From NCBI RefSeq assembly GCF_028609885.1, contig NZ_CP063195.1:1178001-1242000 (forward strand): 64,000 bases of DNA, written 5' to 3'. The DNA comes from Corynebacterium jeikeium (GTDB lineage: Bacteria; Actinomycetota; Actinomycetes; Mycobacteriales; Mycobacteriaceae). This document shows positions 1-64,000 of this stretch, in pieces; the stretch's first letter is position 1; each line of letters starts with the position of its first letter. The notes under the pieces are model-generated. The model was not told the origin of the DNA and searched no databases. It saw only the letters and a program-made list of their open reading frames with translations. The position numbers and the translations under genes are program-made.

Positions 1-698
1 AAGCACATGCCGCCGCCGATGATGAGGTTGTCCACGCGCGGAGCAAGTGCCTCGATGACGCCCAGCTTGTCGGAGACCTTGGAGCCACCCAGCACGACGG
101 CGTAGGGCTTCTCCGGAGCTTCCGATACCTTGCGCAGCACGTTGAGCTCGGCCTCCACCAGGCCACCAGCGTAGTGCGGGAGCTTCTTGGCCACGTCGTA
201 GACAGAAGCCTGCTTGCGGTGAACCACGCCGAAGCCGTCGGAGACAAAGGCGCCGTTGTCACCGGTCAGTGCAGCCAGCTCGGCGGCGAACTCGGTGCGC
301 TCGGTTTCGTCTTTGGAGGTCTCGCGGGCGTCGAAGCGGACGTTTTCCAGCAGCAGAATGTCACCGTCGTCCAGGCCATTGGCGCGCTCGTGGGCATCCT
401 CGCCCGTGACGTCGGTGGCCAGCGGTACCCACTGATCCAGGCGCTCGGCCAGAGCCTCGGCGACAGGAGCCAGGGAGAACTCCTCCTTGAACTCGCCCTT
501 CGGGCGGCCCAGGTGTGCGGAGACGACTACGCGGGCGCCGGCTTCCAGCAAAGCCTTCAGCGTCGGGACGGAGGCATCGATGCGACCCGGGTCGGTGATG
601 TTGCCGTCGGACAGCGGGACGTTCAGGTCAGCACGGACCAGGACGTGGCGCCCCTGTACACCCTCGTTGATCAGATCTTGAACGGTCTTGATGGCCAT
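1..698 (-). CDS. pgk: Phosphoglycerate kinase, 3' part cut by window edge
   Basis: The enzyme transfers phosphate between 1,3-bisphosphoglycerate and ADP in cytoplasmic glycolysis. Translation from ATG at 698 gives an N-terminus [10 protein letters not shown], then the family's substrate-binding pieces [13 protein letters not shown] and LLENVRF, and the stretch [16 protein letters not shown] near the edge. About 232 codons are present, roughly the N-terminal half of a normal 400-residue protein. A purine-rich site AAGGAG lies just before the start. It follows gap on the same strand after 173 bases, the usual gap-pgk order, so shared transcription is likely. The missing part lies outside the window. 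Confidence 0.97.
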
Positions 699-830
699 GG
701 GAAGCTCCTTAAATTTTCTGCTGGGGTTAAATCTTTTGGGTTAAAGCGGGTTTGTATGAATAAGAGAAAACGGGTCGACTCGATCGGCGCGACGCGCTAA
801 CGTGCGGCGATCGGAGCCGAACCCGTCATT

Positions 831-854
831 GTCCTAAATCGTCCTAAACGGACT
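831..854. repeat. Short direct repeat between gap and pgk
   Basis: The octamer GTCCTAAA occurs twice, 10 bases apart, and the second copy sits in a GTCC-TAAAC-GGAC mini-hairpin. Its reverse complement recurs in the loop of the hairpin after whiA (2023-2030). No clear terminator follows gap here. The function is unknown. Confidence 0.4.
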
Positions 855-871
855 TTCGGCCGGTAAGCGAC

Positions 872-1927
<1,056 letters not shown>

Positions 1928-2016
1928 CAAGGCCCACGGCTCAAAACCAAGCCCTCGACCCTCACGCCGACACTTCCGAGAGTACCTGCGGCCCATCAGC
2001 TTCGCAGGGATTCCTA

Positions 2017-2036
2017 ACCCCCTTTAGGACGGGGGT
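2017..2036 (-). terminator. Hairpin just after whiA
   Basis: The stem ACCCCC/GGGGGT (2017-2022 with 2031-2036) has an 8-base loop and starts one base after the whiA stop codon. There is no T-run, so it may only weakly terminate or may protect the 3' end. It probably separates whiA from gap, which has about 140 bases of its own leader. Confidence 0.4.
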
Positions 2037-2037
2037 A

Positions 2038-3024
2038 CTAGTCGACATCATTAAACAGCTCCGAGGTCACCGCGGAGTGCGTATCCGGCAGCCCCAGCTC
2101 CTCGGCGCGTTTGTCTGCCATAGACAGTAGACGACGAATACGCCCTGCCACCGCGTCCTTCGTCATCGGAGGCTCCGCTAGGCGGCCGAGCTCCTCCAAG
2201 GAGGCCTCCTTGTGCTCAACACGCAGTTGGCCGGCATGGGCCAGGTGCTGAGGAACGTCGTTATCCAGGATCTCCAGGGCGCGCTCCACGCGGGCTGCAG
2301 CGGCGACGGCGGCACGCGCGCTGCGGCGCAGGTTAGCATCGTCGAAATTGGCCAACCGGTTGGCCTTGGCTCGGTTCTCCCGGGTGCGGCGCTGCTTCTC
2401 CCACACCTCACGGGTGTCCTGGGCGCCCATCAGCATTAGCAACCGCCCGATAGAATCGCCGTCGCGAATCACCACGCGGTTGACTCCCCGGGCCTCCTTA
2501 GTCTTGGCTGTCACGTCGATGCGGCGGGCAGCGCCCACCAGAGCCAAGGCAGCCTCGTTGGAGGGAGTCTGCACTTCCAACGCAGAGGATCGACCCGGGT
2601 CCGTGATGTAGCCGTGAGCTAGGAAGGCGCCGCGCCAGGCCGCCACGCATTGGTCCTTGGTACCGCCGATGATGAACCGCGGCAGGCCGCGAACGGGCCG
2701 CCCCACGCGGTCAATCAGTTCGGTACGGCGGGCCAGCTCCATGCCGCCTTCAGTCCAGCGCAACACGTGACGTGGGCGGCGGCGCAGGTTGCCGGCGCCG
2801 ATGATCTGGTGCTCCGGCTCGATCTTGTACAGCTGCTCAACCATGTCGGTCAACCGCCGGGCGGTCTCCGCCGAGTCGACCTCGGACTCCACCACGATCT
2901 TCTTGCCCACCAGGTGCAGGGCGGCCGTGTAGCGCAGCAGGCTGGCGACTTCAGCGGTCATCACGTCGTGGCGGGTCACCAGAACTCGGTTCAGCTCTGC
3001 CTTCACATCAGCCGAAAGTGCCAC
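2038..3024 (-). CDS. whiA: DNA-binding regulator WhiA (328 aa)
   Basis: WhiA pairs a degenerate LAGLIDADG homing-endonuclease-like fold with a C-terminal helix-turn-helix. It controls division and sporulation genes in actinobacteria. Visible here are the LAGLIDADG-like block [14 protein letters not shown] in the middle and the C-terminal [24 protein letters not shown] typical of the HTH domain. I chose GTG at 3024, which gives [14 protein letters not shown], matches the family's N-terminus and has AAGGGA upstream. An in-frame TTG at 3060 would add 12 residues and lacks a good ribosome site. It sits after yvcK and rapZ, the conserved whiA cluster. Confidence 0.93.
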
Positions 3025-3095
3025 GGGCTTCCCTTCTTTAGTCTCGGTGGTCGTATGCAATCAGTGCTCAAAGCATCTGATTATAGCCGGGAAAA

Positions 3096-4103
3096 CTATT
3101 CCCGCTCGGGCAGGTCCTTCACGCCCCCGGATACCTCCTGCAGCACGGCGGCGAGCTTCGCCGGGTTGTGTCGGTCCGTCCAGCGCCCCCGGTTGTCGTC
3201 CTCCCGCACGTCGCGGTAGATGACCTTGGCGCCTAATGCTGCTGCGGCTCTATCGATATGACGCCGAGTGCTGGCCACTGGCATCGTTGACAGATCGACG
3301 ATGACAACGTCAATCTGCAGGCTCGGGCAGTGCTGACGCACCATATGGATGTGATGTTCGAGGGACATGCCCGCGGTCTCCCCCGGTTCCGGAACTAGGT
3401 TCAGTACCAGGGCCTTGACGGCTTTTGTCTGATTCAGGGCGTCCACGATCTCCGGCACCAGCAGGTGTGGGATGACACTCGAGAACCAGGAGCCCGGCCC
3501 CATGGATACCAGGTCGGCATTGCGGATCGCCTCCACGGCTTCCTTCGATGCCGGCGGGTTCTCTGGGTACAGTTTTACGCGGCGCACTTCGCCGAGGGTG
3601 GAGGCAACCGCCACCTGGCCGCGGACGGCCACGACCTCGCGGGGGTCCTCTTCCAGCCCCAACACCTCGGCCTCGAGGTCCAGCGGCTCGTTGCTCATGG
3701 GGATCACGCGCCCCTCGATGCCTAGCAGGCGGCCGATCTCGTCGAGGGCTTCCATCTCGCTGCCCATCACCTGGGCCAGGCCGGTGATGAGGAAGTTGCC
3801 GAGCGCGTGGCCCTTCAGCGCCCCGGAGCCTCCGAAGCGATGCTGAAGGACTTCCTCCCACATGCGCCCACGCTCATTGTCACGGGTCAATGCCGCCAGA
3901 GCCATACGCAGGTCTCCCGGCGGAAGCGATCCCAACTCGCGGCGGATCCGGCCGGACGAGCCGCCGTCGTCGGCAACCGTCACGATGGCGGAAACGTAGT
4001 CGGCAATGGTGCGCGCCGAACGCAGCGTGTTGAACAGCCCGTGCCCGCCGCCGAGGCAGGCGATGTTCGCAATGGGCTTGCCGGGCTTCTCGGAAGTACT
4101 CAT
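3096..4103 (-). CDS. yvcK: YvcK-family UDP-sugar-binding protein (gluconeogenesis factor)
   Basis: YvcK/CuvA proteins share the CofD fold, bind UDP-GlcNAc and influence cell-wall growth and carbon metabolism. The 335-residue protein has the glycine motif GGGHG (18-22), the conserved ADDGGSSGR (44-52) and PPGDLR (61-66), and the downstream SMGPGSWFSSVIPHLLV block. ATG at 4103 is preceded by GGAG. It lies between rapZ (22 bases upstream) and whiA (71 bases downstream) on one strand, so co-transcription is likely. The family assignment is firm; the biochemical activity is not established by the sequence. Confidence 0.94.
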   Translation of the reverse strand: MSTSEKPGKPIANIACLGGGHGLFNTLRSARTIADYVSAIVTVADDGGSSGRIRRELGSLPPGDLRMALAALTRDNERGRMWEEVLQHRFGGSGALKGHALGNFLITGLAQVMGSEMEALDEIGRLLGIEGRVIPMSNEPLDLEAEVLGLEEDPREVVAVRGQVAVASTLGEVRRVKLYPENPPASKEAVEAIRNADLVSMGPGSWFSSVIPHLLVPEIVDALNQTKAVKALVLNLVPEPGETAGMSLEHHIHMVRQHCPSLQIDVVIVDLSTMPVASTRRHIDRAAAALGAKVIYRDVREDDNRGRWTDRHNPAKLAAVLQEVSGGVKDLPERE

Positions 4104-4125
4104 GGTTAGTCTCCGATCCCCTTCC

Positions 4126-5001
4126 CTAACGTTCCAGATCCCGGTGGGACAGGTTTACCAGCACCCCGTCGTCGGCCAGGCGGCGGGTTAGTTCCTCGAC
4201 GATTGCCACGCTGCGGTGGTGCCCACCCGTGCAGCCGATGGCCACGGAGACGAAGAATTTACCCTCCTTGCGATAGCCCGGCAGCACCGAATGGATGAGC
4301 CCGACGATGTGGTCGAGGAACGCTTGCGCGCCTGGCTGCGACAGCACGAAGTCAGAGACGGGGGCGTCAATACCTTTAAAGGGCCGCAGCTCCGGATCCC
4401 AGTAAGGGTTCGGCAAAAAGCGAGCATCCAGCAACATGTCGATGTCCTTCGGCGGACCGTGCTTGAAGCCGAAGCTCTGCACGTTGATGCGGACGCTCGA
4501 GTGGTCGGCTGCGGCGAAGAACTTCTCCAGCTCCCGGCGCAGGTCGTGGATGCTGCGATTGGTGGTATCTAGCACAATGTCGGCGCGCTCACGGATGCTG
4601 GTCAGCATCTCGCGCTCTCGGTCGATGCCGTCCTGCAACGTGCCCTTCTGCTGCAGCGGGTGGGTGCGGCGAACCGCGTCGAAACGAGCGATCAGCGCCT
4701 CGTCGGTGGCATCCAGGTACAGCACCGTCGGGCGCCGGCCCCCGGTGTGCAGGTCGTGCAGCACGCTGGTGAGGTTGCCGGCGAAGTCGCGGGAGCGCAC
4801 GTCGGTGACGATCGCCAGCTTCTCGATCGGCGAATCATCAGAGAAACTGAGCTCGACCATACGCACAATGAGCTCGGGCGGGAGGTTGTCGGCGACGTAC
4901 CACCCGAGCTCCTCCAGGGCTGCGGCGGTGGCACGGCGCCCCGCCCCAGACATGCCCGTAATCAAGATCAAAGTGGGCTCTTGCTGCGTTGATGCGCTCA
5001 T
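4126..5001 (-). CDS. rapZ: RNase adapter RapZ / P-loop nucleotide-binding protein
   Basis: RapZ proteins bind nucleotides and, in enterobacteria, small RNAs that tune glucosamine-6-phosphate synthase; the actinobacterial role is unclear. The 291-residue protein has an N-terminal P-loop region GMSGAGRRA (16-24), in which the usual Walker A lysine is replaced by arginine. LGWYVADNLPPEL follows, and the C-terminal signature is IGCTGGHHRSV. ATG at 5001 has GGAAGA nearby. It ends 22 bases before yvcK and begins 11 bases after uvrC, inside the conserved uvrC-rapZ-yvcK-whiA block. Confidence 0.94.
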   Translation of the reverse strand: MSASTQQEPTLILITGMSGAGRRATAAALEELGWYVADNLPPELIVRMVELSFSDDSPIEKLAIVTDVRSRDFAGNLTSVLHDLHTGGRRPTVLYLDATDEALIARFDAVRRTHPLQQKGTLQDGIDREREMLTSIRERADIVLDTTNRSIHDLRRELEKFFAAADHSSVRINVQSFGFKHGPPKDIDMLLDARFLPNPYWDPELRPFKGIDAPVSDFVLSQPGAQAFLDHIVGLIHSVLPGYRKEGKFFVSVAIGCTGGHHRSVAIVEELTRRLADDGVLVNLSHRDLER

Positions 5002-5012
5002 GTCTTCCGATC

Positions 5013-7085
5013 CTACCCAGCATTGAGCGCGTCGTGAATGAGTTGCGCCAACTTGGGGCCAAAGCCCGGCAACGCGGCGATGTCCTCTACGCTGGCCTGC
5101 TTGACCCTCATTACGGATCCAAACTCCTTGACCAGCTGCTTGCGGCGCTTCGGCCCCAGTCCCGGAATGTCGTCCAGCTTGCTGCGACGCATGCGGGCAC
5201 TGCGCTGCTGGCGGTGGAAAGTGATGGCAAAGCGGTGTGCCTCATCGCGAAGATTCTGCACTAGATAAAGCGCTGGCGAGTTGCGCGGCACGATGATCGG
5301 GTACTCCTCCCCCGGCACCCAGATCTCCTCCAGACGCTTGGCGATGCCCACCAGGGTGACGTCGTTGATGCCCAATTCGTCGAGCACCTCCTGAGCGGCA
5401 TTTACCTGCGGCAAGCCACCGTCGACAATGAAGAGTTGTGGAGGGTAGGCGAACTTGCGCTTCTCGGAAGCAGGGTCCGTGCCCTCTGCGGCACTGTCTT
5501 CCAGCTCCGTCTCGCCCTCCAGCAGATCGCCGGCATCGTCACCCGCAGGCACCGCGGACTTGTCCTGCTGATAGCGCTTGAAGCGGCGACGCACCACCTC
5601 CGCGATGCTCGCAACGTCGTCGGAGTGCCCATCGCCCGCCGCGTCGCGGATTTTGTACCGGCGATAGTCGGCTTTCTTCGGCAGGCCGTCTTCAAAGACC
5701 ACCAGGCTGGCCACCACGTCGGTGCCCTGAATGTGCGAAATGTCGGTGCACTCGATGCGTAGCGGAGATTCGTCCATCCACAGCGCCTCCTGCAGCTCCT
5801 TGAGTGCCGCCGAGCGTGCAGTGATGTCGCCTGCCCGCTTCAACTTGTGCTGCGCCAGGGCCTGCGTTGCATTGGTCTCGGCTGTGGTCATCAGCGTCTT
5901 CTTGTCACCGCGTTGAGGCACTCGGATCTCCACCCTGGAGCCGCGCAGGCTCGTCAGCCACGCCGCTAGGTCTTCGGCTTCCTCAGGCATTGCGTGGACC
6001 AAGATCTCGCGAGGTACAGGCGTTACCTGCACGTCGCCCACCAGGTCGCCCAGATCCTGTGCCGCAGCGGGGTTGATGGCGCGCGCCAGGTCTCGGTCAA
6101 CCTCCGGGCCGGAGGCGCCTCCCACCTGGGTCTCCGTCGCTTTCGCCAGCTCCGCGGTCTCGCCGTAGAATTGAGTGATGAAGTCCGCGACGAGCTTTTC
6201 CTCGCTCAAGTCCTCTCGCTCGACCACCCAACCACGCTGGCCGTGGATGCGTCCGCCACGAACGTGGAAGATCTGCACTGCGGCCTCCAGCTCGTCGGCG
6301 ACGAAGGCGATCAGGTCGGCATCCGTATTGTCGGAGAACACTACCGCCTGTCGCTCCATGGACTTCTGCATGGCCTGCAGCTGGTCGCGCAAGGACGCGG
6401 CGCGTTCAAAGTCCAAGTTCTCGCTAGCTTGTTCCATCTCCTTGCGCACCCGACGCAGCACAGGATCTGTGTTGCCCGCCAGGAAGCTGGAGAACTGATC
6501 CACCAGCGCGCGGTGGTCTTCCGGGGTGATTTTGTCCACGCACGGAGCACTGCAGCGATCTATGTAGCCGAGGAGGCAGGGTCTTCCCAATGCTTCGTGA
6601 CGCCTATACACCCCAGCCGAGCACGTTCTGATCGGAAATACGCGGGTCAGCGACTCGAGGGTTTCCCGAATCGCCCACGCCTTGGGATACGGGCCAAAGT
6701 AACGCACGCCCTTGCGCCGGGGTCCGCGGTACATGAATGCGCGCGGGATCTGCTCCTTCACGCTGATCGCCAGCATGGGATAGGTCTTGTCATCCCGGTA
6801 CATCACGTTAAACCGGGGATTGAAGCGCTTGATCCAGGTGTACTCCAGGTTCAGAGCCTCTAGCTCGCTGGAAACAACCGTCCACTGCACGTGGTTAGCG
6901 GACTGCACCATCGCACGGGTGCGCGGGTGCAGCTGGGAGAGGTCCTGGAAATAGTTAGACAGCCGGGCGCGTAGGTTCTTGGCTTTGCCGACGTAAATGA
7001 CGCGCTCGTGGGCGTCACGAAAGGTATAGACCCCCGGGTCGGTGGGGATACTGCCGGGCTCGGGGCGGTAGGAAACGCTAGTCAT
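5013..7085 (-). CDS. uvrC: Excinuclease ABC subunit C
   Basis: UvrC makes the dual incisions of nucleotide excision repair with UvrA and UvrB. The 690-residue protein has an N-terminal GIY-YIG nuclease domain (about 14-92, with PGVYTF and [14 protein letters not shown]), a UVR segment near 207-243, the RNase H-like second nuclease domain, and tandem helix-hairpin-helix motifs at the C-terminus ([12 protein letters not shown] and [11 protein letters not shown]). An acidic, low-complexity insert rich in Asp and Glu sits near residues 525-555. ATG at 7085 overlaps the upstream PH-domain gene by 8 bases, pointing to coupled translation. Confidence 0.97.
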
Positions 7086-7533
7086 CGAAAGGCATGTAGC
7101 GGTCCTCCAACTGGCGGAAGTCCTCTACACGCTGGGCGATCAGCTGCTTGTCGTAGATGTTCAGAGCCATCATCGGGACGAACTCGAAGTCGGGCAATTC
7201 CAGGCGCGCCCACTTGGCCTCCTGTGGGAAGGACAGCCCGTGGATGATCTCCCACGGGTAGAACTGCCCATTTACGATGTTTCGTACTTCCACACCCTCG
7301 CTGTTCACCTTGACGTGCGGGCGCAGCAGCGATAGCGCTACGAAGGAGAAGACCAGGCCGATGCCGATGAATCCCCATTGGTCAGCCGCGGATACCGTCA
7401 CGCCGGTATCGCCCACGGCCACAACGATGGCCATGAATACGTGCACTGCCATGATCAGCACGACCAGGATCCACGCCACCTTCTTCAAGAAGGGCGAGGA
7501 TACTTCCAGCTCCCAATTCTCCTTATCGCTCAC
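7078..7533 (-). CDS. Small membrane protein with PH-like domain
   Basis: This 151-residue protein has two predicted membrane segments (about 18-40 and 53-70) followed by a soluble C-terminal part. Features such as [16 protein letters not shown] and the PW-I-HGLSFP stretch resemble bacterial PH domains (bPH2/PH_6) found beside actinobacterial riboflavin genes. The start is GTG at 7533 with GGGTGG upstream. It sits 35 bases after ribH and overlaps uvrC by 8 bases. No enzyme motif is visible, and the function is unknown. Family assignment rests on topology and context, so it is less certain than the existence of the gene. Confidence 0.8.
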
Positions 7534-7568
7534 GGCAATCCACCCTACTCTGTTCGGGTTGGTAGCCC

Positions 7569-8051
7569 CTAAACGCCACGCTCGATCTGGCGTAGCACCA
7601 GCGCAGTGTGGATAGCGGCGACCGCTGCGTCGCGCCCCTTGTCCTCTTTCGCATCAATGCCCCCTGCACGGTCCACCGCCTGCTCGTGAGTGTCGACGGT
7701 CAGTACACCGTTGCCAACGGGCGTGCCCGAGTCCATGCCAGCGCGTGTCAGGCCGTAGGTGACCGCATCGCAGACCACGCGGAAGTGCTCAGTTTCCCCC
7801 TGGATTACGCAGCCATTCGCCACTACGGCGTCAAAACGCTTACACGCTGCGGCGACGGCAACCGGCAGCTCCAGTGCCCCGGCGACCCGCCACTCCGAGA
7901 CCTGCGCCCCGGCCTCCTTGGCAGCAGCGATCGAGTGCTCATGGAGCTGGTCAGTGATATCGGCGTTCCAGGATGCGCTGATGACGGCGACGGTCATGCC
8001 ATATGCAGAACCGGCCTTGAGCTGGACGTCGGCGACTCCATTGTGTGCCAC
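7569..8051 (-). CDS. ribH: 6,7-dimethyl-8-ribityllumazine synthase
   Basis: RibH condenses the ribitylamino-uracil intermediate with dihydroxybutanone phosphate, the penultimate riboflavin step. The 160-residue protein has the family motifs GALELPVA (58-65) and GCVIQGETEHF (80-90) with the catalytic His89. The start is GTG at 8051, with AAGGAG 11 bases upstream. It follows ribBA after 35 bases and precedes the PH-domain gene, last of four contiguous riboflavin genes. Its length is normal for an icosahedral lumazine synthase. Confidence 0.97.
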   Translation of the reverse strand: MAHNGVADVQLKAGSAYGMTVAVISASWNADITDQLHEHSIAAAKEAGAQVSEWRVAGALELPVAVAAACKRFDAVVANGCVIQGETEHFRVVCDAVTYGLTRAGMDSGTPVGNGVLTVDTHEQAVDRAGGIDAKEDKGRDAAVAAIHTALVLRQIERGV

Positions 8052-8086
8052 GGTTGCGGGACTCCTTCTTAGATCTAGCCTGTGTT

Positions 8087-9358
8087 CTAGTCCAGGGTAT
8101 CGAGTTGGTGGCCCATGCGGTCGCGTTTCGTGCGCAGGTACACCACATTGTCCTCGTTGGCGTTGAGCTCGACCGGAATGCGGGTGGTCACGTCCACACC
8201 GTGGCTGGCCAGGTCGTGGATCTTATCCGGGTTGTTGGAGATCAACGCGACCGACTGAACTTGAAGATCCTTTAGGATCTGCGCGGCAGCGCTGTACTCG
8301 CGGGCATCCACTGGAAGTCCTTGTTCCAGGTTCGCATCGACGGTATCCAAGCCCTCGTCCTGCAGCACGTAGGCGCGCAGCTTCGGCAGCAGGCCGATGC
8401 CCCGGCCTTCGTGGCCACGCAGGTAGATGACCACTCCCCGGCCTTTGGCTTCGATATAGTCGAGCGCGGCGGAAAGCTGGTCGCCGCAGTCGCAGCGGCG
8501 GGAACCGAAAACGTCTCCAGTCAGGCACTCAGAGTGAACGCGCACCGGAACTGGCTCCTCGCTGTCAGCGCTTGTGGCGCCCGCGGCACTCACATCGCCC
8601 TTGACCAACGCCACGTGTTCTGTGCCGTCGATGATGTTTACGTAGCCAATGGCGCGGAAGTTGCCGTGGACGGTCGGCAGCCGGGTTTCCACCGCGCGCT
8701 CAAGGGTCTGGGTGTGGTGGCGGCGCCAATCCTGGAGTTGCTCGATGCTAATGAGAGCTAGGTCGTGTTCGTCGGCGAAGCGCCGCAGCTCCGGCAGGCG
8801 AGCCATGGTCGTGGGATCTTCCTCAGAGACGATTTCGCACAGCACGCCGGCGGGCGCGAGGTTCGCCGCGCGTGCCAAGTCCACCGCGGCTTCCGTGTGG
8901 CCTTGGCGGACGAGTACTCCCCCGCGCTTGGCACGCAGAGGGACTACGTGTCCAGGTCGGTTAAAGGCGGTGGCGGTGGACGTAGGGTCTGCCAGCAAGC
9001 GCACGGTGTGGGCACGGTCGGTGGCGCTGATGCCGGTATCCACGCCCTCGGCGGCGTCCACCGTGACGGTGTACGCAGTGCCGCGGACGTCCTCGTTGCG
9101 GGCCACCATTGGTGGCAGTCCCAGACGGTCGCAGTCGGCGCTATCCATGCCTACGCAGACATATCCAGAGCTGTGCCGCACCATGAAGGCCATCAGCTCC
9201 GGGGTGGCCAGTTCGGCAGCGAAGATGAGGTCGCCCTCGTTCTCCCGGTCCTCGTCGTCGACGACAACAACGGCTTTGCCCGCCGCGATGTCGGCGATGG
9301 CGCGCTCTACGGAATCCAGTTTGATGTCTTGGGGTTCGCTAGTTTCGCTCGTGCTCAT
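8087..9358 (-). CDS. ribBA: Bifunctional DHBP synthase / GTP cyclohydrolase II
   Basis: One 423-residue chain supplies both riboflavin precursors. The N-terminal half is 3,4-dihydroxy-2-butanone-4-phosphate synthase, with [10 protein letters not shown] (34-43) and [11 protein letters not shown] (151-161). The C-terminal half is GTP cyclohydrolase II, with a zinc site C-x10-C-x-C (Cys278, Cys289, Cys291) and [19 protein letters not shown] at 9358 has AAAGGG upstream. It is placed between ribE (18 bases) and ribH (35 bases), consistent with a single transcript. The gene is also commonly called ribA. Confidence 0.97.
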
Positions 9359-9376
9359 TGGTGCCCTTTATGCCTT

Positions 9377-10009
9377 TTACTGATTATCCTGCGCGCCGTG
9401 CTGTGCCAGCCGCTCGACGTACTTTGCCAGCACGTCGCATTCCACATTCACCGTATCGCCCGGGTGCAGATCCCCCAGCATCGTGTCCGCCAGGGTGGTC
9501 GGGATCAGGGAGACTTCGAACCACGCCTCGGCCGAGCCAGTCCCGCCTGCTTCGGCCACTTCCGCTACCGTCAGCGACGTACCGTTGAGCGCCACGGAAC
9601 CCTTCTTGGCCACGTAGCGCGCCAGCTGGGGATCTTCCAGTCGGAACCGGAACACCTCCCAGTGCTCCGAGGGGCGGCGCTCCTGCAGCGTCGCGGTGCC
9701 GTCCACATGCCCTTGCACGATGTGCCCGCCGAAGCGCTGGCCGCTGGCCATGGCGCGTTCCACGTTCACCCGGTCGCCGACGGAAACGCCGCCCAGCGCG
9801 CTGTAGTCGAGTGTCACCTGCATTACGTCAGCAGTGAACTCTTCGGGAGCGAGCTCGGCGACGGTGAGGCACACGCCGTTGATGGCGATTGAATCGCCGC
9901 GCTTGGCGTCCACCAGCACACCCGGTGCTGTGAAGCGCATCCTTAAAGAATCCCCGGCTTCTTCGATCGCGGCTACCCGCCCGACCTCCTCGATGATTCC
10001 GGTGAACAT
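9377..10009 (-). CDS. ribE: Riboflavin synthase alpha subunit
   Basis: RibE dismutates two lumazine molecules to riboflavin. The 210-residue protein is the usual internal duplication. The first half opens with MFTGIIEEVG and contains INGVCLTVAEL; the second contains HIVQGHVDGTA and LNGTSLTVAEV. ATG at 10009 has AAGGAG eight bases upstream. In this cluster ribD lies upstream and ribBA downstream. Unlike its neighbours, ribE has its own short leader of 66 bases with a perfect dyad and a possible -10 element, so it may be separately controlled. Some annotations call it ribC. Confidence 0.96.
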   Translation of the reverse strand: MFTGIIEEVGRVAAIEEAGDSLRMRFTAPGVLVDAKRGDSIAINGVCLTVAELAPEEFTADVMQVTLDYSALGGVSVGDRVNVERAMASGQRFGGHIVQGHVDGTATLQERRPSEHWEVFRFRLEDPQLARYVAKKGSVALNGTSLTVAEVAEAGGTGSAEAWFEVSLIPTTLADTMLGDLHPGDTVNVECDVLAKYVERLAQHGAQDNQ

Positions 10010-10028
10010 ACGCGCTCCTTAGATCTTA

Positions 10029-10046
10029 TGTATGTGATTACATACA
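10029..10046 (-). promoter_or_regulatory. Perfect dyad in the ribE leader
   Basis: TGTATGT and ACATACA form a perfect 7+7 dyad around 4 bases, ending about 20 bases before ribE. On the minus strand a -10-like GATAAT lies directly upstream (about 10048-10053), so the dyad would straddle the start of transcription. The overlapping TGTGA-N6-ACACA (10033-10048) is one base off the GlxR/CRP consensus. Either reading would make it an operator; neither is proven. Confidence 0.5.
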
Positions 10047-10075
10047 CATTATCCCACTGTGGGTATTTCCCAGTA

Positions 10076-11140
10076 TCAGGGGGTGCATCCGGGCGCGGTC
10101 ATGGTCCAGCGCAGGTCGTTGCCGAAAACCTGCAGCTCACGCGGGATGAAGCGCCGAATGTCCCCGATCGTTTGGCCGAGGATGTTCTCGCTATCGCTTA
10201 GTGACGCCACCCCCGCCCCCAATACCGCCGGGGCCGCGTAGAACTGAACCTCGTCCACCACGTCGGCTTCCATAAAGGCTGCGGCTATCTGAGCGCCTCC
10301 TTCCACCAACAGAGTGCGCACGTCGCGCTTCCAGAGCTCCGCCAAAACCTCGTTGACGTCACGGGTTGGCAGGTGCAGGGCGTGCCCGGGTGCGGCGAAT
10401 ACCGCCGCGTCCACCGGGATGTCGCTAGTGCCCATGATGACCCGCAGTGGCTGTAGTTCCTCGGCAAACGGCTGCCCTTCGGCATCACGGGCTGTCAGCC
10501 GCGGGTTATCCGCCGCAATGGTTCCGGTGCCCACCAGGATTGCGTCGCGCCGAGTTCTATCCTCGTGCACCGCCACGCGCGCTGGCTCGCCGGTGATCCA
10601 CTGGCTTGTGCCATCCACTGCGGCCACCCGGCCATCCAGCGTGGAGGCCATTTTCAGGCACACGTGCGGGCGCTGCCGAGCCATGGAAATCAGCCAGGGC
10701 TCCACGCTGTACATCTTCGACCACGCGGGCAGCTTTGCTTCGTCGCCGGCCGTGGGAAGCGGCAGGTAGGGTCCGTGAACTTCCACGCCGGCTGCGCGCA
10801 GCGTGGCGGCGCCGCCCTCGGCAGCGGGGTTTAGGTCGGCGAAGAGGAAATCCACCCGCCGAATACCGGCGCGAATGAGAGCCTCAGCGCACGGGCCGGT
10901 GCGCCCGGTGTGGTTGCAGGGCTCCAGAGTGACGATCGCTCGGCCTCCGCGTGCTTGCTCACCGGCCTGCTGCAGAGCGACGACCTCCGCATGCGCCCCG
11001 CCGGGGGCCTGCGTGAATCCGCGGCCCACCACCTGCCCGGAAGAATCTTCGATCACCGCGCCGACCGGCGGATTCGGGCTGGCTAGCTGGGCCGCCCGCC
11101 AGCCGAGACTGTGGGCGTCAGCAAAAAGAGAAAGATCCAT
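10076..11140 (-). CDS. ribD: Bifunctional riboflavin deaminase/reductase RibD
   Basis: RibD deaminates the pyrimidine intermediate and then reduces its ribosyl side chain. The 354-residue protein has an N-terminal zinc deaminase with HAE (50-52) and EPCNHTGRTGPC (Cys75, Cys84). The reductase domain follows, with the substrate-binding MASTLDGRVAAVDG stretch and LVEGGAQIAAAF near the end. I chose ATG at 11140, which starts MDLSLFADAHSLG and lies 4 bases after the rpe stop. The frame stays open further upstream into rpe, but that part is proline-rich readthrough of another gene's frame. No FMN riboswitch precedes it. Confidence 0.95.
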   Translation of the reverse strand: MDLSLFADAHSLGWRAAQLASPNPPVGAVIEDSSGQVVGRGFTQAPGGAHAEVVALQQAGEQARGGRAIVTLEPCNHTGRTGPCAEALIRAGIRRVDFLFADLNPAAEGGAATLRAAGVEVHGPYLPLPTAGDEAKLPAWSKMYSVEPWLISMARQRPHVCLKMASTLDGRVAAVDGTSQWITGEPARVAVHEDRTRRDAILVGTGTIAADNPRLTARDAEGQPFAEELQPLRVIMGTSDIPVDAAVFAAPGHALHLPTRDVNEVLAELWKRDVRTLLVEGGAQIAAAFMEADVVDEVQFYAAPAVLGAGVASLSDSENILGQTIGDIRRFIPRELQVFGNDLRWTMTAPGCTP

Positions 11141-11144
11141 AGAA

Positions 11145-11813
11145 CTACTTGGCGCTGGCGCGGATCTCATCGACCGCCGCGGCGGGGTCCTCCTTGCCAA
11201 AGACACTGGAACCCGCAACAAACACATCCACGCCCGCGGCGGCGGACTCGGCGGCGGTTTCAGAGCCAATGCCGCCGTCGATTTCAATGAGGGTATCCAG
11301 GCCGTCGGCATCGATCCGGCTGCGCAACTTGCGGACCTTATCCAGCACCTCGGGCATGAACTTCTGGCCGCCGAAGCCGGGCTCCACGCTCATGACGAGC
11401 ACGAGATCGAAGCGATCCAGGTGGTCCAACAGGGGCTCCACCGGGGTGTTTGGCTTGATGGAAATGCCCGCCATCGTGCCGTGACCGCGCAGCTTATCGG
11501 CCAGTGCGATGGCGGTATCGACGTCCGCGACGGCTTCCAGGTGGAAGGTCACGGACTGGAAGTCGTCTGCGTAATCCTCCGCCCACTTCTCCGGGGTCTC
11601 GATCATAAGGTGAACGTCCAGGTGCTTATCCGTATGCGGCAGCAGAGACTTGGCCACAGGCAGGCCGAAGGAAAGATTAGGGACGAAGTGATTGTCCATC
11701 ACGTCGATGTGCAGCCAGTCCGCATTCGGCACGCGGGCGACCTCCTGGGCCAGGTTGGCGAAGTCGGCGGCGAGGATGGACGGGGCGATCAGCGGGGTGC
11801 GGGAATCGGACAT
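11145..11813 (-). CDS. rpe: Ribulose-phosphate 3-epimerase
   Basis: Rpe interconverts ribulose 5-phosphate and xylulose 5-phosphate in the pentose phosphate pathway. The 222-residue TIM barrel begins MSDSRTPLIAPSILAADF. It contains the metal/catalytic signature LHIDVMDNHFVPNLSFG, HLMIETPEKW, and VEPGFGGQKFMPEVLDKV. ATG at 11813 has GAGGAAG upstream; a longer open frame to 12038 runs through rsmB in another phase and is rejected. It lies 13 bases after rsmB and 4 bases before ribD, so ribulose 5-phosphate metabolism and riboflavin synthesis are probably on one transcript. Confidence 0.97.
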   Translation of the reverse strand: MSDSRTPLIAPSILAADFANLAQEVARVPNADWLHIDVMDNHFVPNLSFGLPVAKSLLPHTDKHLDVHLMIETPEKWAEDYADDFQSVTFHLEAVADVDTAIALADKLRGHGTMAGISIKPNTPVEPLLDHLDRFDLVLVMSVEPGFGGQKFMPEVLDKVRKLRSRIDADGLDTLIEIDGGIGSETAAESAAAGVDVFVAGSSVFGKEDPAAAVDEIRASAK

Positions 11814-11826
11814 GGGTTGGTCTTCC

Positions 11827-13368
11827 TCACTCTTGGCTAGTGTTTGTGCTTGTGTTTGTGCCTGTGCTGTTGCTGGCCGGGCGCAACGCGGCGAAAGACA
11901 TCGCGTCCGTGCCGTGGATGTGAGGCCAGAGCTGCACAAACGGCGAGGTCTGAGCGGTGTTCGTCTCGGCCAGCTCGGGTAGGAACTGGGTGACGTCCAG
12001 GATCTCCGCGCCCGTGCGGGCGGAAACGGACCGAACAACCTCTGAGGTTTCCTTGGGGTGCGGCGAGCAAGTGGAGTAGATCACTACGCCGCCGGGGGCG
12101 GTGGCTTCAAGACCACTGATCAGCAACTCGCGTTGCAGTGTGACCAGTGGAGCGACGTCTTGCGGATCCTTGGTCCAGCGAGCCTCCGGGCGCCGGCGCA
12201 GCGCCCCGAGGCCGGAACATGGCGCGTCGATGAGTACGCGCGCGAAGCCACCCTCCGGGGCCTCCAGGCTACCGATGGCCTCCAGGTTGCGTCCGTCGCC
12301 CACGTGCACCCGTACGGGTAGGTCGCGCGTCGTCTGCTCGATCAGCTTCGCGCGGTGCTCGGCGATCTCGATTGCGTCCACGCTAGCCTGCTCCGACATC
12401 GCCACGGAAGCGATGAAGGCGGTTTTACCACCAGGGCCCGCGCACAGATCCAGCCAACGGGCGGGCAGATCAGCGGCCACGGGAATACGAGTGGTGGCCA
12501 GACCAATGAGCTGCGATCCTTCGTCCTGCACACTGGCCATCCCTTCGCGCACAGGGGCGATCTCTCCGGGCGCGCCCTCATCCAGGTACACCGCATAGGG
12601 CGAGAACTTGCCTTCCGTACCGCCGGTGATCAGCGCCAACTCCTCACCGCTGATCTGCCCGGGTCGGGCGGCCAGGTGCACGATTGGACGTGCGTCGTCG
12701 GCGGCTAGGGCGCGCTCAAGCTCGGCGCGTCCGGCATCAGTGGCGGTGTCCACGCCAAGCGCTTCTGCGAAAACCTCGGCGATCCATTCGGGGTGTGCAT
12801 TGCGCAACGCAAGGTCGGCCAGGCTGTCGCCGGGGGCCACGCGCTCAACCCATGTCTCCGGCTTCTTACGCGTCAGCGCCCGCAACACACCATTGACGAA
12901 CCCGGAAGCCTGACCGGCTCCGAAGGCCTTCACCAACTCCACCGAGGTGTTAACGGCGGCGTGGTTCTCCACTCGCGTGCGCAGGATCTGGTAGGCGCCC
13001 AGTCTAAGGGCATCCAGGGCCACCGAGTCGATCCTTTCAATCTTGCGCCCGGCGGCGTCCTCAATAATCGCGTCCAGAAGGCCCCGTGCCCGCAGCGTTC
13101 CATAGGTCAGCTCGGTGGCGAATGCGGCGTCGCGGCCCTTGATGCCCGCTTCCCGCAACGCCTTGGGAAGCGCGAGATTGCCAAAGGCACCGTCAACCGT
13201 GACGTCACGCAACACGCCAAAAACAACGTCGCGGACCTTGTCGCCGGAGCCCCGCGACCGGCTCTTACGCTGCTTGTGTTCGGGGCGGCGTTGCTGGTAG
13301 CCCGTCGCCTTCTTCCGCTGTCCCTCGCCGCTGCGGGCGGATTCGGATCGAGACCTAAAGCCTCCCAT
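11827..13368 (-). CDS. rsmB: 16S rRNA m5C967 methyltransferase
   Basis: RsmB (Sun/Fmu) methylates cytosine 967 of 16S rRNA. The 513-residue protein has a basic, disordered start, a NusB-like RNA-binding domain (about 45-175) and a SAM-dependent methyltransferase domain. That domain has LCAGPGGK (308-315), DAPCSGLG (Cys384) and the catalytic STCSPHPKE (Cys434). The last dozen residues are a Thr/Ser/Asn repeat made from near-identical ACA/AGC codons, absent from typical family members. ATG at 13368 has GGAG upstream; fmt ends 3 bases before it. The string fmt-rsmB-rpe-ribD looks like one transcript. Confidence 0.96.
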   Translation of the reverse strand: MGGFRSRSESARSGEGQRKKATGYQQRRPEHKQRKSRSRGSGDKVRDVVFGVLRDVTVDGAFGNLALPKALREAGIKGRDAAFATELTYGTLRARGLLDAIIEDAAGRKIERIDSVALDALRLGAYQILRTRVENHAAVNTSVELVKAFGAGQASGFVNGVLRALTRKKPETWVERVAPGDSLADLALRNAHPEWIAEVFAEALGVDTATDAGRAELERALAADDARPIVHLAARPGQISGEELALITGGTEGKFSPYAVYLDEGAPGEIAPVREGMASVQDEGSQLIGLATTRIPVAADLPARWLDLCAGPGGKTAFIASVAMSEQASVDAIEIAEHRAKLIEQTTRDLPVRVHVGDGRNLEAIGSLEAPEGGFARVLIDAPCSGLGALRRRPEARWTKDPQDVAPLVTLQRELLISGLEATAPGGVVIYSTCSPHPKETSEVVRSVSARTGAEILDVTQFLPELAETNTAQTSPFVQLWPHIHGTDAMSFAALRPASNSTGTNTSTNTSQE

Positions 13369-13371
13369 GAC

Positions 13372-14355
13372 CTACTCCCCCGTCTCCCGAGCGCTAAACG
13401 TCGGGCGGCCAGCCAGTGGCTCCTGCTGCCCGCGCGCCCACGCTGCGGCTTCCATCATCTTCTTGCCCGGCGGCTGGATGCGCGTGATCTCTAGCGGTTC
13501 GGTGCCGGTGCCGACGAAAACCTTTTTTGGTGACGCCACCACCTCGCCAGCACCAAGCTCGCCTACCTCCGCAGAATCACTTGGTAGCAGCATGCCGATC
13601 TTGTATCGCTGGCCGTCCAGCAGGGTCCACGCACCGGGTGCCGGAGTGTGGGCGCGGACTACCCGCTGAATCACCTCGGCTGGCTGCGACCAATCAATCT
13701 GCGCATCAGCAGAGTGAATCTTCGGCGCGTGGGTGGCCTGGGTGTCGTCCTGCGGAGATAGCACAGCATTTCCCTCGTCCATGTCGACAAGAGTATCGGC
13801 CAGTAATTCCCGGCCGGCGTAGGTCAGGCTGGCTAGCAGGTCGTCAGCTGTGTCCTCCACGCCGATTGGCTGGCTTAGCTGGGCGGCGACGGGGCCGGTG
13901 TCCAGGCCCTGCTCGATACGGAAGATAGAGGCGCCGGTGGCTTCGTCTCCCGCAGCTAGGGCGGCCTGCACGGGCGCGGCGCCACGCCAGCGAGGCAACA
14001 ACGAGTAGTGCAGGTTTACCCAGCCGTGTTCGAAGACGTCGAGGATGTCGACGGGAATCAGGTTGCCGTAGGCTACGACCGCGGCTGCAGTGACCCCCTC
14101 TGCAGCGAGGTCGTTCAGTACGCCGCGGGCCTCGTCACCAGATTCAGAACCAGCCTTGAGGCTCGGCCATTTGTAGGTAGGGATGGCGGCTTCTTCAGCG
14201 ACCTCCGCGACCTTCGACGGGTGGAGGTTACGACCGCGCCCTCTCTTGGCGTCCGGTTGGGTAATGACCGCAACGACCTCGAGACGTTCGTCAGCGATGA
14301 GGTGCTCGAGAGCCACGGCGGCCGGCTCCGGGGTTCCGGCAAAGACGATTTTCAC
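13372..14355 (-). CDS. fmt: Methionyl-tRNA formyltransferase
   Basis: Fmt formylates the initiator Met-tRNA using 10-formyl-tetrahydrofolate. The 327-residue protein starts MKIVFAGTPEPAAVALEHL and has the formyl-transfer signature HYSLLPRWRGAAPV followed by IGVEDTADDL, then the C-terminal OB-fold domain that grips tRNA. The GTG start at 14355 overlaps the def stop by four bases (GTGA), the conserved def-fmt coupling. GGAG lies upstream. A copy of the dispersed GGCGTCA/A-run motif falls in its C-terminal part (13523-13537). Confidence 0.97.
   Translation of the reverse strand: MKIVFAGTPEPAAVALEHLIADERLEVVAVITQPDAKRGRGRNLHPSKVAEVAEEAAIPTYKWPSLKAGSESGDEARGVLNDLAAEGVTAAAVVAYGNLIPVDILDVFEHGWVNLHYSLLPRWRGAAPVQAALAAGDEATGASIFRIEQGLDTGPVAAQLSQPIGVEDTADDLLASLTYAGRELLADTLVDMDEGNAVLSPQDDTQATHAPKIHSADAQIDWSQPAEVIQRVVRAHTPAPGAWTLLDGQRYKIGMLLPSDSAEVGELGAGEVVASPKKVFVGTGTEPLEITRIQPPGKKMMEAAAWARGQQEPLAGRPTFSARETGE
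13523..13537 (-). repeat. GGCGTCA/A6 bipartite motif copy (in fmt)
   Basis: Read on the minus strand: GGCGTCA, two bases, six A, then GG. In fmt it is translated through Ala-Ser-Pro-Lys-Lys using TCA and AAA codons. See the finding on this motif. Confidence 0.6.
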
Positions 14356-14858
14356 TGTTTAAACCACTCCGATTCGCGGATCTGCTTCATTGCTTCGCGA
14401 CGCTGTTCAGCTGAAAGGTGCTGGATAAACAATGTGCCGTCCAGGTGGTCGGTTTCGTGCTGCACACAGCGGGCCATAAGGTCCGTGACCTCGCGGTCAA
14501 CTTGCTCACCGTCGACGGTCACCCCACGCAGGCGCACACGCTGGGCGCGGGTCACGTCTCCGTGGACGTCTGGGATCGAAAGGCACCCCTCGCCGCCGGT
14601 TTGGGTCTCATCGCCCACTGCCTCCCAGGTGGGGTTGATCACGTGGCCGCGGTCGCCGTCGCAGTCGAAAACAAAGATGCGACGGGTGATGCCGATCTGG
14701 TTGGCAGCCAAGCCCACTCCCCCGTAGTGATCCATGGTTTCTAGCATGTCCTCGACTAGTCGCCGAGTTGCAGCATCTTGAATCTGTTCTGGCTTGACGG
14801 GGTCCGCGACGGTTTTGAGCACCGGATCCCCGAAGTAGCGCATGTTAAGCACGGTCAT
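14352..14858 (-). CDS. def: Peptide deformylase
   Basis: Def removes the formyl group from nascent proteins. The 168-residue protein carries all three family motifs: GVGLAANQ (47-54), EGCLSIP (90-96, metal ligand Cys92) and HETDH (134-138). ATG at 14858 gives MTVLNMRYFGDPVL and has GGTGG seven bases upstream. An open frame continues upstream to 15131 but is out-of-phase priA sequence. Its stop overlaps the fmt start by four bases, and it begins 11 bases after priA, so priA-def-fmt is likely co-transcribed. Confidence 0.96.
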   Translation of the reverse strand: MTVLNMRYFGDPVLKTVADPVKPEQIQDAATRRLVEDMLETMDHYGGVGLAANQIGITRRIFVFDCDGDRGHVINPTWEAVGDETQTGGEGCLSIPDVHGDVTRAQRVRLRGVTVDGEQVDREVTDLMARCVQHETDHLDGTLFIQHLSAEQRREAMKQIRESEWFKQ

Positions 14859-14869
14859 GTTTATCCACC

Positions 14870-16933
14870 CTATCCGATGCGCACGGGATCCATGACAACC
14901 CGCAAGGCCTCCGGCTGGGCCGTGCGAGAGCCCCGGTGAATGGTTCGCACCGACTGGGCGCTGCGCAGCGCCTGGCCGAGGGCGATCCGTTGGTCGGCCG
15001 GTACGCGCACAAGCAGCCGCCGCGCGGACTGTCTGGCCTGCGGGTCGTGGGCGTCGATACCCGCAGGCAGGCGCACTCCGGGCGGTAGCTCCACCGGGCC
15101 CAGCGTCTCCGCCCCATCCGGCAAGTCCCACGCAGCCTCGAGTGCCTCAATAGCTGAGGTAGTGCCATCGATGGCCGCAACACTAAAGGCGGGTGGGAAC
15201 GCAGCCTCGGCCCGATGTGCCAACTCCGCGCGCGCGGATCCCACTGGATCCCACCGGATCAGCTGTTGGGCCGTCGGCAGGTTCGCCGCTCCAGCAAATA
15301 CCACCTTGCCTCCCCGGCTCCGCGGGGCTACAAGAGCGGCGGCCTCCATCCAGTGCCGCAGCGCCGTCTCTGCTGCACGAAGGTCCTGCCTGCCTAGTAG
15401 GATCCACGGGTCCACCAAGATTGCGGCACCGTACAAGCCGCCTTCCACGGCGGGTTCTGCACCGGGGGTCGCCACGACGATGCTCTTTCGTGGCCGTACG
15501 CTATCCACCACGTGCTTGCCGCCGCTGGCGATGATTGGTACCCCAGGGAACGCCCGTCCCAGTTCTTCCACCGTTCGGTCGTGGCCGATAACCGACAGGC
15601 GCACACTGTGGTTGCCGCAGGTTACACACGTGAATAGCCCTGCGGTTTGCCCGCACCACCGGCAGCGCGGTGGAGCCGCCTCGGCGCTCGTGGGCAACTC
15701 CAACGGACCATTGCAGTGCCTGCAGCGTGCGGGCGTGCGACATTTCGCACACGCCAGCGCGGGAGCATATCCCCGCCTCGGAACCTGTACTAGCGCTGGC
15801 ACGTCCTTGTCCACACACTCGCGCAGAGCCTCGAAACCCATGGACGGAATACGCGCCCCGGGCGCATGCAGCTCCCGCTCCGTCGCACTATCGGTTTCCC
15901 CCAGACCCCGAATCCACGGCATCGCCTCGTGCGACGCCTCCCGCGTGGGCAGCAGCGGATACACCAGCTTGCTATCCACCCACTGCTGCACCTCGGCCGA
16001 GCGGTGCACTCCAGCGATCAAGAGCCCAGCCCCGGTGTGCTGAGCGTGCAGCGCCAGTGCCTCCCGCGCGTGGATGTACGGGGCGCGCGGATCCACCAGG
16101 TTGTCATCGGCCTCGCCCACCAGGACCATTAGGCGGGGCGAGACTACTGGCAAGAGCGCTGCAGAGCGAGTGCCCACCACCACGCGCGCCTGGCCCGCGA
16201 GTACCGAAAGGTAGCGGCGATAACGCGCATTAGGCCCCACCTGTGCGGTTAGCTCCATCACCTGTGCTGGGTTCATGTGCTGCTTCAACCCCGCCACCAG
16301 GCGATCCACAAGGCGTTGGTTAGGGGCCACCACCAACACACTGCCCTGCGTGTTCCAAGCCACGGCAGCGGTAATGGCCGCGATGAGGGTGGGGATGTCG
16401 CGGCCTGGGGGCGTCAACAAACAAGCCCGCGCGGCCTTGCCCTCGACGAGCGCCGACAAGTACGCCGCGCCATGAGTGTAGGGCGCCAGAGCCTCCTCGG
16501 CGGCGGCATAGGAATCGCTGGCCGCCTGTTCGACCGACTGCAGCTTGGCCCCGAGATCCTCCCACGCCGCTCCATCGGCGAACAACCCCGCGTTCTCCGC
16601 CGAGGCGTGGCGGGAGGGAACGACAGAGCGCAGAATGTCCGAACGCACGCCCGCGTAGCGCTCCGCCAGGGTGTTTACAAGATCCCACAAAGGCTTCGGC
16701 AGCACCTGGATGGGGCTTATCACGCGCTCCAGCTGCCGTAGCTCGCCGGGGTGGTCGCTTCGGCGGCGGCGCTCAATGACGAAAGCATCGACCAAACGTC
16801 CTGAAAAACGAACGCGGACGCGCACACCCGGCTGGGCATGCGCGTCCATGTCTGCGGGCACCGCGTAGTCGAAAAGCCGGTCCAGGTGCGGCACGCCGAG
16901 CATCGGCAGTACGCGGGCGACGGGCTGGTCCAC
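14870..16933 (-). CDS. priA: PriA-like primosomal protein lacking helicase motifs
   Basis: PriA restarts stalled replication forks. The 687-residue protein keeps the N-terminal 3'-DNA-binding domain (FDYAVP, RFSGRLVDAFVI) and a zinc region of four CxxC pairs (CAKC, CRHC, CRWC, CVTC, about residues 400-455). The Walker A is replaced by LTPPGRDIPTLIA and the DEEH box by GEADDNLV. Actinobacterial PriA proteins are known to lack helicase motifs, so this is probably a structural loader. The start is GTG at 16933, 12 bases after metK. The translation is intact, with no frameshift. Confidence 0.93.
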   Translation of the reverse strand: MDQPVARVLPMLGVPHLDRLFDYAVPADMDAHAQPGVRVRVRFSGRLVDAFVIERRRRSDHPGELRQLERVISPIQVLPKPLWDLVNTLAERYAGVRSDILRSVVPSRHASAENAGLFADGAAWEDLGAKLQSVEQAASDSYAAAEEALAPYTHGAAYLSALVEGKAARACLLTPPGRDIPTLIAAITAAVAWNTQGSVLVVAPNQRLVDRLVAGLKQHMNPAQVMELTAQVGPNARYRRYLSVLAGQARVVVGTRSAALLPVVSPRLMVLVGEADDNLVDPRAPYIHAREALALHAQHTGAGLLIAGVHRSAEVQQWVDSKLVYPLLPTREASHEAMPWIRGLGETDSATERELHAPGARIPSMGFEALRECVDKDVPALVQVPRRGYAPALACAKCRTPARCRHCNGPLELPTSAEAAPPRCRWCGQTAGLFTCVTCGNHSVRLSVIGHDRTVEELGRAFPGVPIIASGGKHVVDSVRPRKSIVVATPGAEPAVEGGLYGAAILVDPWILLGRQDLRAAETALRHWMEAAALVAPRSRGGKVVFAGAANLPTAQQLIRWDPVGSARAELAHRAEAAFPPAFSVAAIDGTTSAIEALEAAWDLPDGAETLGPVELPPGVRLPAGIDAHDPQARQSARRLLVRVPADQRIALGQALRSAQSVRTIHRGSRTAQPEALRVVMDPVRIG

Positions 16934-16945
16934 GGTGCTTTAAAC

Positions 16946-18181
<1,236 letters not shown>

Positions 18182-18229
18182 GTGGTTGTTCCTTTTTTAG
18201 GTTCGAATTGCTGGGGAATGTTGAGTCAA

Positions 18230-18256
18230 TAGACAGATACTAGACCAAGCTGTCTG
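18230..18256 (-). promoter_or_regulatory. Predicted McbR operator at metK
   Basis: TAGAC-N6-GTCTG (18241-18256) matches the McbR consensus TAGAC-N6-GTCTA at nine of ten positions. A second TAGAC half-site (18230-18234) lies 11 bases away in direct orientation, one helical turn apart. The full site begins 60 bases upstream of the metK start codon. McbR is the TetR-type repressor of sulfur amino-acid genes in C. glutamicum; the match here is my reading. Confidence 0.75.
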
Positions 18257-18266
18257 TATTTGTCAC
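18237..18266 (-). promoter_or_regulatory. Predicted metK promoter
   Basis: On the minus strand, a -35-like GTGACA (18261-18266) and a -10-like TAGTAT (18237-18242) are 18 bases apart. The McbR site fills the spacer and overlaps the -10, a classic repression geometry. The transcript would start near 18230, giving a leader of about 50 bases. Confidence 0.55.
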
Positions 18267-18274
18267 GTAGTTGC

Positions 18275-19531
18275 CTAGTGAGTTTCGCACACTGCTCTCC
18301 AAATGGCTGCAGCGACCCCGGTCTTCGGACCTTCTGGCACCTCGGTGACATCGCCGTTAGGTCGCAGAATCCACCCCGAGCTATCCGGCTGCCCAAAGAC
18401 TTTGCCCTCGCCCACGGCGTTGCACATCAGCAGGTCGCAGCCCTTCTTCTTAAGCTTTTTACGAGCAAGGTCGAGTGGAGAGTTGTTTTCGTCACCGGTC
18501 TCTGCCGCAAAGCCCACGATCTTTGTTGTGGACGCCACGTCTCCCTGCCTCCGCGCCTCAACCACACCCGCGAGGATGTCCGGGTTCTCGGTCAGCTTAA
18601 TCGTAGACAGGTCGGCCTCCGAGTCCTTCTTCATCTTGGACTCAGCCACTTCTGCCGGCCGGTAATCGGCCACCGCCGCAGCCATGACCACAACGTCGGC
18701 AGAAGGGGCGTGTTCCATTACTGCCTGCTGCATTTCGCGGGCAGTCTTCACACGCACCAATTCAGCGCCGATGGGAGTGGGCAGGTTCTCGGTGACACCA
18801 GCGACGAGCGTGACTTCAGCGCCCCGCTGGGCGGCAACCTCGGCCAGCGCATAGCCCTGGCGGCCGGAAGATGCGTTGCCGAGATAGCGCACAGGATCCA
18901 GCGGCTCGTGCGTGCCGCCGGCGCTAATAACGACTTTCTTGCCCTCTAAGTCACGGGTGAAGGCCTCGCGATCTGCTAGGACGGTAAGTGCCAGTTCGCC
19001 GATCTGCTCCGGCTCCGGCAGCCGCCCAGCACCTGTATCCTTGCCGGTCAGTCGCCCGTGGGCGGGGTCTAGCACCGTTAGGCCGTGGCTGCGCAGCGTA
19101 GCAACGTTGTCAACGGTCGCCGGGTTCAGCCACATCTCGGTGTGCATCGCTGGAGCGAGCACTACGGGGCACGTGGCAACCAGGCAACTAGCGGTAAGAA
19201 GATCATCCGCGCGCCCGTGGGCGATCCGGGCCATCAGGTCCGCAGTGGCTGGGGCAACGACGATCAGGTCGGCCTCCTGCCCCAAACGGACGTGCTGCAC
19301 CTCGTCCACAGCATCGAACACATCGGTGGCTACCGGCTGCCCCGAGAGCGCCTCAAAGGTCGCGGCACCTACGAAGTTCAGTGCCGAGCGGGTGGGAATC
19401 ACCCTCACCTGGTGGCCGCGCTCCGTGAAGTAGCGAACCAGGTGGGCGGCCTTATACGCAGCAATGCCGCCCCCTACGCCAATGACGACGCGGAGCGGCT
19501 TGGTGTTCAATTCAGCTGATGCAACGTTCAC
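18275..19531 (-). CDS. coaBC: Bifunctional phosphopantothenoylcysteine decarboxylase/synthase
   Basis: CoaBC joins cysteine to 4'-phosphopantothenate and decarboxylates the product in coenzyme A synthesis. The 418-residue protein has the flavin-binding CoaC half first (GVGGGIAAYKAAHLVRYF, and PAMHTEMW at 127-134). The CoaB half follows, with SAGGTHEPLDPVRYLGNASSG. PAMHTEMW instead of the enterobacterial PAMNxxMW is the usual actinobacterial form. The start is GTG at 19531, 20 bases after rpoZ, with no strong ribosome site. The order gmk-rpoZ-coaBC-metK is conserved in actinobacteria. Confidence 0.96.
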   Translation of the reverse strand: MNVASAELNTKPLRVVIGVGGGIAAYKAAHLVRYFTERGHQVRVIPTRSALNFVGAATFEALSGQPVATDVFDAVDEVQHVRLGQEADLIVVAPATADLMARIAHGRADDLLTASCLVATCPVVLAPAMHTEMWLNPATVDNVATLRSHGLTVLDPAHGRLTGKDTGAGRLPEPEQIGELALTVLADREAFTRDLEGKKVVISAGGTHEPLDPVRYLGNASSGRQGYALAEVAAQRGAEVTLVAGVTENLPTPIGAELVRVKTAREMQQAVMEHAPSADVVVMAAAVADYRPAEVAESKMKKDSEADLSTIKLTENPDILAGVVEARRQGDVASTTKIVGFAAETGDENNSPLDLARKKLKKKGCDLLMCNAVGEGKVFGQPDSSGWILRPNGDVTEVPEGPKTGVAAAIWRAVCETH

Positions 19532-19551
19532 AACGAATCAGCCTAGCTGGT

Positions 19552-19842
19552 TTAACCCTCGGTGTGTTCCAACAGATCCCGGTTAATCTCGCGCAGAGCG
19601 ATGGACAGCGGCTTCTCGTGAACGTCCGGAGTCACCAGAGGCCCGACAAACTCGAAAACGCCCTCGTCGACCGTCTGGAAGTAATCGTTGATCTGACGTG
19701 CGCGCTTAGCAGCGAAGATAACCAAGGCGTACTTGGAGGAGACCTTCGTCAGCAGCTCATCGATCGGTGGATTGGTGATGCCTACAGGAGGATCGAACAC
19801 GCTCTCGTTCGCATTCACGTCCTGGTTTTCCACGGTATTCAC
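19552..19842 (-). CDS. rpoZ: RNA polymerase omega subunit
   Basis: Omega helps fold and stabilise the beta' subunit of RNA polymerase. The 96-residue protein has the conserved core [20 protein letters not shown] followed by [13 protein letters not shown] list GTG at 19842, but AAAAGG is better spaced for a second in-frame GTG at 19833, which would shorten it by three residues. It lies between gmk (111 bases upstream) and coaBC. Confidence 0.93.
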
Positions 19843-19953
19843 CTTTTCTTTGGTGGGTTGTTTGATTATTTATTTAGTTCTTTAAAGCGCGGGACTGAAG
19901 TGTGCCGCTGAAGCCTTCAGGCAGCATGCGCCTTCTGAGTCTTCTATGACCAC

Positions 19954-20520
19954 TCAGCGAAGAATCTCACTGATTGCTGCCACGGCCTTATCCACGTCGT
20001 CGTTCACGACCACGTGGTCGAACTCGGACTGCGAGGCCATCTCAACCTTAGCGGTCTGCAAACGGCGCTCGATGACGTCCTGAGTCTCGGTTCCGCGGCC
20101 CGTCAGGCGGTCAACAAGCTCCTCCCACGATGGCGGAGCCAGGAAGACTGTCTGCACCTGAGGCAGCATCTTCTTGACGTTGCGTGCCCCCTCGAGGTCG
20201 ACCTCGACGAGTACCGGGCGGGAGTCGGCAAGAGCCTTTTCGATAGGTTCGCGCGGTGTGCCGGAAAGCTGTAGCCCTCCGTGGATCTCCGCCCACTCGA
20301 GCATCTTGTCAGCTGCGATGTTCTGTTCAAACTGTTCGCGGGTGACGTAAATGTAGTCCTCGCCATCAACCTCGCCAGGTCGCGGGTCGCGGGTGGTCAT
20401 GGACACACTGAAAAACAGGTCCGGAACATCGGTGCGCAGACGCCGCACGACGGTGGACTTCCCTACCGCCGATGGGCCCGCAAGAACGACGATCCGTCCG
20501 CTATTCAGGTCCTGGCTCAA
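19954..20520 (-). CDS. gmk: Guanylate kinase
   Basis: Gmk phosphorylates GMP to GDP. The 188-residue protein has the P-loop GPSAVGKS (15-22), the GMP-binding [19 protein letters not shown] stretch and EWAEIHGG. The start is a TTG at 20520, two bases after the mihF stop, with GAGGAA upstream inside mihF, so translation is probably coupled. The length and motifs are normal. The neighbourhood mihF-gmk-rpoZ is typical for the phylum. Confidence 0.96.
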
Positions 20521-20522
20521 GA

Positions 20523-20843
20523 CTATTCCTCGAAACCGAAGTGCTCCAGCAGGGCGCGGCGCTGGCGGTCACCCAGGCCACGGATGCGGCGGGTCTCGGC
20601 GATCTCCAGCTGCTCCATGATCTCCTTGGCCTTTACCTTGCCGACCTTCGGCAGGGAAACCAGCAGGGCGGAGACCTTCATCTTGCCCAGGGTCTCGTCA
20701 GTCTCGGCGTCCTTCAGGACCTGCTTCAGGTCGGTGCCGCCACGCTTCAGCTTCTCGCGCAGCTCTGCGCGTGCCTTGCGTGCCTCTGCCGCCTTCTTCA
20801 GCGCTGCTGCGCGCTGCTCATCGGTCAACTGGGGAAGTGCCAC
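20523..20843 (-). CDS. mihF: Integration host factor mIHF
   Basis: mIHF is the actinobacterial nucleoid protein, unrelated to enterobacterial IHF, that binds and bends DNA and is needed for L5 phage integration. The 106-residue protein begins [16 protein letters not shown] long basic helix follows, then the helix-two-turn-helix part with [18 protein letters not shown] and [20 protein letters not shown] at 20843 has a perfect GGAGG five bases upstream, which settles the start; an open frame continues further upstream but is leader. It is followed at once by gmk. Confidence 0.95.
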
Positions 20844-20892
20844 GGGTGCCTCCGTTAATTTTTCTCTCGTCTTAAAGGATGGAAAGTTTTCT

Positions 20893-20920
20893 GGTCTATA
20901 ACCAGCATGCTGTAGAGACC
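20893..20920 (-). promoter_or_regulatory. Dyad in the mihF leader
   Basis: A 10-base palindrome CAGCATGCTG is flanked by GGTCT on one side and AGACC on the other, giving an imperfect 28-base dyad 50 to 78 bases before mihF. It could be an operator, perhaps for autoregulation, or a 5'-UTR hairpin. Confidence 0.45.
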
Positions 20921-21122
20921 AAACGGTATTCCAAGCAACGCTGGATATTAAATCGTCTCGGATAAAAATGCCAAGCTGACACACCGAGATTCATCTATTC
21001 AGACCCATGTTTTCGTCTACTGTACACGCTGCACCTTAACTGCCATATGTGCAGGCGGGGCGCTACGCGAGCAGGTTTCAAACAATGAGTATCAGTGTAA
21101 CACCTGAATCCATGAAGAACAG

Positions 21123-21166
21123 CAAAAGCCCCTGCTGATGGCCGGTTGTGGTCATCAATACAGGGG
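21123..21166 (-). terminator. Terminator of the pyrimidine operon
   Basis: On the minus strand CCCCTG and CAGGGG enclose a second stem (TGATGACC with GGCCATCA), followed by CTTTTGCTGTT. This strong hairpin with a T-rich tail lies 31 bases after pyrF and ends the pyrR-to-pyrF transcript. Confidence 0.8.
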
Positions 21167-21196
21167 ACTCGGAGCCGTACCTTCGAAGCGGTACCG

Positions 21197-22041
21197 CTAA
21201 AGCCGCAGAGTTGCAGCCTGCTCGGCCACGGCGTTTCGCAGGTCTGCGGGGTTAGGCCCTGCGCGCAAAACTCCGCGAGACACGTTGGGCGAGACTAATG
21301 ACGCCGTCTGGTCTCCCCCGGCGATACGTAGAACATCGTCCATGGTGCCTCCCTGCGCGCCGACCCCCGGCATCAGAACCATACCGCCCACCTGGTCCAG
21401 GCGCGGAGGCTCGGCCAGCGTGGCGCCGACCACGACCCCGAGGTTTCCAGCGCCGGAATGCTGAGCGTTTTCTGCCGCCACGCGGTCCACGATGTATTGG
21501 GCTAGGTTCGTGTCGGTGTCGTCGAAGAAGGAGCGTTGGAGGCTCCGCGCCTCTGGATTAGAGGTAGCAGCCAGCACGATCACTCCCCTGCCGTACCGTT
21601 CTCCTAGGTCGATGACGGGGCGCAAAGAGTCGAAGCCCAACCACGGGGATACGGTCACTGCATCGCTGCACAGTGGAGATTCCGGATCCAACCACGCCCG
21701 CGCGTATCCGGCCATGGTCGAGCCGATGTCGCCCCGTTTGGCGTCGGCGATAACCAACACCCCAGCCTTCCGCAGCTCCGAAATCGATCGCTCCAGCACG
21801 GCCAAGCCGGCTGAGCCGAACTGCTCGTAGAAGGCCACCTGGGGCTTGACCACGCAGGCGACGTCCGCGAAAGCCTCCACACAGGTCTTGCTGAATTCCT
21901 CCAGCCCGGCGACATCGGCCTTCAGCCCCCAGGCCTCCAGGATGCCCACGTGCGGGTCCATACCTACGCAGAGCTGCCCGAACTCCTCGGAACGCTCCAA
22001 AAAGCGTTGCCCGAAGGTTGGGAGGCCCGTCGGACGAGCGG

Positions 22042-22045
<4 letters not shown>
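21197..22045 (-). CDS. pyrF: Orotidine 5'-phosphate decarboxylase, type 2
   Basis: PyrF decarboxylates OMP to UMP, the last step of pyrimidine synthesis. The 282-residue protein belongs to the longer actinobacterial class, with [12 protein letters not shown] and the catalytic [11 protein letters not shown] (101-111, Lys103), then [13 protein letters not shown] at 22045 overlaps the carB stop by four bases (GTGA) and has GGAGGT nine bases upstream; an open frame reaching 22147 lies inside carB in another phase. It is the last gene of the operon and is followed by a strong terminator. Confidence 0.96.
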
Positions 22046-25407
<3,362 letters not shown>

Positions 25408-25485
25408 TGGTTTTCCCTTTAATCCGATATTGCTGGCTGTTGCTTAACTTGGCTCTGTTGCTGTGCGTTGCTTTGCTCTGCTGCG

Positions 25486-26622
25486 TTAGCTGTTCTTCTC
25501 GAGGTTCGCGAAAAACTTATCGAACAGCGGGTTTGCGTCGTGCGGGCCGGCTGCCGATTCCGGGTGGTATTGGACGGAGAATGCGCTGCCGTCCAGCAGT
25601 GCCACGCCCTCGACAACATCGTCGTTCAGGCAGGTGTGCGTCACCTGCGCTTCGCCGAACGGGGTGTCGAACTTTTCCAGCGCCTTACCCTTCAGGGCGA
25701 AGCCGTGGTTCTGCGCGGTGATGTCGATCCGGCCGGTCTGGTGATCCAGGACCGGCACATTGGTGCCACGGTGGCCGAACTTCAGCTTGTAGGTCTCCAT
25801 GCCCAACGCGCGGCCTAGCAGCTGGTTGCCGAAGCAGATGCCGAAGAATGGAATCTTGGCTTCCAGGATCTTCTTCAGTTCTTCCACCGTCGCGTCGGCC
25901 GTCGCCGGGTCGCCCGGACCGTTGGAGATGAATACGCCGGTGGCGTTGTACTCGTCCATCAGCTTCTGCACTTCTTCGAAAGTGGTGTTGGAGGGCACGA
26001 CCACGGTGCGCACGCCGCGCTTAGAGAATTCGCGCGGGGTATTCGTCTTGATACCCATGTCATAGGCGATGACGGTGTACCTGGTTTCCCCTTCCGCTTC
26101 CACCACGTACAGTTCGTCGGTGCTGACGTCGGCGGATAGATCCGCACCTGCCATGGACGGCTGGGCTTTAACCTGGCTGATCATGTCCTCGTCGGAGCTG
26201 AGGGCGTCACCACTAAAGATGCCTGCGGCGACGGAGCCCTTGTCACGCAGGTGACGCACGATGGCGCGGGTGTCGACGCTCTGGATGCCGATGATGCCCT
26301 GGGCTTCCATCTCATCCGGCAGGCTGCGGTTGGCCCGCCAGTTGCTCACGGAGCGGGACAGGTCGCGGATAACCAGGCCGGCGACCCAGATCTTGTCGCC
26401 GCGGGACTCAGAATCCTCGTCGTTCCAGCCTGTGTTGCCGATCTGCGGGGCGGTCGCCACCACGATCTGGCGGTGGTAAGAGGGGTCCGTCATGGTCTCC
26501 TGGTAGCCGGTCATGGCCGTGGTGAACACCGCCTCGCCCAGGGTGCGACCCGTCGCGCCGAATGCGCGGCCGCGGAAGATCTTTCCGTCGGCGAGAACCA
26601 GTGCTGCTGGCGTGTAGCTCAT
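25486..26622 (-). CDS. carA: Carbamoyl-phosphate synthase small subunit
   Basis: CarA hydrolyses glutamine and channels ammonia to CarB. The 378-residue protein has the N-terminal CarA domain (LADGKIFRGRAFGA, TGYQETMTDPSY) and a class I glutamine amidotransferase domain. The nucleophile elbow is GICFGNQ, and the His-Glu pair is in HPESAAGPHD. ATG at 26622 has AAGGAA upstream. It follows pyrC after 68 bases. The leader contains one intergenic copy of the GGCGTCA/A-run motif (26663-26677) beside a CCCAC/GTGGG mini-hairpin. Confidence 0.97.
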   Translation of the reverse strand: MSYTPAALVLADGKIFRGRAFGATGRTLGEAVFTTAMTGYQETMTDPSYHRQIVVATAPQIGNTGWNDEDSESRGDKIWVAGLVIRDLSRSVSNWRANRSLPDEMEAQGIIGIQSVDTRAIVRHLRDKGSVAAGIFSGDALSSDEDMISQVKAQPSMAGADLSADVSTDELYVVEAEGETRYTVIAYDMGIKTNTPREFSKRGVRTVVVPSNTTFEEVQKLMDEYNATGVFISNGPGDPATADATVEELKKILEAKIPFFGICFGNQLLGRALGMETYKLKFGHRGTNVPVLDHQTGRIDITAQNHGFALKGKALEKFDTPFGEAQVTHTCLNDDVVEGVALLDGSAFSVQYHPESAAGPHDANPLFDKFFANLEKNS

Positions 26623-26662
26623 TGTGCTTGTTTCCTTAACTCTTCGCTGTTGTGTTTGGTTC

Positions 26663-26677
26663 TTTTTTAGTGACGCC
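26663..26677 (-). repeat. GGCGTCA/A6 bipartite motif copy (pyrC-carA gap)
   Basis: On the minus strand: GGCGTCA, two bases, six A, then G. It is intergenic, so coding constraint cannot explain it. It lies about 40 bases before carA. Confidence 0.6.
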
Positions 26678-26690
26678 CACTCGTGGGTGC

Positions 26691-28046
26691 TTAGTTCACC
26701 GCTGAGCCGTTCTTACAGGTCACCTTGCCTCGCAACAGTGTGGTGGTCACCTTGACCGGCATCTCCATACCCTCGTACGGGGTGTTATTGGCCTTGGAGG
26801 CCATGTCATGGCCGTGCGCCGTCCACCTTTGGTTCACGTCCACCGCGCACAGGTTCGCCGGCTCCCCTACCGCGATCGGGCGACCGTGGCCGGGCAACTT
26901 GGTGATCTCCGCCGGGCGCTCGGACATCACCTTGGCAACGAAGCGCCAGTCCTCGTCGCCGTCGAGGACGAAGATCTTGGCGATCAGCGCCAGCGAGGTC
27001 TCAATTCCCAGCATGCCGGGGCGGGCCTGGTCGAACTCGCAGCACTTGTCTTCGGAACCGTGCGGGGCGTGGTCGGTGGCTACACAATCGACGGTGCCCT
27101 CTTTAAGGGCAGCGCGCAGGGCCTCCACGTCGCGCTGTTCGCGCAGCGGCGGGTTCACGCGGTTCACACCGTCGTAGGTTTCCAGACGCGCGTCGGTGAG
27201 CAACAAGTGGTGCGGGGTGACTTCCGCGGAAATCGGAATGTCCTGAGACTTCGCCCAGCGCAGAAGCTCCACTGTGCCTTCAGTGGAGGCGTGGCAGATG
27301 TGCAGGCGGCCACCGTAGTCGCGGGCCATGATGGCATCCCGGGCGACGATGGACTCCTCGGCCACACGCGGCCAGCCGCCCAGGCCCAGGCGGGCGGCGG
27401 TCTCACCCTCGTGAGCCACAGCGCCCTCCGTCAGGCGTGGCTCTTCGCAGTGCTGAGCCAGCAGCACGTCCATGCCCTTGGAGTATTCGATGGCGCGACG
27501 CATTAGGCGGGGGTCGTCTACGCACTTGCCGTCGTCGGAGAACATGCGCACCTTTGCGTCAGAATCCGCCATCATGCCGAACTCCGTGAGCTCCTTGCCC
27601 TCCAGCCCCTTGGAGATCGAGCCGACTGGGTGCACGTCACACAGATTCGTGTTCTGGCCCTTGTACCACACCATTTCCGCGATGGCGGGGTTGTCGGTGA
27701 CGGGTGCAGTGTTCGCCATAGTGAACACTGCCGTGAAGCCGCCCTGGGCGGCAGCCGCGGAGCCGGTGGCAATAGTCTCGGTATCCTCGCGGCCCGGCTC
27801 GCGCAGGTGAACGTGCATGTCCACCAGGCCCGGCAGTAGCACCTGGCCGTCCAGGTCCAGCACCTGCGCGCCCTGAGGAGCGGAGCTGACCAGATCCGTG
27901 CCGATCTCAGCGATCACACCGTCCTGGATCAGCATGTCCTGCTTCTCTCCCTCGCCGTAGAGCAGCACGCCGCGCAGCAGCACTGCGTTCTCCTCGCCAG
28001 TGGGGTGGCCTGCAAGCTCGCCGGTAGCCGGATACTCGGAGGTCAT
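26691..28046 (-). CDS. pyrC: Dihydroorotase
   Basis: PyrC cyclises carbamoyl-aspartate to dihydroorotate. The 451-residue type I protein has the metal-binding signature [10 protein letters not shown] (76-85) and the catalytic [12 protein letters not shown] near the C-terminal third. ATG at 28046 is chosen because AAAGGAGC lies seven bases upstream and the resulting N-terminus runs straight into the amidohydrolase sheet. An in-frame ATG at 28103 would add 19 residues but has a poor ribosome site. It follows pyrB closely and precedes carA. Confidence 0.94.
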
Positions 28047-28109
28047 CGTCAAAGCTCCTTTTTCGAAAGTCTTTTTGTCTGTCTGTGCCGGTGTCTGTGC
28101 CATGTGTGC

Positions 28110-29045
28110 CTAGCCCTCTTCCCCAACCAGCAGGGTGAACAACACTGCCATGCGCACGTGCACACCCGCGGTGACCTGGTTCAGCACCACGGTCTGCGGG
28201 GCGTCCGCAACGTCGTAGTTGATCTCCATGCCGCGCAGCATCGGGCCCGGGTGCATGATGATCGCGTCGTCCTTCATACGCTCCGCGCGTGCCTGAGAAA
28301 GGCCGTAGCGGGTGGCGTACTCGCGGTGCGAAGGAAAGAATCCACCGTGCATGCGTTCGGCCTGCACACGCAACATCATCACGACATCCGCGTCGGCGAT
28401 CTCGCTGTCGAAGTCGTAGCTGACGCGCACGCTATCCGGCTCAGCGCCCCAGTGCTCGATACCCAGCGGCACCAGCGTAGGGGGCGCCACGAAGACCACT
28501 TCCGCGCCGAGGGAGGTGAGCAGCTGCGCATTCGAGCGGGCCACGCGGGAGTGCAGGATATCCCCGACGATCACTACCTTCTTGCCGCTAATCTCCCCGA
28601 TGCGGTTGCGCATCGTGGTGGCGTCCAAAAGAGCCTGGGTGGGGTGCTGGTTGGAACCGTCACCTGCGTTGATGATGGCCGTGTCCTCCAACCAACCGGC
28701 CACCTGCCGGGCCGCGCCGGAAGACGGATGGCGCATGATAATCGCGTCTGCACCCACCGCCTTCAGGGTCAGCGCAGTATCTCGCAGGGACTCGCCCTTC
28801 TTCACCGAAGAACTGGAAGCGGAGATGTTAATGACGTCCGCGCTCATCCACTTGCCCGCGGTCTCGAAGGAAGAGCGCGTGCGGGTGGAGTTCTCATAGA
28901 AAAGGGTGAAGATCGTGCGGCCTCGCAGTGTAGGCAGCTTCTTCATCTCGCGGCCATCGAGGGCTTCGGCGAAGCGATCGGCCTCATCCATCAGGCCTAA
29001 GATCTCGGACTTGTTCAGATCGGAAATGCTAATCAGGTGCTTCAT
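28110..29045 (-). CDS. pyrB: Aspartate carbamoyltransferase catalytic chain
   Basis: PyrB joins carbamoyl phosphate and aspartate, the first committed pyrimidine step. The 311-residue protein has the carbamoyl-phosphate signature [13 protein letters not shown] (STRTR at 53-57), then [12 protein letters not shown] and the [11 protein letters not shown] block. No regulatory chain pyrI is nearby, so control probably comes through PyrR. ATG at 29045 lies 4 bases after the pyrR stop. Confidence 0.97.
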
Positions 29046-29049
29046 GGCT

Positions 29050-29637
29050 TTAGTTGCTCCCTTCCCCAGCTGCTGGCCTGCGGGTCAGCACCACGTTGTC
29101 TACGCCGTCCAGCTCCGCGAGGTTCACGGCTACATCCTCGTCCGCAGCGGTCGGAATATTCTTACCCACGTAGTCCGCACGGATTGGCAGTTTGCGGTGT
29201 CCGCGGTCGATCAGCACCGCGACCTGCACGGCGTACGGACGGCCGATATCCGTAAGTGCGTCGAGTGCTGCGCGGATTGAACGGCCGCTGTAGAGCACGT
29301 CGTCGACCAAAACCACGACGGCGCCATCGATCCCCTCCGCGGGTACCTTGGTGGGCTTGAGCGCTCGGTGGGCGGTGTTTCGCAAATCGTCGCGATACAG
29401 GGTGATGTCCAGGGAACCCTGGAATACTTCAACCCCCGTGAAATGCTGAATTTTTTCGGCCAGGCGGGCCGCAAGCGGCACTCCCCCCGATGGAATGCCG
29501 AGTAAAACTACGCGCCGGGAGTCTTCACCATCCAGCGCCGTTTTTTCAATAATCTGGTGCGCGATGCGCGCGACAGTACGGGAAACTTGATCTGCGTCGA
29601 GTAGGGTGACGTCAGCTTCTCCAGCCGTCGAGTTCAT
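29050..29637 (-). CDS. pyrR: Pyrimidine operon regulator / uracil phosphoribosyltransferase
   Basis: PyrR binds pyr mRNA when UMP is plentiful and also has weak uracil phosphoribosyltransferase activity. The 195-residue protein has the PRPP-binding loop [19 protein letters not shown] ([10 protein letters not shown] at 111-120) and the conserved [13 protein letters not shown] at 29637 has a full AAAGGAGGT Shine-Dalgarno. Directly upstream is a small stem with the PyrR loop consensus, so the gene probably regulates its own operon at translation. It heads pyrR-pyrB-pyrC-carA-carB-pyrF. Confidence 0.97.
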
Positions 29638-29651
29638 CGTGACCTCCTTTC

Positions 29652-29667
29652 CCGCCTCTCTGTGCGG
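29652..29667 (-). promoter_or_regulatory. PyrR-binding loop before the pyrR ribosome site
   Basis: In RNA sense CCGC and GCGG pair around the loop ACAGAGAG, immediately before the AAAGGAGGT ribosome site of pyrR. The CAGAGAGG core resembles the PyrR-binding loop, and mycobacterial pyr leaders have this arrangement with translational repression. A transfer to this organism is inference. Confidence 0.7.
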
Positions 29668-29707
29668 TCCGTTAAAGGATGTCTACTTTTTGACGACTAG
29701 AAGTCTA

Positions 29708-30325
29708 TCACGCTTCGTCGGACTCTTGAACGACTCCGTCGAGCAGTCCGTCCAACTCGTCGGACTCAGCTTGCCCGGGCTGCTCAGCTTGCTCGGCTTG
29801 CTCAGCCCGCTTAGCGGCAGACGCGTCGGCGATCTTCAAATCTGCCTGCAGCTGCAGGTCCTTATTGATGCCATCCAGCACCGCGTGGATATAGCTAGGT
29901 GCCTTGTCGTGGGAGTATTCGCTGGCCAGCTCTACCCCCTCGACCACGGCCACTTGCGGCGGCACGTCATCGTTGAACTTCAGCTCCCACGCCGCCACGC
30001 GCAGCACCGCGCGGTCGACTGCGGGTAGACGATCCAGCTGCCAATCGCTGGACAGGTGCAGCGCAATGGCCTCGTCGAGCGCATCCAGGTTGGTAGCCAC
30101 GCCGGGCACGATCTGTTGGGTGTACTCCGGCACGGGCTTGACCTGGTTTGCCGAGTCCTTAGCCAGGGAAATGCGCTCCTCGACGATCTCCACCGGGTCG
30201 ATATCGCGGAACTCTGCCTCGAACAAGATGTCCACGGCGCGACGACGCGCCTTGTAGCGCGAGCCGTGGCGCTTGAAGGAAGCGGCCTTAGCTGCTTTGT
30301 TATCAGCTGTGCGTTCTTCAGTCAT
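29708..30325 (-). CDS. nusB: Transcription antitermination factor NusB
   Basis: NusB, with NusE, binds boxA RNA and supports rRNA antitermination. The 205-residue protein has the all-helical core, with [18 protein letters not shown] at its start, [15 protein letters not shown] and the C-terminal [13 protein letters not shown]. About 45 residues follow the core, including an AEQ-AEQ-AEQ repeat and an acidic tail, which is longer than the usual NusB. ATG at 30325 lies 21 bases after efp. The order efp-nusB-pyrR is standard for actinobacteria. Confidence 0.95.
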
Positions 30326-30346
30326 GGGTGAAAAACAGTCGCTGCC

Positions 30347-30910
30347 TTAGTTGTTTACACGGGACAGGTATTCGCCGGTGCGGGTGTCCACCTTAACGAC
30401 GTTGCCGGTCTCGAGGAACAGCGGCACCTGAATCTCCGCGCCGGTCTCCAGGGTGGCCGGCTTGGAGCCGCCGGTGGAACGGTCGCCCTGCAGGCCCGGG
30501 TCGGTGTGCTCGATCTTCAGCTCCACGGATACCGGCAGCTCGGCGAACAGTGGCTCGCCCTCGTGGAAGGAAACCTGGACGCTGGTGTTCTCCAGCAGGA
30601 ACTTAGCACCGTCGCCCATCAGGTGCGGGGCCAGCTCGATCTGGTCGTAGGTCTTCTCATCCATCAGAACGAAGCTGGTGCCATCGTTGTACAGGTAGGT
30701 CATGTCGCGACGGTCAACGGTAGCGGTCTCCACCTTGACGCCTGCGTTCCAGGTCTTGTCGATGGTCTTGCCGGAGACGACATCCTTGAGCTTCGTGCGC
30801 ACGAATGCGGGGCCCTTGCCCGGCTTGACGTGCTGGAATTCGACGATCTGCTGCAGCTTGCCATCAACCTTGAGCACAAGGCCGTTCTTGAAGTCAGCGG
30901 TGGTTGCCAC
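30347..30910 (-). CDS. efp: Elongation factor P
   Basis: EF-P relieves ribosome stalling at proline runs. The 187-residue protein has the three-domain fold. The tip loop [14 protein letters not shown] places Lys32 at the site modified in other bacteria, and the C-terminal signature is [16 protein letters not shown]. The start is GTG at 30910 with AAGGAG upstream. Its leader holds a 12-base tandem repeat. The pepQ terminator lies upstream, so efp-nusB probably starts its own transcript. Confidence 0.97.
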
Positions 30911-30923
30911 GAATGGTCTCCTT

Positions 30924-30947
30924 ATTGAGATTGCGATTGAGATTGCA
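30924..30947. repeat. 12-base tandem repeat in the efp leader
   Basis: Two copies of ATTGAGATTGCG/A stand head to tail, followed by a third partial copy, between the pepQ terminator and the efp ribosome site. This may be a slippage product; no function is evident. Confidence 0.5.
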
Positions 30948-30958
30948 ATTGCGAGTAT

Positions 30959-30991
30959 AAAAAATTTTTGGCTGCTACAGTCTAGCAGCCG
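30959..30991 (-). terminator. Terminator of the aro-pepQ transcript
   Basis: GGCTGCTA and TAGCAGCC (30971-30978 with 30984-30991) form a perfect 8-base stem around 5 bases, followed on the minus strand by an A/T tract with six T. It lies 8 bases after the pepQ stop and is the clearest intrinsic terminator in the window. Confidence 0.85.
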
Positions 30992-30998
30992 GCCAAAT

Positions 30999-32075
30999 CT
31001 AAACGACGATCAGTTCCGTCGGCGAGGCGTTGAAGCTACGCGCTCCGTCGGCGGTAATGACGTAGGTGTTTTCGATGCGCAGACCCGTCTTACCAGGGAT
31101 GTAGATGCCCGGCTCGACCGTCACGGTCATGCCTTCTACTAGCTCTTTTTCAGGATTGACGCCCGCCGCTGCCCGCGGGGCCTCATGCACGTCGAGGCCT
31201 ACGCCATGCCCCGTGGAGTGCACGAAAAACTCACCATAGCCAGCCTCGGTGATCACGTCGCGGCAGGCGGCATCCACGTTGCAGAGCGCCACTCCCGGGG
31301 CCAAGATCGCCTCGCCGGCTTTCTGAGCGCGGTAGACCACGTCATAGAGTTCGCGGGAAAGCTCGTCGGGCTCCCCCACGCACACAGTGCGGGTCTGGTC
31401 GGACGCGTATCCGTCCAGGTATACGCCGAAGTCCACGGTCACGAGTCCGGGGACAATCGTTTCGCGGGAAACACCCGCGTGCGGTTTGGTGGCATTTAAA
31501 CCGCTGGCCAGAATCGTCTCGAAGCTCAGCCCATCGGCTCCCGCGGTGCGCAGCTGGAACTCCAGCTCCGCTGCCGCCTGGATCTCTGTAATACCCTCGC
31601 GGATACCGTTGTCCTCGATGAATGAGCGCCACACGCTATCGGCTAGTTCACCTGCGGCGGCCAAGGCCTCGATCTCCAGCTCGTCTTTAACCAAGCGTAG
31701 ATCCTCCACCACCGAGTCCAGTACTGGCGGGTTGCCCAGCGTTCGGGCCTGGCCATATTCCAAGCCGGGTTCCACGGCGAAGTCCTTCCCCGCAAACTCG
31801 GCTGCGCGGTCGAACAGCTTTCCGCCGATCTCGATTGTGATGTCTTCCGGCTCGCCGGTCTCCAGGCGGATCTGGGTATCGTAGCGACCGTCGGTCAGCA
31901 GGAGGTGCTGGCCGTCTTCGCGAACCACCATAAGCGCGTTGGAACCAGAGAAACCGGTCAGATAGCGGACGTTCTTCAGGTCACTGATCAACAAGGCTGC
32001 GTGTGCCGAGGCCTGGATCTTTGCTGTCGCCTTGTTACGGCGGGTGCGGTAGGCGTCAAAAAACTTTTCAGACAT
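30999..32075 (-). CDS. pepQ: Xaa-Pro dipeptidase / aminopeptidase P-like (M24)
   Basis: M24 metallopeptidases cleave X-Pro bonds in the cytoplasm. The 358-residue protein has a creatinase-type N-terminal domain and a pita-bread catalytic domain. The metal ligands are visible in [41 protein letters not shown] and GLRIEN. ATG at 32075 has AAGGAGA upstream. It follows aroQ after 21 bases and is closed by a strong terminator. The exact specificity (dipeptidase or aminopeptidase) cannot be read from sequence. Confidence 0.92.
31146..31163 (-). repeat. GGCGTCA/A5 bipartite motif copy (in pepQ)
   Basis: On the minus strand: GGCGTCA, six bases, five A, then G, coding Gly-Val-Asn-Pro-Glu-Lys. The spacing is looser than in the best copies. 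Confidence 0.4.
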
Positions 32076-32096
32076 GTACTCTCCTTACGGCAGTTT

Positions 32097-32549
32097 CTAC
32101 TGTGCGAAGAACCGCAGGGCGGCGACGTAACCGTAGATCCCCAGTCCGGCAATCACGCCGCTGGCCAGAGGGCTTAGGAAACTGTGATGGCGGAATTCCT
32201 CGCGGGCGTGCACGTTCGAGATATGTACCTCTACAAAACCCGCACCGTCGGCAATCTCGGCCAACGCGTCGCGCAGTGCGACGGATGTGTGGGTAAAACC
32301 ACCCGGGTTGATGATTACTGCAGCCCCGTCGTCGGCGGCACGGTGCACACGCTCCAGCAACTCCCCTTCGTGATTGGACTGGAAGAAGTCGATTTCGATG
32401 CCCAAGGAGGCCGCCTCGCGGGCCAGGAGATCCTCCACGTCGGCCAGCGTCGTGGTGCCGTAGACCTCCGGCTGGCGCTTACCCAGGCGGTTGAGGTTCG
32501 GGCCGTTAATCACGCACACCTTCGGCGCCTCGTGCTGTGCTGCATTCAT
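32097..32549 (-). CDS. aroQ: 3-dehydroquinate dehydratase, type II
   Basis: AroQ dehydrates 3-dehydroquinate in the shikimate pathway. The 150-residue type II enzyme has [11 protein letters not shown] (15-25), the catalytic Tyr30 in [21 protein letters not shown] with the conserved Asn and His, and [17 protein letters not shown] at 32549 is preceded by a GGAGGAGA purine run. It lies between aroB and pepQ; the 59-base gap to aroB contains a 14-base tandem repeat. Confidence 0.97.
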
Positions 32550-32564
32550 CGCTGTCTCCTCCTA

Positions 32565-32605
32565 GTTAGGTATCGCAGGTTAGATATCGCAGGTTAGGCG
32601 TCGCC
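32565..32605. repeat. 14-base tandem repeat between aroB and aroQ
   Basis: The unit GTTAGGTATCGCAG occurs nearly three times: 32565-32578, 32579-32592 with one change, and a degenerate third copy at 32593-32605. It begins just beyond the aroQ ribosome site and ends 3 bases short of the aroB stop codon. Copy number may vary between strains. Confidence 0.7.
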
Positions 32606-32608
32606 CCG

Positions 32609-33715
32609 TTAAGCTTCCACGCTAGCGGCGTACGCCGCGCGCAGCAGCTCCTCGCTAGGCCCTTCCAGACGGGTGGGCTTGCCGATCTGCTCAAGCACCA
32701 CGAAGCGGATCTTCCCGCCCTTGTTTTTCTTGTCGCGGCCCATCGCCGCCAGCAGCTCGTCCAACTCAGCGCCGTCGTAGCTGGTCGCCAAGCCTACAGA
32801 ATTAAGGATATCGCGGTGACGCCGAACGTCCGCCTCGCTCAAAAGCCCAGCTGCCTTGGCCAGTTCCGCCTCGAAAATCATGCCCACAGCCACCGCCTGG
32901 CCATGGCGCCAGCGGTAGTTCTCGTAATGCTCAACCGCGTGGCCGTAAGTGTGACCGTAGTTAAGGATCTCGCGCAGGCTGGATTCCTTCAGATCTACCG
33001 CCACCACATCAGCCTTCACCTGAATTGCGCGGGCGATCAATTCCGGCAGGCTGCCGTGCGGGTCCAGTGCCGCCTGAGGATCTGCTTCGTAGATGTCCAA
33101 GATCTCGGTATCGGCAATGAAGCCGGCTTTAACAATCTCCGCCGAACCGGCGATCATCTCGGCTTCCGGCAGCGTCTCCAAAACCTCCAGGTCAACAATG
33201 ACCGCGCTAGGCTCGTGGAAAGACCCGACCAGGTTCTTGCCAGCGGGCGTGTTGATGCCGGTCTTGCCACCGACCGCAGCGTCCACCATGGCCAGCAAGG
33301 TGGTGGGATAATGTACTACCTTAATGCCGCGCATCCAGGTGGCAGCGATGAAGCCAGCGAGGTCGGTAGCGGCGCCGCCGCCCAAACCGATGATCGTATC
33401 GGCGCGGGTCAGGCCAACTTGTGCACAGACATCCCAGCACTCGGCGGCGGACTGGGCAGTTTTCGCCGATTCGGCGTCATCGATCTGGTGGGTGTGTGCG
33501 GCATAGCCGGCCGCGGAAAGGCGCTTGGACAGCTCGGCAGCACGGTCTGCTAGGGCGGGCTGGTGAATGATCAGGTAGTTGGCGGTAGCACCTGCGGCCT
33601 TCAGGATCTCTTCAGTAGCAAAGTCAATGCCCCGGTCAATGACCACCTCGTAGGGCGACTGGGAGGCAACCCTAATGCGTTGCTGCTTGAAGTCTGCGGA
33701 ATGTGAGTTGGTCAT
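32609..33715 (-). CDS. aroB: 3-dehydroquinate synthase
   Basis: AroB converts DAHP to 3-dehydroquinate using NAD and a divalent metal. The 368-residue protein has the NAD-binding IIGLGGGAATDLAGFIAA, YPTTLLAMVDAAVGGKTGIN, and the metal site around LNYGHTYGHAVEHYENYRWRHG. ATG at 33715 lies 42 bases after aroK. The order aroC-aroK-aroB-aroQ forms one shikimate block. Confidence 0.97.
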   Translation of the reverse strand: MTNSHSADFKQQRIRVASQSPYEVVIDRGIDFATEEILKAAGATANYLIIHQPALADRAAELSKRLSAAGYAAHTHQIDDAESAKTAQSAAECWDVCAQVGLTRADTIIGLGGGAATDLAGFIAATWMRGIKVVHYPTTLLAMVDAAVGGKTGINTPAGKNLVGSFHEPSAVIVDLEVLETLPEAEMIAGSAEIVKAGFIADTEILDIYEADPQAALDPHGSLPELIARAIQVKADVVAVDLKESSLREILNYGHTYGHAVEHYENYRWRHGQAVAVGMIFEAELAKAAGLLSEADVRRHRDILNSVGLATSYDGAELDELLAAMGRDKKNKGGKIRFVVLEQIGKPTRLEGPSEELLRAAYAASVEA

Positions 33716-33757
33716 GGTGAGAGAATCCTTAGTTGAGTTCTGACTGTTAGCGCGGGA

Positions 33758-34315
33758 CTACTGGGGCCGGATCTGGTGGGATGCGTCGCGCTCGGTGAGG
33801 CGTTCCAGGCGCACCTCTTCGATGAAAGACAGTATGTCGGTAACCACACGGCGGGGCTCCTTGCCGTCGCAGCGCACCATGAAGTTGGAAACTTCCTCGT
33901 AGAACGCAGAGCGCTGCGCGAAAAGCTGCGCGTACTTGCCACGCGGGTCAGCTACGTTCAGCAGCGGGCGGGTGTTCGATCCGGACGTGCGCCGTACGCC
34001 CTCATCGATGGAAACGTTGAGGTACACCACCGTGTGCTCAGCGAGTAATTCCCGAGTGCTTTCGGTCACCACTGCCCCGCCGCCGAGGGAGACGATCCCG
34101 TCAGTCTGCAGTGCTTCTGCCACTACGATGGCCTCCTGCTCGCGGAAAGCTGGCTCCCCGAGCTCGCCCATGATTTGGTTGCAGGTTTTACCGAGCTTTT
34201 TCTCGAGCATGTGGTCGGTATCCACGAGCTGCAGGTTCAGCGCATTGGCCAAACGCTTACCGATGGTTGTCTTCCCGGAGCCAGGGAGCCCCACCAGCAC
34301 GGCGCGAGGGCTCAT
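33758..34315 (-). CDS. aroK: Shikimate kinase
   Basis: AroK phosphorylates shikimate at O3. The 185-residue protein has the P-loop GLPGSGKT (9-16), the shikimate-binding [11 protein letters not shown], the GGGAV motif, and an arginine-rich lid near [13 protein letters not shown] at 34315 overlaps the aroC stop by four bases, and GGAG lies upstream. It has a slightly extended C-terminal tail. Confidence 0.96.
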
Positions 34316-35571
34316 CGGATTTCTCCGTCCGCCACTTCCCCGTCGGCCACGTCGTTGGCCTCAGCGGACCAGTCGAGGCGGGTATCTACGTACTCCAGGT
34401 AGGACTGCACGTTGCGCTTGGTTTCCTCCACGGAGTCGCCACCGAACTTCTTCAACACGGCACGGGCCAGTACCAGGGCGACCATGGTTTCGGCCACCAC
34501 GCCGGCAGCCGGCACGGCGCACACGTCGGAACGTTGGTGAATGCCCGTAGCGGCCTCACCGGTAGCCATGTCCACGGTCTTCAGTGCGCGCGGGACTGTG
34601 CTGATCGGCTTCATGGCGGCGCGGACGCGCAGCTCCTCGCCGTTGGTCATGCCGCCTTCCAGTCCACCTGCGCGGTTGCTCAGGCGGTGTACGCCACCGT
34701 CGGCAGCCGCCTCCATCTCGTCATGAGCCTCGGAGCCGCGGCGGCGAGCTTCCTCGAAGCCATCGCCGATCTCCACGCCCTTGATCGCCTGAATGCCCAT
34801 GAGGGCGGCGGCCAGTTGGGCATCCAGGCGCTCGTCGCCGGAGACGTGGGAGCCCAGGCCGATCGGCAGGCCCTTAACTACGACCTCGACGATGCCGCCG
34901 AGGGTATCGCCGGACTTCTTCGCGGCCTTGATTTCGTCGATCATGGACTCTTCCGCTGCGGAATCGAAGGCGCGCACCGGCGAGGCGTCGATGCCTTCCA
35001 GATCGCTAAATTCCGGGCTCGGTCCCTCATAGGGCTCCGAGCGGCCGATACTGATGACGTGCGAGAGCACCTCCACACCCAGCACCTCGCGCAGCAGGGC
35101 GCGAGCAAAAGTTCCGGCGGCCACGCGGGCGGCGGTCTCGCGGGCAGAGGAACGCTCCAGAATCGGGCGTGCCTCATCGTGGTCGTACTTCACCATGCCA
35201 GAGAAATCGGCGTGGCCGGGTCGCGGACGGGTCAGCTTCGCACCGCGGCCGCTGGCCATCTCTTTGGCAACCTCCGGATCCGACTCGTCGATCGGGTCGG
35301 CGGACATGATCGTGGTCCACTTCGGCCACTCGGTGTTGCCGATCATCACAGCCACCGGGCTGCCGAGGGTCTTGCCGTGGCGCACGCCGCCGACGAAGGT
35401 CACTTCGTCGGCCTCGAACTTCATACGCGCCCCGCGACCATAGCCCAGACGGCGGCGAGCCAGCTGATAAGAAACGTCTTCCCGAGTTACCGACAAACCG
35501 GCCGGGAGGTTCTCGATCATCGAAATGAGGGCCTGGCCGTGCGATTCACCTGCAGTAGTCCAACGAAGCAT
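34312..35571 (-). CDS. aroC: Chorismate synthase
   Basis: AroC makes chorismate from EPSP using reduced FMN. The 419-residue protein begins [15 protein letters not shown] and has the family signatures [24 protein letters not shown] and [18 protein letters not shown] chose the ATG at 35571, which gives the universal N-terminus; an in-frame start 13 codons upstream adds a non-conserved tail. No ribosome site is evident, so the transcript may be nearly leaderless. The C-terminus is extended with a short acidic repeat ([10 protein letters not shown]). Confidence 0.95.
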
Positions 35572-35625
35572 AAAGAGCATGATACAGGCCAAATGCAGCC
35601 TGAGCTTCAATGACGTCCCGGATTA

Positions 35626-36081
35626 TTAACGGAAGATTAATGACGCCGCCACCACTGCCCCCGTCGCCACCAACATCGCCGGGCCGTGGGGGCTGGCCCT
35701 GTCGGCGTCTGCTCTTTGCCCTCCGCGAAGGAAACAGTGCATCACACCGCTCAAACCCAGCGCAGCAACGGTGCCGAACGGAGCGACAATTGCGGCCAGT
35801 GTTCCCGTCGTGAGCGCGAGCTTCGCATCCCCGCCACCCGCTATCAGCCGGGGGTGCAGCAGCGGAAGCCCAAAGGCCACCGCCCACCAGGCCACCCCGC
35901 CGAGCAGAGCCCAGTGGTTTGCGCCCGGCATAGCTAAGGGCACGAGCCCAGCAGCGGGTATGGCGGGAAGGGTCAGATAGTTCGGCAAGCGGGAGGTGCG
36001 GGCGTCAATAAGAAAAAGGGCGATAGCCCACGGCAGGAAAGGTAACAGCGGCCACCAGGAAAGAAACGGGGTTGCATTCAC
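35626..36081 (-). CDS. Small prepilin-peptidase-like A24 aspartic protease
   Basis: This 151-residue membrane protein has several hydrophobic segments and the two catalytic aspartate motifs of the A24 family: DARTSRLPN near residue 27 and GGGDAKL near residue 84. It lacks the N-terminal cytosolic methyltransferase domain of full-length type IV prepilin peptidases. Such short forms process Tad/Flp-type prepilins in other bacteria, but no pilus genes lie in the window. The start is GTG at 36081, with no clear ribosome site. It sits between aroC and aroE, and the substrate is unknown. Confidence 0.82.
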   Translation of the reverse strand: MNATPFLSWWPLLPFLPWAIALFLIDARTSRLPNYLTLPAIPAAGLVPLAMPGANHWALLGGVAWWAVAFGLPLLHPRLIAGGGDAKLALTTGTLAAIVAPFGTVAALGLSGVMHCFLRGGQRADADRASPHGPAMLVATGAVVAASLIFR

Positions 36082-36145
36082 GCTTCGGAAGGTTAGCCAG
36101 GCGCGCGGACAGACCCCCGTGCACGAGGCTTCGAGAAAGTCCGGA

Positions 36146-36172
36146 CTGTGGAGAGCGGAAAGTTATCCACAG
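36146..36172. promoter_or_regulatory. Inverted DnaA-box pair / hairpin after aroE
   Basis: TTATCCACA (36163-36171) is a perfect DnaA box. A weaker copy in opposite orientation makes CTGTGGA/TCCACAG arms (36146-36152 with 36166-36172) around 13 bases. It lies 11 bases after the aroE stop, so it could also be a weak terminator. Confidence 0.5.
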
Positions 36173-36182
36173 GGGCGAGGAT

Positions 36183-37067
36183 CTAGGCTTGCCCCTTGGC
36201 ACGCAGCACGGTATCGAGCATCAGACCCTTTGGGGCTGAATGGCCGGTGAACAGGCGGAACTGTTCCTCAGCCTGGCCTGCCAACATGCGCAGGCCGTCA
36301 GCGTGCGGAATCGATTTCGCTGTGGCTGAGGAAAGCAGGGGCGTTGGATATGGATCGTAGATAACGTCCACGATGCCTGATGCGGAACACAGTCCCTCAG
36401 CCAGTTCCTCGGCGGCATGGGCTGGAATTGTAGAAATCACGGCGGCTGCGCCGGTGCACGTCCCGGCAATGTCGGCTTCTTCAAAACGAGCCCAGGAGAA
36501 CTCCATGCCCATCGTCTCCACCACGGCTTGTAGGTTCAGGGCGCGCTCCGATCGAGCAAGTACAGTCACTTCGGTGACCCCGGCGGCAGCCAGCGCCGCC
36601 ACTGCCGGGCGAGCAGTTCCACCGTTACCAACGATTACCGCGCGGGCGCCTTCGAGCGCAGACGTGTCCCCGCCGTATAGGTGCTCCAAGCAACGAGCCA
36701 CACCATCCACGTCGGTATTGTCGGCCAACCACTTGCCGTCGCCCTGCGGCACCAGAGTGTTCGCGGAGCCGATCTCCTGAGCCCGGTTGGTCGCCAAATC
36801 TGCCAATTCCAAGGCAGCCTGCTTGCCGGGCATAGTCACGGAGAAGCCGCGGACCTGATCGCCAGACTCGCTTAGCAGTCGGCGGATGTCACGAGACTCT
36901 CCCGCTTCCACACGGTAGTAATCCATGTCTAGCCCCAGCGCTCGATAACCAGCGCTGTGCAGCTGTGGGGACAGTGAGTGCTCGATCGGGTTGCCCAGCA
37001 CCGCGCAGCGCATGCCGGGCATCTCCAAGAACTCATCTACCGACAGCACGTGGCCTGCGGCGGACAT
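36183..37067 (-). CDS. aroE: Shikimate dehydrogenase
   Basis: AroE reduces 3-dehydroshikimate with NADPH. The 294-residue protein has the substrate-binding GNPIEHSLSPQLHSAGY, the catalytic Lys in VTMPGKQAAL, TDVDGV, and the cofactor-binding IVGNGGTARPAVAAL. In that last loop the usual GxGGA is GNGGT. ATG at 37067 has AAAGGGTG upstream. It follows mltG after 57 bases. The family also includes quinate/shikimate dehydrogenases, but single-copy context with aro genes favours AroE. Confidence 0.94.
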   Translation of the reverse strand: MSAAGHVLSVDEFLEMPGMRCAVLGNPIEHSLSPQLHSAGYRALGLDMDYYRVEAGESRDIRRLLSESGDQVRGFSVTMPGKQAALELADLATNRAQEIGSANTLVPQGDGKWLADNTDVDGVARCLEHLYGGDTSALEGARAVIVGNGGTARPAVAALAAAGVTEVTVLARSERALNLQAVVETMGMEFSWARFEEADIAGTCTGAAAVISTIPAHAAEELAEGLCSASGIVDVIYDPYPTPLLSSATAKSIPHADGLRMLAGQAEEQFRLFTGHSAPKGLMLDTVLRAKGQA

Positions 37068-37124
37068 ACAAATTCACCCTTTGCTTATGAAGATTGCTCT
37101 TGAGTCTCGGCTAGTTCTGGCTAG

Positions 37125-38279
37125 CTAGCGGTTCGAATCCAACACACCGTTGCGGCGGGATTCCTCAATAGCCCGTTCGTGGGCATCGAAATCGCGGTTG
37201 AAGACCGTTCGACCGTCCTTGTCCACCGTAACGAAGTACAGCCAGTCGCCCTCGGCCGGGTTCTCGATTGCGTGCAGAGCCTGTAGGCCAGGCGAGGAAA
37301 TCGGAGTTTCCGGCAGGCCCTCCTTGGCGTAGGTATTCCACGGGGTCGACCGCCTACGATCCTCGTCGGTGGTGGCGACCTCAACTTCGCTCAGGTCGTA
37401 GTTGACCGTCGAGTCGAACTCCAACTTCTGGTTCTCGTGCAGGCGGTTCAGGATCACGCGGGCGACCTTGTCGAAGTCGCCTTCCGGAGCCTCGCGCTCC
37501 ACCAGAGATGCCGCCACCAGCATGTCGTAGGGGCTTAAGCCAACCTTTTCTGCGGAAGACAACAAGCCGGTGTTTTCGTACTGCTCCTTGGAGGTCTTCA
37601 GCAGAGTCTTGAGAATTTCTTCCGGGCTGCTGGTCGGGTCGAAGAGGTGCACGCCGGGGGAAATCAAGCCCTCGATGCGCTTCGGATCATCGCCGCGCGC
37701 GTTCACCTTATCCAAAGCCCAGTCAGCGATCTCTAGCTGCTCCGGCGGGGTCTGCGCCGCCGCTTTCTGCAGGTCCTCGACGGACACACAGTTTTGTTCG
37801 TCCTGGCAGGTCTGCTCGGAGACCAACGTGAAGATACCCTTGCGGTTATCTCCATCTACCACCTGGACGTCATGGAGAGTCAGGCCATTCGGAATGTCAA
37901 CCACGCCCCGGCGGCGTTCATCGCTAGACAGCCACTCCAGGGCCTTGTCGGCGGACATCTGCTCTTGCAGTGGGTAGTAGCCTGCCTGCAGCTCCGGTTC
38001 CTTGCGCTCCGCAGCGGACATCAGCGCTCGGCGGGAACCCACGACGTCCTTTTCCACCAGCTGCTCCGACAAGCTATCCACAGAGTCACCGGGGCTTACG
38101 CGAACCATGACGACGTTGCCATTGCCCTCACCCTCATAGTCACGCACAGCCACAACGTCGCGCTGGTACCAGACGTAGGCACATGTACCGATCAGGAGGA
38201 CGACCAGAGCGAGAGCCAGCGCGGCGGCAAGCTGACGGCGCCGTCTAAACTTCGGCTGCATATTGCGGGTCGGTCCCAT
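37125..38279 (-). CDS. mltG: Endolytic murein transglycosylase MltG
   Basis: MltG cleaves nascent glycan strands and may set their length. The 384-residue protein has a basic cytoplasmic start, one membrane segment (about 17-37), a LysM-like stretch and the YceG catalytic domain. That domain has EGLISPGVHLFDP and the catalytic glutamate in AASLVEREAPEG (Glu261), followed by VARVILNRL. ATG at 38279 starts MGPTRNMQPK. The order ruvX-mltG-aroE is conserved in corynebacteria and other actinobacteria. Confidence 0.95.
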   Translation of the reverse strand: MGPTRNMQPKFRRRRQLAAALALALVVLLIGTCAYVWYQRDVVAVRDYEGEGNGNVVMVRVSPGDSVDSLSEQLVEKDVVGSRRALMSAAERKEPELQAGYYPLQEQMSADKALEWLSSDERRRGVVDIPNGLTLHDVQVVDGDNRKGIFTLVSEQTCQDEQNCVSVEDLQKAAAQTPPEQLEIADWALDKVNARGDDPKRIEGLISPGVHLFDPTSSPEEILKTLLKTSKEQYENTGLLSSAEKVGLSPYDMLVAASLVEREAPEGDFDKVARVILNRLHENQKLEFDSTVNYDLSEVEVATTDEDRRRSTPWNTYAKEGLPETPISSPGLQALHAIENPAEGDWLYFVTVDKDGRTVFNRDFDAHERAIEESRRNGVLDSNR

Positions 38280-38397
38280 AGGTCAGTGTGGCCTTTCGTA
38301 CAGGGTTAAACTCTTGGGTTTGCTCTTTAACGTCAAATACAAGCTGAGCCCAACAACGTTAAGCGTCGCCCGTCATTTTCTCACGAATTGGTAAATT

Positions 38398-38865
38398 TTA
38401 GGAAAGCGCGCGCCGCCGCGTGTCTAACCACCCCTGCAGAATATGTACTGCTGCGGCCTGGTCGATCTTCTTTCTGCCTTTTTTACTATTGACGCCGGAG
38501 GCGTGAAAAGCCTGCGTAGCGGCCATCGTAGACATTCTTTCGTCCACCATGCGCAGTGGAATATCCGGCAATTCCTCTTTAACCAGCCGCGCAAATTCCT
38601 CTGCATTCAGGGTGCTTTGTGTATGGTTTCCGCGCAGTGCAACCGGTAGGCCCACCACAATCTCCACCACGAAATTCTCCCGGCAGATCTCCGCCACACG
38701 CTGTACATCCGCGTCGTCCGCGGTGGCCTGAACGGTCTCCACGGGTGTGGCGAGGATGCAGTCCGGGTCCGAGATCGCCACTCCAATGCGCACGGTGCCT
38801 ACGTCGAGGCCGAGCCTCCGCCCGCGGCCGGGGTCGGTGGCTGGATCTGGCTTCTCGGTCTGCAT
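38398..38865 (-). CDS. ruvX: Putative Holliday-junction resolvase / pre-16S rRNA nuclease YqgF
   Basis: YqgF/RuvX proteins have an RNase H-like fold; in E. coli YqgF trims the 5' end of 16S rRNA. The 155-residue protein has RLGLDVGTVRIGVAISD with Asp21, EIVVGLPVALRG, and DERMSTMAA with a further acidic ligand, then the C-terminal KKIDQAAAVHILQGWL. ATG at 38865 lies 21 bases after alaS. A copy of the GGCGTCA/A-run motif lies near its 3' end, coding GVNSKKG. Confidence 0.94.
   Translation of the reverse strand: MQTEKPDPATDPGRGRRLGLDVGTVRIGVAISDPDCILATPVETVQATADDADVQRVAEICRENFVVEIVVGLPVALRGNHTQSTLNAEEFARLVKEELPDIPLRMVDERMSTMAATQAFHASGVNSKKGRKKIDQAAAVHILQGWLDTRRRALS
38479..38496 (-). repeat. GGCGTCA/A6 bipartite motif copy (in ruvX)
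   Basis: On the minus strand: GGCGTCA, five bases, six A, then GG. The reading frame uses AAT, AGT, AAA and AAA, all AT-rich codons in a GC-rich gene. Confidence 0.6.
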
Positions 38866-38886
38866 CAGCGAAAACTCCCCGCGCGA

Positions 38887-41550
38887 CTATCCGCGCAGTG
38901 CGCTCTTGACGGCTTCGATGCCGGCGGGGATGCCGGCGGCGTCCGAACCAGAGCCCTGCGCCATGGCCGGCTTACCGCCACCGCGACCAGAAACCTTCTC
39001 CCCGAAGGCCTTGACGAGCTCGCCGGCCTTAATGCCCTTGTCCACAGCAGCGTCGTTTGCAGCGGCGACGAAAGGTACCTTCTCGCCGTCTACGGAAGCA
39101 AAGACCACGACGGCGGGTTCGGAGCCCAGGCGGTTCTTCGCATCCATGGCCAGGGTGCGCAGGTCACCGGCGGCCACACCTTCGGGCAGCCGCTCGGCCA
39201 GAACCTTGACCTCGCCGATAGTTTCGGCCTTCTCCACCAGCTGGCCGACCTGCCCCTGCAGCTGCTGCGCACGCAGCTGCTGGATCTGCTTCTCGGCGGC
39301 CTTCAGTTTGGCGGTGAGCGCGTCGATGCGCTCCGGTAGTTCCTCGCTCGGGGTCTTCAGGCTGGTTGCCAGGCCAGCCACCAGAGACTTCTCGGTACTC
39401 AGGAAGCGGAAGGAATCCATGCCCGTGTAGGCCTCGATGCGGCGCACGCCGGAGCCGACGGAGGACTCGCCGAGCACTGAGATCGGGCCGACCTGGGAAG
39501 AGTGCTCCACGTGGATACCGCCGCACAGCTCCATGGAGAACGGGCCGCCGATCTCCACGACGCGCACCTCGGAACCGTAATTCTCGCCGAACAGGGCCAT
39601 AGCGCCCATCGCCTTGGCCTCCTCCAGGGAGGTCTCGATGGTATTCACCTGGTAGTCGCTATCCACCGCGCCGTTGGCGATCTCCTCGATCTGGTTCAGC
39701 TGGTTTTCGGTCAGCTGCTCGCCGTAGTTGAAGTCGAAGCGCAGGTAGCCCGGCTTGTTCATGGAGCCGGCCTGCACGGCTGTTGGCCCCAGCACCTCGC
39801 GCAGGGCGGCGTGAATCAGGTGCGTGCCGGAGTGCGCCTGGCGAGCCTGGTGGCGCCACGCCTTGTCCACCGTTGCCTGTACCTTTTGGCCCACGGCCAG
39901 CTCGCCGCCGCTCACGGTCACGTGGTGTACCCAGACCTTCTTGCCGACCTTCTGCACGTCCTCCACACGGGCGGAGCCCGAGGTGGTGGTCATCTCGCCG
40001 CGATCGGCCATCTGGCCACCGGCCTCTGCATAGAACGGGGTGCGGTCCAGAATCACCTGGACGGCCGCGCCCTCGCTAGCAGTTTCCACCAGCGCACCGT
40101 CGCGGATGATGCCCAGCACGGAGCCCTCGTCGGCCAGGTTCTCGTAGCCGGTGAACACGGTCGGCTGGTTGTCCACGAACGGGCGGTAGATCGTCTGATC
40201 CACGTGGCCCAGCTTCTTGGCGTTGTTATCGGCCTTGGCGCGGGCCTTCTGCTCCGCCATCAGGTCGTGGAAGCCGTCGATTTCCACCTTCAGGCCGGCC
40301 TCGGCGGCCATCTCCTGGGTCAAATCGATCGGGAAGCCATGGGTGTCGTGCAGGGAGAAAGCAACGTCGCCCGGGACGGTATCCTCGCCGCGCTCCTTGG
40401 CACCGTGGGCCCAGTTGTCGAACATCTGGGATCCGGATTCCAGGGTCTTCAGGAAGGACTTCTCCTCTGCCAGAGCTACGGCGCGAATGCGCTCGTAGTT
40501 CTCGGCGATTTCCGGGTAGGAGGGCGTCATGGTCTCGCGCACGGTGTCCATGAACTTCTCCAGGGTCTCCCCCGTTGCACCCAGCAGGCGGGCGGAGCGG
40601 ATGATACGGCGCAGCAGGCGGCGCAGGATGTAGCCGCGCCCCTCGTTGCCGGGGGTCACGCCGTCCAGCATCAGCATCAGACCGGTGCGGGAGTGGTCGG
40701 CGATCACGCGGAAGCGTACGTCGTTTGCCTGGTCGGCGCCGTACTTGGCGCCGGTGACCTCCTGGGCCACGTCGATGACGGGGCGCAGCAGGTCGGTCTC
40801 GTACACGTTGTCCACGTCTTGCAGGATGCAGGCGACGCGCTCGATGCCCAGGCCGGTATCGATGTTCTTCTTCGGCAGCTTGCCGACGATCTCGAAGTTG
40901 CCTTTGCCCAGCCCCTCGCCGCGCTCGTTCTCCATGAAAACGAGGTTCCAGATCTCGATGTAGCGGGTGTCATCGACGATCGGGCCGCCCTCCTGGCCGT
41001 GCTCCGGGCCGCGGTCGTAGTAGATCTCCGAGCAGGGACCACACGGGCCGGGAATGCCCATGGACCAGTAGTTATCCTCCATGCCGAGGCGTTGGATCTT
41101 GTGCTCGGGCACGCCGATCTTCTTGTTCCAGATCTCCGCCGCTTCGTCGTCGTCGGTAAAAACTGTAACCCACAGGCGCTCCGGGTCCAGGCCCAGTCCG
41201 CCTTCTTCCACCGGATCGGTCAGCAGCGTCCAGGCGTGCGTGATCGCACCTTCCTTGAAGTAAGCGCCGAAGGAGAAGTTTCCCGCCATCTGAAAGAAAG
41301 TGTTGTGGCGGGTGGTGATGCCGACCTCGTCAATGTCCAGGGTGCGCACGCACTTCTGGATGGAGGTCGCCGTGCCGTTTTCAAACGGTGGGTTCTGCTG
41401 GCCCAGGAAGTAGGGCTTGAACGGAACCATGCCGGCGTTCACGAACAGAAGGTTCGGGTCGTCCAGGATCAGCGATGCGCTGGGTACCTCGGTGTGCCCG
41501 GCCTTGGTGAAGTGCTCGATGAAGCGCTGGCGGATCTCATGCGTTTGCAC
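38887..41550 (-). CDS. alaS: Alanyl-tRNA synthetase
   Basis: AlaS charges tRNA-Ala and edits mischarged Ser and Gly. The 887-residue protein has the class II aminoacylation core ([28 protein letters not shown]). The editing domain has zinc ligands in [11 protein letters not shown] and CGGIHVEH. The C-Ala domain ends with the DHHA1-type glycine-rich [14 protein letters not shown]. The start is GTG at 41550 with GAGGT upstream. It lies 53 bases after rarA. Confidence 0.98.
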
Positions 41551-41600
41551 GGTGGCTTTACCTCGTAGAGTTCTATGTCGACTGTAAATGGAATGCGTAC

Positions 41601-41606
41601 ATTCTA
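41601..41606 (-). promoter_or_regulatory. Possible -10 element for alaS
   Basis: On the minus strand TAGAAT overlaps the rarA stop codon and would start a transcript with a leader of about 45 bases before the alaS GTG. It fits the corynebacterial -10 consensus TANANT, but no good -35 is seen. Confidence 0.35.
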
Positions 41607-42998
41607 CCCCCGGGTTAAGAAGGAGCGAACGATAGCCCTAAGGCTACTCAAGCGCGCAGCAATGGTCTTTTCGTGGCCGTGGGTTGTCGGCTGGTAGTAC
41701 ACCGCGTCCTTCAGATCGTCCGGCAGGTACTGCTGCGGCACCACGCCCTTGGGGTCGTCGTGCGGATAGACGTATCCCACCGCGTTGCCGAGTGCCTTCG
41801 CCCCCTGGTAGTGGCCGTCGCGCAAGTGAGCCGGTACTGTCCCGCCCTTGCCTGCCTGCACGTCCCCGATGGCAGAGTTGATGGCTGCGATCACCCCGTT
41901 GGACTTCGGCGCGGTCGCCAGGTGGATCGTGGCCTGCGCCAGGTTGAGCCGTGCCTCCGGCATGCCGATGAAGCTCACCGCGTGATATGCCGCCACCGCC
42001 ACCTGCAGCGCCTGCGGGTCGGCCATGCCGATGTCCTCGCTGGCATGGATAACCAGTCTGCGGGCGATGAAGCGCGGATCTTCGCCGCCTTCCAGCATGC
42101 GGGCTAGGTAGTGCAGCGCGGCGTCCGGATCCGAACCACGGATGGATTTAATGAAGGCACTGGTGATGTCGTAGTGCTGGTCGCCGTCGCGGTCGTACCG
42201 CGCCACTGCCTTGTTGAGGGACTTTTTTACTTGTGACGCCACCAGCTCCGCCACGCCGTTCTCCCCATCCGGCTCGACTCCCTCGGCCGCGGCCTCCAGA
42301 TACGTCAGACTACGGCGGGCATCCCCGGCCGCCATGGCGACGAGCTGATCCATCGCCTCGGAGGTCACCCGCAGACGGCCAGCGTAGCCGCGCTCGTCGT
42401 CGAGGGCGCGCTGCAGTACGGTGCGGATGTCGGCGTCACTAAGAGAGGACAGTTGGACAAGCAACGACCGCGACAATAGTGGCGACACCACAGAGAACGA
42501 AGGATTCTCGGTGGTGGCGGCGACCAATAGGACGGTGCGGTTTTCGACTGCGGAGAGGAGTGCGTCCTGCTGGGTCTTTGAAAAACGGTGCACCTCGTCG
42601 ATGAATAAGACGGTGTGTTCGCCCAAGACCAGGCGCTTGCGGGCTTGTTCGATGATCGCACGGACTTCTTTTACGCCAGAGTTCAGGGCGCTTAAGGCCT
42701 CGAAACGGCGACCGGAAGCCTGGGAGATCAGGCTCGCGATGGTGGTCTTGCCGGTGCCAGGTGGACCGTAGAGGATGACGGAGGTATCTCCGTGGCCATC
42801 GATCAGACGGCGCAGTGGCGAGCCGGGGCCGAGAACCTTGTCCTGGCCCACTACCTCATCGAGGCTGCGGGGGCGCATACGGACGGCCAGCGGCGCGTGG
42901 GAGCCGGGGTGAAAGTACGCCTCAGCGGCGTCTCCGTCGGTTCCATTTGCCGCAGCGGCGCCACTGCCCTGCTGACCTTGGGAAAACAGATCGTCCAT
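41604..42998 (-). CDS. rarA: Replication-associated recombination protein A (AAA+ ATPase)
   Basis: RarA/MgsA is a clamp-loader-like AAA+ ATPase acting at stalled forks. The 464-residue protein has Walker A GPPGTGKT (78-85), Walker [10 protein letters not shown], the sensor stretch [12 protein letters not shown], and a C-terminal tetramerisation domain with [19 protein letters not shown]. The first 30 residues are low-complexity. ATG at 42998 lies 18 bases after the APH-like gene. A GGCGTCA/A-run motif copy falls just before the C-terminal domain. Confidence 0.95.
42223..42240 (-). repeat. GGCGTCA/A6 bipartite motif copy (in rarA)
   Basis: On the minus strand: GGCGTCA, five bases, six A, then G. 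The codons used are TCA, CAA, GTA and AAA, all uncommon in GC-rich corynebacteria. Confidence 0.6.
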
Positions 42999-43016
42999 AG
43001 GCTTAATCAGCAGGCG

Positions 43017-44300
43017 CTACTCTACGCGCTCGTGCGGAAAGGCTCCCAGCTGCGACAACACCTTCAACAAAACCCGGGCGAAACCACCGATGGCCGCGAA
43101 GTCCTGGGAGTCGCGACGGCGGGAGTAGCGCTCGATGGCTTCCACCGTCGTAGCCAAATCTTCAAGCTGCTCCTCCGACATGTGGCGGATCGAGCGGGTT
43201 ACCTCCTGGTTATCCGACACTTCGCCGAAGACGAACGAAGAGTGCTTGGTTACGGAAAGCCGACCGTAGTACATCATGATCAGCGACAAGAAAGCCCAGC
43301 CGATCAGGGCGGACATGACCCAATCGTGGAAGACTTCGTCGTCGGCGATCGCCGGCCAGATTTGCTGTGCCTCCGCCCGCCATGCGGCAAGGAACTCCGT
43401 GGTCTCCGGCTCATCCAAACCCGGGGTGGAATTATCCTGCGGGAAGCCCGCCACAACGCAAGCGACGTCAAAAGCAGCGTCGCGGAAGCCCGCCCACTCG
43501 TAGTCCAGCAGCACGACGCTATCGGTGAGCATTACGTTGTCGGGCGCTAGGTCGAAGGGAGTGAAGACCAGATACTCGGACTTGCTCTGGCGCTCCGCGG
43601 CGTTGGTAGCGTAGCGCTGAACCACCGGGTCGATGGTCAGCCCGTTGGAAATCATGAGGTCCACGCCGGATTGGATGAGCTCACCGACGTTGATGTCTGA
43701 TTCTTCAATAGCGCCGGGGCTGATCTGGTGGCGCTGGCACTGACGGCGCATCAAGGTGGAGTATGACTGCGCACCCCCGAACGTAGCGGCGTGCATCTTA
43801 CCCAGCGAACGGCCTAGCTTGCGCAGGGCTCCGATCCGAGACTTGGAGTCCTGCAGGGTCAGCACGTCGGTAAAGCTCGTGCCATCACCCGCATCCGACA
43901 GGATCAGCAGACGCTGGTCGATGTCATAAGCCAGCAGTACCGGGCCGGGTCGCACGGTCTCCGCCAGTGTGTTGGTGTACTGGTAAGCCACAACCTCGCG
44001 GAGCATGCCCAAAGCATCGGGACCGAACTCCGTAGGGGCGGTGGAGCCCTCGGTGGAGCCATCGCCGGATCCGCCGTTGCCGGAGTTGGCGGCGGCCGCA
44101 TTCCCTTCGCTTTCCGGCGGCAATTGCTTGATTACCACCGTGCGTTCCTGCAGGAACGGGTCGGCGGAAATCCGACAGCGGAGTACGGTCGAGGAGCCAC
44201 TCCCACCCAGGTCCTGGGGATCGCTGAGTTCGGGTGAGCCTCCGAAGCGGGCCGCCAAAACTTGGGTTGCCGCCTCGACGGTGGACTCGACTGATTGCAC
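43017..44300 (-). CDS. APH-fold phosphotransferase-like protein of unknown substrate
   Basis: This 427-residue protein has the aminoglycoside/choline-kinase fold. An ATP-binding lysine lies in TVVIKQL (Lys58), the catalytic region is TPFDLAPDNVML (Asp250, Asn255), and the metal aspartate is in LLDYEWAG (Asp266). The histidine of the usual HGD is replaced by proline, so activity is uncertain. A Gly/Ser/Ala-rich insert (about 65-92) follows the first strands. The start is GTG at 44300, 10 bases after aspS and 18 before rarA. It is unlikely to be a resistance gene given its place among core genes. The real substrate is unknown. Confidence 0.82.
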   Translation of the reverse strand: MQSVESTVEAATQVLAARFGGSPELSDPQDLGGSGSSTVLRCRISADPFLQERTVVIKQLPPESEGNAAAANSGNGGSGDGSTEGSTAPTEFGPDALGMLREVVAYQYTNTLAETVRPGPVLLAYDIDQRLLILSDAGDGTSFTDVLTLQDSKSRIGALRKLGRSLGKMHAATFGGAQSYSTLMRRQCQRHQISPGAIEESDINVGELIQSGVDLMISNGLTIDPVVQRYATNAAERQSKSEYLVFTPFDLAPDNVMLTDSVVLLDYEWAGFRDAAFDVACVVAGFPQDNSTPGLDEPETTEFLAAWRAEAQQIWPAIADDEVFHDWVMSALIGWAFLSLIMMYYGRLSVTKHSSFVFGEVSDNQEVTRSIRHMSEEQLEDLATTVEAIERYSRRRDSQDFAAIGGFARVLLKVLSQLGAFPHERVE

Positions 44301-44310
44301 TACTACTCGC

Positions 44311-46113
44311 CTACTTTTCCTTCTGACCCTGTGGGCCCTTCTTCGGCTTAAAATCGATGCCAGATTCCTTACGCTGCGCTGCCGAGATCTCGCCCGGAGC
44401 GTCGGTCAGCGGATCCACGCCGCCGCCGGACTTCGGGAAGGCGATGACGTCGCGGATGGAGTCGAAGCCACCCAGCAGGGAGACGATGCGGTCCCAGCCG
44501 AAGGCGATGCCGCCGTGCGGCGGGGCGCCGAAGGCAAACGCATCCAGCAGGAATCCAAACTTCTCACGGGCTTCCTCCTCGGTAATGCCCATGACCTTGA
44601 ACACGCGCTCCTGCACGTCTGGCTGGTGGATACGAATGGAACCGCCGCCGATTTCGTTGCCGTTACAAACGATGTCATAGGCGTAGGCCAGTGCCTCGCC
44701 CGGGTTCTCGTCGAAGTTATCGAGGTACTCCGGCTTCGGGGAGGTGAAGGCGTGGTGCACAGCGGTCCAGGCGGAGTGGCCCAGGGCCACGTCGCCCGAT
44801 GCGGTGGCATCCGCAGCCGGCTCGAACAGCGGGGCGTCTACGACCCAGGTGAAAGCCCAATCGCCTTCCTTGATCAGACCCAGCTTGTTAGCGATCTCGC
44901 CGCGGGCTGCACCCAGCAGAGCGCGGGAAGGCTTGGTCTCGCCAGCGGCAAAGAAGATGCAGTCGCCCGGCTTGGCACCGACGTGCTCGGCAATGCCCGC
45001 ACGCTCTTCGTCAGTAATGTTCTTGGCAACCGGTCCGGACAGCTCGCCGTCCTCGCCCACCAGAATGTAGGCCAGGCCCTTCGCGCCGCGCTGCTTGGCC
45101 CACTCCTGCCAGGCATCCAGCTGGCGGCGGGGCTGGTCTGCGCCGCCTTCCATGACCACTGCGCCGACGTATTCGTTCTGGAACACGCGGAAGGTGGTGT
45201 TCTTGAAGAAGTCGGTGCACTCAGTGATCTGAATGTCGAAGCGCAGGTCCGGCTTGTCGGAGCCGTAGTACTTCATAGCATCGGCGTAGGTCATGCGCGG
45301 GATCGGGGTGGAGATCTCGTAGCCGATCTCCTTCCAGATGGCTACCAGGATCTCCTCTGCCAGAGAGATCACGTCTTCCTGGTCCACGAAGGACATCTCG
45401 ACGTCCAGCTGGGTGAACTCCGGCTGGCGGTCGGCGCGGAAGTCCTCATCGCGGTAGCAACGCGCGATCTGGTAGTAGCGTTCCATGCCAGCCACCATCA
45501 GCAGCTGCTTAAACAGTTGCGGAGACTGCGGCAGGGCGTAAAACGTGCCGGGGCGCAGGCGTGCAGGCACCAGGAAGTCACGGGCGCCCTCTGGGGTAGA
45601 GCGGGTAAGCGTCGGGGTTTCAATCTCCGTGAAGTCGTGCTCGGCCAGAACCCCGCGGGCAGCCTGGTTAACACGGGAGCGGAGGCGCAGCGCATCGCCC
45701 TGGGTCTTGCGGCGCAGATCCAGGTAGCGGTACTTCAGGCGGGTTTCCTCGCCCACCTCGCCGGAGGAGGACGGATCGTCGATCTGGAACGGCAGCGCGG
45801 CCGCCTCGTTCAGAACCTCCAGGGCGGACACGTTGACCTCGATGCCGCCAGAGGCCAGGTTCGGGTTCTCGGATCCCTCCGGGCGAGCCTCGACCACGCC
45901 GGTTACCTTCAGGCAGTACTCGCTGCGCAGGTCGTGCGCACGCTCCGCCACCTCGGACTCGCGGAAGACGACTTGTGCCACGCCGCTGCGGTCGCGCAGG
46001 TCGATGAAAATGACGCCACCGTGGTCGCGTCGACGACCAACCCAGCCGGTCAGAGTCACTTCATCACCGATATTGTCTGGGCGTAGTTCGCCCGCAAGGT
46101 GTGTGCGCAGCAC
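44311..46113 (-). CDS. aspS: Aspartyl-tRNA synthetase
   Basis: AspS charges tRNA-Asp, and in many actinobacteria tRNA-Asn as well. The 600-residue bacterial-type enzyme has an N-terminal OB anticodon domain ([22 protein letters not shown]). The class II core has [45 protein letters not shown], a large GAD insertion, and the C-terminal [16 protein letters not shown]. The start is GTG at 46113. It opens a transcript that runs through the APH-like gene, rarA and alaS. Whether it is non-discriminating cannot be read here. Confidence 0.97.
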
Positions 46114-46213
46114 GTTCCTATAGTCCTTCCTCGATTTTTAGTCTTTTCGGCCTTACAGCTTACCTTGTCCGCAATGGGGTGTATACGTCGCCCGGGTATG
46201 GCACGATTCACTT

Positions 46214-47173
46214 GTGACTTTTAACAACAATCTGAACAACTATTCCGATCGTGGGCAGCGCGGAGGCACGGGATCCGGCGGGGGCGGATTCGGCTTCGGC
46301 GGTGGGGGTGGCAATCAGGGTGGAGGCGGCGGCTTGTTCACCGGCCTGCTTTTTGGCGCCCTCGCCCGCCGCTTCGGCATTCCCGGAATCATCGTTGCCG
46401 CTGTTCTCGTGTTCCTCTTCAACGGTGGATTGGGAATGCTGAGCGGGAACAACAGCGCGGATCAACGTGCGGGCGTCAGCAACAGTCGCACGGGCGAAGG
46501 CTTCGAGCACTGCAAGACTGCCGAGGACGCCAACAACAATGACGATTGCCGTGTATTGGCCACGGCGAAGTCGGTCGACCAGTTCTGGAGCTCGGCTCTG
46601 CCCGAGGAGGCTGGCAAGAAGTACAGCGAGCCGGGCCTGGTGCTCGCCGAGGGGCAGACCAGCACCCGCTGTGGCTCTGCGAACCTCGCTAGCACCGGCC
46701 CGTTCTATTGCCCCGGCGACGAGACGGTCTACATGTCCGTCCCATTCTTCGACGAGCTGAAGCAAATGGGTGGATCCAACGGCCCATTCGCGCAGATGTA
46801 TGTCACCGCCCACGAGTTCGGCCACCACATTCAGAACCTGGAGGGCACCCTGGGTTTGAGCGATTACGATAGCCCTGGCGAGGATTCCAACGCGGTGAAA
46901 ATGGAGGTCCAGGCCGACTGCTACGCCGGAGTGTGGGCCCAAAACGCCGACAAGGGCGAGGACGCTCTGTTGGAGCCCCTCACCCAGGAGCAGGTCGAGC
47001 AGGCCATCACTACTGCTCGTTCTATTGGCGATGACGCCATCCAGTCCAGCGCCGGACAAGAAGTAAATCCTGACAAGTGGACCCACGGGTCTTCCGAAAT
47101 GCGCGTGGACTGGTTCATGCGCGGCTACCAAGGCGGCACCATGAAGTCCTGCCACCAGGACTTCCAGCGCTAA
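46214..47173 (+). CDS. YpfJ-family neutral zinc metallopeptidase
   Basis: This 319-residue protein belongs to the putative neutral zinc metallopeptidase family (KPN_02809/YpfJ). It has a Gly/Asn-rich cytoplasmic start (about 15-40), one membrane segment (about 54-75), then an extracellular domain with the zinc motif HEFGHH (His200, Glu201, His204) and the third-ligand region EVQADCYAGVWAQ (Glu231). Several cysteines may form disulfides. GTG at 46214 has no ribosome site and TATGGC lies about 12 bases upstream, so a leaderless transcript is possible. It is divergent from aspS and convergent with the nuclease gene. Confidence 0.92.
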   Translation: MTFNNNLNNYSDRGQRGGTGSGGGGFGFGGGGGNQGGGGGLFTGLLFGALARRFGIPGIIVAAVLVFLFNGGLGMLSGNNSADQRAGVSNSRTGEGFEHCKTAEDANNNDDCRVLATAKSVDQFWSSALPEEAGKKYSEPGLVLAEGQTSTRCGSANLASTGPFYCPGDETVYMSVPFFDELKQMGGSNGPFAQMYVTAHEFGHHIQNLEGTLGLSDYDSPGEDSNAVKMEVQADCYAGVWAQNADKGEDALLEPLTQEQVEQAITTARSIGDDAIQSSAGQEVNPDKWTHGSSEMRVDWFMRGYQGGTMKSCHQDFQR

Positions 47174-47206
47174 GCCCCGCGCACGTAGCCCCGCGGCGCC
47201 CCGCCT

Positions 47207-47225
47207 GCAGCGCTCTTAACGCTGC
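47207..47225. terminator. Hairpin between convergent genes
   Basis: GCAGCG and CGCTGC pair around a 7-base loop holding the nuclease stop codon. It may serve both converging genes; there is no T-run. Confidence 0.4.
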
Positions 47226-50002
47226 GGTGGCAGGTACGGGCGCAGCCAGTTCGGCACTGCGCCGGCCGGGATCAGGTGGTTCACCCATCCCCACAGGCCC
47301 GCACCGGCGGCGCCCAGGCCGATGATGCCCAGAATGATCGTGGTGATGATGCCTGCCTTAGCGGAGCCGCTGAGCTCCGTCTTGGAACCACCCAAGGACC
47401 CGGTGGAACCAGTGGAACCTGAGGAGCCGCCCGGCTTGTCCGGGTTGGTCGAGTCGTCAGGGTCCGGCCCCGGCTGCGGACCCGCGCCCGGGGCGTTGAA
47501 GCCCACCTTGATCGGGTCGTGGTCCGAGGCACGGAACACGTTCGGCTCGTAGAAGTCCACCACGTTGTAGTTGCGGCGAGAGTACTCGAAGGCAACTGAC
47601 TCGTCGGCGTTGATGTCCCACACGTCCGCGCCGGTGGCCATCTCAGTGGCCTTCTCGTTGGCTAGGACGTGGTCCAGGGAGCCCACTCGGCCACCGAATT
47701 GGTAGGAATGACCGGCGTCGAACTTGGTCTCGAGGTTGGTGTAGCCGGCCTCCTCAATGATGCGGATGGCATCTTCCTTCGCATAGGCGTTGAAGTCGCC
47801 CAGGATGAACTGCGGCTTGTCCTTGAAGTCCGCGTCTTCGCTCAGCCACTTCACGAGCTGGCTGGACATTTCTGCGCGCAGCTTTGCGTTGTTGCCCTGG
47901 CCGTCGCCCGTATCCGCGTCGCCGCGAGCCACGCTGCCCTTGGACTTGTAGTGGTTCACGACGGCGACGAAAGCCTGCTCGTCCTTCGCACCCTTGTTCT
48001 TGAACTGCTGCGCCAGCGGCTGGCGAGCGATCTGGTCGAAAGCCTCTACGTCGAGGATCTTGGACTCCCCGACCGGCTCGACCTTGTCCGGCTGGTAGAT
48101 GAAGGCCGTGCGGATGACATCCTCGTTCTTGGCGACTGTGGCCGGGCTCTTAACGTACTCCCACTTGCCACCGGCCGCGTTGAGCTCGTCGACCAGGTGC
48201 TTCAGCGCTGCGTCGCGGTCCTTGCCGAACTTGGCTGAGTTCTGGATCTCCTCCAGGCCCAGGACCGAAACATCCAGGGTGTTGATCGCCTTGACGATCT
48301 TGGCCTGCTGATCCTTGAACGCCTGCTCGGAGTAGGCACCGCGAACGTCGCACTTGTCGGCGGTAACAGGGTTCCCCTCGCGATCCTTGTAGGAGCCGCA
48401 GTTGCCTTGATCCTGACCCAGATCGGTGAAGTAGTTCAGAACGTTGAAGCTGGCGATGGAGTGGCTGCCGCCGACCTCTTCGGGGCCGTTCTCCTCGGCC
48501 GGACGGGAGTCCTCCCAGCTGATCGGCAGATCCGCCTGCGCGGTATCGCCCGTGATCTGGGAGGTGGGCTGCAGGGACCACTTGTTGAAGCCATAGGACA
48601 GCACCGTGGGCTGGGAGAAGCTCACCTGGTCGCCGGTGCGCAGAGACTTGATGCCCTCGGCGGTCTTCAGGTAGGGCTGCGGGGTGTTCTGCGCATCCTT
48701 GTTGCGGAAGAAGTTCAACGTAGCGCCATCGTCGAGGGTGACGACGCGCTTGGCGTTCCCGGCCTCATAGTCCTGGGCTTCCTTCCCCGGTGCCACCTTG
48801 GAGGTCGCCTGGTACAGCGGCTCGTTTCCCTCCACGAGATCTACGGAACCGTACTGGTTCAGCTCGTAGTTGTTGGTGACGGTGTAGGTAGCGGAAGGCT
48901 GGAACATCATGTGCTCGTTAGCCTCACGGGTCTCCTCATCCAAAGGAACGGCTTCCGTGATCGGCTCCGGCTTTTCCCCGCAGTCCGCTGACGGGTTGCC
49001 GGACTCGGTGTACTTGGCAGATCCGAGCTGGGTGGACCCGTAGTGCTCCCCCACCGTGCCGGTGACTACGACGCACTTGCCGAGGTCCGCCGGGGTGCCG
49101 CCCTTGCCGGTGTAGACGAACACTGCCTGGGATGCTTCGCCGGCCTTACGCAACTGTGTCGCGCCGCCCTCCTGGATCACGAAGCCATTCAGACCACCGG
49201 AGGGGTAGCTTGCGGTGACCCAGCCAGCGGTTTTGACCTGCTTGTCCACCAGCGGGGACTTCTCCCCCGTTCCCTGAATATCGGAGATCTTGTGTTCCTC
49301 GGCGTCTCCCGGCTGCTCCGGTTCGCCAGGTTGCTTCGGATTCTCCGGCTGCTCTGGGTTTTCTGGGGTCTCCGTGTTCGGATCCAGCGCGTCGCCGCCG
49401 CTGTAGCGCGGCTTCGGATCGCCGACGGTGAAGTCAGCGCTGTTGTCGTCGGTGTCCTTCCCCTCATCATTACGGGCGGCAGCCGTGGTGTTAGAAAGAG
49501 CCGCGGTACCAGCGGTCTCGTTCACCTGGGCATTGCCATAGCCCACGATGTCGATCGCGGGGTTTCCGGCGGCCCACTCCTCGGACGAGTCACTCAGGAC
49601 GACGGTGCCGTTCGTCCCGCCCATGGTCAAATCGTCCCCGTTGGCGTCAGCAACAAAATCCTGGGTACCGCCCTTACCCTCAGCGCCCTTGATCAGATAA
49701 AAGCCCTTCGGCTGGATGGTGCCGGATAGCGCGATCGGCTTGCCAATGTTATTACCGCTGGCGGAGAGATACTGGACGGTCCAGCCATCGAGGTTAATCG
49801 GCTTGTCGGTGGGGTTGAACAGCTCAACGTAGTCGTTCTTCAGCGTGGCGCCCTTGTTTCCGCCGCCACCATAGACGGCGCTGATGACGACGTTATCGCC
49901 GAGCGGGCTAGCTAGGGCAGTCGGGACGGTGAGGACATTGGTACCCAGGGCCAGCGCGCTGAAGGTGGCCACGGAGGTGATGGTCTTGAAACGAGCCTTC
50001 AT
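47216..50002 (-). CDS. Secreted ExeM/NucH-type nuclease with membrane tail
   Basis: This 928-residue extracellular nuclease has a signal peptide (cut near ALA-SP at 31) and a lamin-tail domain (about 32-170, GGGGNKGATLKNDYVELFNP). A Pro/Glu linker with PEQP repeats and an OB-fold segment (about 240-345) follow. Next is an endonuclease/exonuclease/phosphatase domain (about 520-850) with SFNVLNYF, LGLEEIQNS, VNHYKSKGS, GDFNAY, SLDHVLA and SDHDPI. A Ser/Gly linker, a membrane helix (about 884-907) and 21 final residues containing NWLRPYLPP complete it. There is no LPXTG. It is downstream of the 5'-nucleotidase, suggesting joint scavenging of extracellular nucleic acids. Confidence 0.93.
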   Translation of the reverse strand: MKARFKTITSVATFSALALGTNVLTVPTALASPLGDNVVISAVYGGGGNKGATLKNDYVELFNPTDKPINLDGWTVQYLSASGNNIGKPIALSGTIQPKGFYLIKGAEGKGGTQDFVADANGDDLTMGGTNGTVVLSDSSEEWAAGNPAIDIVGYGNAQVNETAGTAALSNTTAAARNDEGKDTDDNSADFTVGDPKPRYSGGDALDPNTETPENPEQPENPKQPGEPEQPGDAEEHKISDIQGTGEKSPLVDKQVKTAGWVTASYPSGGLNGFVIQEGGATQLRKAGEASQAVFVYTGKGGTPADLGKCVVVTGTVGEHYGSTQLGSAKYTESGNPSADCGEKPEPITEAVPLDEETREANEHMMFQPSATYTVTNNYELNQYGSVDLVEGNEPLYQATSKVAPGKEAQDYEAGNAKRVVTLDDGATLNFFRNKDAQNTPQPYLKTAEGIKSLRTGDQVSFSQPTVLSYGFNKWSLQPTSQITGDTAQADLPISWEDSRPAEENGPEEVGGSHSIASFNVLNYFTDLGQDQGNCGSYKDREGNPVTADKCDVRGAYSEQAFKDQQAKIVKAINTLDVSVLGLEEIQNSAKFGKDRDAALKHLVDELNAAGGKWEYVKSPATVAKNEDVIRTAFIYQPDKVEPVGESKILDVEAFDQIARQPLAQQFKNKGAKDEQAFVAVVNHYKSKGSVARGDADTGDGQGNNAKLRAEMSSQLVKWLSEDADFKDKPQFILGDFNAYAKEDAIRIIEEAGYTNLETKFDAGHSYQFGGRVGSLDHVLANEKATEMATGADVWDINADESVAFEYSRRNYNVVDFYEPNVFRASDHDPIKVGFNAPGAGPQPGPDPDDSTNPDKPGGSSGSTGSTGSLGGSKTELSGSAKAGIITTIILGIIGLGAAGAGLWGWVNHLIPAGAVPNWLRPYLPPQR

Positions 50003-50030
50003 GGATCTAGATCCTGCTTTCTGGTGAAGA

Positions 50031-50057
50031 TAGCTCCCGCTGGTGAGGCGGGAGCTA
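50031..50057 (-). terminator. Strong stem-loop between 5'-nucleotidase and nuclease genes
   Basis: TAGCTCCCGC and GCGGGAGCTA form a perfect 10-base stem with a 7-base loop, followed on the minus strand by TCTTC. It lies 29 bases after the 5'-nucleotidase stop and 28 before the nuclease start. It could terminate or attenuate read-through, or protect the upstream mRNA. Confidence 0.6.
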
Positions 50058-50086
50058 GAGGTGATTGGGGTATTGATTACGGCGAA

Positions 50087-52225
50087 TTAGATCTTCAGCA
50101 GGTCGCGGGCCCACTTCGGCAGGATATGGGTCGGAACACCACCGTTGTTCTGTACCCATGCGATGGCCGTAGCACCACCGATGATCAAGGCTAGGATGCC
50201 CAGGATGGCGCCGATGATGCCGCCGGTGGAGGAACCAGATAGGGAGCCTTCTGCACCCGTGTTCTCGTCCGACGTTGCACCGCAGCCACGATCGACGTCA
50301 AGCTTGCCTTCGACGGAGATTGGGTAGTTCAGCTCGGAGCCAGCGTCGGTGGTGATCTGCAGGAACGCGGCTTCTTCCGGAACAGTCAGATTGACGGTGG
50401 CCTTACCGGTTTCGTCAAGACCATCGGTGACCGTATTGTCCATCTCCGCGGAAGCTTCGCCGACGGTGACGGCCTTCTTGCCCTCGCAGCGCAGGAACTT
50501 CGCAGTCGCCGTGGTCGGCTTTTCTTCCTTGCCGGTGTAGCTCAGGGAGCTGAGGTTGACGGTGACGTCCTTCTTCGGAGCCAGCACGCTGCTGTTCAGA
50601 GCCTTGTCGGTCGCCTTTGCCTCCTCCACGGCCGCGCCGGACAGCTTTACGCCGACGGAGGTCTGGTTCGGGCGAACGGCGATGTCCTTATTGTCCTTCA
50701 GGTAGCGGTTGAACACATCGATGTCCATCTGGCCCGCGTCCTGGAACTTGCCGCCCTTGAATGCATCAAAACTGTCACCACCGTTCAGCAGGAAGCTGGA
50801 CCCGGCCACGCGGTACTTTTTGCTCGGGTCAAGAGGCTTGCCATTGACGGAAACGTAGGTGATGCGCTTGCCCTGCTCGGCATCCGGGTCGTATGCGTAC
50901 TGCACGTTCTTGGACAAGCCCAACGCCAGCATTGCGCGCTCCCCGCCCGGCTTCCACTGCTGTTCGAGGGCCTGCTTCAGCTGCTCACCGGTGATCTCCA
51001 CAACACCAAGGGAATTGCCAAAAGGCTGAACTGCGAAAGCCTCTGCGTAGGTCACGTCACCCGAGGCCAGGTCAGCGCGGACGCCACCAGCGTTCATCAC
51101 GCCCAGGTCGGCCTTCAAGTCGGTCAGCTTGTTAACGCCGTACAGGGTGGCGTCCGCAATCATGGAGTTCAGGGAGGACTCGGTACCGCGGTTACCGCCG
51201 GATTCGCCGTCGGAGTTTGCGCCGCGGTAAAAGTCGTTCTTCAGGGTGGTAACGACCTTTTCGCCCTCGGTTTTCGCCGATTCCTTTGCCGCGGAAACGA
51301 TCTTCGCCACGTCCTCATCCGGGGTGTCGCCACAAACGTCCCTCATGTCCTTTGCCGTACGGTTCTCGGCGGTGACGGACACAACCTTCTTGGCCGCCTT
51401 GTCGTAAACGATGTCGATGTCGGCCAGATCCATGCCGTAGTTGGCCGGCTGCACCAGCACTGGCTTACCGTCGAGCTTGCGTAGCACATGGGTGTGGCCG
51501 GCAATAACTGCGTCCACGTCCTGGGAGAATTTAGTGTTGTCCATCCCCTCATGCACCAGGCCGATGACTACGTCCGCCTCACCAGATTCCTTCAGTCGCT
51601 TGGCTTCTGCGTTAGTCGCAGCCACCGGTTCGGAGAAGCTGAGGCCTTGGATGCCGTCCGGAGAAACCAGGTTCGGGGTGTCCGCAGTAATGGTGCCGAC
51701 GTATCCGATCTTCACACCGCCTTTTTCGATAACCGTGGACGGCGCCATGTCGCTTCCCTTGACGTTGGCACCCAGGTAGGGGAACTTCGCATCCTTGTCG
51801 CCGTTAACACCTACGCGATCCTTCAGGTCTGACCACCCCTTATCGAACTCGTGGTTACCCACGGCGGAAGCCTCTAGTCCCATGGCGTTCAACGCATCGA
51901 GGGTCGGCTTGTCCTTCAGAATGGAGGACTCGAAGGGAGAACCACCGATGTTGTCACCTGCGGATACGAAGCTGGTGTTCGGGTTGCCTTCGCGTTCCTT
52001 GTTCACGTAGCAGGCCATCACGGCCGCGCCGGGCTCGATGATTTCTCCCTTGCGATCCTTAGCCTGGGATAGGTGGCCGTGGAAGTCGGTGACGCCGATG
52101 ATGTTAAGACTAACCTGGTCAGCCTCGGCGGCGTACGCGGGAACATTCAGCCCCGCGAGGGCCAGGGTCGGCGCCATGGCCAGGGTCATGACGGCACGGG
52201 AACTGCGGCGAGACAGCTTGAACAC
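50087..52225 (-). CDS. Secreted 5'-nucleotidase / UDP-sugar hydrolase family protein
   Basis: This 712-residue UshA-like enzyme would release nucleosides and phosphate outside the cell. It has a signal peptide (AYA near 33) and a metallophosphoesterase domain with DFHGH (47-51), GDNIGGSPFE, GNHEFDKGW and GHTHVL. The 5'-nucleotidase C-terminal domain has MNAGGVRADLASGDVTYAEAF and FGNSLGVVEITG. A further beta-rich domain precedes a C-terminal membrane helix and a 21-residue tail containing LPKWARDLL. GTG at 52225 has GAGGAG nine bases upstream; an open frame reaches 52339 but adds non-signal sequence. Its leader holds a palindrome. Confidence 0.93.
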   Translation of the reverse strand: MFKLSRRSSRAVMTLAMAPTLALAGLNVPAYAAEADQVSLNIIGVTDFHGHLSQAKDRKGEIIEPGAAVMACYVNKEREGNPNTSFVSAGDNIGGSPFESSILKDKPTLDALNAMGLEASAVGNHEFDKGWSDLKDRVGVNGDKDAKFPYLGANVKGSDMAPSTVIEKGGVKIGYVGTITADTPNLVSPDGIQGLSFSEPVAATNAEAKRLKESGEADVVIGLVHEGMDNTKFSQDVDAVIAGHTHVLRKLDGKPVLVQPANYGMDLADIDIVYDKAAKKVVSVTAENRTAKDMRDVCGDTPDEDVAKIVSAAKESAKTEGEKVVTTLKNDFYRGANSDGESGGNRGTESSLNSMIADATLYGVNKLTDLKADLGVMNAGGVRADLASGDVTYAEAFAVQPFGNSLGVVEITGEQLKQALEQQWKPGGERAMLALGLSKNVQYAYDPDAEQGKRITYVSVNGKPLDPSKKYRVAGSSFLLNGGDSFDAFKGGKFQDAGQMDIDVFNRYLKDNKDIAVRPNQTSVGVKLSGAAVEEAKATDKALNSSVLAPKKDVTVNLSSLSYTGKEEKPTTATAKFLRCEGKKAVTVGEASAEMDNTVTDGLDETGKATVNLTVPEEAAFLQITTDAGSELNYPISVEGKLDVDRGCGATSDENTGAEGSLSGSSTGGIIGAILGILALIIGGATAIAWVQNNGGVPTHILPKWARDLLKI

Positions 52226-52321
52226 TTTGGGTTTCTCCTCGTTGAAACGAATCACTAAAGGTTGCGCAGCAAAGGCGTGCTGCAACGAAGGAGAGCTAAC
52301 CACCGTTACTTGTTCTTGTCC

Positions 52322-52337
52322 GCGCAATCCATTGCGC
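52322..52337 (-). promoter_or_regulatory. Palindrome upstream of the 5'-nucleotidase
   Basis: GCGCAAT and ATTGCGC form a perfect 7+7 dyad around two bases, 97 bases before the GTG start. The size and symmetry suit a dimeric repressor or activator. It is unlike tandem-repeat PhoR boxes, so phosphate control cannot be claimed. Confidence 0.5.
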
Positions 52338-52399
52338 AAATCACGCTGCGACCAGGAACTTCATGCAAAGTAATGGAAGTATTAAACTTTAATTCACCA

Positions 52400-52429
52400 A
52401 AAATACCCCCGCGTAGTGTTACGCGAGGG
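52400..52429 (-). terminator. Terminator after hisS
   Basis: CGCGTA and TACGCG, extended by C and G runs, enclose GTGT; on the minus strand TATTTTT follows. It lies 47 bases after the hisS stop codon and isolates hisS from the secreted enzymes. Confidence 0.8.
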
Positions 52430-52475
52430 TACAGATGTGACCGGTGTTACTTCGGTCTTAAGCTCAGCCGTTCTA

Positions 52476-53807
52476 CTAGGCGTGGGCAGCCCTATCTGCC
52501 GTCTTCTCCGCCAGCAGCTCTACGACGGCAGCCAGGTCCACCTCGTGCTGCTCGTGTGCGCCGAGGTCCTTCACCGTCACCGTCCCCTCAGCCAGCTCCT
52601 TATCGCCCAGTACCAGGGCATACAGCGCACCCGCACGGTCGGCCCCCTTCATGGCTCCCTTCAGCCCGCGGTCACCGTAGGACATATCGGCGGACACGCC
52701 GCGCTCACGCAGGTCATCCACGATGCCCACCATGCGCCGCTTGGCCTCTGCGCCCAGTGCCACGCCGTAGACATCAACCCTTCTTCCTGTTGACGCCCTC
52801 TTCTCCTCCGCCTCGAGAGCCAGCAGCGCCCTATCGACTCCCAGCCCGAAGCCGATGCCAGACAGGTCCTGCCCGCCCAGTTGAGCCATCAGGCCGTCAT
52901 AACGTCCACCGCCACCAATGCCAGACTGCGCACCCAGGCCATCGTGGACAAATTCGAAACAGGTCTTCGTGTAGTAATCCAAGCCGCGCACCATCCGCGG
53001 GTTGATGGTGTAGCCCACGCCCAAGTCATCCAGCAGCCCGGTCACGGTTTCGAAGTGCTCGCGGGACGAATCACTGAGGTGGTCCAGCATCAAGGGAGCC
53101 TCGGCCAGCATCTCCTGCATCTCAGGGCGCTTATCATCCAGTACACGCAGCGGGTTCAGCTGCGCACGGCGCTGCGTCTCCTCATCCAACGGCAGCGTGG
53201 CCAAGAAGTCCTGCAGCTTCTGCCGGTAGGCGGGGCGGTCGTCCCAGTCACCGAGGCTGGTCAGCTCGAGGCGGAAGCCGTTCAGACCAATGGAGCTAAA
53301 GCAGCGGTGCGCCAACGCGATAACCTCGGCGTCCAGCGCCGGATCGTCCACGCCGATGGCCTCCACGCCCACCTGCTGCAGTTGGCGGTAGCGGCCGGCC
53401 TGCGGACGCTCGTAGCGGAAGAAGGGGCCATTGTAGACCAACTTGACGGGTAGCTGCCCGCGATCCAGGTTGTGCTCGATGACGGCACGCATGACGCCCG
53501 CCGTGCCCTCCGGCCGCAGGGTCACCGAACGGCCGCCCCGGTCGGCGAAGGTGTACATTTCCTTCGACACAACGTCGGTAGATTCGCCAACGCCACGGGC
53601 AAACAGAGAGGTCTCCTCGAAGATCGGCAGCTCCACGTGCTCGTAGCCTGCGGCGTGCGCGGCGGAGGTGAACGCATCCTTGACCGCCTTAAACTCCGCC
53701 GATGTCGGCGGCACGTAGTCCGGCACGCCCTTCGGCGCGCTGAGCGCCTTAAACTTCTCGGCCTTGGCCTTTTGGGGCTTCTGTTGCTTCTTCTCGCTCT
53801 CAGTCAC
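52476..53807 (-). CDS. hisS: Histidyl-tRNA synthetase
   Basis: HisS charges tRNA-His. After a lysine-rich start of about 20 residues, the 443-residue class II enzyme has [68 protein letters not shown], and the histidine motifs [19 protein letters not shown] and GGGGRYDGL. An anticodon domain ends it. GTG at 53807 has no ribosome site; a -10-like TAGACT lies about 12 bases upstream, so leaderless translation is possible. A perfect 15-base palindrome fills most of the 22-base gap to the hydrolase gene. Confidence 0.96.
52781..52797 (-). repeat. GGCGTCA/A-rich bipartite motif, degenerate copy (in hisS)
   Basis: On the minus strand: GGCGTCA, three or four bases, then GAAGAAGGG instead of a pure A run. 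This is the weakest of the sense-strand copies. Confidence 0.3.
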
Positions 53808-53808
53808 A

Positions 53809-53823
53809 AGTAGACAGTCTACT
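53809..53823. promoter_or_regulatory. Perfect 15-base palindrome at the hisS start
   Basis: AGTAGAC-A-GTCTACT lies two bases upstream of the hisS GTG and 7 bases after the upstream stop. It contains TAGAC and GTCTA, the half-sites of McbR, but separated by one base instead of six. It could be an operator over a leaderless promoter or a short mRNA hairpin. Confidence 0.5.
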
Positions 53824-53829
53824 AAACGG

Positions 53830-54504
53830 CTATTGCACTGCCGCCAGGAAGCTATTGGTGCGCTTTTCTTCCCCGATGGTCGTGTGCGGGCCGTGCCCCG
53901 GCAGCACAATGTCCTCGTCATCGAAGTCGGTGGTTAGCTTCTTGAGGCTCAGCATCATGTCCTCGGGCGAGCAACCCGGAAGATCGGTGCGCCCCACTCC
54001 TCCACGGAACAGCACATCGCCGCCGAAGATGAGCCCATTCACGCGGAACATGACATGCCCCGGTGAGTGGCCTGGCATGTGGTGGATCTCGAACTCCGCA
54101 CCGCCAATGCTGATGGAATCCTCCAGGTGACGAATGTTCTCAATCGCCGGCATGTTCGCAACGTCGAAGGGCTGCGCCAGCGGGCTGGCCGCCTGATCCA
54201 TTTCCAACATGAAGCGGTCCAGCTCGTGGACGTACACCGGCACCCCAAATGCTCCCGCGTCGCGAATGTGGTCGATATGTCCGTGGGTCAGCACGACCTT
54301 TTCCACGAAAAACTTGTGCTCCTCGGCGAGCCTTTGGATGTTCTCGAACGCACCCAATCCCGGGTCTATAACGACCGCCGGGGAGCTCTCCCCGCTATTG
54401 GCGTCAGAACCATCAATCACCACATAGCAATTGGTTTCGAAAGGGCCAGCAGGAAAAGAAAGGACCTGCGTCGTATCCGGCAAGGGGGTTGCGTCTGTGC
54501 TCAT
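53830..54504 (-). CDS. MBL-fold hydrolase (glyoxalase II-like)
   Basis: This 224-residue metallo-beta-lactamase-fold protein has the metal motif THGHIDH (73-79), [30 protein letters not shown] and the final [13 protein letters not shown] with conserved histidines. These resemble the small glyoxalase II-like hydrolases found next to hisS in many actinobacteria. ATG at 54504 gives [12 protein letters not shown]; an open frame continues 15 codons upstream without a conserved start. It is divergent from the cyclophilin and precedes hisS by 22 bases. The substrate cannot be told from the sequence. Confidence 0.9.
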
Positions 54505-54616
54505 GCCACAAACCCTAGCGAAAACACCAACGAGCCCGTGCCCCTTCACCCGAATCGGCCAGTATATAGGGCATAATGGATCACCGTATCTAGCACAAGA
54601 AAGGTCCTAGAAAAAC

Positions 54617-55480
54617 GTGTCAGACAACAACTACCCGAACGAGGCCCAGCGCGACCAGGCACTGTCGGAGCTAGAGAAAGCTCTGAAGTCCCGCGAGCGC
54701 AAGGCCAAGATCGCACCGCTGGGCGTGGTAGCCGCAACACTCGCCGTGCTGGTGCTCATCGTGGGCGGCATCTGGTTCGCCGCCACCTACACCTCCAACG
54801 AGGATGAAGATCAAGTCGCTGAGAGCGAGCAGCAGACTGAAGAGCCGGACGTAAAGCCCGCGGCGCTACCGGCAGGCCCTAAGGAGCCTTACGGCGAGAC
54901 CGTGAAGTGCGAGTACAAGAAGGACCCGCAGGGCAAGCTCAGCGAGGCCGGGCTGCCTGACGGCAACAACGTAACCGCCAAGGGAACCGAAAAGGTCACC
55001 TTGACCATGAACGGCCAAAAGGTTGGCTTGGAGCTGGCCAACGACAAGTCCCCGTGCTCCACCAATTCCTTCAAGCACCTGGTGGAGAAGAAGTTCTACG
55101 ACTCCACCAAGTGCCACCGCTCTGTGAAGTCCGATTCCATGACCATCCTGCAGTGCGGCGACCCTGAGGGTACTGGCGCAGGCGGCCCGGGCTACTCCTT
55201 CGCAGATGAGTACCCGTCCAACGGCGTGGACAAGGACAAGGCCGACTCCCCGGTCACTTACAAGCGCGGCACACTAGCCATGGCCAACAGCGGACCGGAT
55301 ACCAACGGCAGCCAGTTCTTCCTGGTCACCGGTGATACCACCCTGCCGCCGAGCTACAACATCTTCGGCACCATCGACGAGGCCGGCCTGAAGGCACTGG
55401 ACAAGCTGATGGAAAAGGCACCTGAAGGTGATGCGGCCCCGAATGAGGACATCAACATCGAATCCGCAGTACTGGGTTAG
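54617..55480 (+). CDS. Membrane-anchored cyclophilin-type peptidyl-prolyl isomerase
   Basis: This 287-residue PPIase would assist folding of exported proteins. It has a basic cytoplasmic start, one membrane segment (about 33-57), an acidic linker (about 60-85) and a cyclophilin domain with the signature NSGPDTNGSQFFLVTGDT and a C-terminal PPSYNIFGTIDEAGL. The start is GTG at 54617. A -10-like CATAAT lies around 54571-54576. The two cysteine pairs in the catalytic domain are typical of exported actinobacterial forms. It converges on rel across a perfect hairpin. Confidence 0.93.
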   Translation: MSDNNYPNEAQRDQALSELEKALKSRERKAKIAPLGVVAATLAVLVLIVGGIWFAATYTSNEDEDQVAESEQQTEEPDVKPAALPAGPKEPYGETVKCEYKKDPQGKLSEAGLPDGNNVTAKGTEKVTLTMNGQKVGLELANDKSPCSTNSFKHLVEKKFYDSTKCHRSVKSDSMTILQCGDPEGTGAGGPGYSFADEYPSNGVDKDKADSPVTYKRGTLAMANSGPDTNGSQFFLVTGDTTLPPSYNIFGTIDEAGLKALDKLMEKAPEGDAAPNEDINIESAVLG

Positions 55481-55486
55481 ACAACT

Positions 55487-55509
55487 CGGCTAGCCTTCAG
55501 GGCTAGCCG
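55487..55509. terminator. Bidirectional hairpin between cyclophilin and rel
   Basis: CGGCTAGCC and GGCTAGCCG form a perfect 9-base stem with a TTCAG loop. The stem includes the rel stop codon and starts 7 bases after the cyclophilin stop. It would serve both converging genes, though neither side has a long T-run. Confidence 0.65.
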
Positions 55510-57770
55510 CCCGTCGTGACACGGTAGACGTCGTAGACACCTTCGACGTTACGCAGCTGGTTCATCATGTAGCCCAGCTGCTTTGTGTCCGACACCTCGA
55601 AGGTAAAGCGGATCGTCGCCACCCGGTCGCCCGCGGTGTGCGAATTAGTGGCGATGATCGGCACCTTCTGATCCGAGATCACGCGCGTGACCTCAGAGAG
55701 CAAACCGTTGCGATCCAGACCCTCGATCTGGATCGTGACCATAAACACTGCATTGTGGAAGCTGCTGGCCCACGAGACTTCAATAATCCGCTGCGGCTCT
55801 TGGTGCAGCTTCTCGGCGTTGGTGCAGTCCGTACGGTGCACGCTTACGCCCCCGCCCTTGGTGATAAACCCAAAGATCTTATCGCCCGGCACCGGGGTAC
55901 AGCACTTTGCCAACTTCGCGGAGAAATCGGCCTCGCCCTGCACCAGAATGCCGGAACCATCGCCACGGCCTTCCTGCGGAGTATTCGCGATCTTAGAAGT
56001 CGCAGAACCAGACTGTAGAACGTCATCGGCCTCCGACTCTGGCTCCAGCCCCTCTACAAAGCGATTGCAGACGTGCCCGGCCGTAACCTCTCCCCGGCCA
56101 ATAGCAGTGTAAAGCGCCTCGACATCCTGGTAGTTCATGTCGCTGGCCAGCAGGCGCAGGGATTCGTGGGTAAAGAGACGATGCACCGCCAGGCCACCCC
56201 GCTGTGCTTCCGCGGCCAGCAGATCGCGGCCCTTCTCCGCTGCTTCCTCGCGCCGCTCCTTGGCGAACCACTGCCGGATCTTCGCCTTCGCTCGCGGCGA
56301 GACGACAATACTCATCCAGTCCTTCGATGGCCCGGAGTTTTGATCCTTGGAGGTAAAGACCTCCACCTTATCGCCGGTGTTCAGCTTGGATTCGAGCGCC
56401 ACCAGCTTGCCGTTGACCTTCGCGCCAATACAGCGATGGCCGATTTCCGTGTGCACAGCGTAGGCAAAATCAATCGGCGTGGATCCGTTCGGCAGGGTGA
56501 TGGCATCGCCCTTTGGCGTGAACACGAAGATCTGGTTGGTGGACAGGTCGTAACGCAGTGAGTCCAGGAACTCGTTTGGATCCGCTGCCTCCTTCTGCCA
56601 GTCCAGCAGCTGGCGCATCCACGCCATTTGGTCCACTTCTGCAGACTCGCTGTTGTTGTTGCCGCGGGTTTCCTTGTACCGCCAGTGCGCCGCAATGCCG
56701 TATTCGGCGTTGTGGTGCATCTCGTGGGTGCGAATCTGCACTTCCAGGGGCTTGGTGTCCGGGCCTATCACGGTGGTGTGCAGCGACTGGTACACGCCGA
56801 AGCGTGGGGAAGAAATATAGTCCTTAAAACGCCCCGGCATCGGCTGATAGAGGGTGTGAATGGCACCGACTGCCGCGTAGCAATCCTGCACACTATCCAC
56901 CAGAATGCGCACACCCACCAGATCGAAAATCTCGTCAAAGTCGCGTCCGCGCACGATCATCTTCTGGTAAATCGACCAATAGTGCTTCGGGCGGCCCTCC
57001 ACCGTGGCGTGCAGCGAACTGCGCGACATTGCCAGCTCGATCTCCTGCTTCACCTTCGCCAGGTACTGGTCGCGCTTCGGGGCACGGTCGGCAACCAGGC
57101 GCACGATCTCGTCGTACTTCTTCGGGTAGAGGATGGCGAAGGCAAGGTCCTCCAGCTCCCACTTGACGGTCGCCATGCCCAGGCGGTGGGCCAGCGGGGC
57201 AATCACCTCAAGAGTTTCGCGTGCCTTCTTCGCCTGCTTTTCCGGTGGCAGGAAACGCATAGTGCGCATGTTGTGAAGGCGGTCGGAGACCTTGATCACC
57301 AGCACGCGCGGATCCTCGGCCATAGCGACGATCATCTTACGGATGGTTTCTGCCTCCGCCGCAGACCCCAACACAACTTTGTCTAGCTTCGTCACGCCGT
57401 CCACGAGGCGGGCGACCTCACTGCCAAAGTCGCGGGAAAGATCCTCCAGGGAGTAATCCGTATCTTCCACCGTGTCGTGTAGCAGCGCTGCCACCACGGT
57501 GGTTGTGTCCATGCCAATCTCCGCGGCGATGGTCGCCACCGCCAGCGGGTGCGTAATGTACGGCTCGCCGGACTTGCGCTTCACGCCCTCGTGCAGCTTC
57601 TCGGCGGTAGCGTAGGCGCGGTTCAACAGGGCGAGGTCAGCGCGTGGATGAAAGCGCCGGTGCACGGAAATGAGCGGCCCCAGTACAGGGTTGATCTTTG
57701 GCTTTCCGGTGCCGGTGAGGCTTCGCGCAATGCGAGCCGCCATCCACAGCGAACCCTTCTCGTTGCTCAT
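55503..57770 (-). CDS. rel: Bifunctional (p)ppGpp synthetase/hydrolase Rel
   Basis: Rel makes and degrades (p)ppGpp in the stringent response. The 755-residue protein has an HD hydrolase domain (His74, His98-Asp99 in [10 protein letters not shown]), and a synthetase domain with [18 protein letters not shown] and [24 protein letters not shown] domain near 430-490 ([22 protein letters not shown]), a zinc-finger-like region with [10 protein letters not shown], and a C-terminal ACT domain follow. ATG at 57770 lies 74 bases after apt; this gap holds a copy of the GGCGTCA/A-run motif. The secD-secF-lipoprotein-apt-rel order is the known corynebacterial arrangement. Confidence 0.98.
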
Positions 57771-57803
57771 AGCCGCTTAAAGTCCTGCCTGTTTCTTCTC
57801 TTC

Positions 57804-57817
57804 TTTTTATTGACGCC
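57804..57817 (-). repeat. GGCGTCA/A5 bipartite motif copy (apt-rel gap)
   Basis: On the minus strand: GGCGTCA, two bases, five A, then GAAG. It is intergenic, about 34 bases before rel, and so is free of coding constraint. Confidence 0.55.
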
Positions 57818-57844
57818 ACCTGCGCCTATAACCCGTTGGGGCTA

Positions 57845-58417
57845 TCAGCCGGCCTGATCGACCACGTAGAGCGGAAGATCCTTCAGGCGGTCGCGACCGT
57901 CCAACGCAGATACCTCTAACACCACGCCGAGTCCGCACACATTAGCCCCGGCGTTTTCCAGCAATTCGCGCGAAGCGCTCAGCGTGCCGCCGGTAGCCAA
58001 AACATCATCGATGAGGAAGACGTTCTTGCCCTGCAGCGGGATTGCGTTGTCAGCCGGAATCTCAAGTGAGGCCGTGCCGTACTCCAAAGAGTAGTCCACG
58101 TGGTGGACGGGAGGAGGCAGTTTGCCGCCTTTTCGAACTGCGAGGATGCCCACGCCCAGTTCGTAGGCGACTGCACTTCCGAGTAGGAAGCCACGAGCAT
58201 CCAATCCGCCGATCAGGTCGATGTCGAAGTTGCGGCAGTGGTTGGCCAGGTCTTGCACCAAAAGCTTGAAAGAGTGGGGATCTGCCAGAACGGGGGTTAG
58301 GTCTTCGAAGACAATGCCGCGCGAGGGGAAGTCCGGAACAACCCGGATGCGTTGGCGCAGCGCGCTGGCCGCTGTTTCTGCGCGCTGGGGGCTGTTGTCA
58401 TGGTCGGCGGAAGTCAA
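57845..58417 (-). CDS. apt: Adenine phosphoribosyltransferase
   Basis: Apt salvages adenine to AMP with PRPP. The 190-residue protein has the N-terminal VVPDFPSRGIVFEDLTPVLAD, the RKGGKLPPPVHHVDYSLEYG stretch and the PRPP loop FLIDDVLATGGTLSAS. The start is a TTG at 58417; no ATG or GTG lies in frame before the conserved part, so it is the best choice, with AAGAG nearby. It lies 23 bases after the lipoprotein gene and upstream of rel. The final residues are short and end in DQAG. Confidence 0.93.
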   Translation of the reverse strand: MTSADHDNSPQRAETAASALRQRIRVVPDFPSRGIVFEDLTPVLADPHSFKLLVQDLANHCRNFDIDLIGGLDARGFLLGSAVAYELGVGILAVRKGGKLPPPVHHVDYSLEYGTASLEIPADNAIPLQGKNVFLIDDVLATGGTLSASRELLENAGANVCGLGVVLEVSALDGRDRLKDLPLYVVDQAG

Positions 58418-58440
58418 AACTCTTAGGTCTCTTTCTCTCT

Positions 58441-60123
58441 TTAGGGCTGGGAGGGATCTGTGGGAGCTACGGGCGACTCACTAGCCTCTGTTCCCTCTGC
58501 CCCATCGTTACCTTCGTCAGAGGCACGGCCTGTCGCCACGGGTTCGTCGGACTCCACCCAGCGATCCATGTTCCAGCTCACCCCGGTGTCCGAGGAGCTA
58601 TCCAATACATTAGCTGCGTGAACCTCAGCCAGGATGGTACGCGCTTCCGTGACCAGAGGCAGGGTCATAGCGTCGTCTGCCAAAGCTGTCTCGGCCGCCC
58701 GAATCTCCTTAAGGTCGGAGCTCGGGGTGGAATTCACCGCGGAGTTCCGCCCATTGGCCGACCGGGTGTCGAGGGCCACGTCGTAGTCAACGCCCAACAT
58801 CCCGTAGTTATCGGCCTTGCGGGGCACGGGTTCGATGTTTACCCCGGCCTTCGCGCACTGAGACTTCAGGGTGTCCACAATCTTCTTATAGCGAGGCATG
58901 GACTCCAAGAAACCAATGCGGATAGTCATCCCGTTGAGCTGCGAACGGGTGTCTTCGACATTGACCCTGGTATTGCGCCCATTGATGTCGTCCAGGTAGC
59001 TACGCAGCGGATGCTCGGAGCCGACCACCCGCAGTCCGACTGGCTGCACTGCGGCGCCAGTTTCCTCCTCGACGGCTTTCGCGAGACCCTGGCGATCGAT
59101 GCAGGCGTTTAGAGCCTTGCGAGACACAGGATCCTGCAGCGGGCCTAGGTCGGAAATCCGCAAGGTATCCACACGTTCCGAGTTGCTCTCCACCACGCGG
59201 AAGTCGTCTGCGTTCAAGCCGAGTTCCTTGGCTACCTTGCCCGGAGACTCCCCGGCGCCGCGGTTGGTATCCACCACGGAAAGCTGGTTGTGCTCCCCCA
59301 GCTTCTTGACGTCCGCCCCTTGCGGCCAGAGGTATATCGGAGATTGGGCGGGCTCTACGCCGTTCCATTCCGGGTTCTTCTCCAGCTTCAGTGAGCCGTC
59401 ATCCTGTCGTTCAGCGATCTTGTACGGCCCTGAAGTCGGTACTTGGGAAGGATCCGTCTTCGCAAAGGTGAACACGTCTTGCCAGGCCTTGCCCAGATCC
59501 GTCAGAGCTTGTTCGTCCATGCCATCAATGGCCGAGACGACGTCGTCGACCCCAGCCTTCTCAGCCACGGTGTGAGAGGGCAACACGGTGCCGGGGCCGA
59601 AAAGCTCGCGGTAGCGTTCACCACGCTTATCAGCGAAGTGCACGGTAAACGTCTTGGAACCAGCCGCACAATCGATCTTTTCCACCTGACCGAACAGGGG
59701 CAGGTCAGAGCCGAAAAGATCCGGTCGGGAGCTCGCCTGGAAACTCAACAGAAAGTCGTCGCACACTACCGGCTTTGAATCCGAGTAGGTTGCATCTTCG
59801 TTAATGGTGTAATCCACCTGTCGGGGATTTGCGGGAGCCGGCTTAGCCGTCACCAGGTCGCCGTTCGGCAGGTTCTGGCCGCGCGGGCCAGCGATGAAGG
59901 CTCCTGGGTAGAGGCGGGCGGAAATCTTTGCAGCATCCGTCGCCACTCCCACCGCAGTGCCGGCGTTGGAAGTCACCAGGTCGCTGGTGAGTACGTATCC
60001 GAACTGCTCTGGCGTGCTGCTCAGTGGGGAGTCCTCCGAACAACCGGCCAAGCCCACTGCTGCCAGAACTGTGGATAGCGTCAAGGCTGCTGTAGACCGT
60101 ACTGCATGGCGCTTGCGGTTCAC
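58441..60123 (-). CDS. Family-5 (peptide-type) solute-binding lipoprotein
   Basis: This 560-residue lipoprotein has a signal sequence with lipobox LAGC (25-28, lipidated Cys28). The body resembles the SBP_bac_5 family, with LYPGAFIAGPRGQ near the start, VDYTINEDATYSDSKPV, SGPYKIAERQDDGSLKLEKNP and LEKNPEWNG. Permease and ATPase genes are absent nearby. In C. glutamicum the gene here is called dciAE, a truncated dipeptide-binding homologue before apt-rel. GTG at 60123 has AAGGA upstream; an open frame reaches 60177. The ligand is unknown, and a non-transport role is possible. Confidence 0.9.
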   Translation of the reverse strand: MNRKRHAVRSTAALTLSTVLAAVGLAGCSEDSPLSSTPEQFGYVLTSDLVTSNAGTAVGVATDAAKISARLYPGAFIAGPRGQNLPNGDLVTAKPAPANPRQVDYTINEDATYSDSKPVVCDDFLLSFQASSRPDLFGSDLPLFGQVEKIDCAAGSKTFTVHFADKRGERYRELFGPGTVLPSHTVAEKAGVDDVVSAIDGMDEQALTDLGKAWQDVFTFAKTDPSQVPTSGPYKIAERQDDGSLKLEKNPEWNGVEPAQSPIYLWPQGADVKKLGEHNQLSVVDTNRGAGESPGKVAKELGLNADDFRVVESNSERVDTLRISDLGPLQDPVSRKALNACIDRQGLAKAVEEETGAAVQPVGLRVVGSEHPLRSYLDDINGRNTRVNVEDTRSQLNGMTIRIGFLESMPRYKKIVDTLKSQCAKAGVNIEPVPRKADNYGMLGVDYDVALDTRSANGRNSAVNSTPSSDLKEIRAAETALADDAMTLPLVTEARTILAEVHAANVLDSSSDTGVSWNMDRWVESDEPVATGRASDEGNDGAEGTEASESPVAPTDPSQP

Positions 60124-60180
60124 GGGTCGCCGTCCTTCCTCCAACACATGTACACGAATCAATCCTGCAGGTAACACCAG

Positions 60181-61512
60181 CTACATGCCAGGGCGCCAGG
60201 ACCTTCCAGCGTCTTCGTTGTGAGTTTCACGCTTGAAGTCCTCAGTGGAATCCGCGGCCACATGAGCATTCGGACTGGAGACATTACGCTTGGCGCGGCC
60301 GGTGTTCTCTTCCTCATCACCATTGTCAGCGGGAACGGTCACCTTTTCGCTGTCTCCATCAGAGGTTTCCACTGCGGCGTCATTGCTAGAAGTACCCTCC
60401 TGCGACGCCGCGAGGGAACGGGCGCGCTCCACGCGAGCCTCGTGCTGCTTGTACTTTTGCTGTCGCATCTTGAACGTCACCAACAGTGGCGCGGCGAAGA
60501 AAATGGAGCTAAACGTGCCGGCGATAACACCGATGAACTGCACTAGAGCCAGATCCTTCAGCGTGCCCACGCCCATGATGCCCACTGCCACGACCAGCAG
60601 CGACGCGATCGGAACCAGGGAGAAGATGGAGGTGTTGATCGAGCGCATGATCGTCTGGTTGATGGCGAGGTTCGTTTCCTCGGCGTAGGTGGCGCGCGTC
60701 GAGCCAAACAGACCAGCCGTGTTCTCGTGCACCTTGTCGAACACCACAACCGTGTCATAGAGCGAGTAGGCAAGAATAGTCAGCAGGCCGATCACCGTAG
60801 CCGGGGAAACCTCGAAGCCGACCAGCGCGTAGATGCCGGAGACGACGGTGAGGTCAATCAGCAGACAGATGATGGCTGCAGCAGCCATGTCGCGCTCCAT
60901 ACGGAAGGCGATGTACAAGAATACCGTCAGCAGGAATACGCCCAGGGCGATAAGCATCTTCTTGGTGATGCTACTTCCCCACGACTCGGAGACGGTGGAA
61001 TCACTAATCGCGTCCTGAGTAACCTCGCCGACATTGTTCTTAGGGTGGTACTCGTTGAACAGAGCCGAACGGGCCTCGCGGATTTGTTCCTCACTCAGGC
61101 GCTCGGAGGTGATCTCGATGGACTCGGCATCGCCGCTGCCGACAGTCTGGGTGGACTGCGGCGCGATGCCAGTGGCGTTCTCGAAGATCTCCGAGACGCT
61201 AGATTCCGTGGCTCCGCCTGCCGGCGGCATGGTCATGCGCGTGCCGCCCTCGAAGTCGATGCCAAGGGTAAAGCCACGCACCAGGATCGAAAGCAGGCAG
61301 GCCACGACGACCGCTACGAGGATGCCATAAAGGCGACCGCGGTTCTGCACGATGCGGAAACCGCCGTTGCCGTTGTAGAGCTTCTCGAAGAAGCCTTGCG
61401 CCTCACTATCTGGAGCGTCGACCGGATTGGCCTCGGCCGCCGAAAGCTCCGTGGATTCCACAGCCTCCACAGCCTCGGTCTCCTTCGCGCTAAGAGTTTC
61501 GGGGTTACTCAT
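60181..61512 (-). CDS. secF: Protein translocase subunit SecF
   Basis: SecF works with SecD and YajC to pull proteins across the membrane using the proton motive force. The 443-residue protein has a long N-terminal acidic stretch, the first membrane segment, the signature GIDFEGGTRMTM, five C-terminal membrane segments including AYSLYDTVVVFDKVHEN, and a charged hydrophilic tail of about 95 residues. ATG at 61512 directly follows the secD stop codon (TAAATG). The lipoprotein gene begins 57 bases after it. Confidence 0.97.
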   Translation of the reverse strand: MSNPETLSAKETEAVEAVESTELSAAEANPVDAPDSEAQGFFEKLYNGNGGFRIVQNRGRLYGILVAVVVACLLSILVRGFTLGIDFEGGTRMTMPPAGGATESSVSEIFENATGIAPQSTQTVGSGDAESIEITSERLSEEQIREARSALFNEYHPKNNVGEVTQDAISDSTVSESWGSSITKKMLIALGVFLLTVFLYIAFRMERDMAAAAIICLLIDLTVVSGIYALVGFEVSPATVIGLLTILAYSLYDTVVVFDKVHENTAGLFGSTRATYAEETNLAINQTIMRSINTSIFSLVPIASLLVVAVGIMGVGTLKDLALVQFIGVIAGTFSSIFFAAPLLVTFKMRQQKYKQHEARVERARSLAASQEGTSSNDAAVETSDGDSEKVTVPADNGDEEENTGRAKRNVSSPNAHVAADSTEDFKRETHNEDAGRSWRPGM

Positions 61513-63396
61513 TTACTTCCCCTCCTTGTTTTCAGTGGCCGAGGTATCTGCCTTTTCAGCCTCATCGGCCTCTTCAGTATTATCAGGCTTCTCGGCTTTG
61601 CCCGCCTTCTTAGCTGACTTCGCGCGCACTGCGTGCTCGTGGGGTTTGCGCCCGTACTTGCGTTCGGCAACGCGGTAGGCAGCACCCAGGCCGTTGAGCT
61701 TCGGCGAGGCGAAGCTCGGTCGACGAGACATCAGGATCATCAGCGGTGCAGTCAGCAGGAACGCAACCACTAGGTCGAATACCGTGGTCAGCCCCAGGGT
61801 GAAGGCAAAGCCCTTGACGTCGCCAACAGCCAGGAAGTAAAGGATCACAGCAGCAATCAGGGAAACGATGTTACCGGTGACGATAGTGCTGCGGGCACGC
61901 TGCCAAGCGCGTGGCACCGCGGAGCGGAACGTGGAGCCGTTCTTGATATCGTCCTTGATCCTCTCGAAGTAAATCACGAAGGAGTCTGCTGTGGTGCCAA
62001 GGCCGATGATCAGGCCAGCGATACCCGACAGGTCCAGGCTGTAACCGATCCAGCGTCCCAGCAGAACGATAAAGCCATAAACCAACGAGAACGCCGCGAT
62101 GAGCGAGATGATCGCCACAACACCCAGGCCGCGGTAGTAAGCCAGGGCGTACAGACCAACCAGGACCAAGCCCACCAGACCGGCGATGACGCCGGCCTTC
62201 AGGGAAGCTGCACCCAACGATGGGGAGATCGTGGTGGTGGTACCACCCGGCTCGCCGTTTTCACCGACGAAGCTCAGCGGCAGCGCACCATAGCGCAGGT
62301 TGTTGGCCAGATCCTGGGCCTCCTTCTCGGAGAAGCTACCGGTGATCTGGGAAACTTCGCCTGGAGGAGTCGGCGACTGGATTTCCGGCGCGGAGATGAC
62401 CTTGGAGTCCAGGGTGATGGCAACGCGCTTGCCCATCATCTGCTGGCCGAGTGCGTACCAGGTTTCGCCACCCGGGGTCTGTTCGCCGGTCTTGAACTTG
62501 AAGGTAATGGCCATCTGAGCCGAGTTCGGCTGCAGGCCACCGGTGATCTGCGAGTTCGTGTCGATCATCTCGCCGGTCAGGCGCTCGCCGTTCTTCTCGT
62601 CGGTCTCGCCCTTCAGCAGCGGGGCAGGCCCCAGAACCATCGGCCCCTGGTCGCTACAAGTCACCAATGGCTTGTCCGCATCATCGGAGCCTGCCATCGG
62701 GTCGTTCTTCTCACAATCCAGCAACGCACCGGCTGCCTGCTGCTTGTTTCCGTCCGTGCTCTGGCGATCTGCCTTCAATACCTCGACCTGCTTGTCGCGG
62801 CGCTCCTGCTCCTCGACCGAATCCTTTGGTTCCGCCGGTGGCTTGGCGGTTACCTTCAATTCCTTCGGCGCATCCTTCAGGCCCAGTTGCGGGAAGGCTT
62901 TAACCATTCGGCTCAGGCGTTCATTAGCAAACTCTGGGGTGATAATGCCGTTCTCAACCCAGCGGTTAGCCATCTTCTTCACGGCTTCCGGGAAGTCCTT
63001 GGTGGGCTGCCCGGGTTGTGCTTCGGGGCGGAACAGCAGCTGCGAGGTCTTACCCAACGAGCGTGCCTCACCAGCGTCCGAACCTGGCACGGTAATGACC
63101 AGGTTGTTGCCATCCGTCACCACGGAAGCGCCAGAAACGCCCATACCGTTCACGCGGTTTTCCAGAATCGTACGCGCCTGGCTTAGCTGATCCGGCGTAG
63201 GTGTGTCTCCCTGTGGAACCAACGTCACTCGGGTACCGCCCTGTAGGTCGATGCCAAGCTTTGGCCCGAAGGACTTGTTTCCCGTAAACATGATCAAGCC
63301 CAGCACGATGAGGACGACCACCACGAATGCGGCGAGCGCCCGCTTCGGCCACGCGAAGCCACCCTGCGCAGCAGTTCTTTTCTTTTTCTTTGCCAC
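61513..63396 (-). CDS. secD: Protein translocase subunit SecD
   Basis: SecD has a membrane segment (about 18-38), the signature GIDLQGGTRVTLVPQ (48-62), and a large extracellular P1 domain of about 370 residues, longer than in E. coli relatives because of Lys/Glu-rich inserts. Five membrane segments with GLVLVGLYALAYYRGLGVVAI and GLIIGLGTTADSFVIYFERIKD follow. The 627-residue chain ends in an Ala/Lys/Glu tail. The start is GTG at 63396, with AGGAG 12 bases upstream and a stem-loop just before it. Confidence 0.97.
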   Translation of the reverse strand: MAKKKKRTAAQGGFAWPKRALAAFVVVVLIVLGLIMFTGNKSFGPKLGIDLQGGTRVTLVPQGDTPTPDQLSQARTILENRVNGMGVSGASVVTDGNNLVITVPGSDAGEARSLGKTSQLLFRPEAQPGQPTKDFPEAVKKMANRWVENGIITPEFANERLSRMVKAFPQLGLKDAPKELKVTAKPPAEPKDSVEEQERRDKQVEVLKADRQSTDGNKQQAAGALLDCEKNDPMAGSDDADKPLVTCSDQGPMVLGPAPLLKGETDEKNGERLTGEMIDTNSQITGGLQPNSAQMAITFKFKTGEQTPGGETWYALGQQMMGKRVAITLDSKVISAPEIQSPTPPGEVSQITGSFSEKEAQDLANNLRYGALPLSFVGENGEPGGTTTTISPSLGAASLKAGVIAGLVGLVLVGLYALAYYRGLGVVAIISLIAAFSLVYGFIVLLGRWIGYSLDLSGIAGLIIGLGTTADSFVIYFERIKDDIKNGSTFRSAVPRAWQRARSTIVTGNIVSLIAAVILYFLAVGDVKGFAFTLGLTTVFDLVVAFLLTAPLMILMSRRPSFASPKLNGLGAAYRVAERKYGRKPHEHAVRAKSAKKAGKAEKPDNTEEADEAEKADTSATENKEGK

Positions 63397-63416
63397 CGCT
63401 TTAAGTCTCCTGCAAT

Positions 63417-63440
63417 CCAGCCACGAACATGCGTGGCCGG
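63417..63440 (-). promoter_or_regulatory. Stem-loop in the secD leader
   Basis: A 9-base stem with one mismatch (core GCCACG/CGTGGC) and a 6-base loop ends 4 bases before the AGGAG site of secD. A run of seven T precedes it on the minus strand, so it is not a terminator for yajC. It could modulate ribosome access. Confidence 0.4.
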
Positions 63441-63478
63441 TGTTCTAAAAAAATCTAACCCCGTGATACTAACGCCTG

Positions 63479-63504
63479 GGTTCGGACAAACGGAATACCG
63501 AACC
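63479..63504 (-). terminator. Hairpin after yajC
   Basis: GGTTCGG and CCGAACC pair perfectly around 12 bases, starting 6 bases after the yajC stop on the minus strand. No T-run follows at once; a T7 run occurs about 25 bases on. It may be a partial terminator between yajC and secD. Confidence 0.4.
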
Positions 63505-63510
63505 AGCTAG

Positions 63511-63825
63511 TTAGTCTTCTTTTTCTTCCGTCAGCTGCGTTTCTTGCTGCGAACCCGGTTCCACAGCGTCGACGGTCTCTAGGATGGAAGCCTTCTCCCA
63601 CGTGGTCACAACACCCTGCGCGATTTCCAGGTCGATGGTCGTATCCCCCACGTGGACCACGCGACCGTGGATGCCGGAGGTCGTCTTCACGACCATGCCT
63701 GGACCCAGCTGATCCTGAAATTGCCGGATCTCCTGAACCCGCTTGTTTTGCTTGCGGATCTGGATCAGCGGTAAGCCGACGAACACAAGTAGGACAAGGA
63801 CGATGAGAATAATGTCAATTGGCAT
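63511..63825 (-). CDS. yajC: Preprotein translocase subunit YajC
   Basis: YajC is a small inner-membrane partner of SecDF. The 104-residue protein has one N-terminal membrane segment (about 4-22), then QIRKQNKRVQEIRQFQDQLGPG and the conserved VVKTTSGIHGRVVHVGD, and an acidic tail. ATG at 63825 is chosen because the membrane segment follows at once; an in-frame start 10 codons upstream would add a basic tail without conservation. It lies 45 bases after ruvB and 114 before secD, the common ruvB-yajC-secD-secF order. Confidence 0.95.
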   Translation of the reverse strand: MPIDIILIVLVLLVFVGLPLIQIRKQNKRVQEIRQFQDQLGPGMVVKTTSGIHGRVVHVGDTTIDLEIAQGVVTTWEKASILETVDAVEPGSQQETQLTEEKED

Positions 63826-63870
63826 AGTGACAATCTTGCCATATGGCCTTCCCACATCCCCTTTGCCCCG

Positions 63871-64000
63871 TTAAAGCCCGATTGTTCCCTCCGGCGGTTC
63901 CAAGCCGATGTGTCGCCAGGCAGCCGCAGTCGCCACGCGACCACGCGGGGTACGGCTCACCATTCCTGCCCGGACGAGGTAAGGCTCGCAGACTTCCTCG
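63871..64000 (-). CDS. ruvB: Holliday junction helicase RuvB, C-terminal end only
   Basis: The last 43 codons of RuvB enter at the right edge. Read on the minus strand they give [21 protein letters not shown], a form of the family's C-terminal winged-helix signature (EPYLIQ-x-G-x-x-x-RTPRGR), then a short tail to TAA at 63871. RuvB drives branch migration with RuvA. The location before yajC-secD-secF matches other actinobacteria. Confidence 0.93.

Follow-up and report, generated by a model that had tools for sequence, protein, structure and literature searches.

The window analysed here, 64 kb of the Corynebacterium jeikeium genome, carries nearly all of its predicted genes on the minus strand. 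NCBIfam models scored above their cut-offs for fmt, pyrC, carA, apt, rel, hisS, ribD and rpe; rarA and pepQ were matched only below the curated cut-offs, and the ruvX and A24 peptidase genes named in the first-pass annotation were recognised here as open reading frames alone. No Rfam model matched at gathering score in the window or in locus L050. Dispersed over these genes and the gaps between them is a bipartite word consisting of GGCGTCA and a nearby run of A residues. All nine copies with an A-run that the first-pass annotation had listed, six on the minus strand and three on the plus strand, are present (Table 1), while its looser copy in hisS proved to be a GGCGTCA that lacks the run.

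Table 1. Copies of the word in the 64-kb window and their state in five sister genomes
Feature	Position	Strand	Location	State in sister genomes
Motif copy GGCGTCAGCAAAAA	11114..11127	+	ribD start / ribD-rpe boundary	GGCGTCA intact in 5/5
Motif copy GGCGTCACCAAAAAA	13523..13537	-	within fmt (TIGR00460)	GGCGTCA intact in 5/5; A-run variable
Motif copy GGCGTCACTAAAAAA	26663..26677	-	pyrC-carA gap	GGCGTCA intact in 5/5
Motif copy GGCGTCAATCCTGAAAAA	31146..31163	-	within PepQ/aminopeptidase-like gene	GGCGTCA intact in 5/5; A-run interrupted
Motif copy GGCGTCAAAAAA	32052..32063	+	PepQ-like gene start	GGCGTCA intact in 4/5; altered in G206
Motif copy GGCGTCAATAAGAAAAA	36001..36017	+	within ORF 35626-36081 (first-pass: A24 peptidase)	GGCGTC intact in 5/5; 7th base A, A, A, C, G
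Motif copy GGCGTCAATAGTAAAAAA	38479..38496	-	within ORF 38398-38865 (first-pass: ruvX)	intact in 5/5
Motif copy GGCGTCACAAGTAAAAAA	42223..42240	-	within rarA	GGCGTCA intact in 4/5; G146 = GGCGTCC
GGCGTCA without A5 within 8 bases	52791..52797	-	within hisS	
Motif copy GGCGTCAATAAAAA	57804..57817	-	apt-rel gap	GGCGTCA intact in 4/5; G204 = AGCGTCC

The constrained part of the word runs from GGCGTC through a more variable seventh base (A, C or G) into some 10 bases rich in A; the closing G, originally included in the motif, is not constant. The three plus-strand copies had been set aside as probable coding coincidence, which they need not be, GGCGTC being kept at 11114, 32052 and 36001 in five, four and five of the five sisters, respectively. 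Turning to more distant genomes, G033 shows GGCGTCGGTAAAAAG, the other dialect, at the place aligned with the minus-strand copy at 26663 and keeps the copy at 38479 as GGCGTCAATACAAAGAAG, and the plus-strand copy at 11114 corresponds to GTGGCGTCGTGAAAAAAA in G180 and to GTGGCGTCGGCAAAAAAA in G033, both in the G dialect.

The pattern GGCGTCA-N2-6-A5 matches the window 12 times when overlapping matches are counted, at 8 places; 100 dinucleotide shuffles average 0.04. Ten runs of six or more A or T are found, five of which adjoin GGCGTCA (13523, 26663, 32058, 38479 and 42223), in agreement with the initial estimate of about ten and five. Over the whole genome of 2.52 Mb, GGCGTCA-N(0-8)-AAAAA has 155 overlapping matches and the reversed pattern has 2. 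No other 7-mer in 844 kb precedes AAAAA as often as GGCGTCA, which does so in 49 of its 437 copies (11.2%, with a background of 0.39%). The genome would thus hold hundreds of copies of one short word, very roughly 600, a figure obtained by scaling 233 sites in 844 kb to 2.52 Mb and subtracting the fifth expected from the null. Explicit words were used because an iterative weight matrix drifted to general coding periodicity.

As reversed-word controls ignore codon structure and can mislead, a codon-shuffled null carries more weight, and it had been set beforehand as a refuting test. This null is exceeded: 29 sites lie within genes, whereas 60 shuffles average 1.33 and never go beyond 3, and the result was obtained again on 264 kb of the same genome. 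Conservation beyond the protein sequence, whose lack would likewise have refuted the idea, is also observed. In a relative with 83.1% DNA identity (264 kb compared), GGCGTCA is whole at 93 of 134 places, the mean for 7-mers being 32%, and every one of the 34 A-rich sites retains GGCGTC. Fourfold-degenerate positions inside GGCGTCA are kept in 160 of 192 cases, where codon-matched positions would predict 103.1. Together, the excess over the codon null and the synonymous conservation strongly support selection on DNA. When dialect groups are compared, GGCGTCA sites retain the hexamer at only 5 of 14 aligned places in G033 and 3 of 12 in G180, which is not clearly above three control words (2/39 to 14/43 in G033; 4/47 to 7/44 in G180). 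Eight sites are kept between these groups, a small set, and six of them show an A-to-G change at the seventh base.

With regard to orientation, 117 of the 233 sites in 844 kb lie on the plus strand and 121 on the leading strand (p = 0.60); relative to predicted genes, 77 run in the sense direction, 89 are antisense and 67 fall outside. Within the strict A5 subset there is a lean towards the leading strand (33/49). Site density, taken in order of distance from the origin, is 5.9, 4.5 and 6.1 per 20 kb, with no steady gradient towards the terminus. As there is neither replichore nor gene-strand preference, the word is a double-strand DNA element. The assignment of the motif to the coding strand therefore reflects a local effect in a window whose genes nearly all point the same way, and of the selection on DNA or RNA that the first-pass annotation envisaged, the DNA part is strongly supported and the RNA part is not supported.

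Most copies lie inside genes, and the GGCGTC copies use the coding frames unequally. The count of 67 sites outside genes is too high because the simple gene finder overlooks real genes, such as the open reading frames at 35626-36081 and 38398-38865. On a contiguous 264 kb with a laxer gene cut-off, the coding share is 89%; of the 34 A-rich sites, 10 fall outside genes, a figure that still wrongly counts the copy at 36001. Inverted motif pairs of the terminator type are not enriched. The coefficient of variation of the spacing is 0.77, 0.71 and 0.86 when 4, 5 and 6 A's of 14 are required, and 2, 0 and 42 of 880 control 7-mers are as evenly spaced at these settings; the evenness depends on the A-count cut-off.

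Across the genus, the word occurs in dialects, with GGCGTCA or GGCGTCG followed by NNAAG(C)AAAA. The 242 Corynebacterium genomes give 9030 matches against 476 control matches, a total that rests on the weaker reversed-word control and not on codon shuffling. By a cut of our own, 161 genomes carry the word clearly, 21 weakly and 60 at a low level. The GGCGTCA..A5 form has 140-158 overlapping matches in each of six close species, the C. jeikeium genome included, and the GGCGTCG..A5 form has 54-287 matches in 11 of the 242 genomes; G111 and G265 are classed as low yet are high for the latter form. G076 exhibits a GGCGTCGNNAAGC(G)AAAA form, with 70 matches to the pattern and none to its control. 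Under codon shuffling (40 shuffles for each other species, 20 for the own genome), the own genome is far above the null, and G146 is above it whichever of the three forms is counted. The excess comes chiefly from the A5 form in G033 (13 vs 1.3) and solely from it in G015 (7 vs 0.3) and G180 (7 vs 1.0). G076 exceeds the null with the NNAAG forms alone (NNAAG-AA: 6 vs 0.1), G029 (7 vs 1.0) and G072 (6 vs 1.0) do so with the plain NNAAG form alone, and G066 is not convincingly above it. In the 11 Corynebacterium loci other than L117, GGCGTC[AG]NNAA occurs 24 times, against a null of 8.5 with a maximum of 16; the A-count forms are not above the null in these 11 loci, and the longer NNAAG-AA form occurs in none of all 12.

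The 68 loci of other actinobacterial genera, which include no Micrococcus, show no excess over the codon-shuffled null. GGCGTC[ACG] with 6 of 14 A's has 47 matches there and 13 for the reversed word, a surplus fully explained by codon shuffling (42 observed, 45.0 expected). Of the 41 stretches that were sampled, two are devoid of the word, one carrying a prophage and the other an IS-rich island with transposases; the sample covers few such regions of recently acquired DNA.

Based on these observations, we give an even chance to the word being a self-recognition word of Corynebacterium, most likely a DNA uptake sequence. The fuller proposal, that it is the genus's own DNA uptake sequence, in at least three dialects and read by a minor pilin of the Tad/Flp type, is put forward a little more tentatively. 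Features expected of uptake sequences are found here: copy excess, occurrence on both strands without polarity and both in and between genes, dialects, and absence from acquired DNA. Inverted terminator pairs, a trait that is typical but not defining, are not. On balance, the dialects, the absence from the prophage and the IS-rich island and the missing polarity appear to resemble DNA uptake sequences more than a nucleoid-protein site.

The receptor, the uptake and the drive that we infer would operate as follows. A DNA receptor on the cell surface, for which a Tad/Flp minor pilin is the most plausible candidate, would bind GGCGTC and the adjoining A-tract on double-stranded DNA. DNA of the cell's own kind would then enter through ComEC and recombine, and the biased uptake, together with recombination, would spread and repair the word. 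Under such a drive, copies inside and between genes would be numerous, resistant to mutation and indifferent to orientation, freshly acquired DNA would hold few or none, and dialects would differ between lineages.

The C. jeikeium genome has a tad cluster encoding TadA, a T2SSF protein, DUF4244 and TadE-like proteins, the last of which are no more than candidates for the DNA receptor. ComEC is found in 241 and T2SSF in 233 of the 242 genomes. As ComEC and tad/T2SSF are nearly universal in the genus, the motif-poor genomes included, they do not explain the 60 motif-poor genomes, and the co-distribution of ComEC with the word is uninformative. Nine genomes lack a T2SSF match, and in four of these the word is clearly present, namely G202, G226, G199 and G218, which are 100%, 90%, 87% and 53% complete, respectively. 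Genomes with zero or one T2SSF match are commoner among the motif-poor ones (20/60 vs 29/182, Fisher p = 0.005), in a test that ignores kinship, uses lists compiled by hand and counts G111, rich in the G dialect, as motif-poor; the co-distribution of the word with T2SSF is weak.

Among known systems, the uptake signal sequences (USS) of Pasteurellaceae have AT-rich flanking tracts and even spacing. According to passages in PMC5217627, Haemophilus influenzae has about 1300 copies, and its terminators are frequently formed by a pair of oppositely oriented USS; PMC12616744 describes dialects that diverge between species of the family. The Corynebacterium word is likewise short, flanked by an A-tract, rather evenly spaced at some cut-offs, present in very many copies and split into species dialects. 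It differs in its core, in belonging to a Gram-positive phylum and in the lack of enriched inverted pairs. The DUS of Neisseriaceae, GCCGTCTGAA, is bound by the minor pilin ComP (passages in PMC6370729) and occurs in thousands of copies and eight dialects in line with phylogeny (PMC3630211). It too is short, frequent and split into dialects, but the Corynebacterium word shares only a few letters with it, and whereas the filament in Neisseriaceae is a type IV pilus, Corynebacterium would have at most a Tad/Flp pilus. Closer in lineage is Micrococcus luteus, an actinobacterium with tad genes comparable to those of C. jeikeium, whose transformation needs tad genes and ComEC (PMC4322843); searching its text for the terms "uptake sequence" and "specific DNA" gave nothing. 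The spaced-motif scan in PMC5217627, in the portion available, gives CRISPR words for three Corynebacterium species, and no word in that text starts with GGCGTC. In the open-licence literature, as covered by titles, abstract openings and some passages, no report of competence or of an uptake sequence in Corynebacterium was found.

If the word does serve DNA uptake, a genus that numbers skin commensals, pathogens and industrial amino-acid producers among its members would possess natural transformation coupled to self-recognition, and many of its species would be naturally transformable now or would have been so recently. Self-DNA recognition in transformation would then have arisen independently outside Neisseriaceae and Pasteurellaceae. 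The word would also define a rule for the barrier to gene flow among species, offer a direct genetic tool in bacteria to which DNA is usually delivered by electroporation, and add a further independent system for the question of whether such words originate by selection or by drive.

The main rival, which we consider unlikely, is that a putative chromosome-organising or nucleoid-associated protein binds GGCGTC with its A-tract and folds or anchors the chromosome. A nucleoid-protein site had been suggested from the start and is possible: the copies are dispersed, orientation-neutral, conserved and rather evenly spaced at some cut-offs, a GC core is flanked by an A-tract, and there is no origin-terminus gradient. 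Nevertheless, the missing excess in the other genera would require a protein or a specificity particular to Corynebacterium, 60 of whose 242 genomes are poor in the word by our cut, and the dialect differences would be hard to reach at so many sites without a spreading mechanism. If this reading were correct, the word would be a lineage-specific chromosome-organising word. As the constraint is strong (34/34 A-rich sites keep GGCGTC at 83% genome identity), the question is testable under either reading.

Chi is a frequent asymmetric word, and a Chi-like recombination control word, read by a helicase-nuclease such as AdnAB, would account for a word that is frequent, asymmetric, dispersed and missing from the prophage and the IS-rich stretch. 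We regard it as improbable. RecC is the Chi reader in RecBCD, and its model (PF04257), which matches the E. coli positive control, matches none of the 242 genomes; this rules out RecBCD-Chi. Unlike Chi with RecBCD or AddAB, the larger set of sites has no strand bias, and the motif is longer, bipartite and equipped with an A-tract, while known Chi words are short and without one.

A word for segregation or division, whether KOPS-like (FtsK), matS-like or a nucleoid-occlusion site, is highly improbable. The word is frequent and asymmetric and its strict A5 copies favour the leading strand, but the larger set shows neither replichore polarity nor a steady origin-terminus gradient, which contradicts the forms that need either; the segregation role suggested at the outset is not supported in its FtsK-like, polar form. 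Just as improbable is an RNA-level element or terminator, in which the A- or T-tract and a hairpin would act in transcripts. A few copies appear hairpin-prone by eye, e.g. those at 36001 and 38490 of the window, but sense and antisense copies are similarly numerous, which rejects any coding-strand or RNA role; most copies lie within genes, inverted pairs are not enriched and the window has no Rfam match. Finally, the reading that the word is due to chance or merely follows from the use of codons or peptides has a negligible probability: GGCGTC encodes common residues, its frames are unequal and the looser reversed control misleads in other genera, but the C. jeikeium genome lies far above the codon-shuffled null and the synonymous positions are conserved beyond the codon-matched expectation.

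The first-pass annotation had described a motif, GGCGTCA-N2-6-A5-6-G, lying mostly on the minus strand, and all nine of the listed copies with an A-run are indeed present. The window contains 36 copies of GGCGTCA (16 plus, 20 minus), nine of which have AAAAA within 8 bases, and GGCGTCA-N2-6-A5 gives 12 overlapping matches at eight places, against a mean of 0.04 in 100 dinucleotide shuffles. In the whole genome, a single contig of 2,524,840 bases, GGCGTCA-N(0-8)-AAAAA (GGCGTCA..A5) shows 54 forward and 101 reverse overlapping matches, where the reversed word has 2 and 0, and GGCGTCA alone occurs 1260 times, against 569. For statistics, we used an 844-kb sample comprising the window and 39 evenly spaced 20-kb stretches, from which stretch L050 was excluded because of a tandem repeat within it. 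GGCGTCA is the top 7-mer ahead of AAAAA in this sample (49 of 437 copies, 11.2%; background 0.39%), and the next ones, GGGCGTC (37/297) and TGGCGTC (30/254), overlap it. In a gapped-word search covering 780 kb, GGCGTCnnnAAGAA turned up 61 times against 1.0 expected, with only words of a CRISPR-type repeat ranking higher. This repeat, GGCTCATCCCCGCT..., has about 41 copies in the sampled stretches L031-L070 and resembles the consensus given for C. jeikeium and C. urealyticum in PMC5217627.

The excess survives the codon-preserving shuffling that the first-pass annotation had singled out as able to overturn it. GGCGTCA..A5 occurs 29 times in genes, against a mean of 1.33 and a maximum of 3 in 60 synonymous-codon shuffles, and GGCGTCA alone 341 times, against 158 after synonymous-codon shuffling within genes. 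In a contiguous 264 kb, GGCGTC[ACG] followed by 14 bases of which at least six are A has 57 copies in genes, where 20 codon shuffles predict 10.7 and never exceed 15, whereas bare GGCGTC is rarer than the codon-shuffled expectation (231 vs 323.4). The surplus thus depends on the adjoining A-rich bases.

An alignment of the window and its surroundings (the contiguous 264 kb) to G146, the most diverged of five sister genomes compared, covers 258 kb at 83.1% identity. G146 has an intact GGCGTCA at 69% of the sites (93 of 134), whereas the figure over all 7-mers is 32%; among the 3092 words present 50 times or more, this word and its complement rank fifth and sixth in retention. GGCGTC is the best retained of the 60 arrangements of its letters (63.5%, 39.5% overall). 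It is kept at 34 of 34 A-rich sites, and its retention climbs as the following 14 bases become richer in A, reaching 42/42 with seven or more A's; the seventh base differs at about a quarter of sites. The word is under DNA-level selection where the protein is indifferent, because 160 of the 192 fourfold-degenerate positions within it in genes are kept, against 103.1 predicted from the same codons elsewhere. Conservation had likewise been named beforehand as a ground on which the motif might fall, and it bears the motif out.

The constrained unit comprises GGCGTC, a seventh base (any but T), two unconstrained positions, AA and an A-rich stretch, some ten bases in total. Spacing between sites has a CV of 0.71 at one cut-off, a value below those of all 880 control words, and this evenness is weaker at two other cut-offs (CV 0.77, with 2/880 controls as low, and 0.86, with 42/880). 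Across 40 stretches, sites average 5.55 per 20 kb and the reversed control 0.48; site density correlates with GC content (rho 0.74) and with codon typicality (rho 0.50). When L050 is included, two of the 41 stretches are without a site (L060 and L065, table). The tandem block of L050 looks like an amplified beta-lactam resistance locus. The window lies near the probable replication terminus, since the 2.52-Mb chromosome switches the sign of its GC skew at about 1.15 Mb.

Among 242 Corynebacterium genomes, the word occurs in dialects. GGCGTCA..A5 has 140-158 overlapping matches in six close species, our own included, 53, 40 and 27 in genomes G180, G033 and G071 (controls 4, 4 and 8), and at most 13 in the remaining genomes. 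The top 7-mer ahead of the A-tract is GGCGTCG in G033 (21/129) and G180 (16/122), which form another dialect group, and GGCGTCG..A5 has 54-287 matches in 11 of the 242 genomes. A third form, GGCGTCGNNAAGC(G)AAAA, typifies genome G076 (70 matches, control 0). The combined pattern of GGCGTCRNNAAG, 0-1 base and AA gives 9030 matches in the 242 genomes against 476 for the reversed-word control, which is used for most genus-wide counts and is blind to codon structure. With kinship ignored, a cut on this pattern classes 161 genomes as clear, 21 as weak and 60 as low. When codons were shuffled in samples from nine genomes, eight samples supported the word in one or more forms; in the ninth sample (G066) it is not convincingly above the null. 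Where GGCGTCA sites align with a genome of the other dialect group, the hexamer survives at 5 of 14 (G033) and 3 of 12 (G180), which is not clearly above control words, and the seventh base changes from A to G in six of these eight. Outside the genus, 68 loci from other genera of actinobacteria, 1.32 Mb in total, show no form above the codon-shuffled null (observed/null 45/37.4, 127/141.1, 42/45.0 and 7/6.1 for the four forms). The reversed-word control in these loci gives 47 vs 13 for one form and 51 vs 49 for another, and alone would imply an excess for the former and none for the latter. Of 24 genomes from other genera in the order, five have 1-3 matches to the A form (GGCGTCA before the A-tract) and 19 have none.

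The word is frequent, orientation-free, strongly kept, scattered through genes, missing from newly acquired DNA and dialectal, which is the profile of an uptake sequence. From this likeness we infer a link to DNA uptake: the word is most likely a DNA uptake sequence like those of Neisseriaceae and Pasteurellaceae. As in Corynebacterium, dialects exist both for the DUS of Neisseriaceae, with eight (PMC3630211), and for the USS of Pasteurellaceae, whose predicted receptor is a minor pilin (PMC12616744) and which has about 1300 copies in H. influenzae (PMC5217627). The main rival is that a chromosome-organising protein binds the word, and most of the same facts fit; dialects, however, would require hundreds of sites to change singly if there were no spreading mechanism. 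A RecBCD-Chi word was rejected because RecC has no match in the 242 genomes. In a non-overlapping set of 233 sites (GGCGTC[AC] with at least six A's in 14), the two strands are used equally (117 on plus), there is no leading-strand bias (121 leading, p = 0.60) and no bias along the origin-terminus axis, so a KOPS or terminus word was rejected for want of polarity and gradient. A terminator or RNA role fails on pairing and on strand, gene-strand bias being absent (77 sense, 89 antisense, by approximate script gene calls).

If the word is an uptake sequence, the ComEC encoded in the genome and the tad cluster (table) are possible parts of the machinery. In the actinobacterium Micrococcus luteus, transformation requires tad genes and ComEC (PMC4322843). 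Uptake machinery (ComEC, T2SSF) is nearly universal in Corynebacterium, and its presence is therefore permissive, not diagnostic. Three strict motif copies lie within or beside the tad/Flp cluster.

Features of the C. jeikeium genome; L handles are sampled stretches of it
Feature	Genome position	Stretch	Description
Window	1178001-1242000
5,294-base block in tandem	about 489,966-500,709	L050:3966-14709	LysR-type regulator, class A beta-lactamase-like, penicillin-binding-protein transpeptidase, helicase-like ORF; two gene sets observed; three motif copies spaced 5,294 bases
Prophage	1,847,001-1,867,000	L060	Motif-free at the cut-off applied; 4/10 scanned proteins match portal (Mu-type), Clp-protease, ERF and YqaJ families
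IS-rich stretch	2,162,001-2,182,000	L065	Motif-free at the cut-off applied; 4/10 scanned proteins match transposase families; Mutator-family and rve/HTH_21-type transposases flank ornithine/lysine monooxygenase and ABC transporters
tad/Flp pilus cluster, actinobacterial	about 2,355,237-2,360,087	L068:4237-9087
TadA ATPase		tad cluster	Match above cut-off
T2SSF protein		tad cluster
DUF4244 protein		tad cluster	Likely a Flp pilin
TadE-like proteins, two		tad cluster	L068:4237-4560 and L068:4593-4901, minus strand; one above, one below curated cut-off
Ssd/CpaE-like protein		tad cluster	Below curated cut-off
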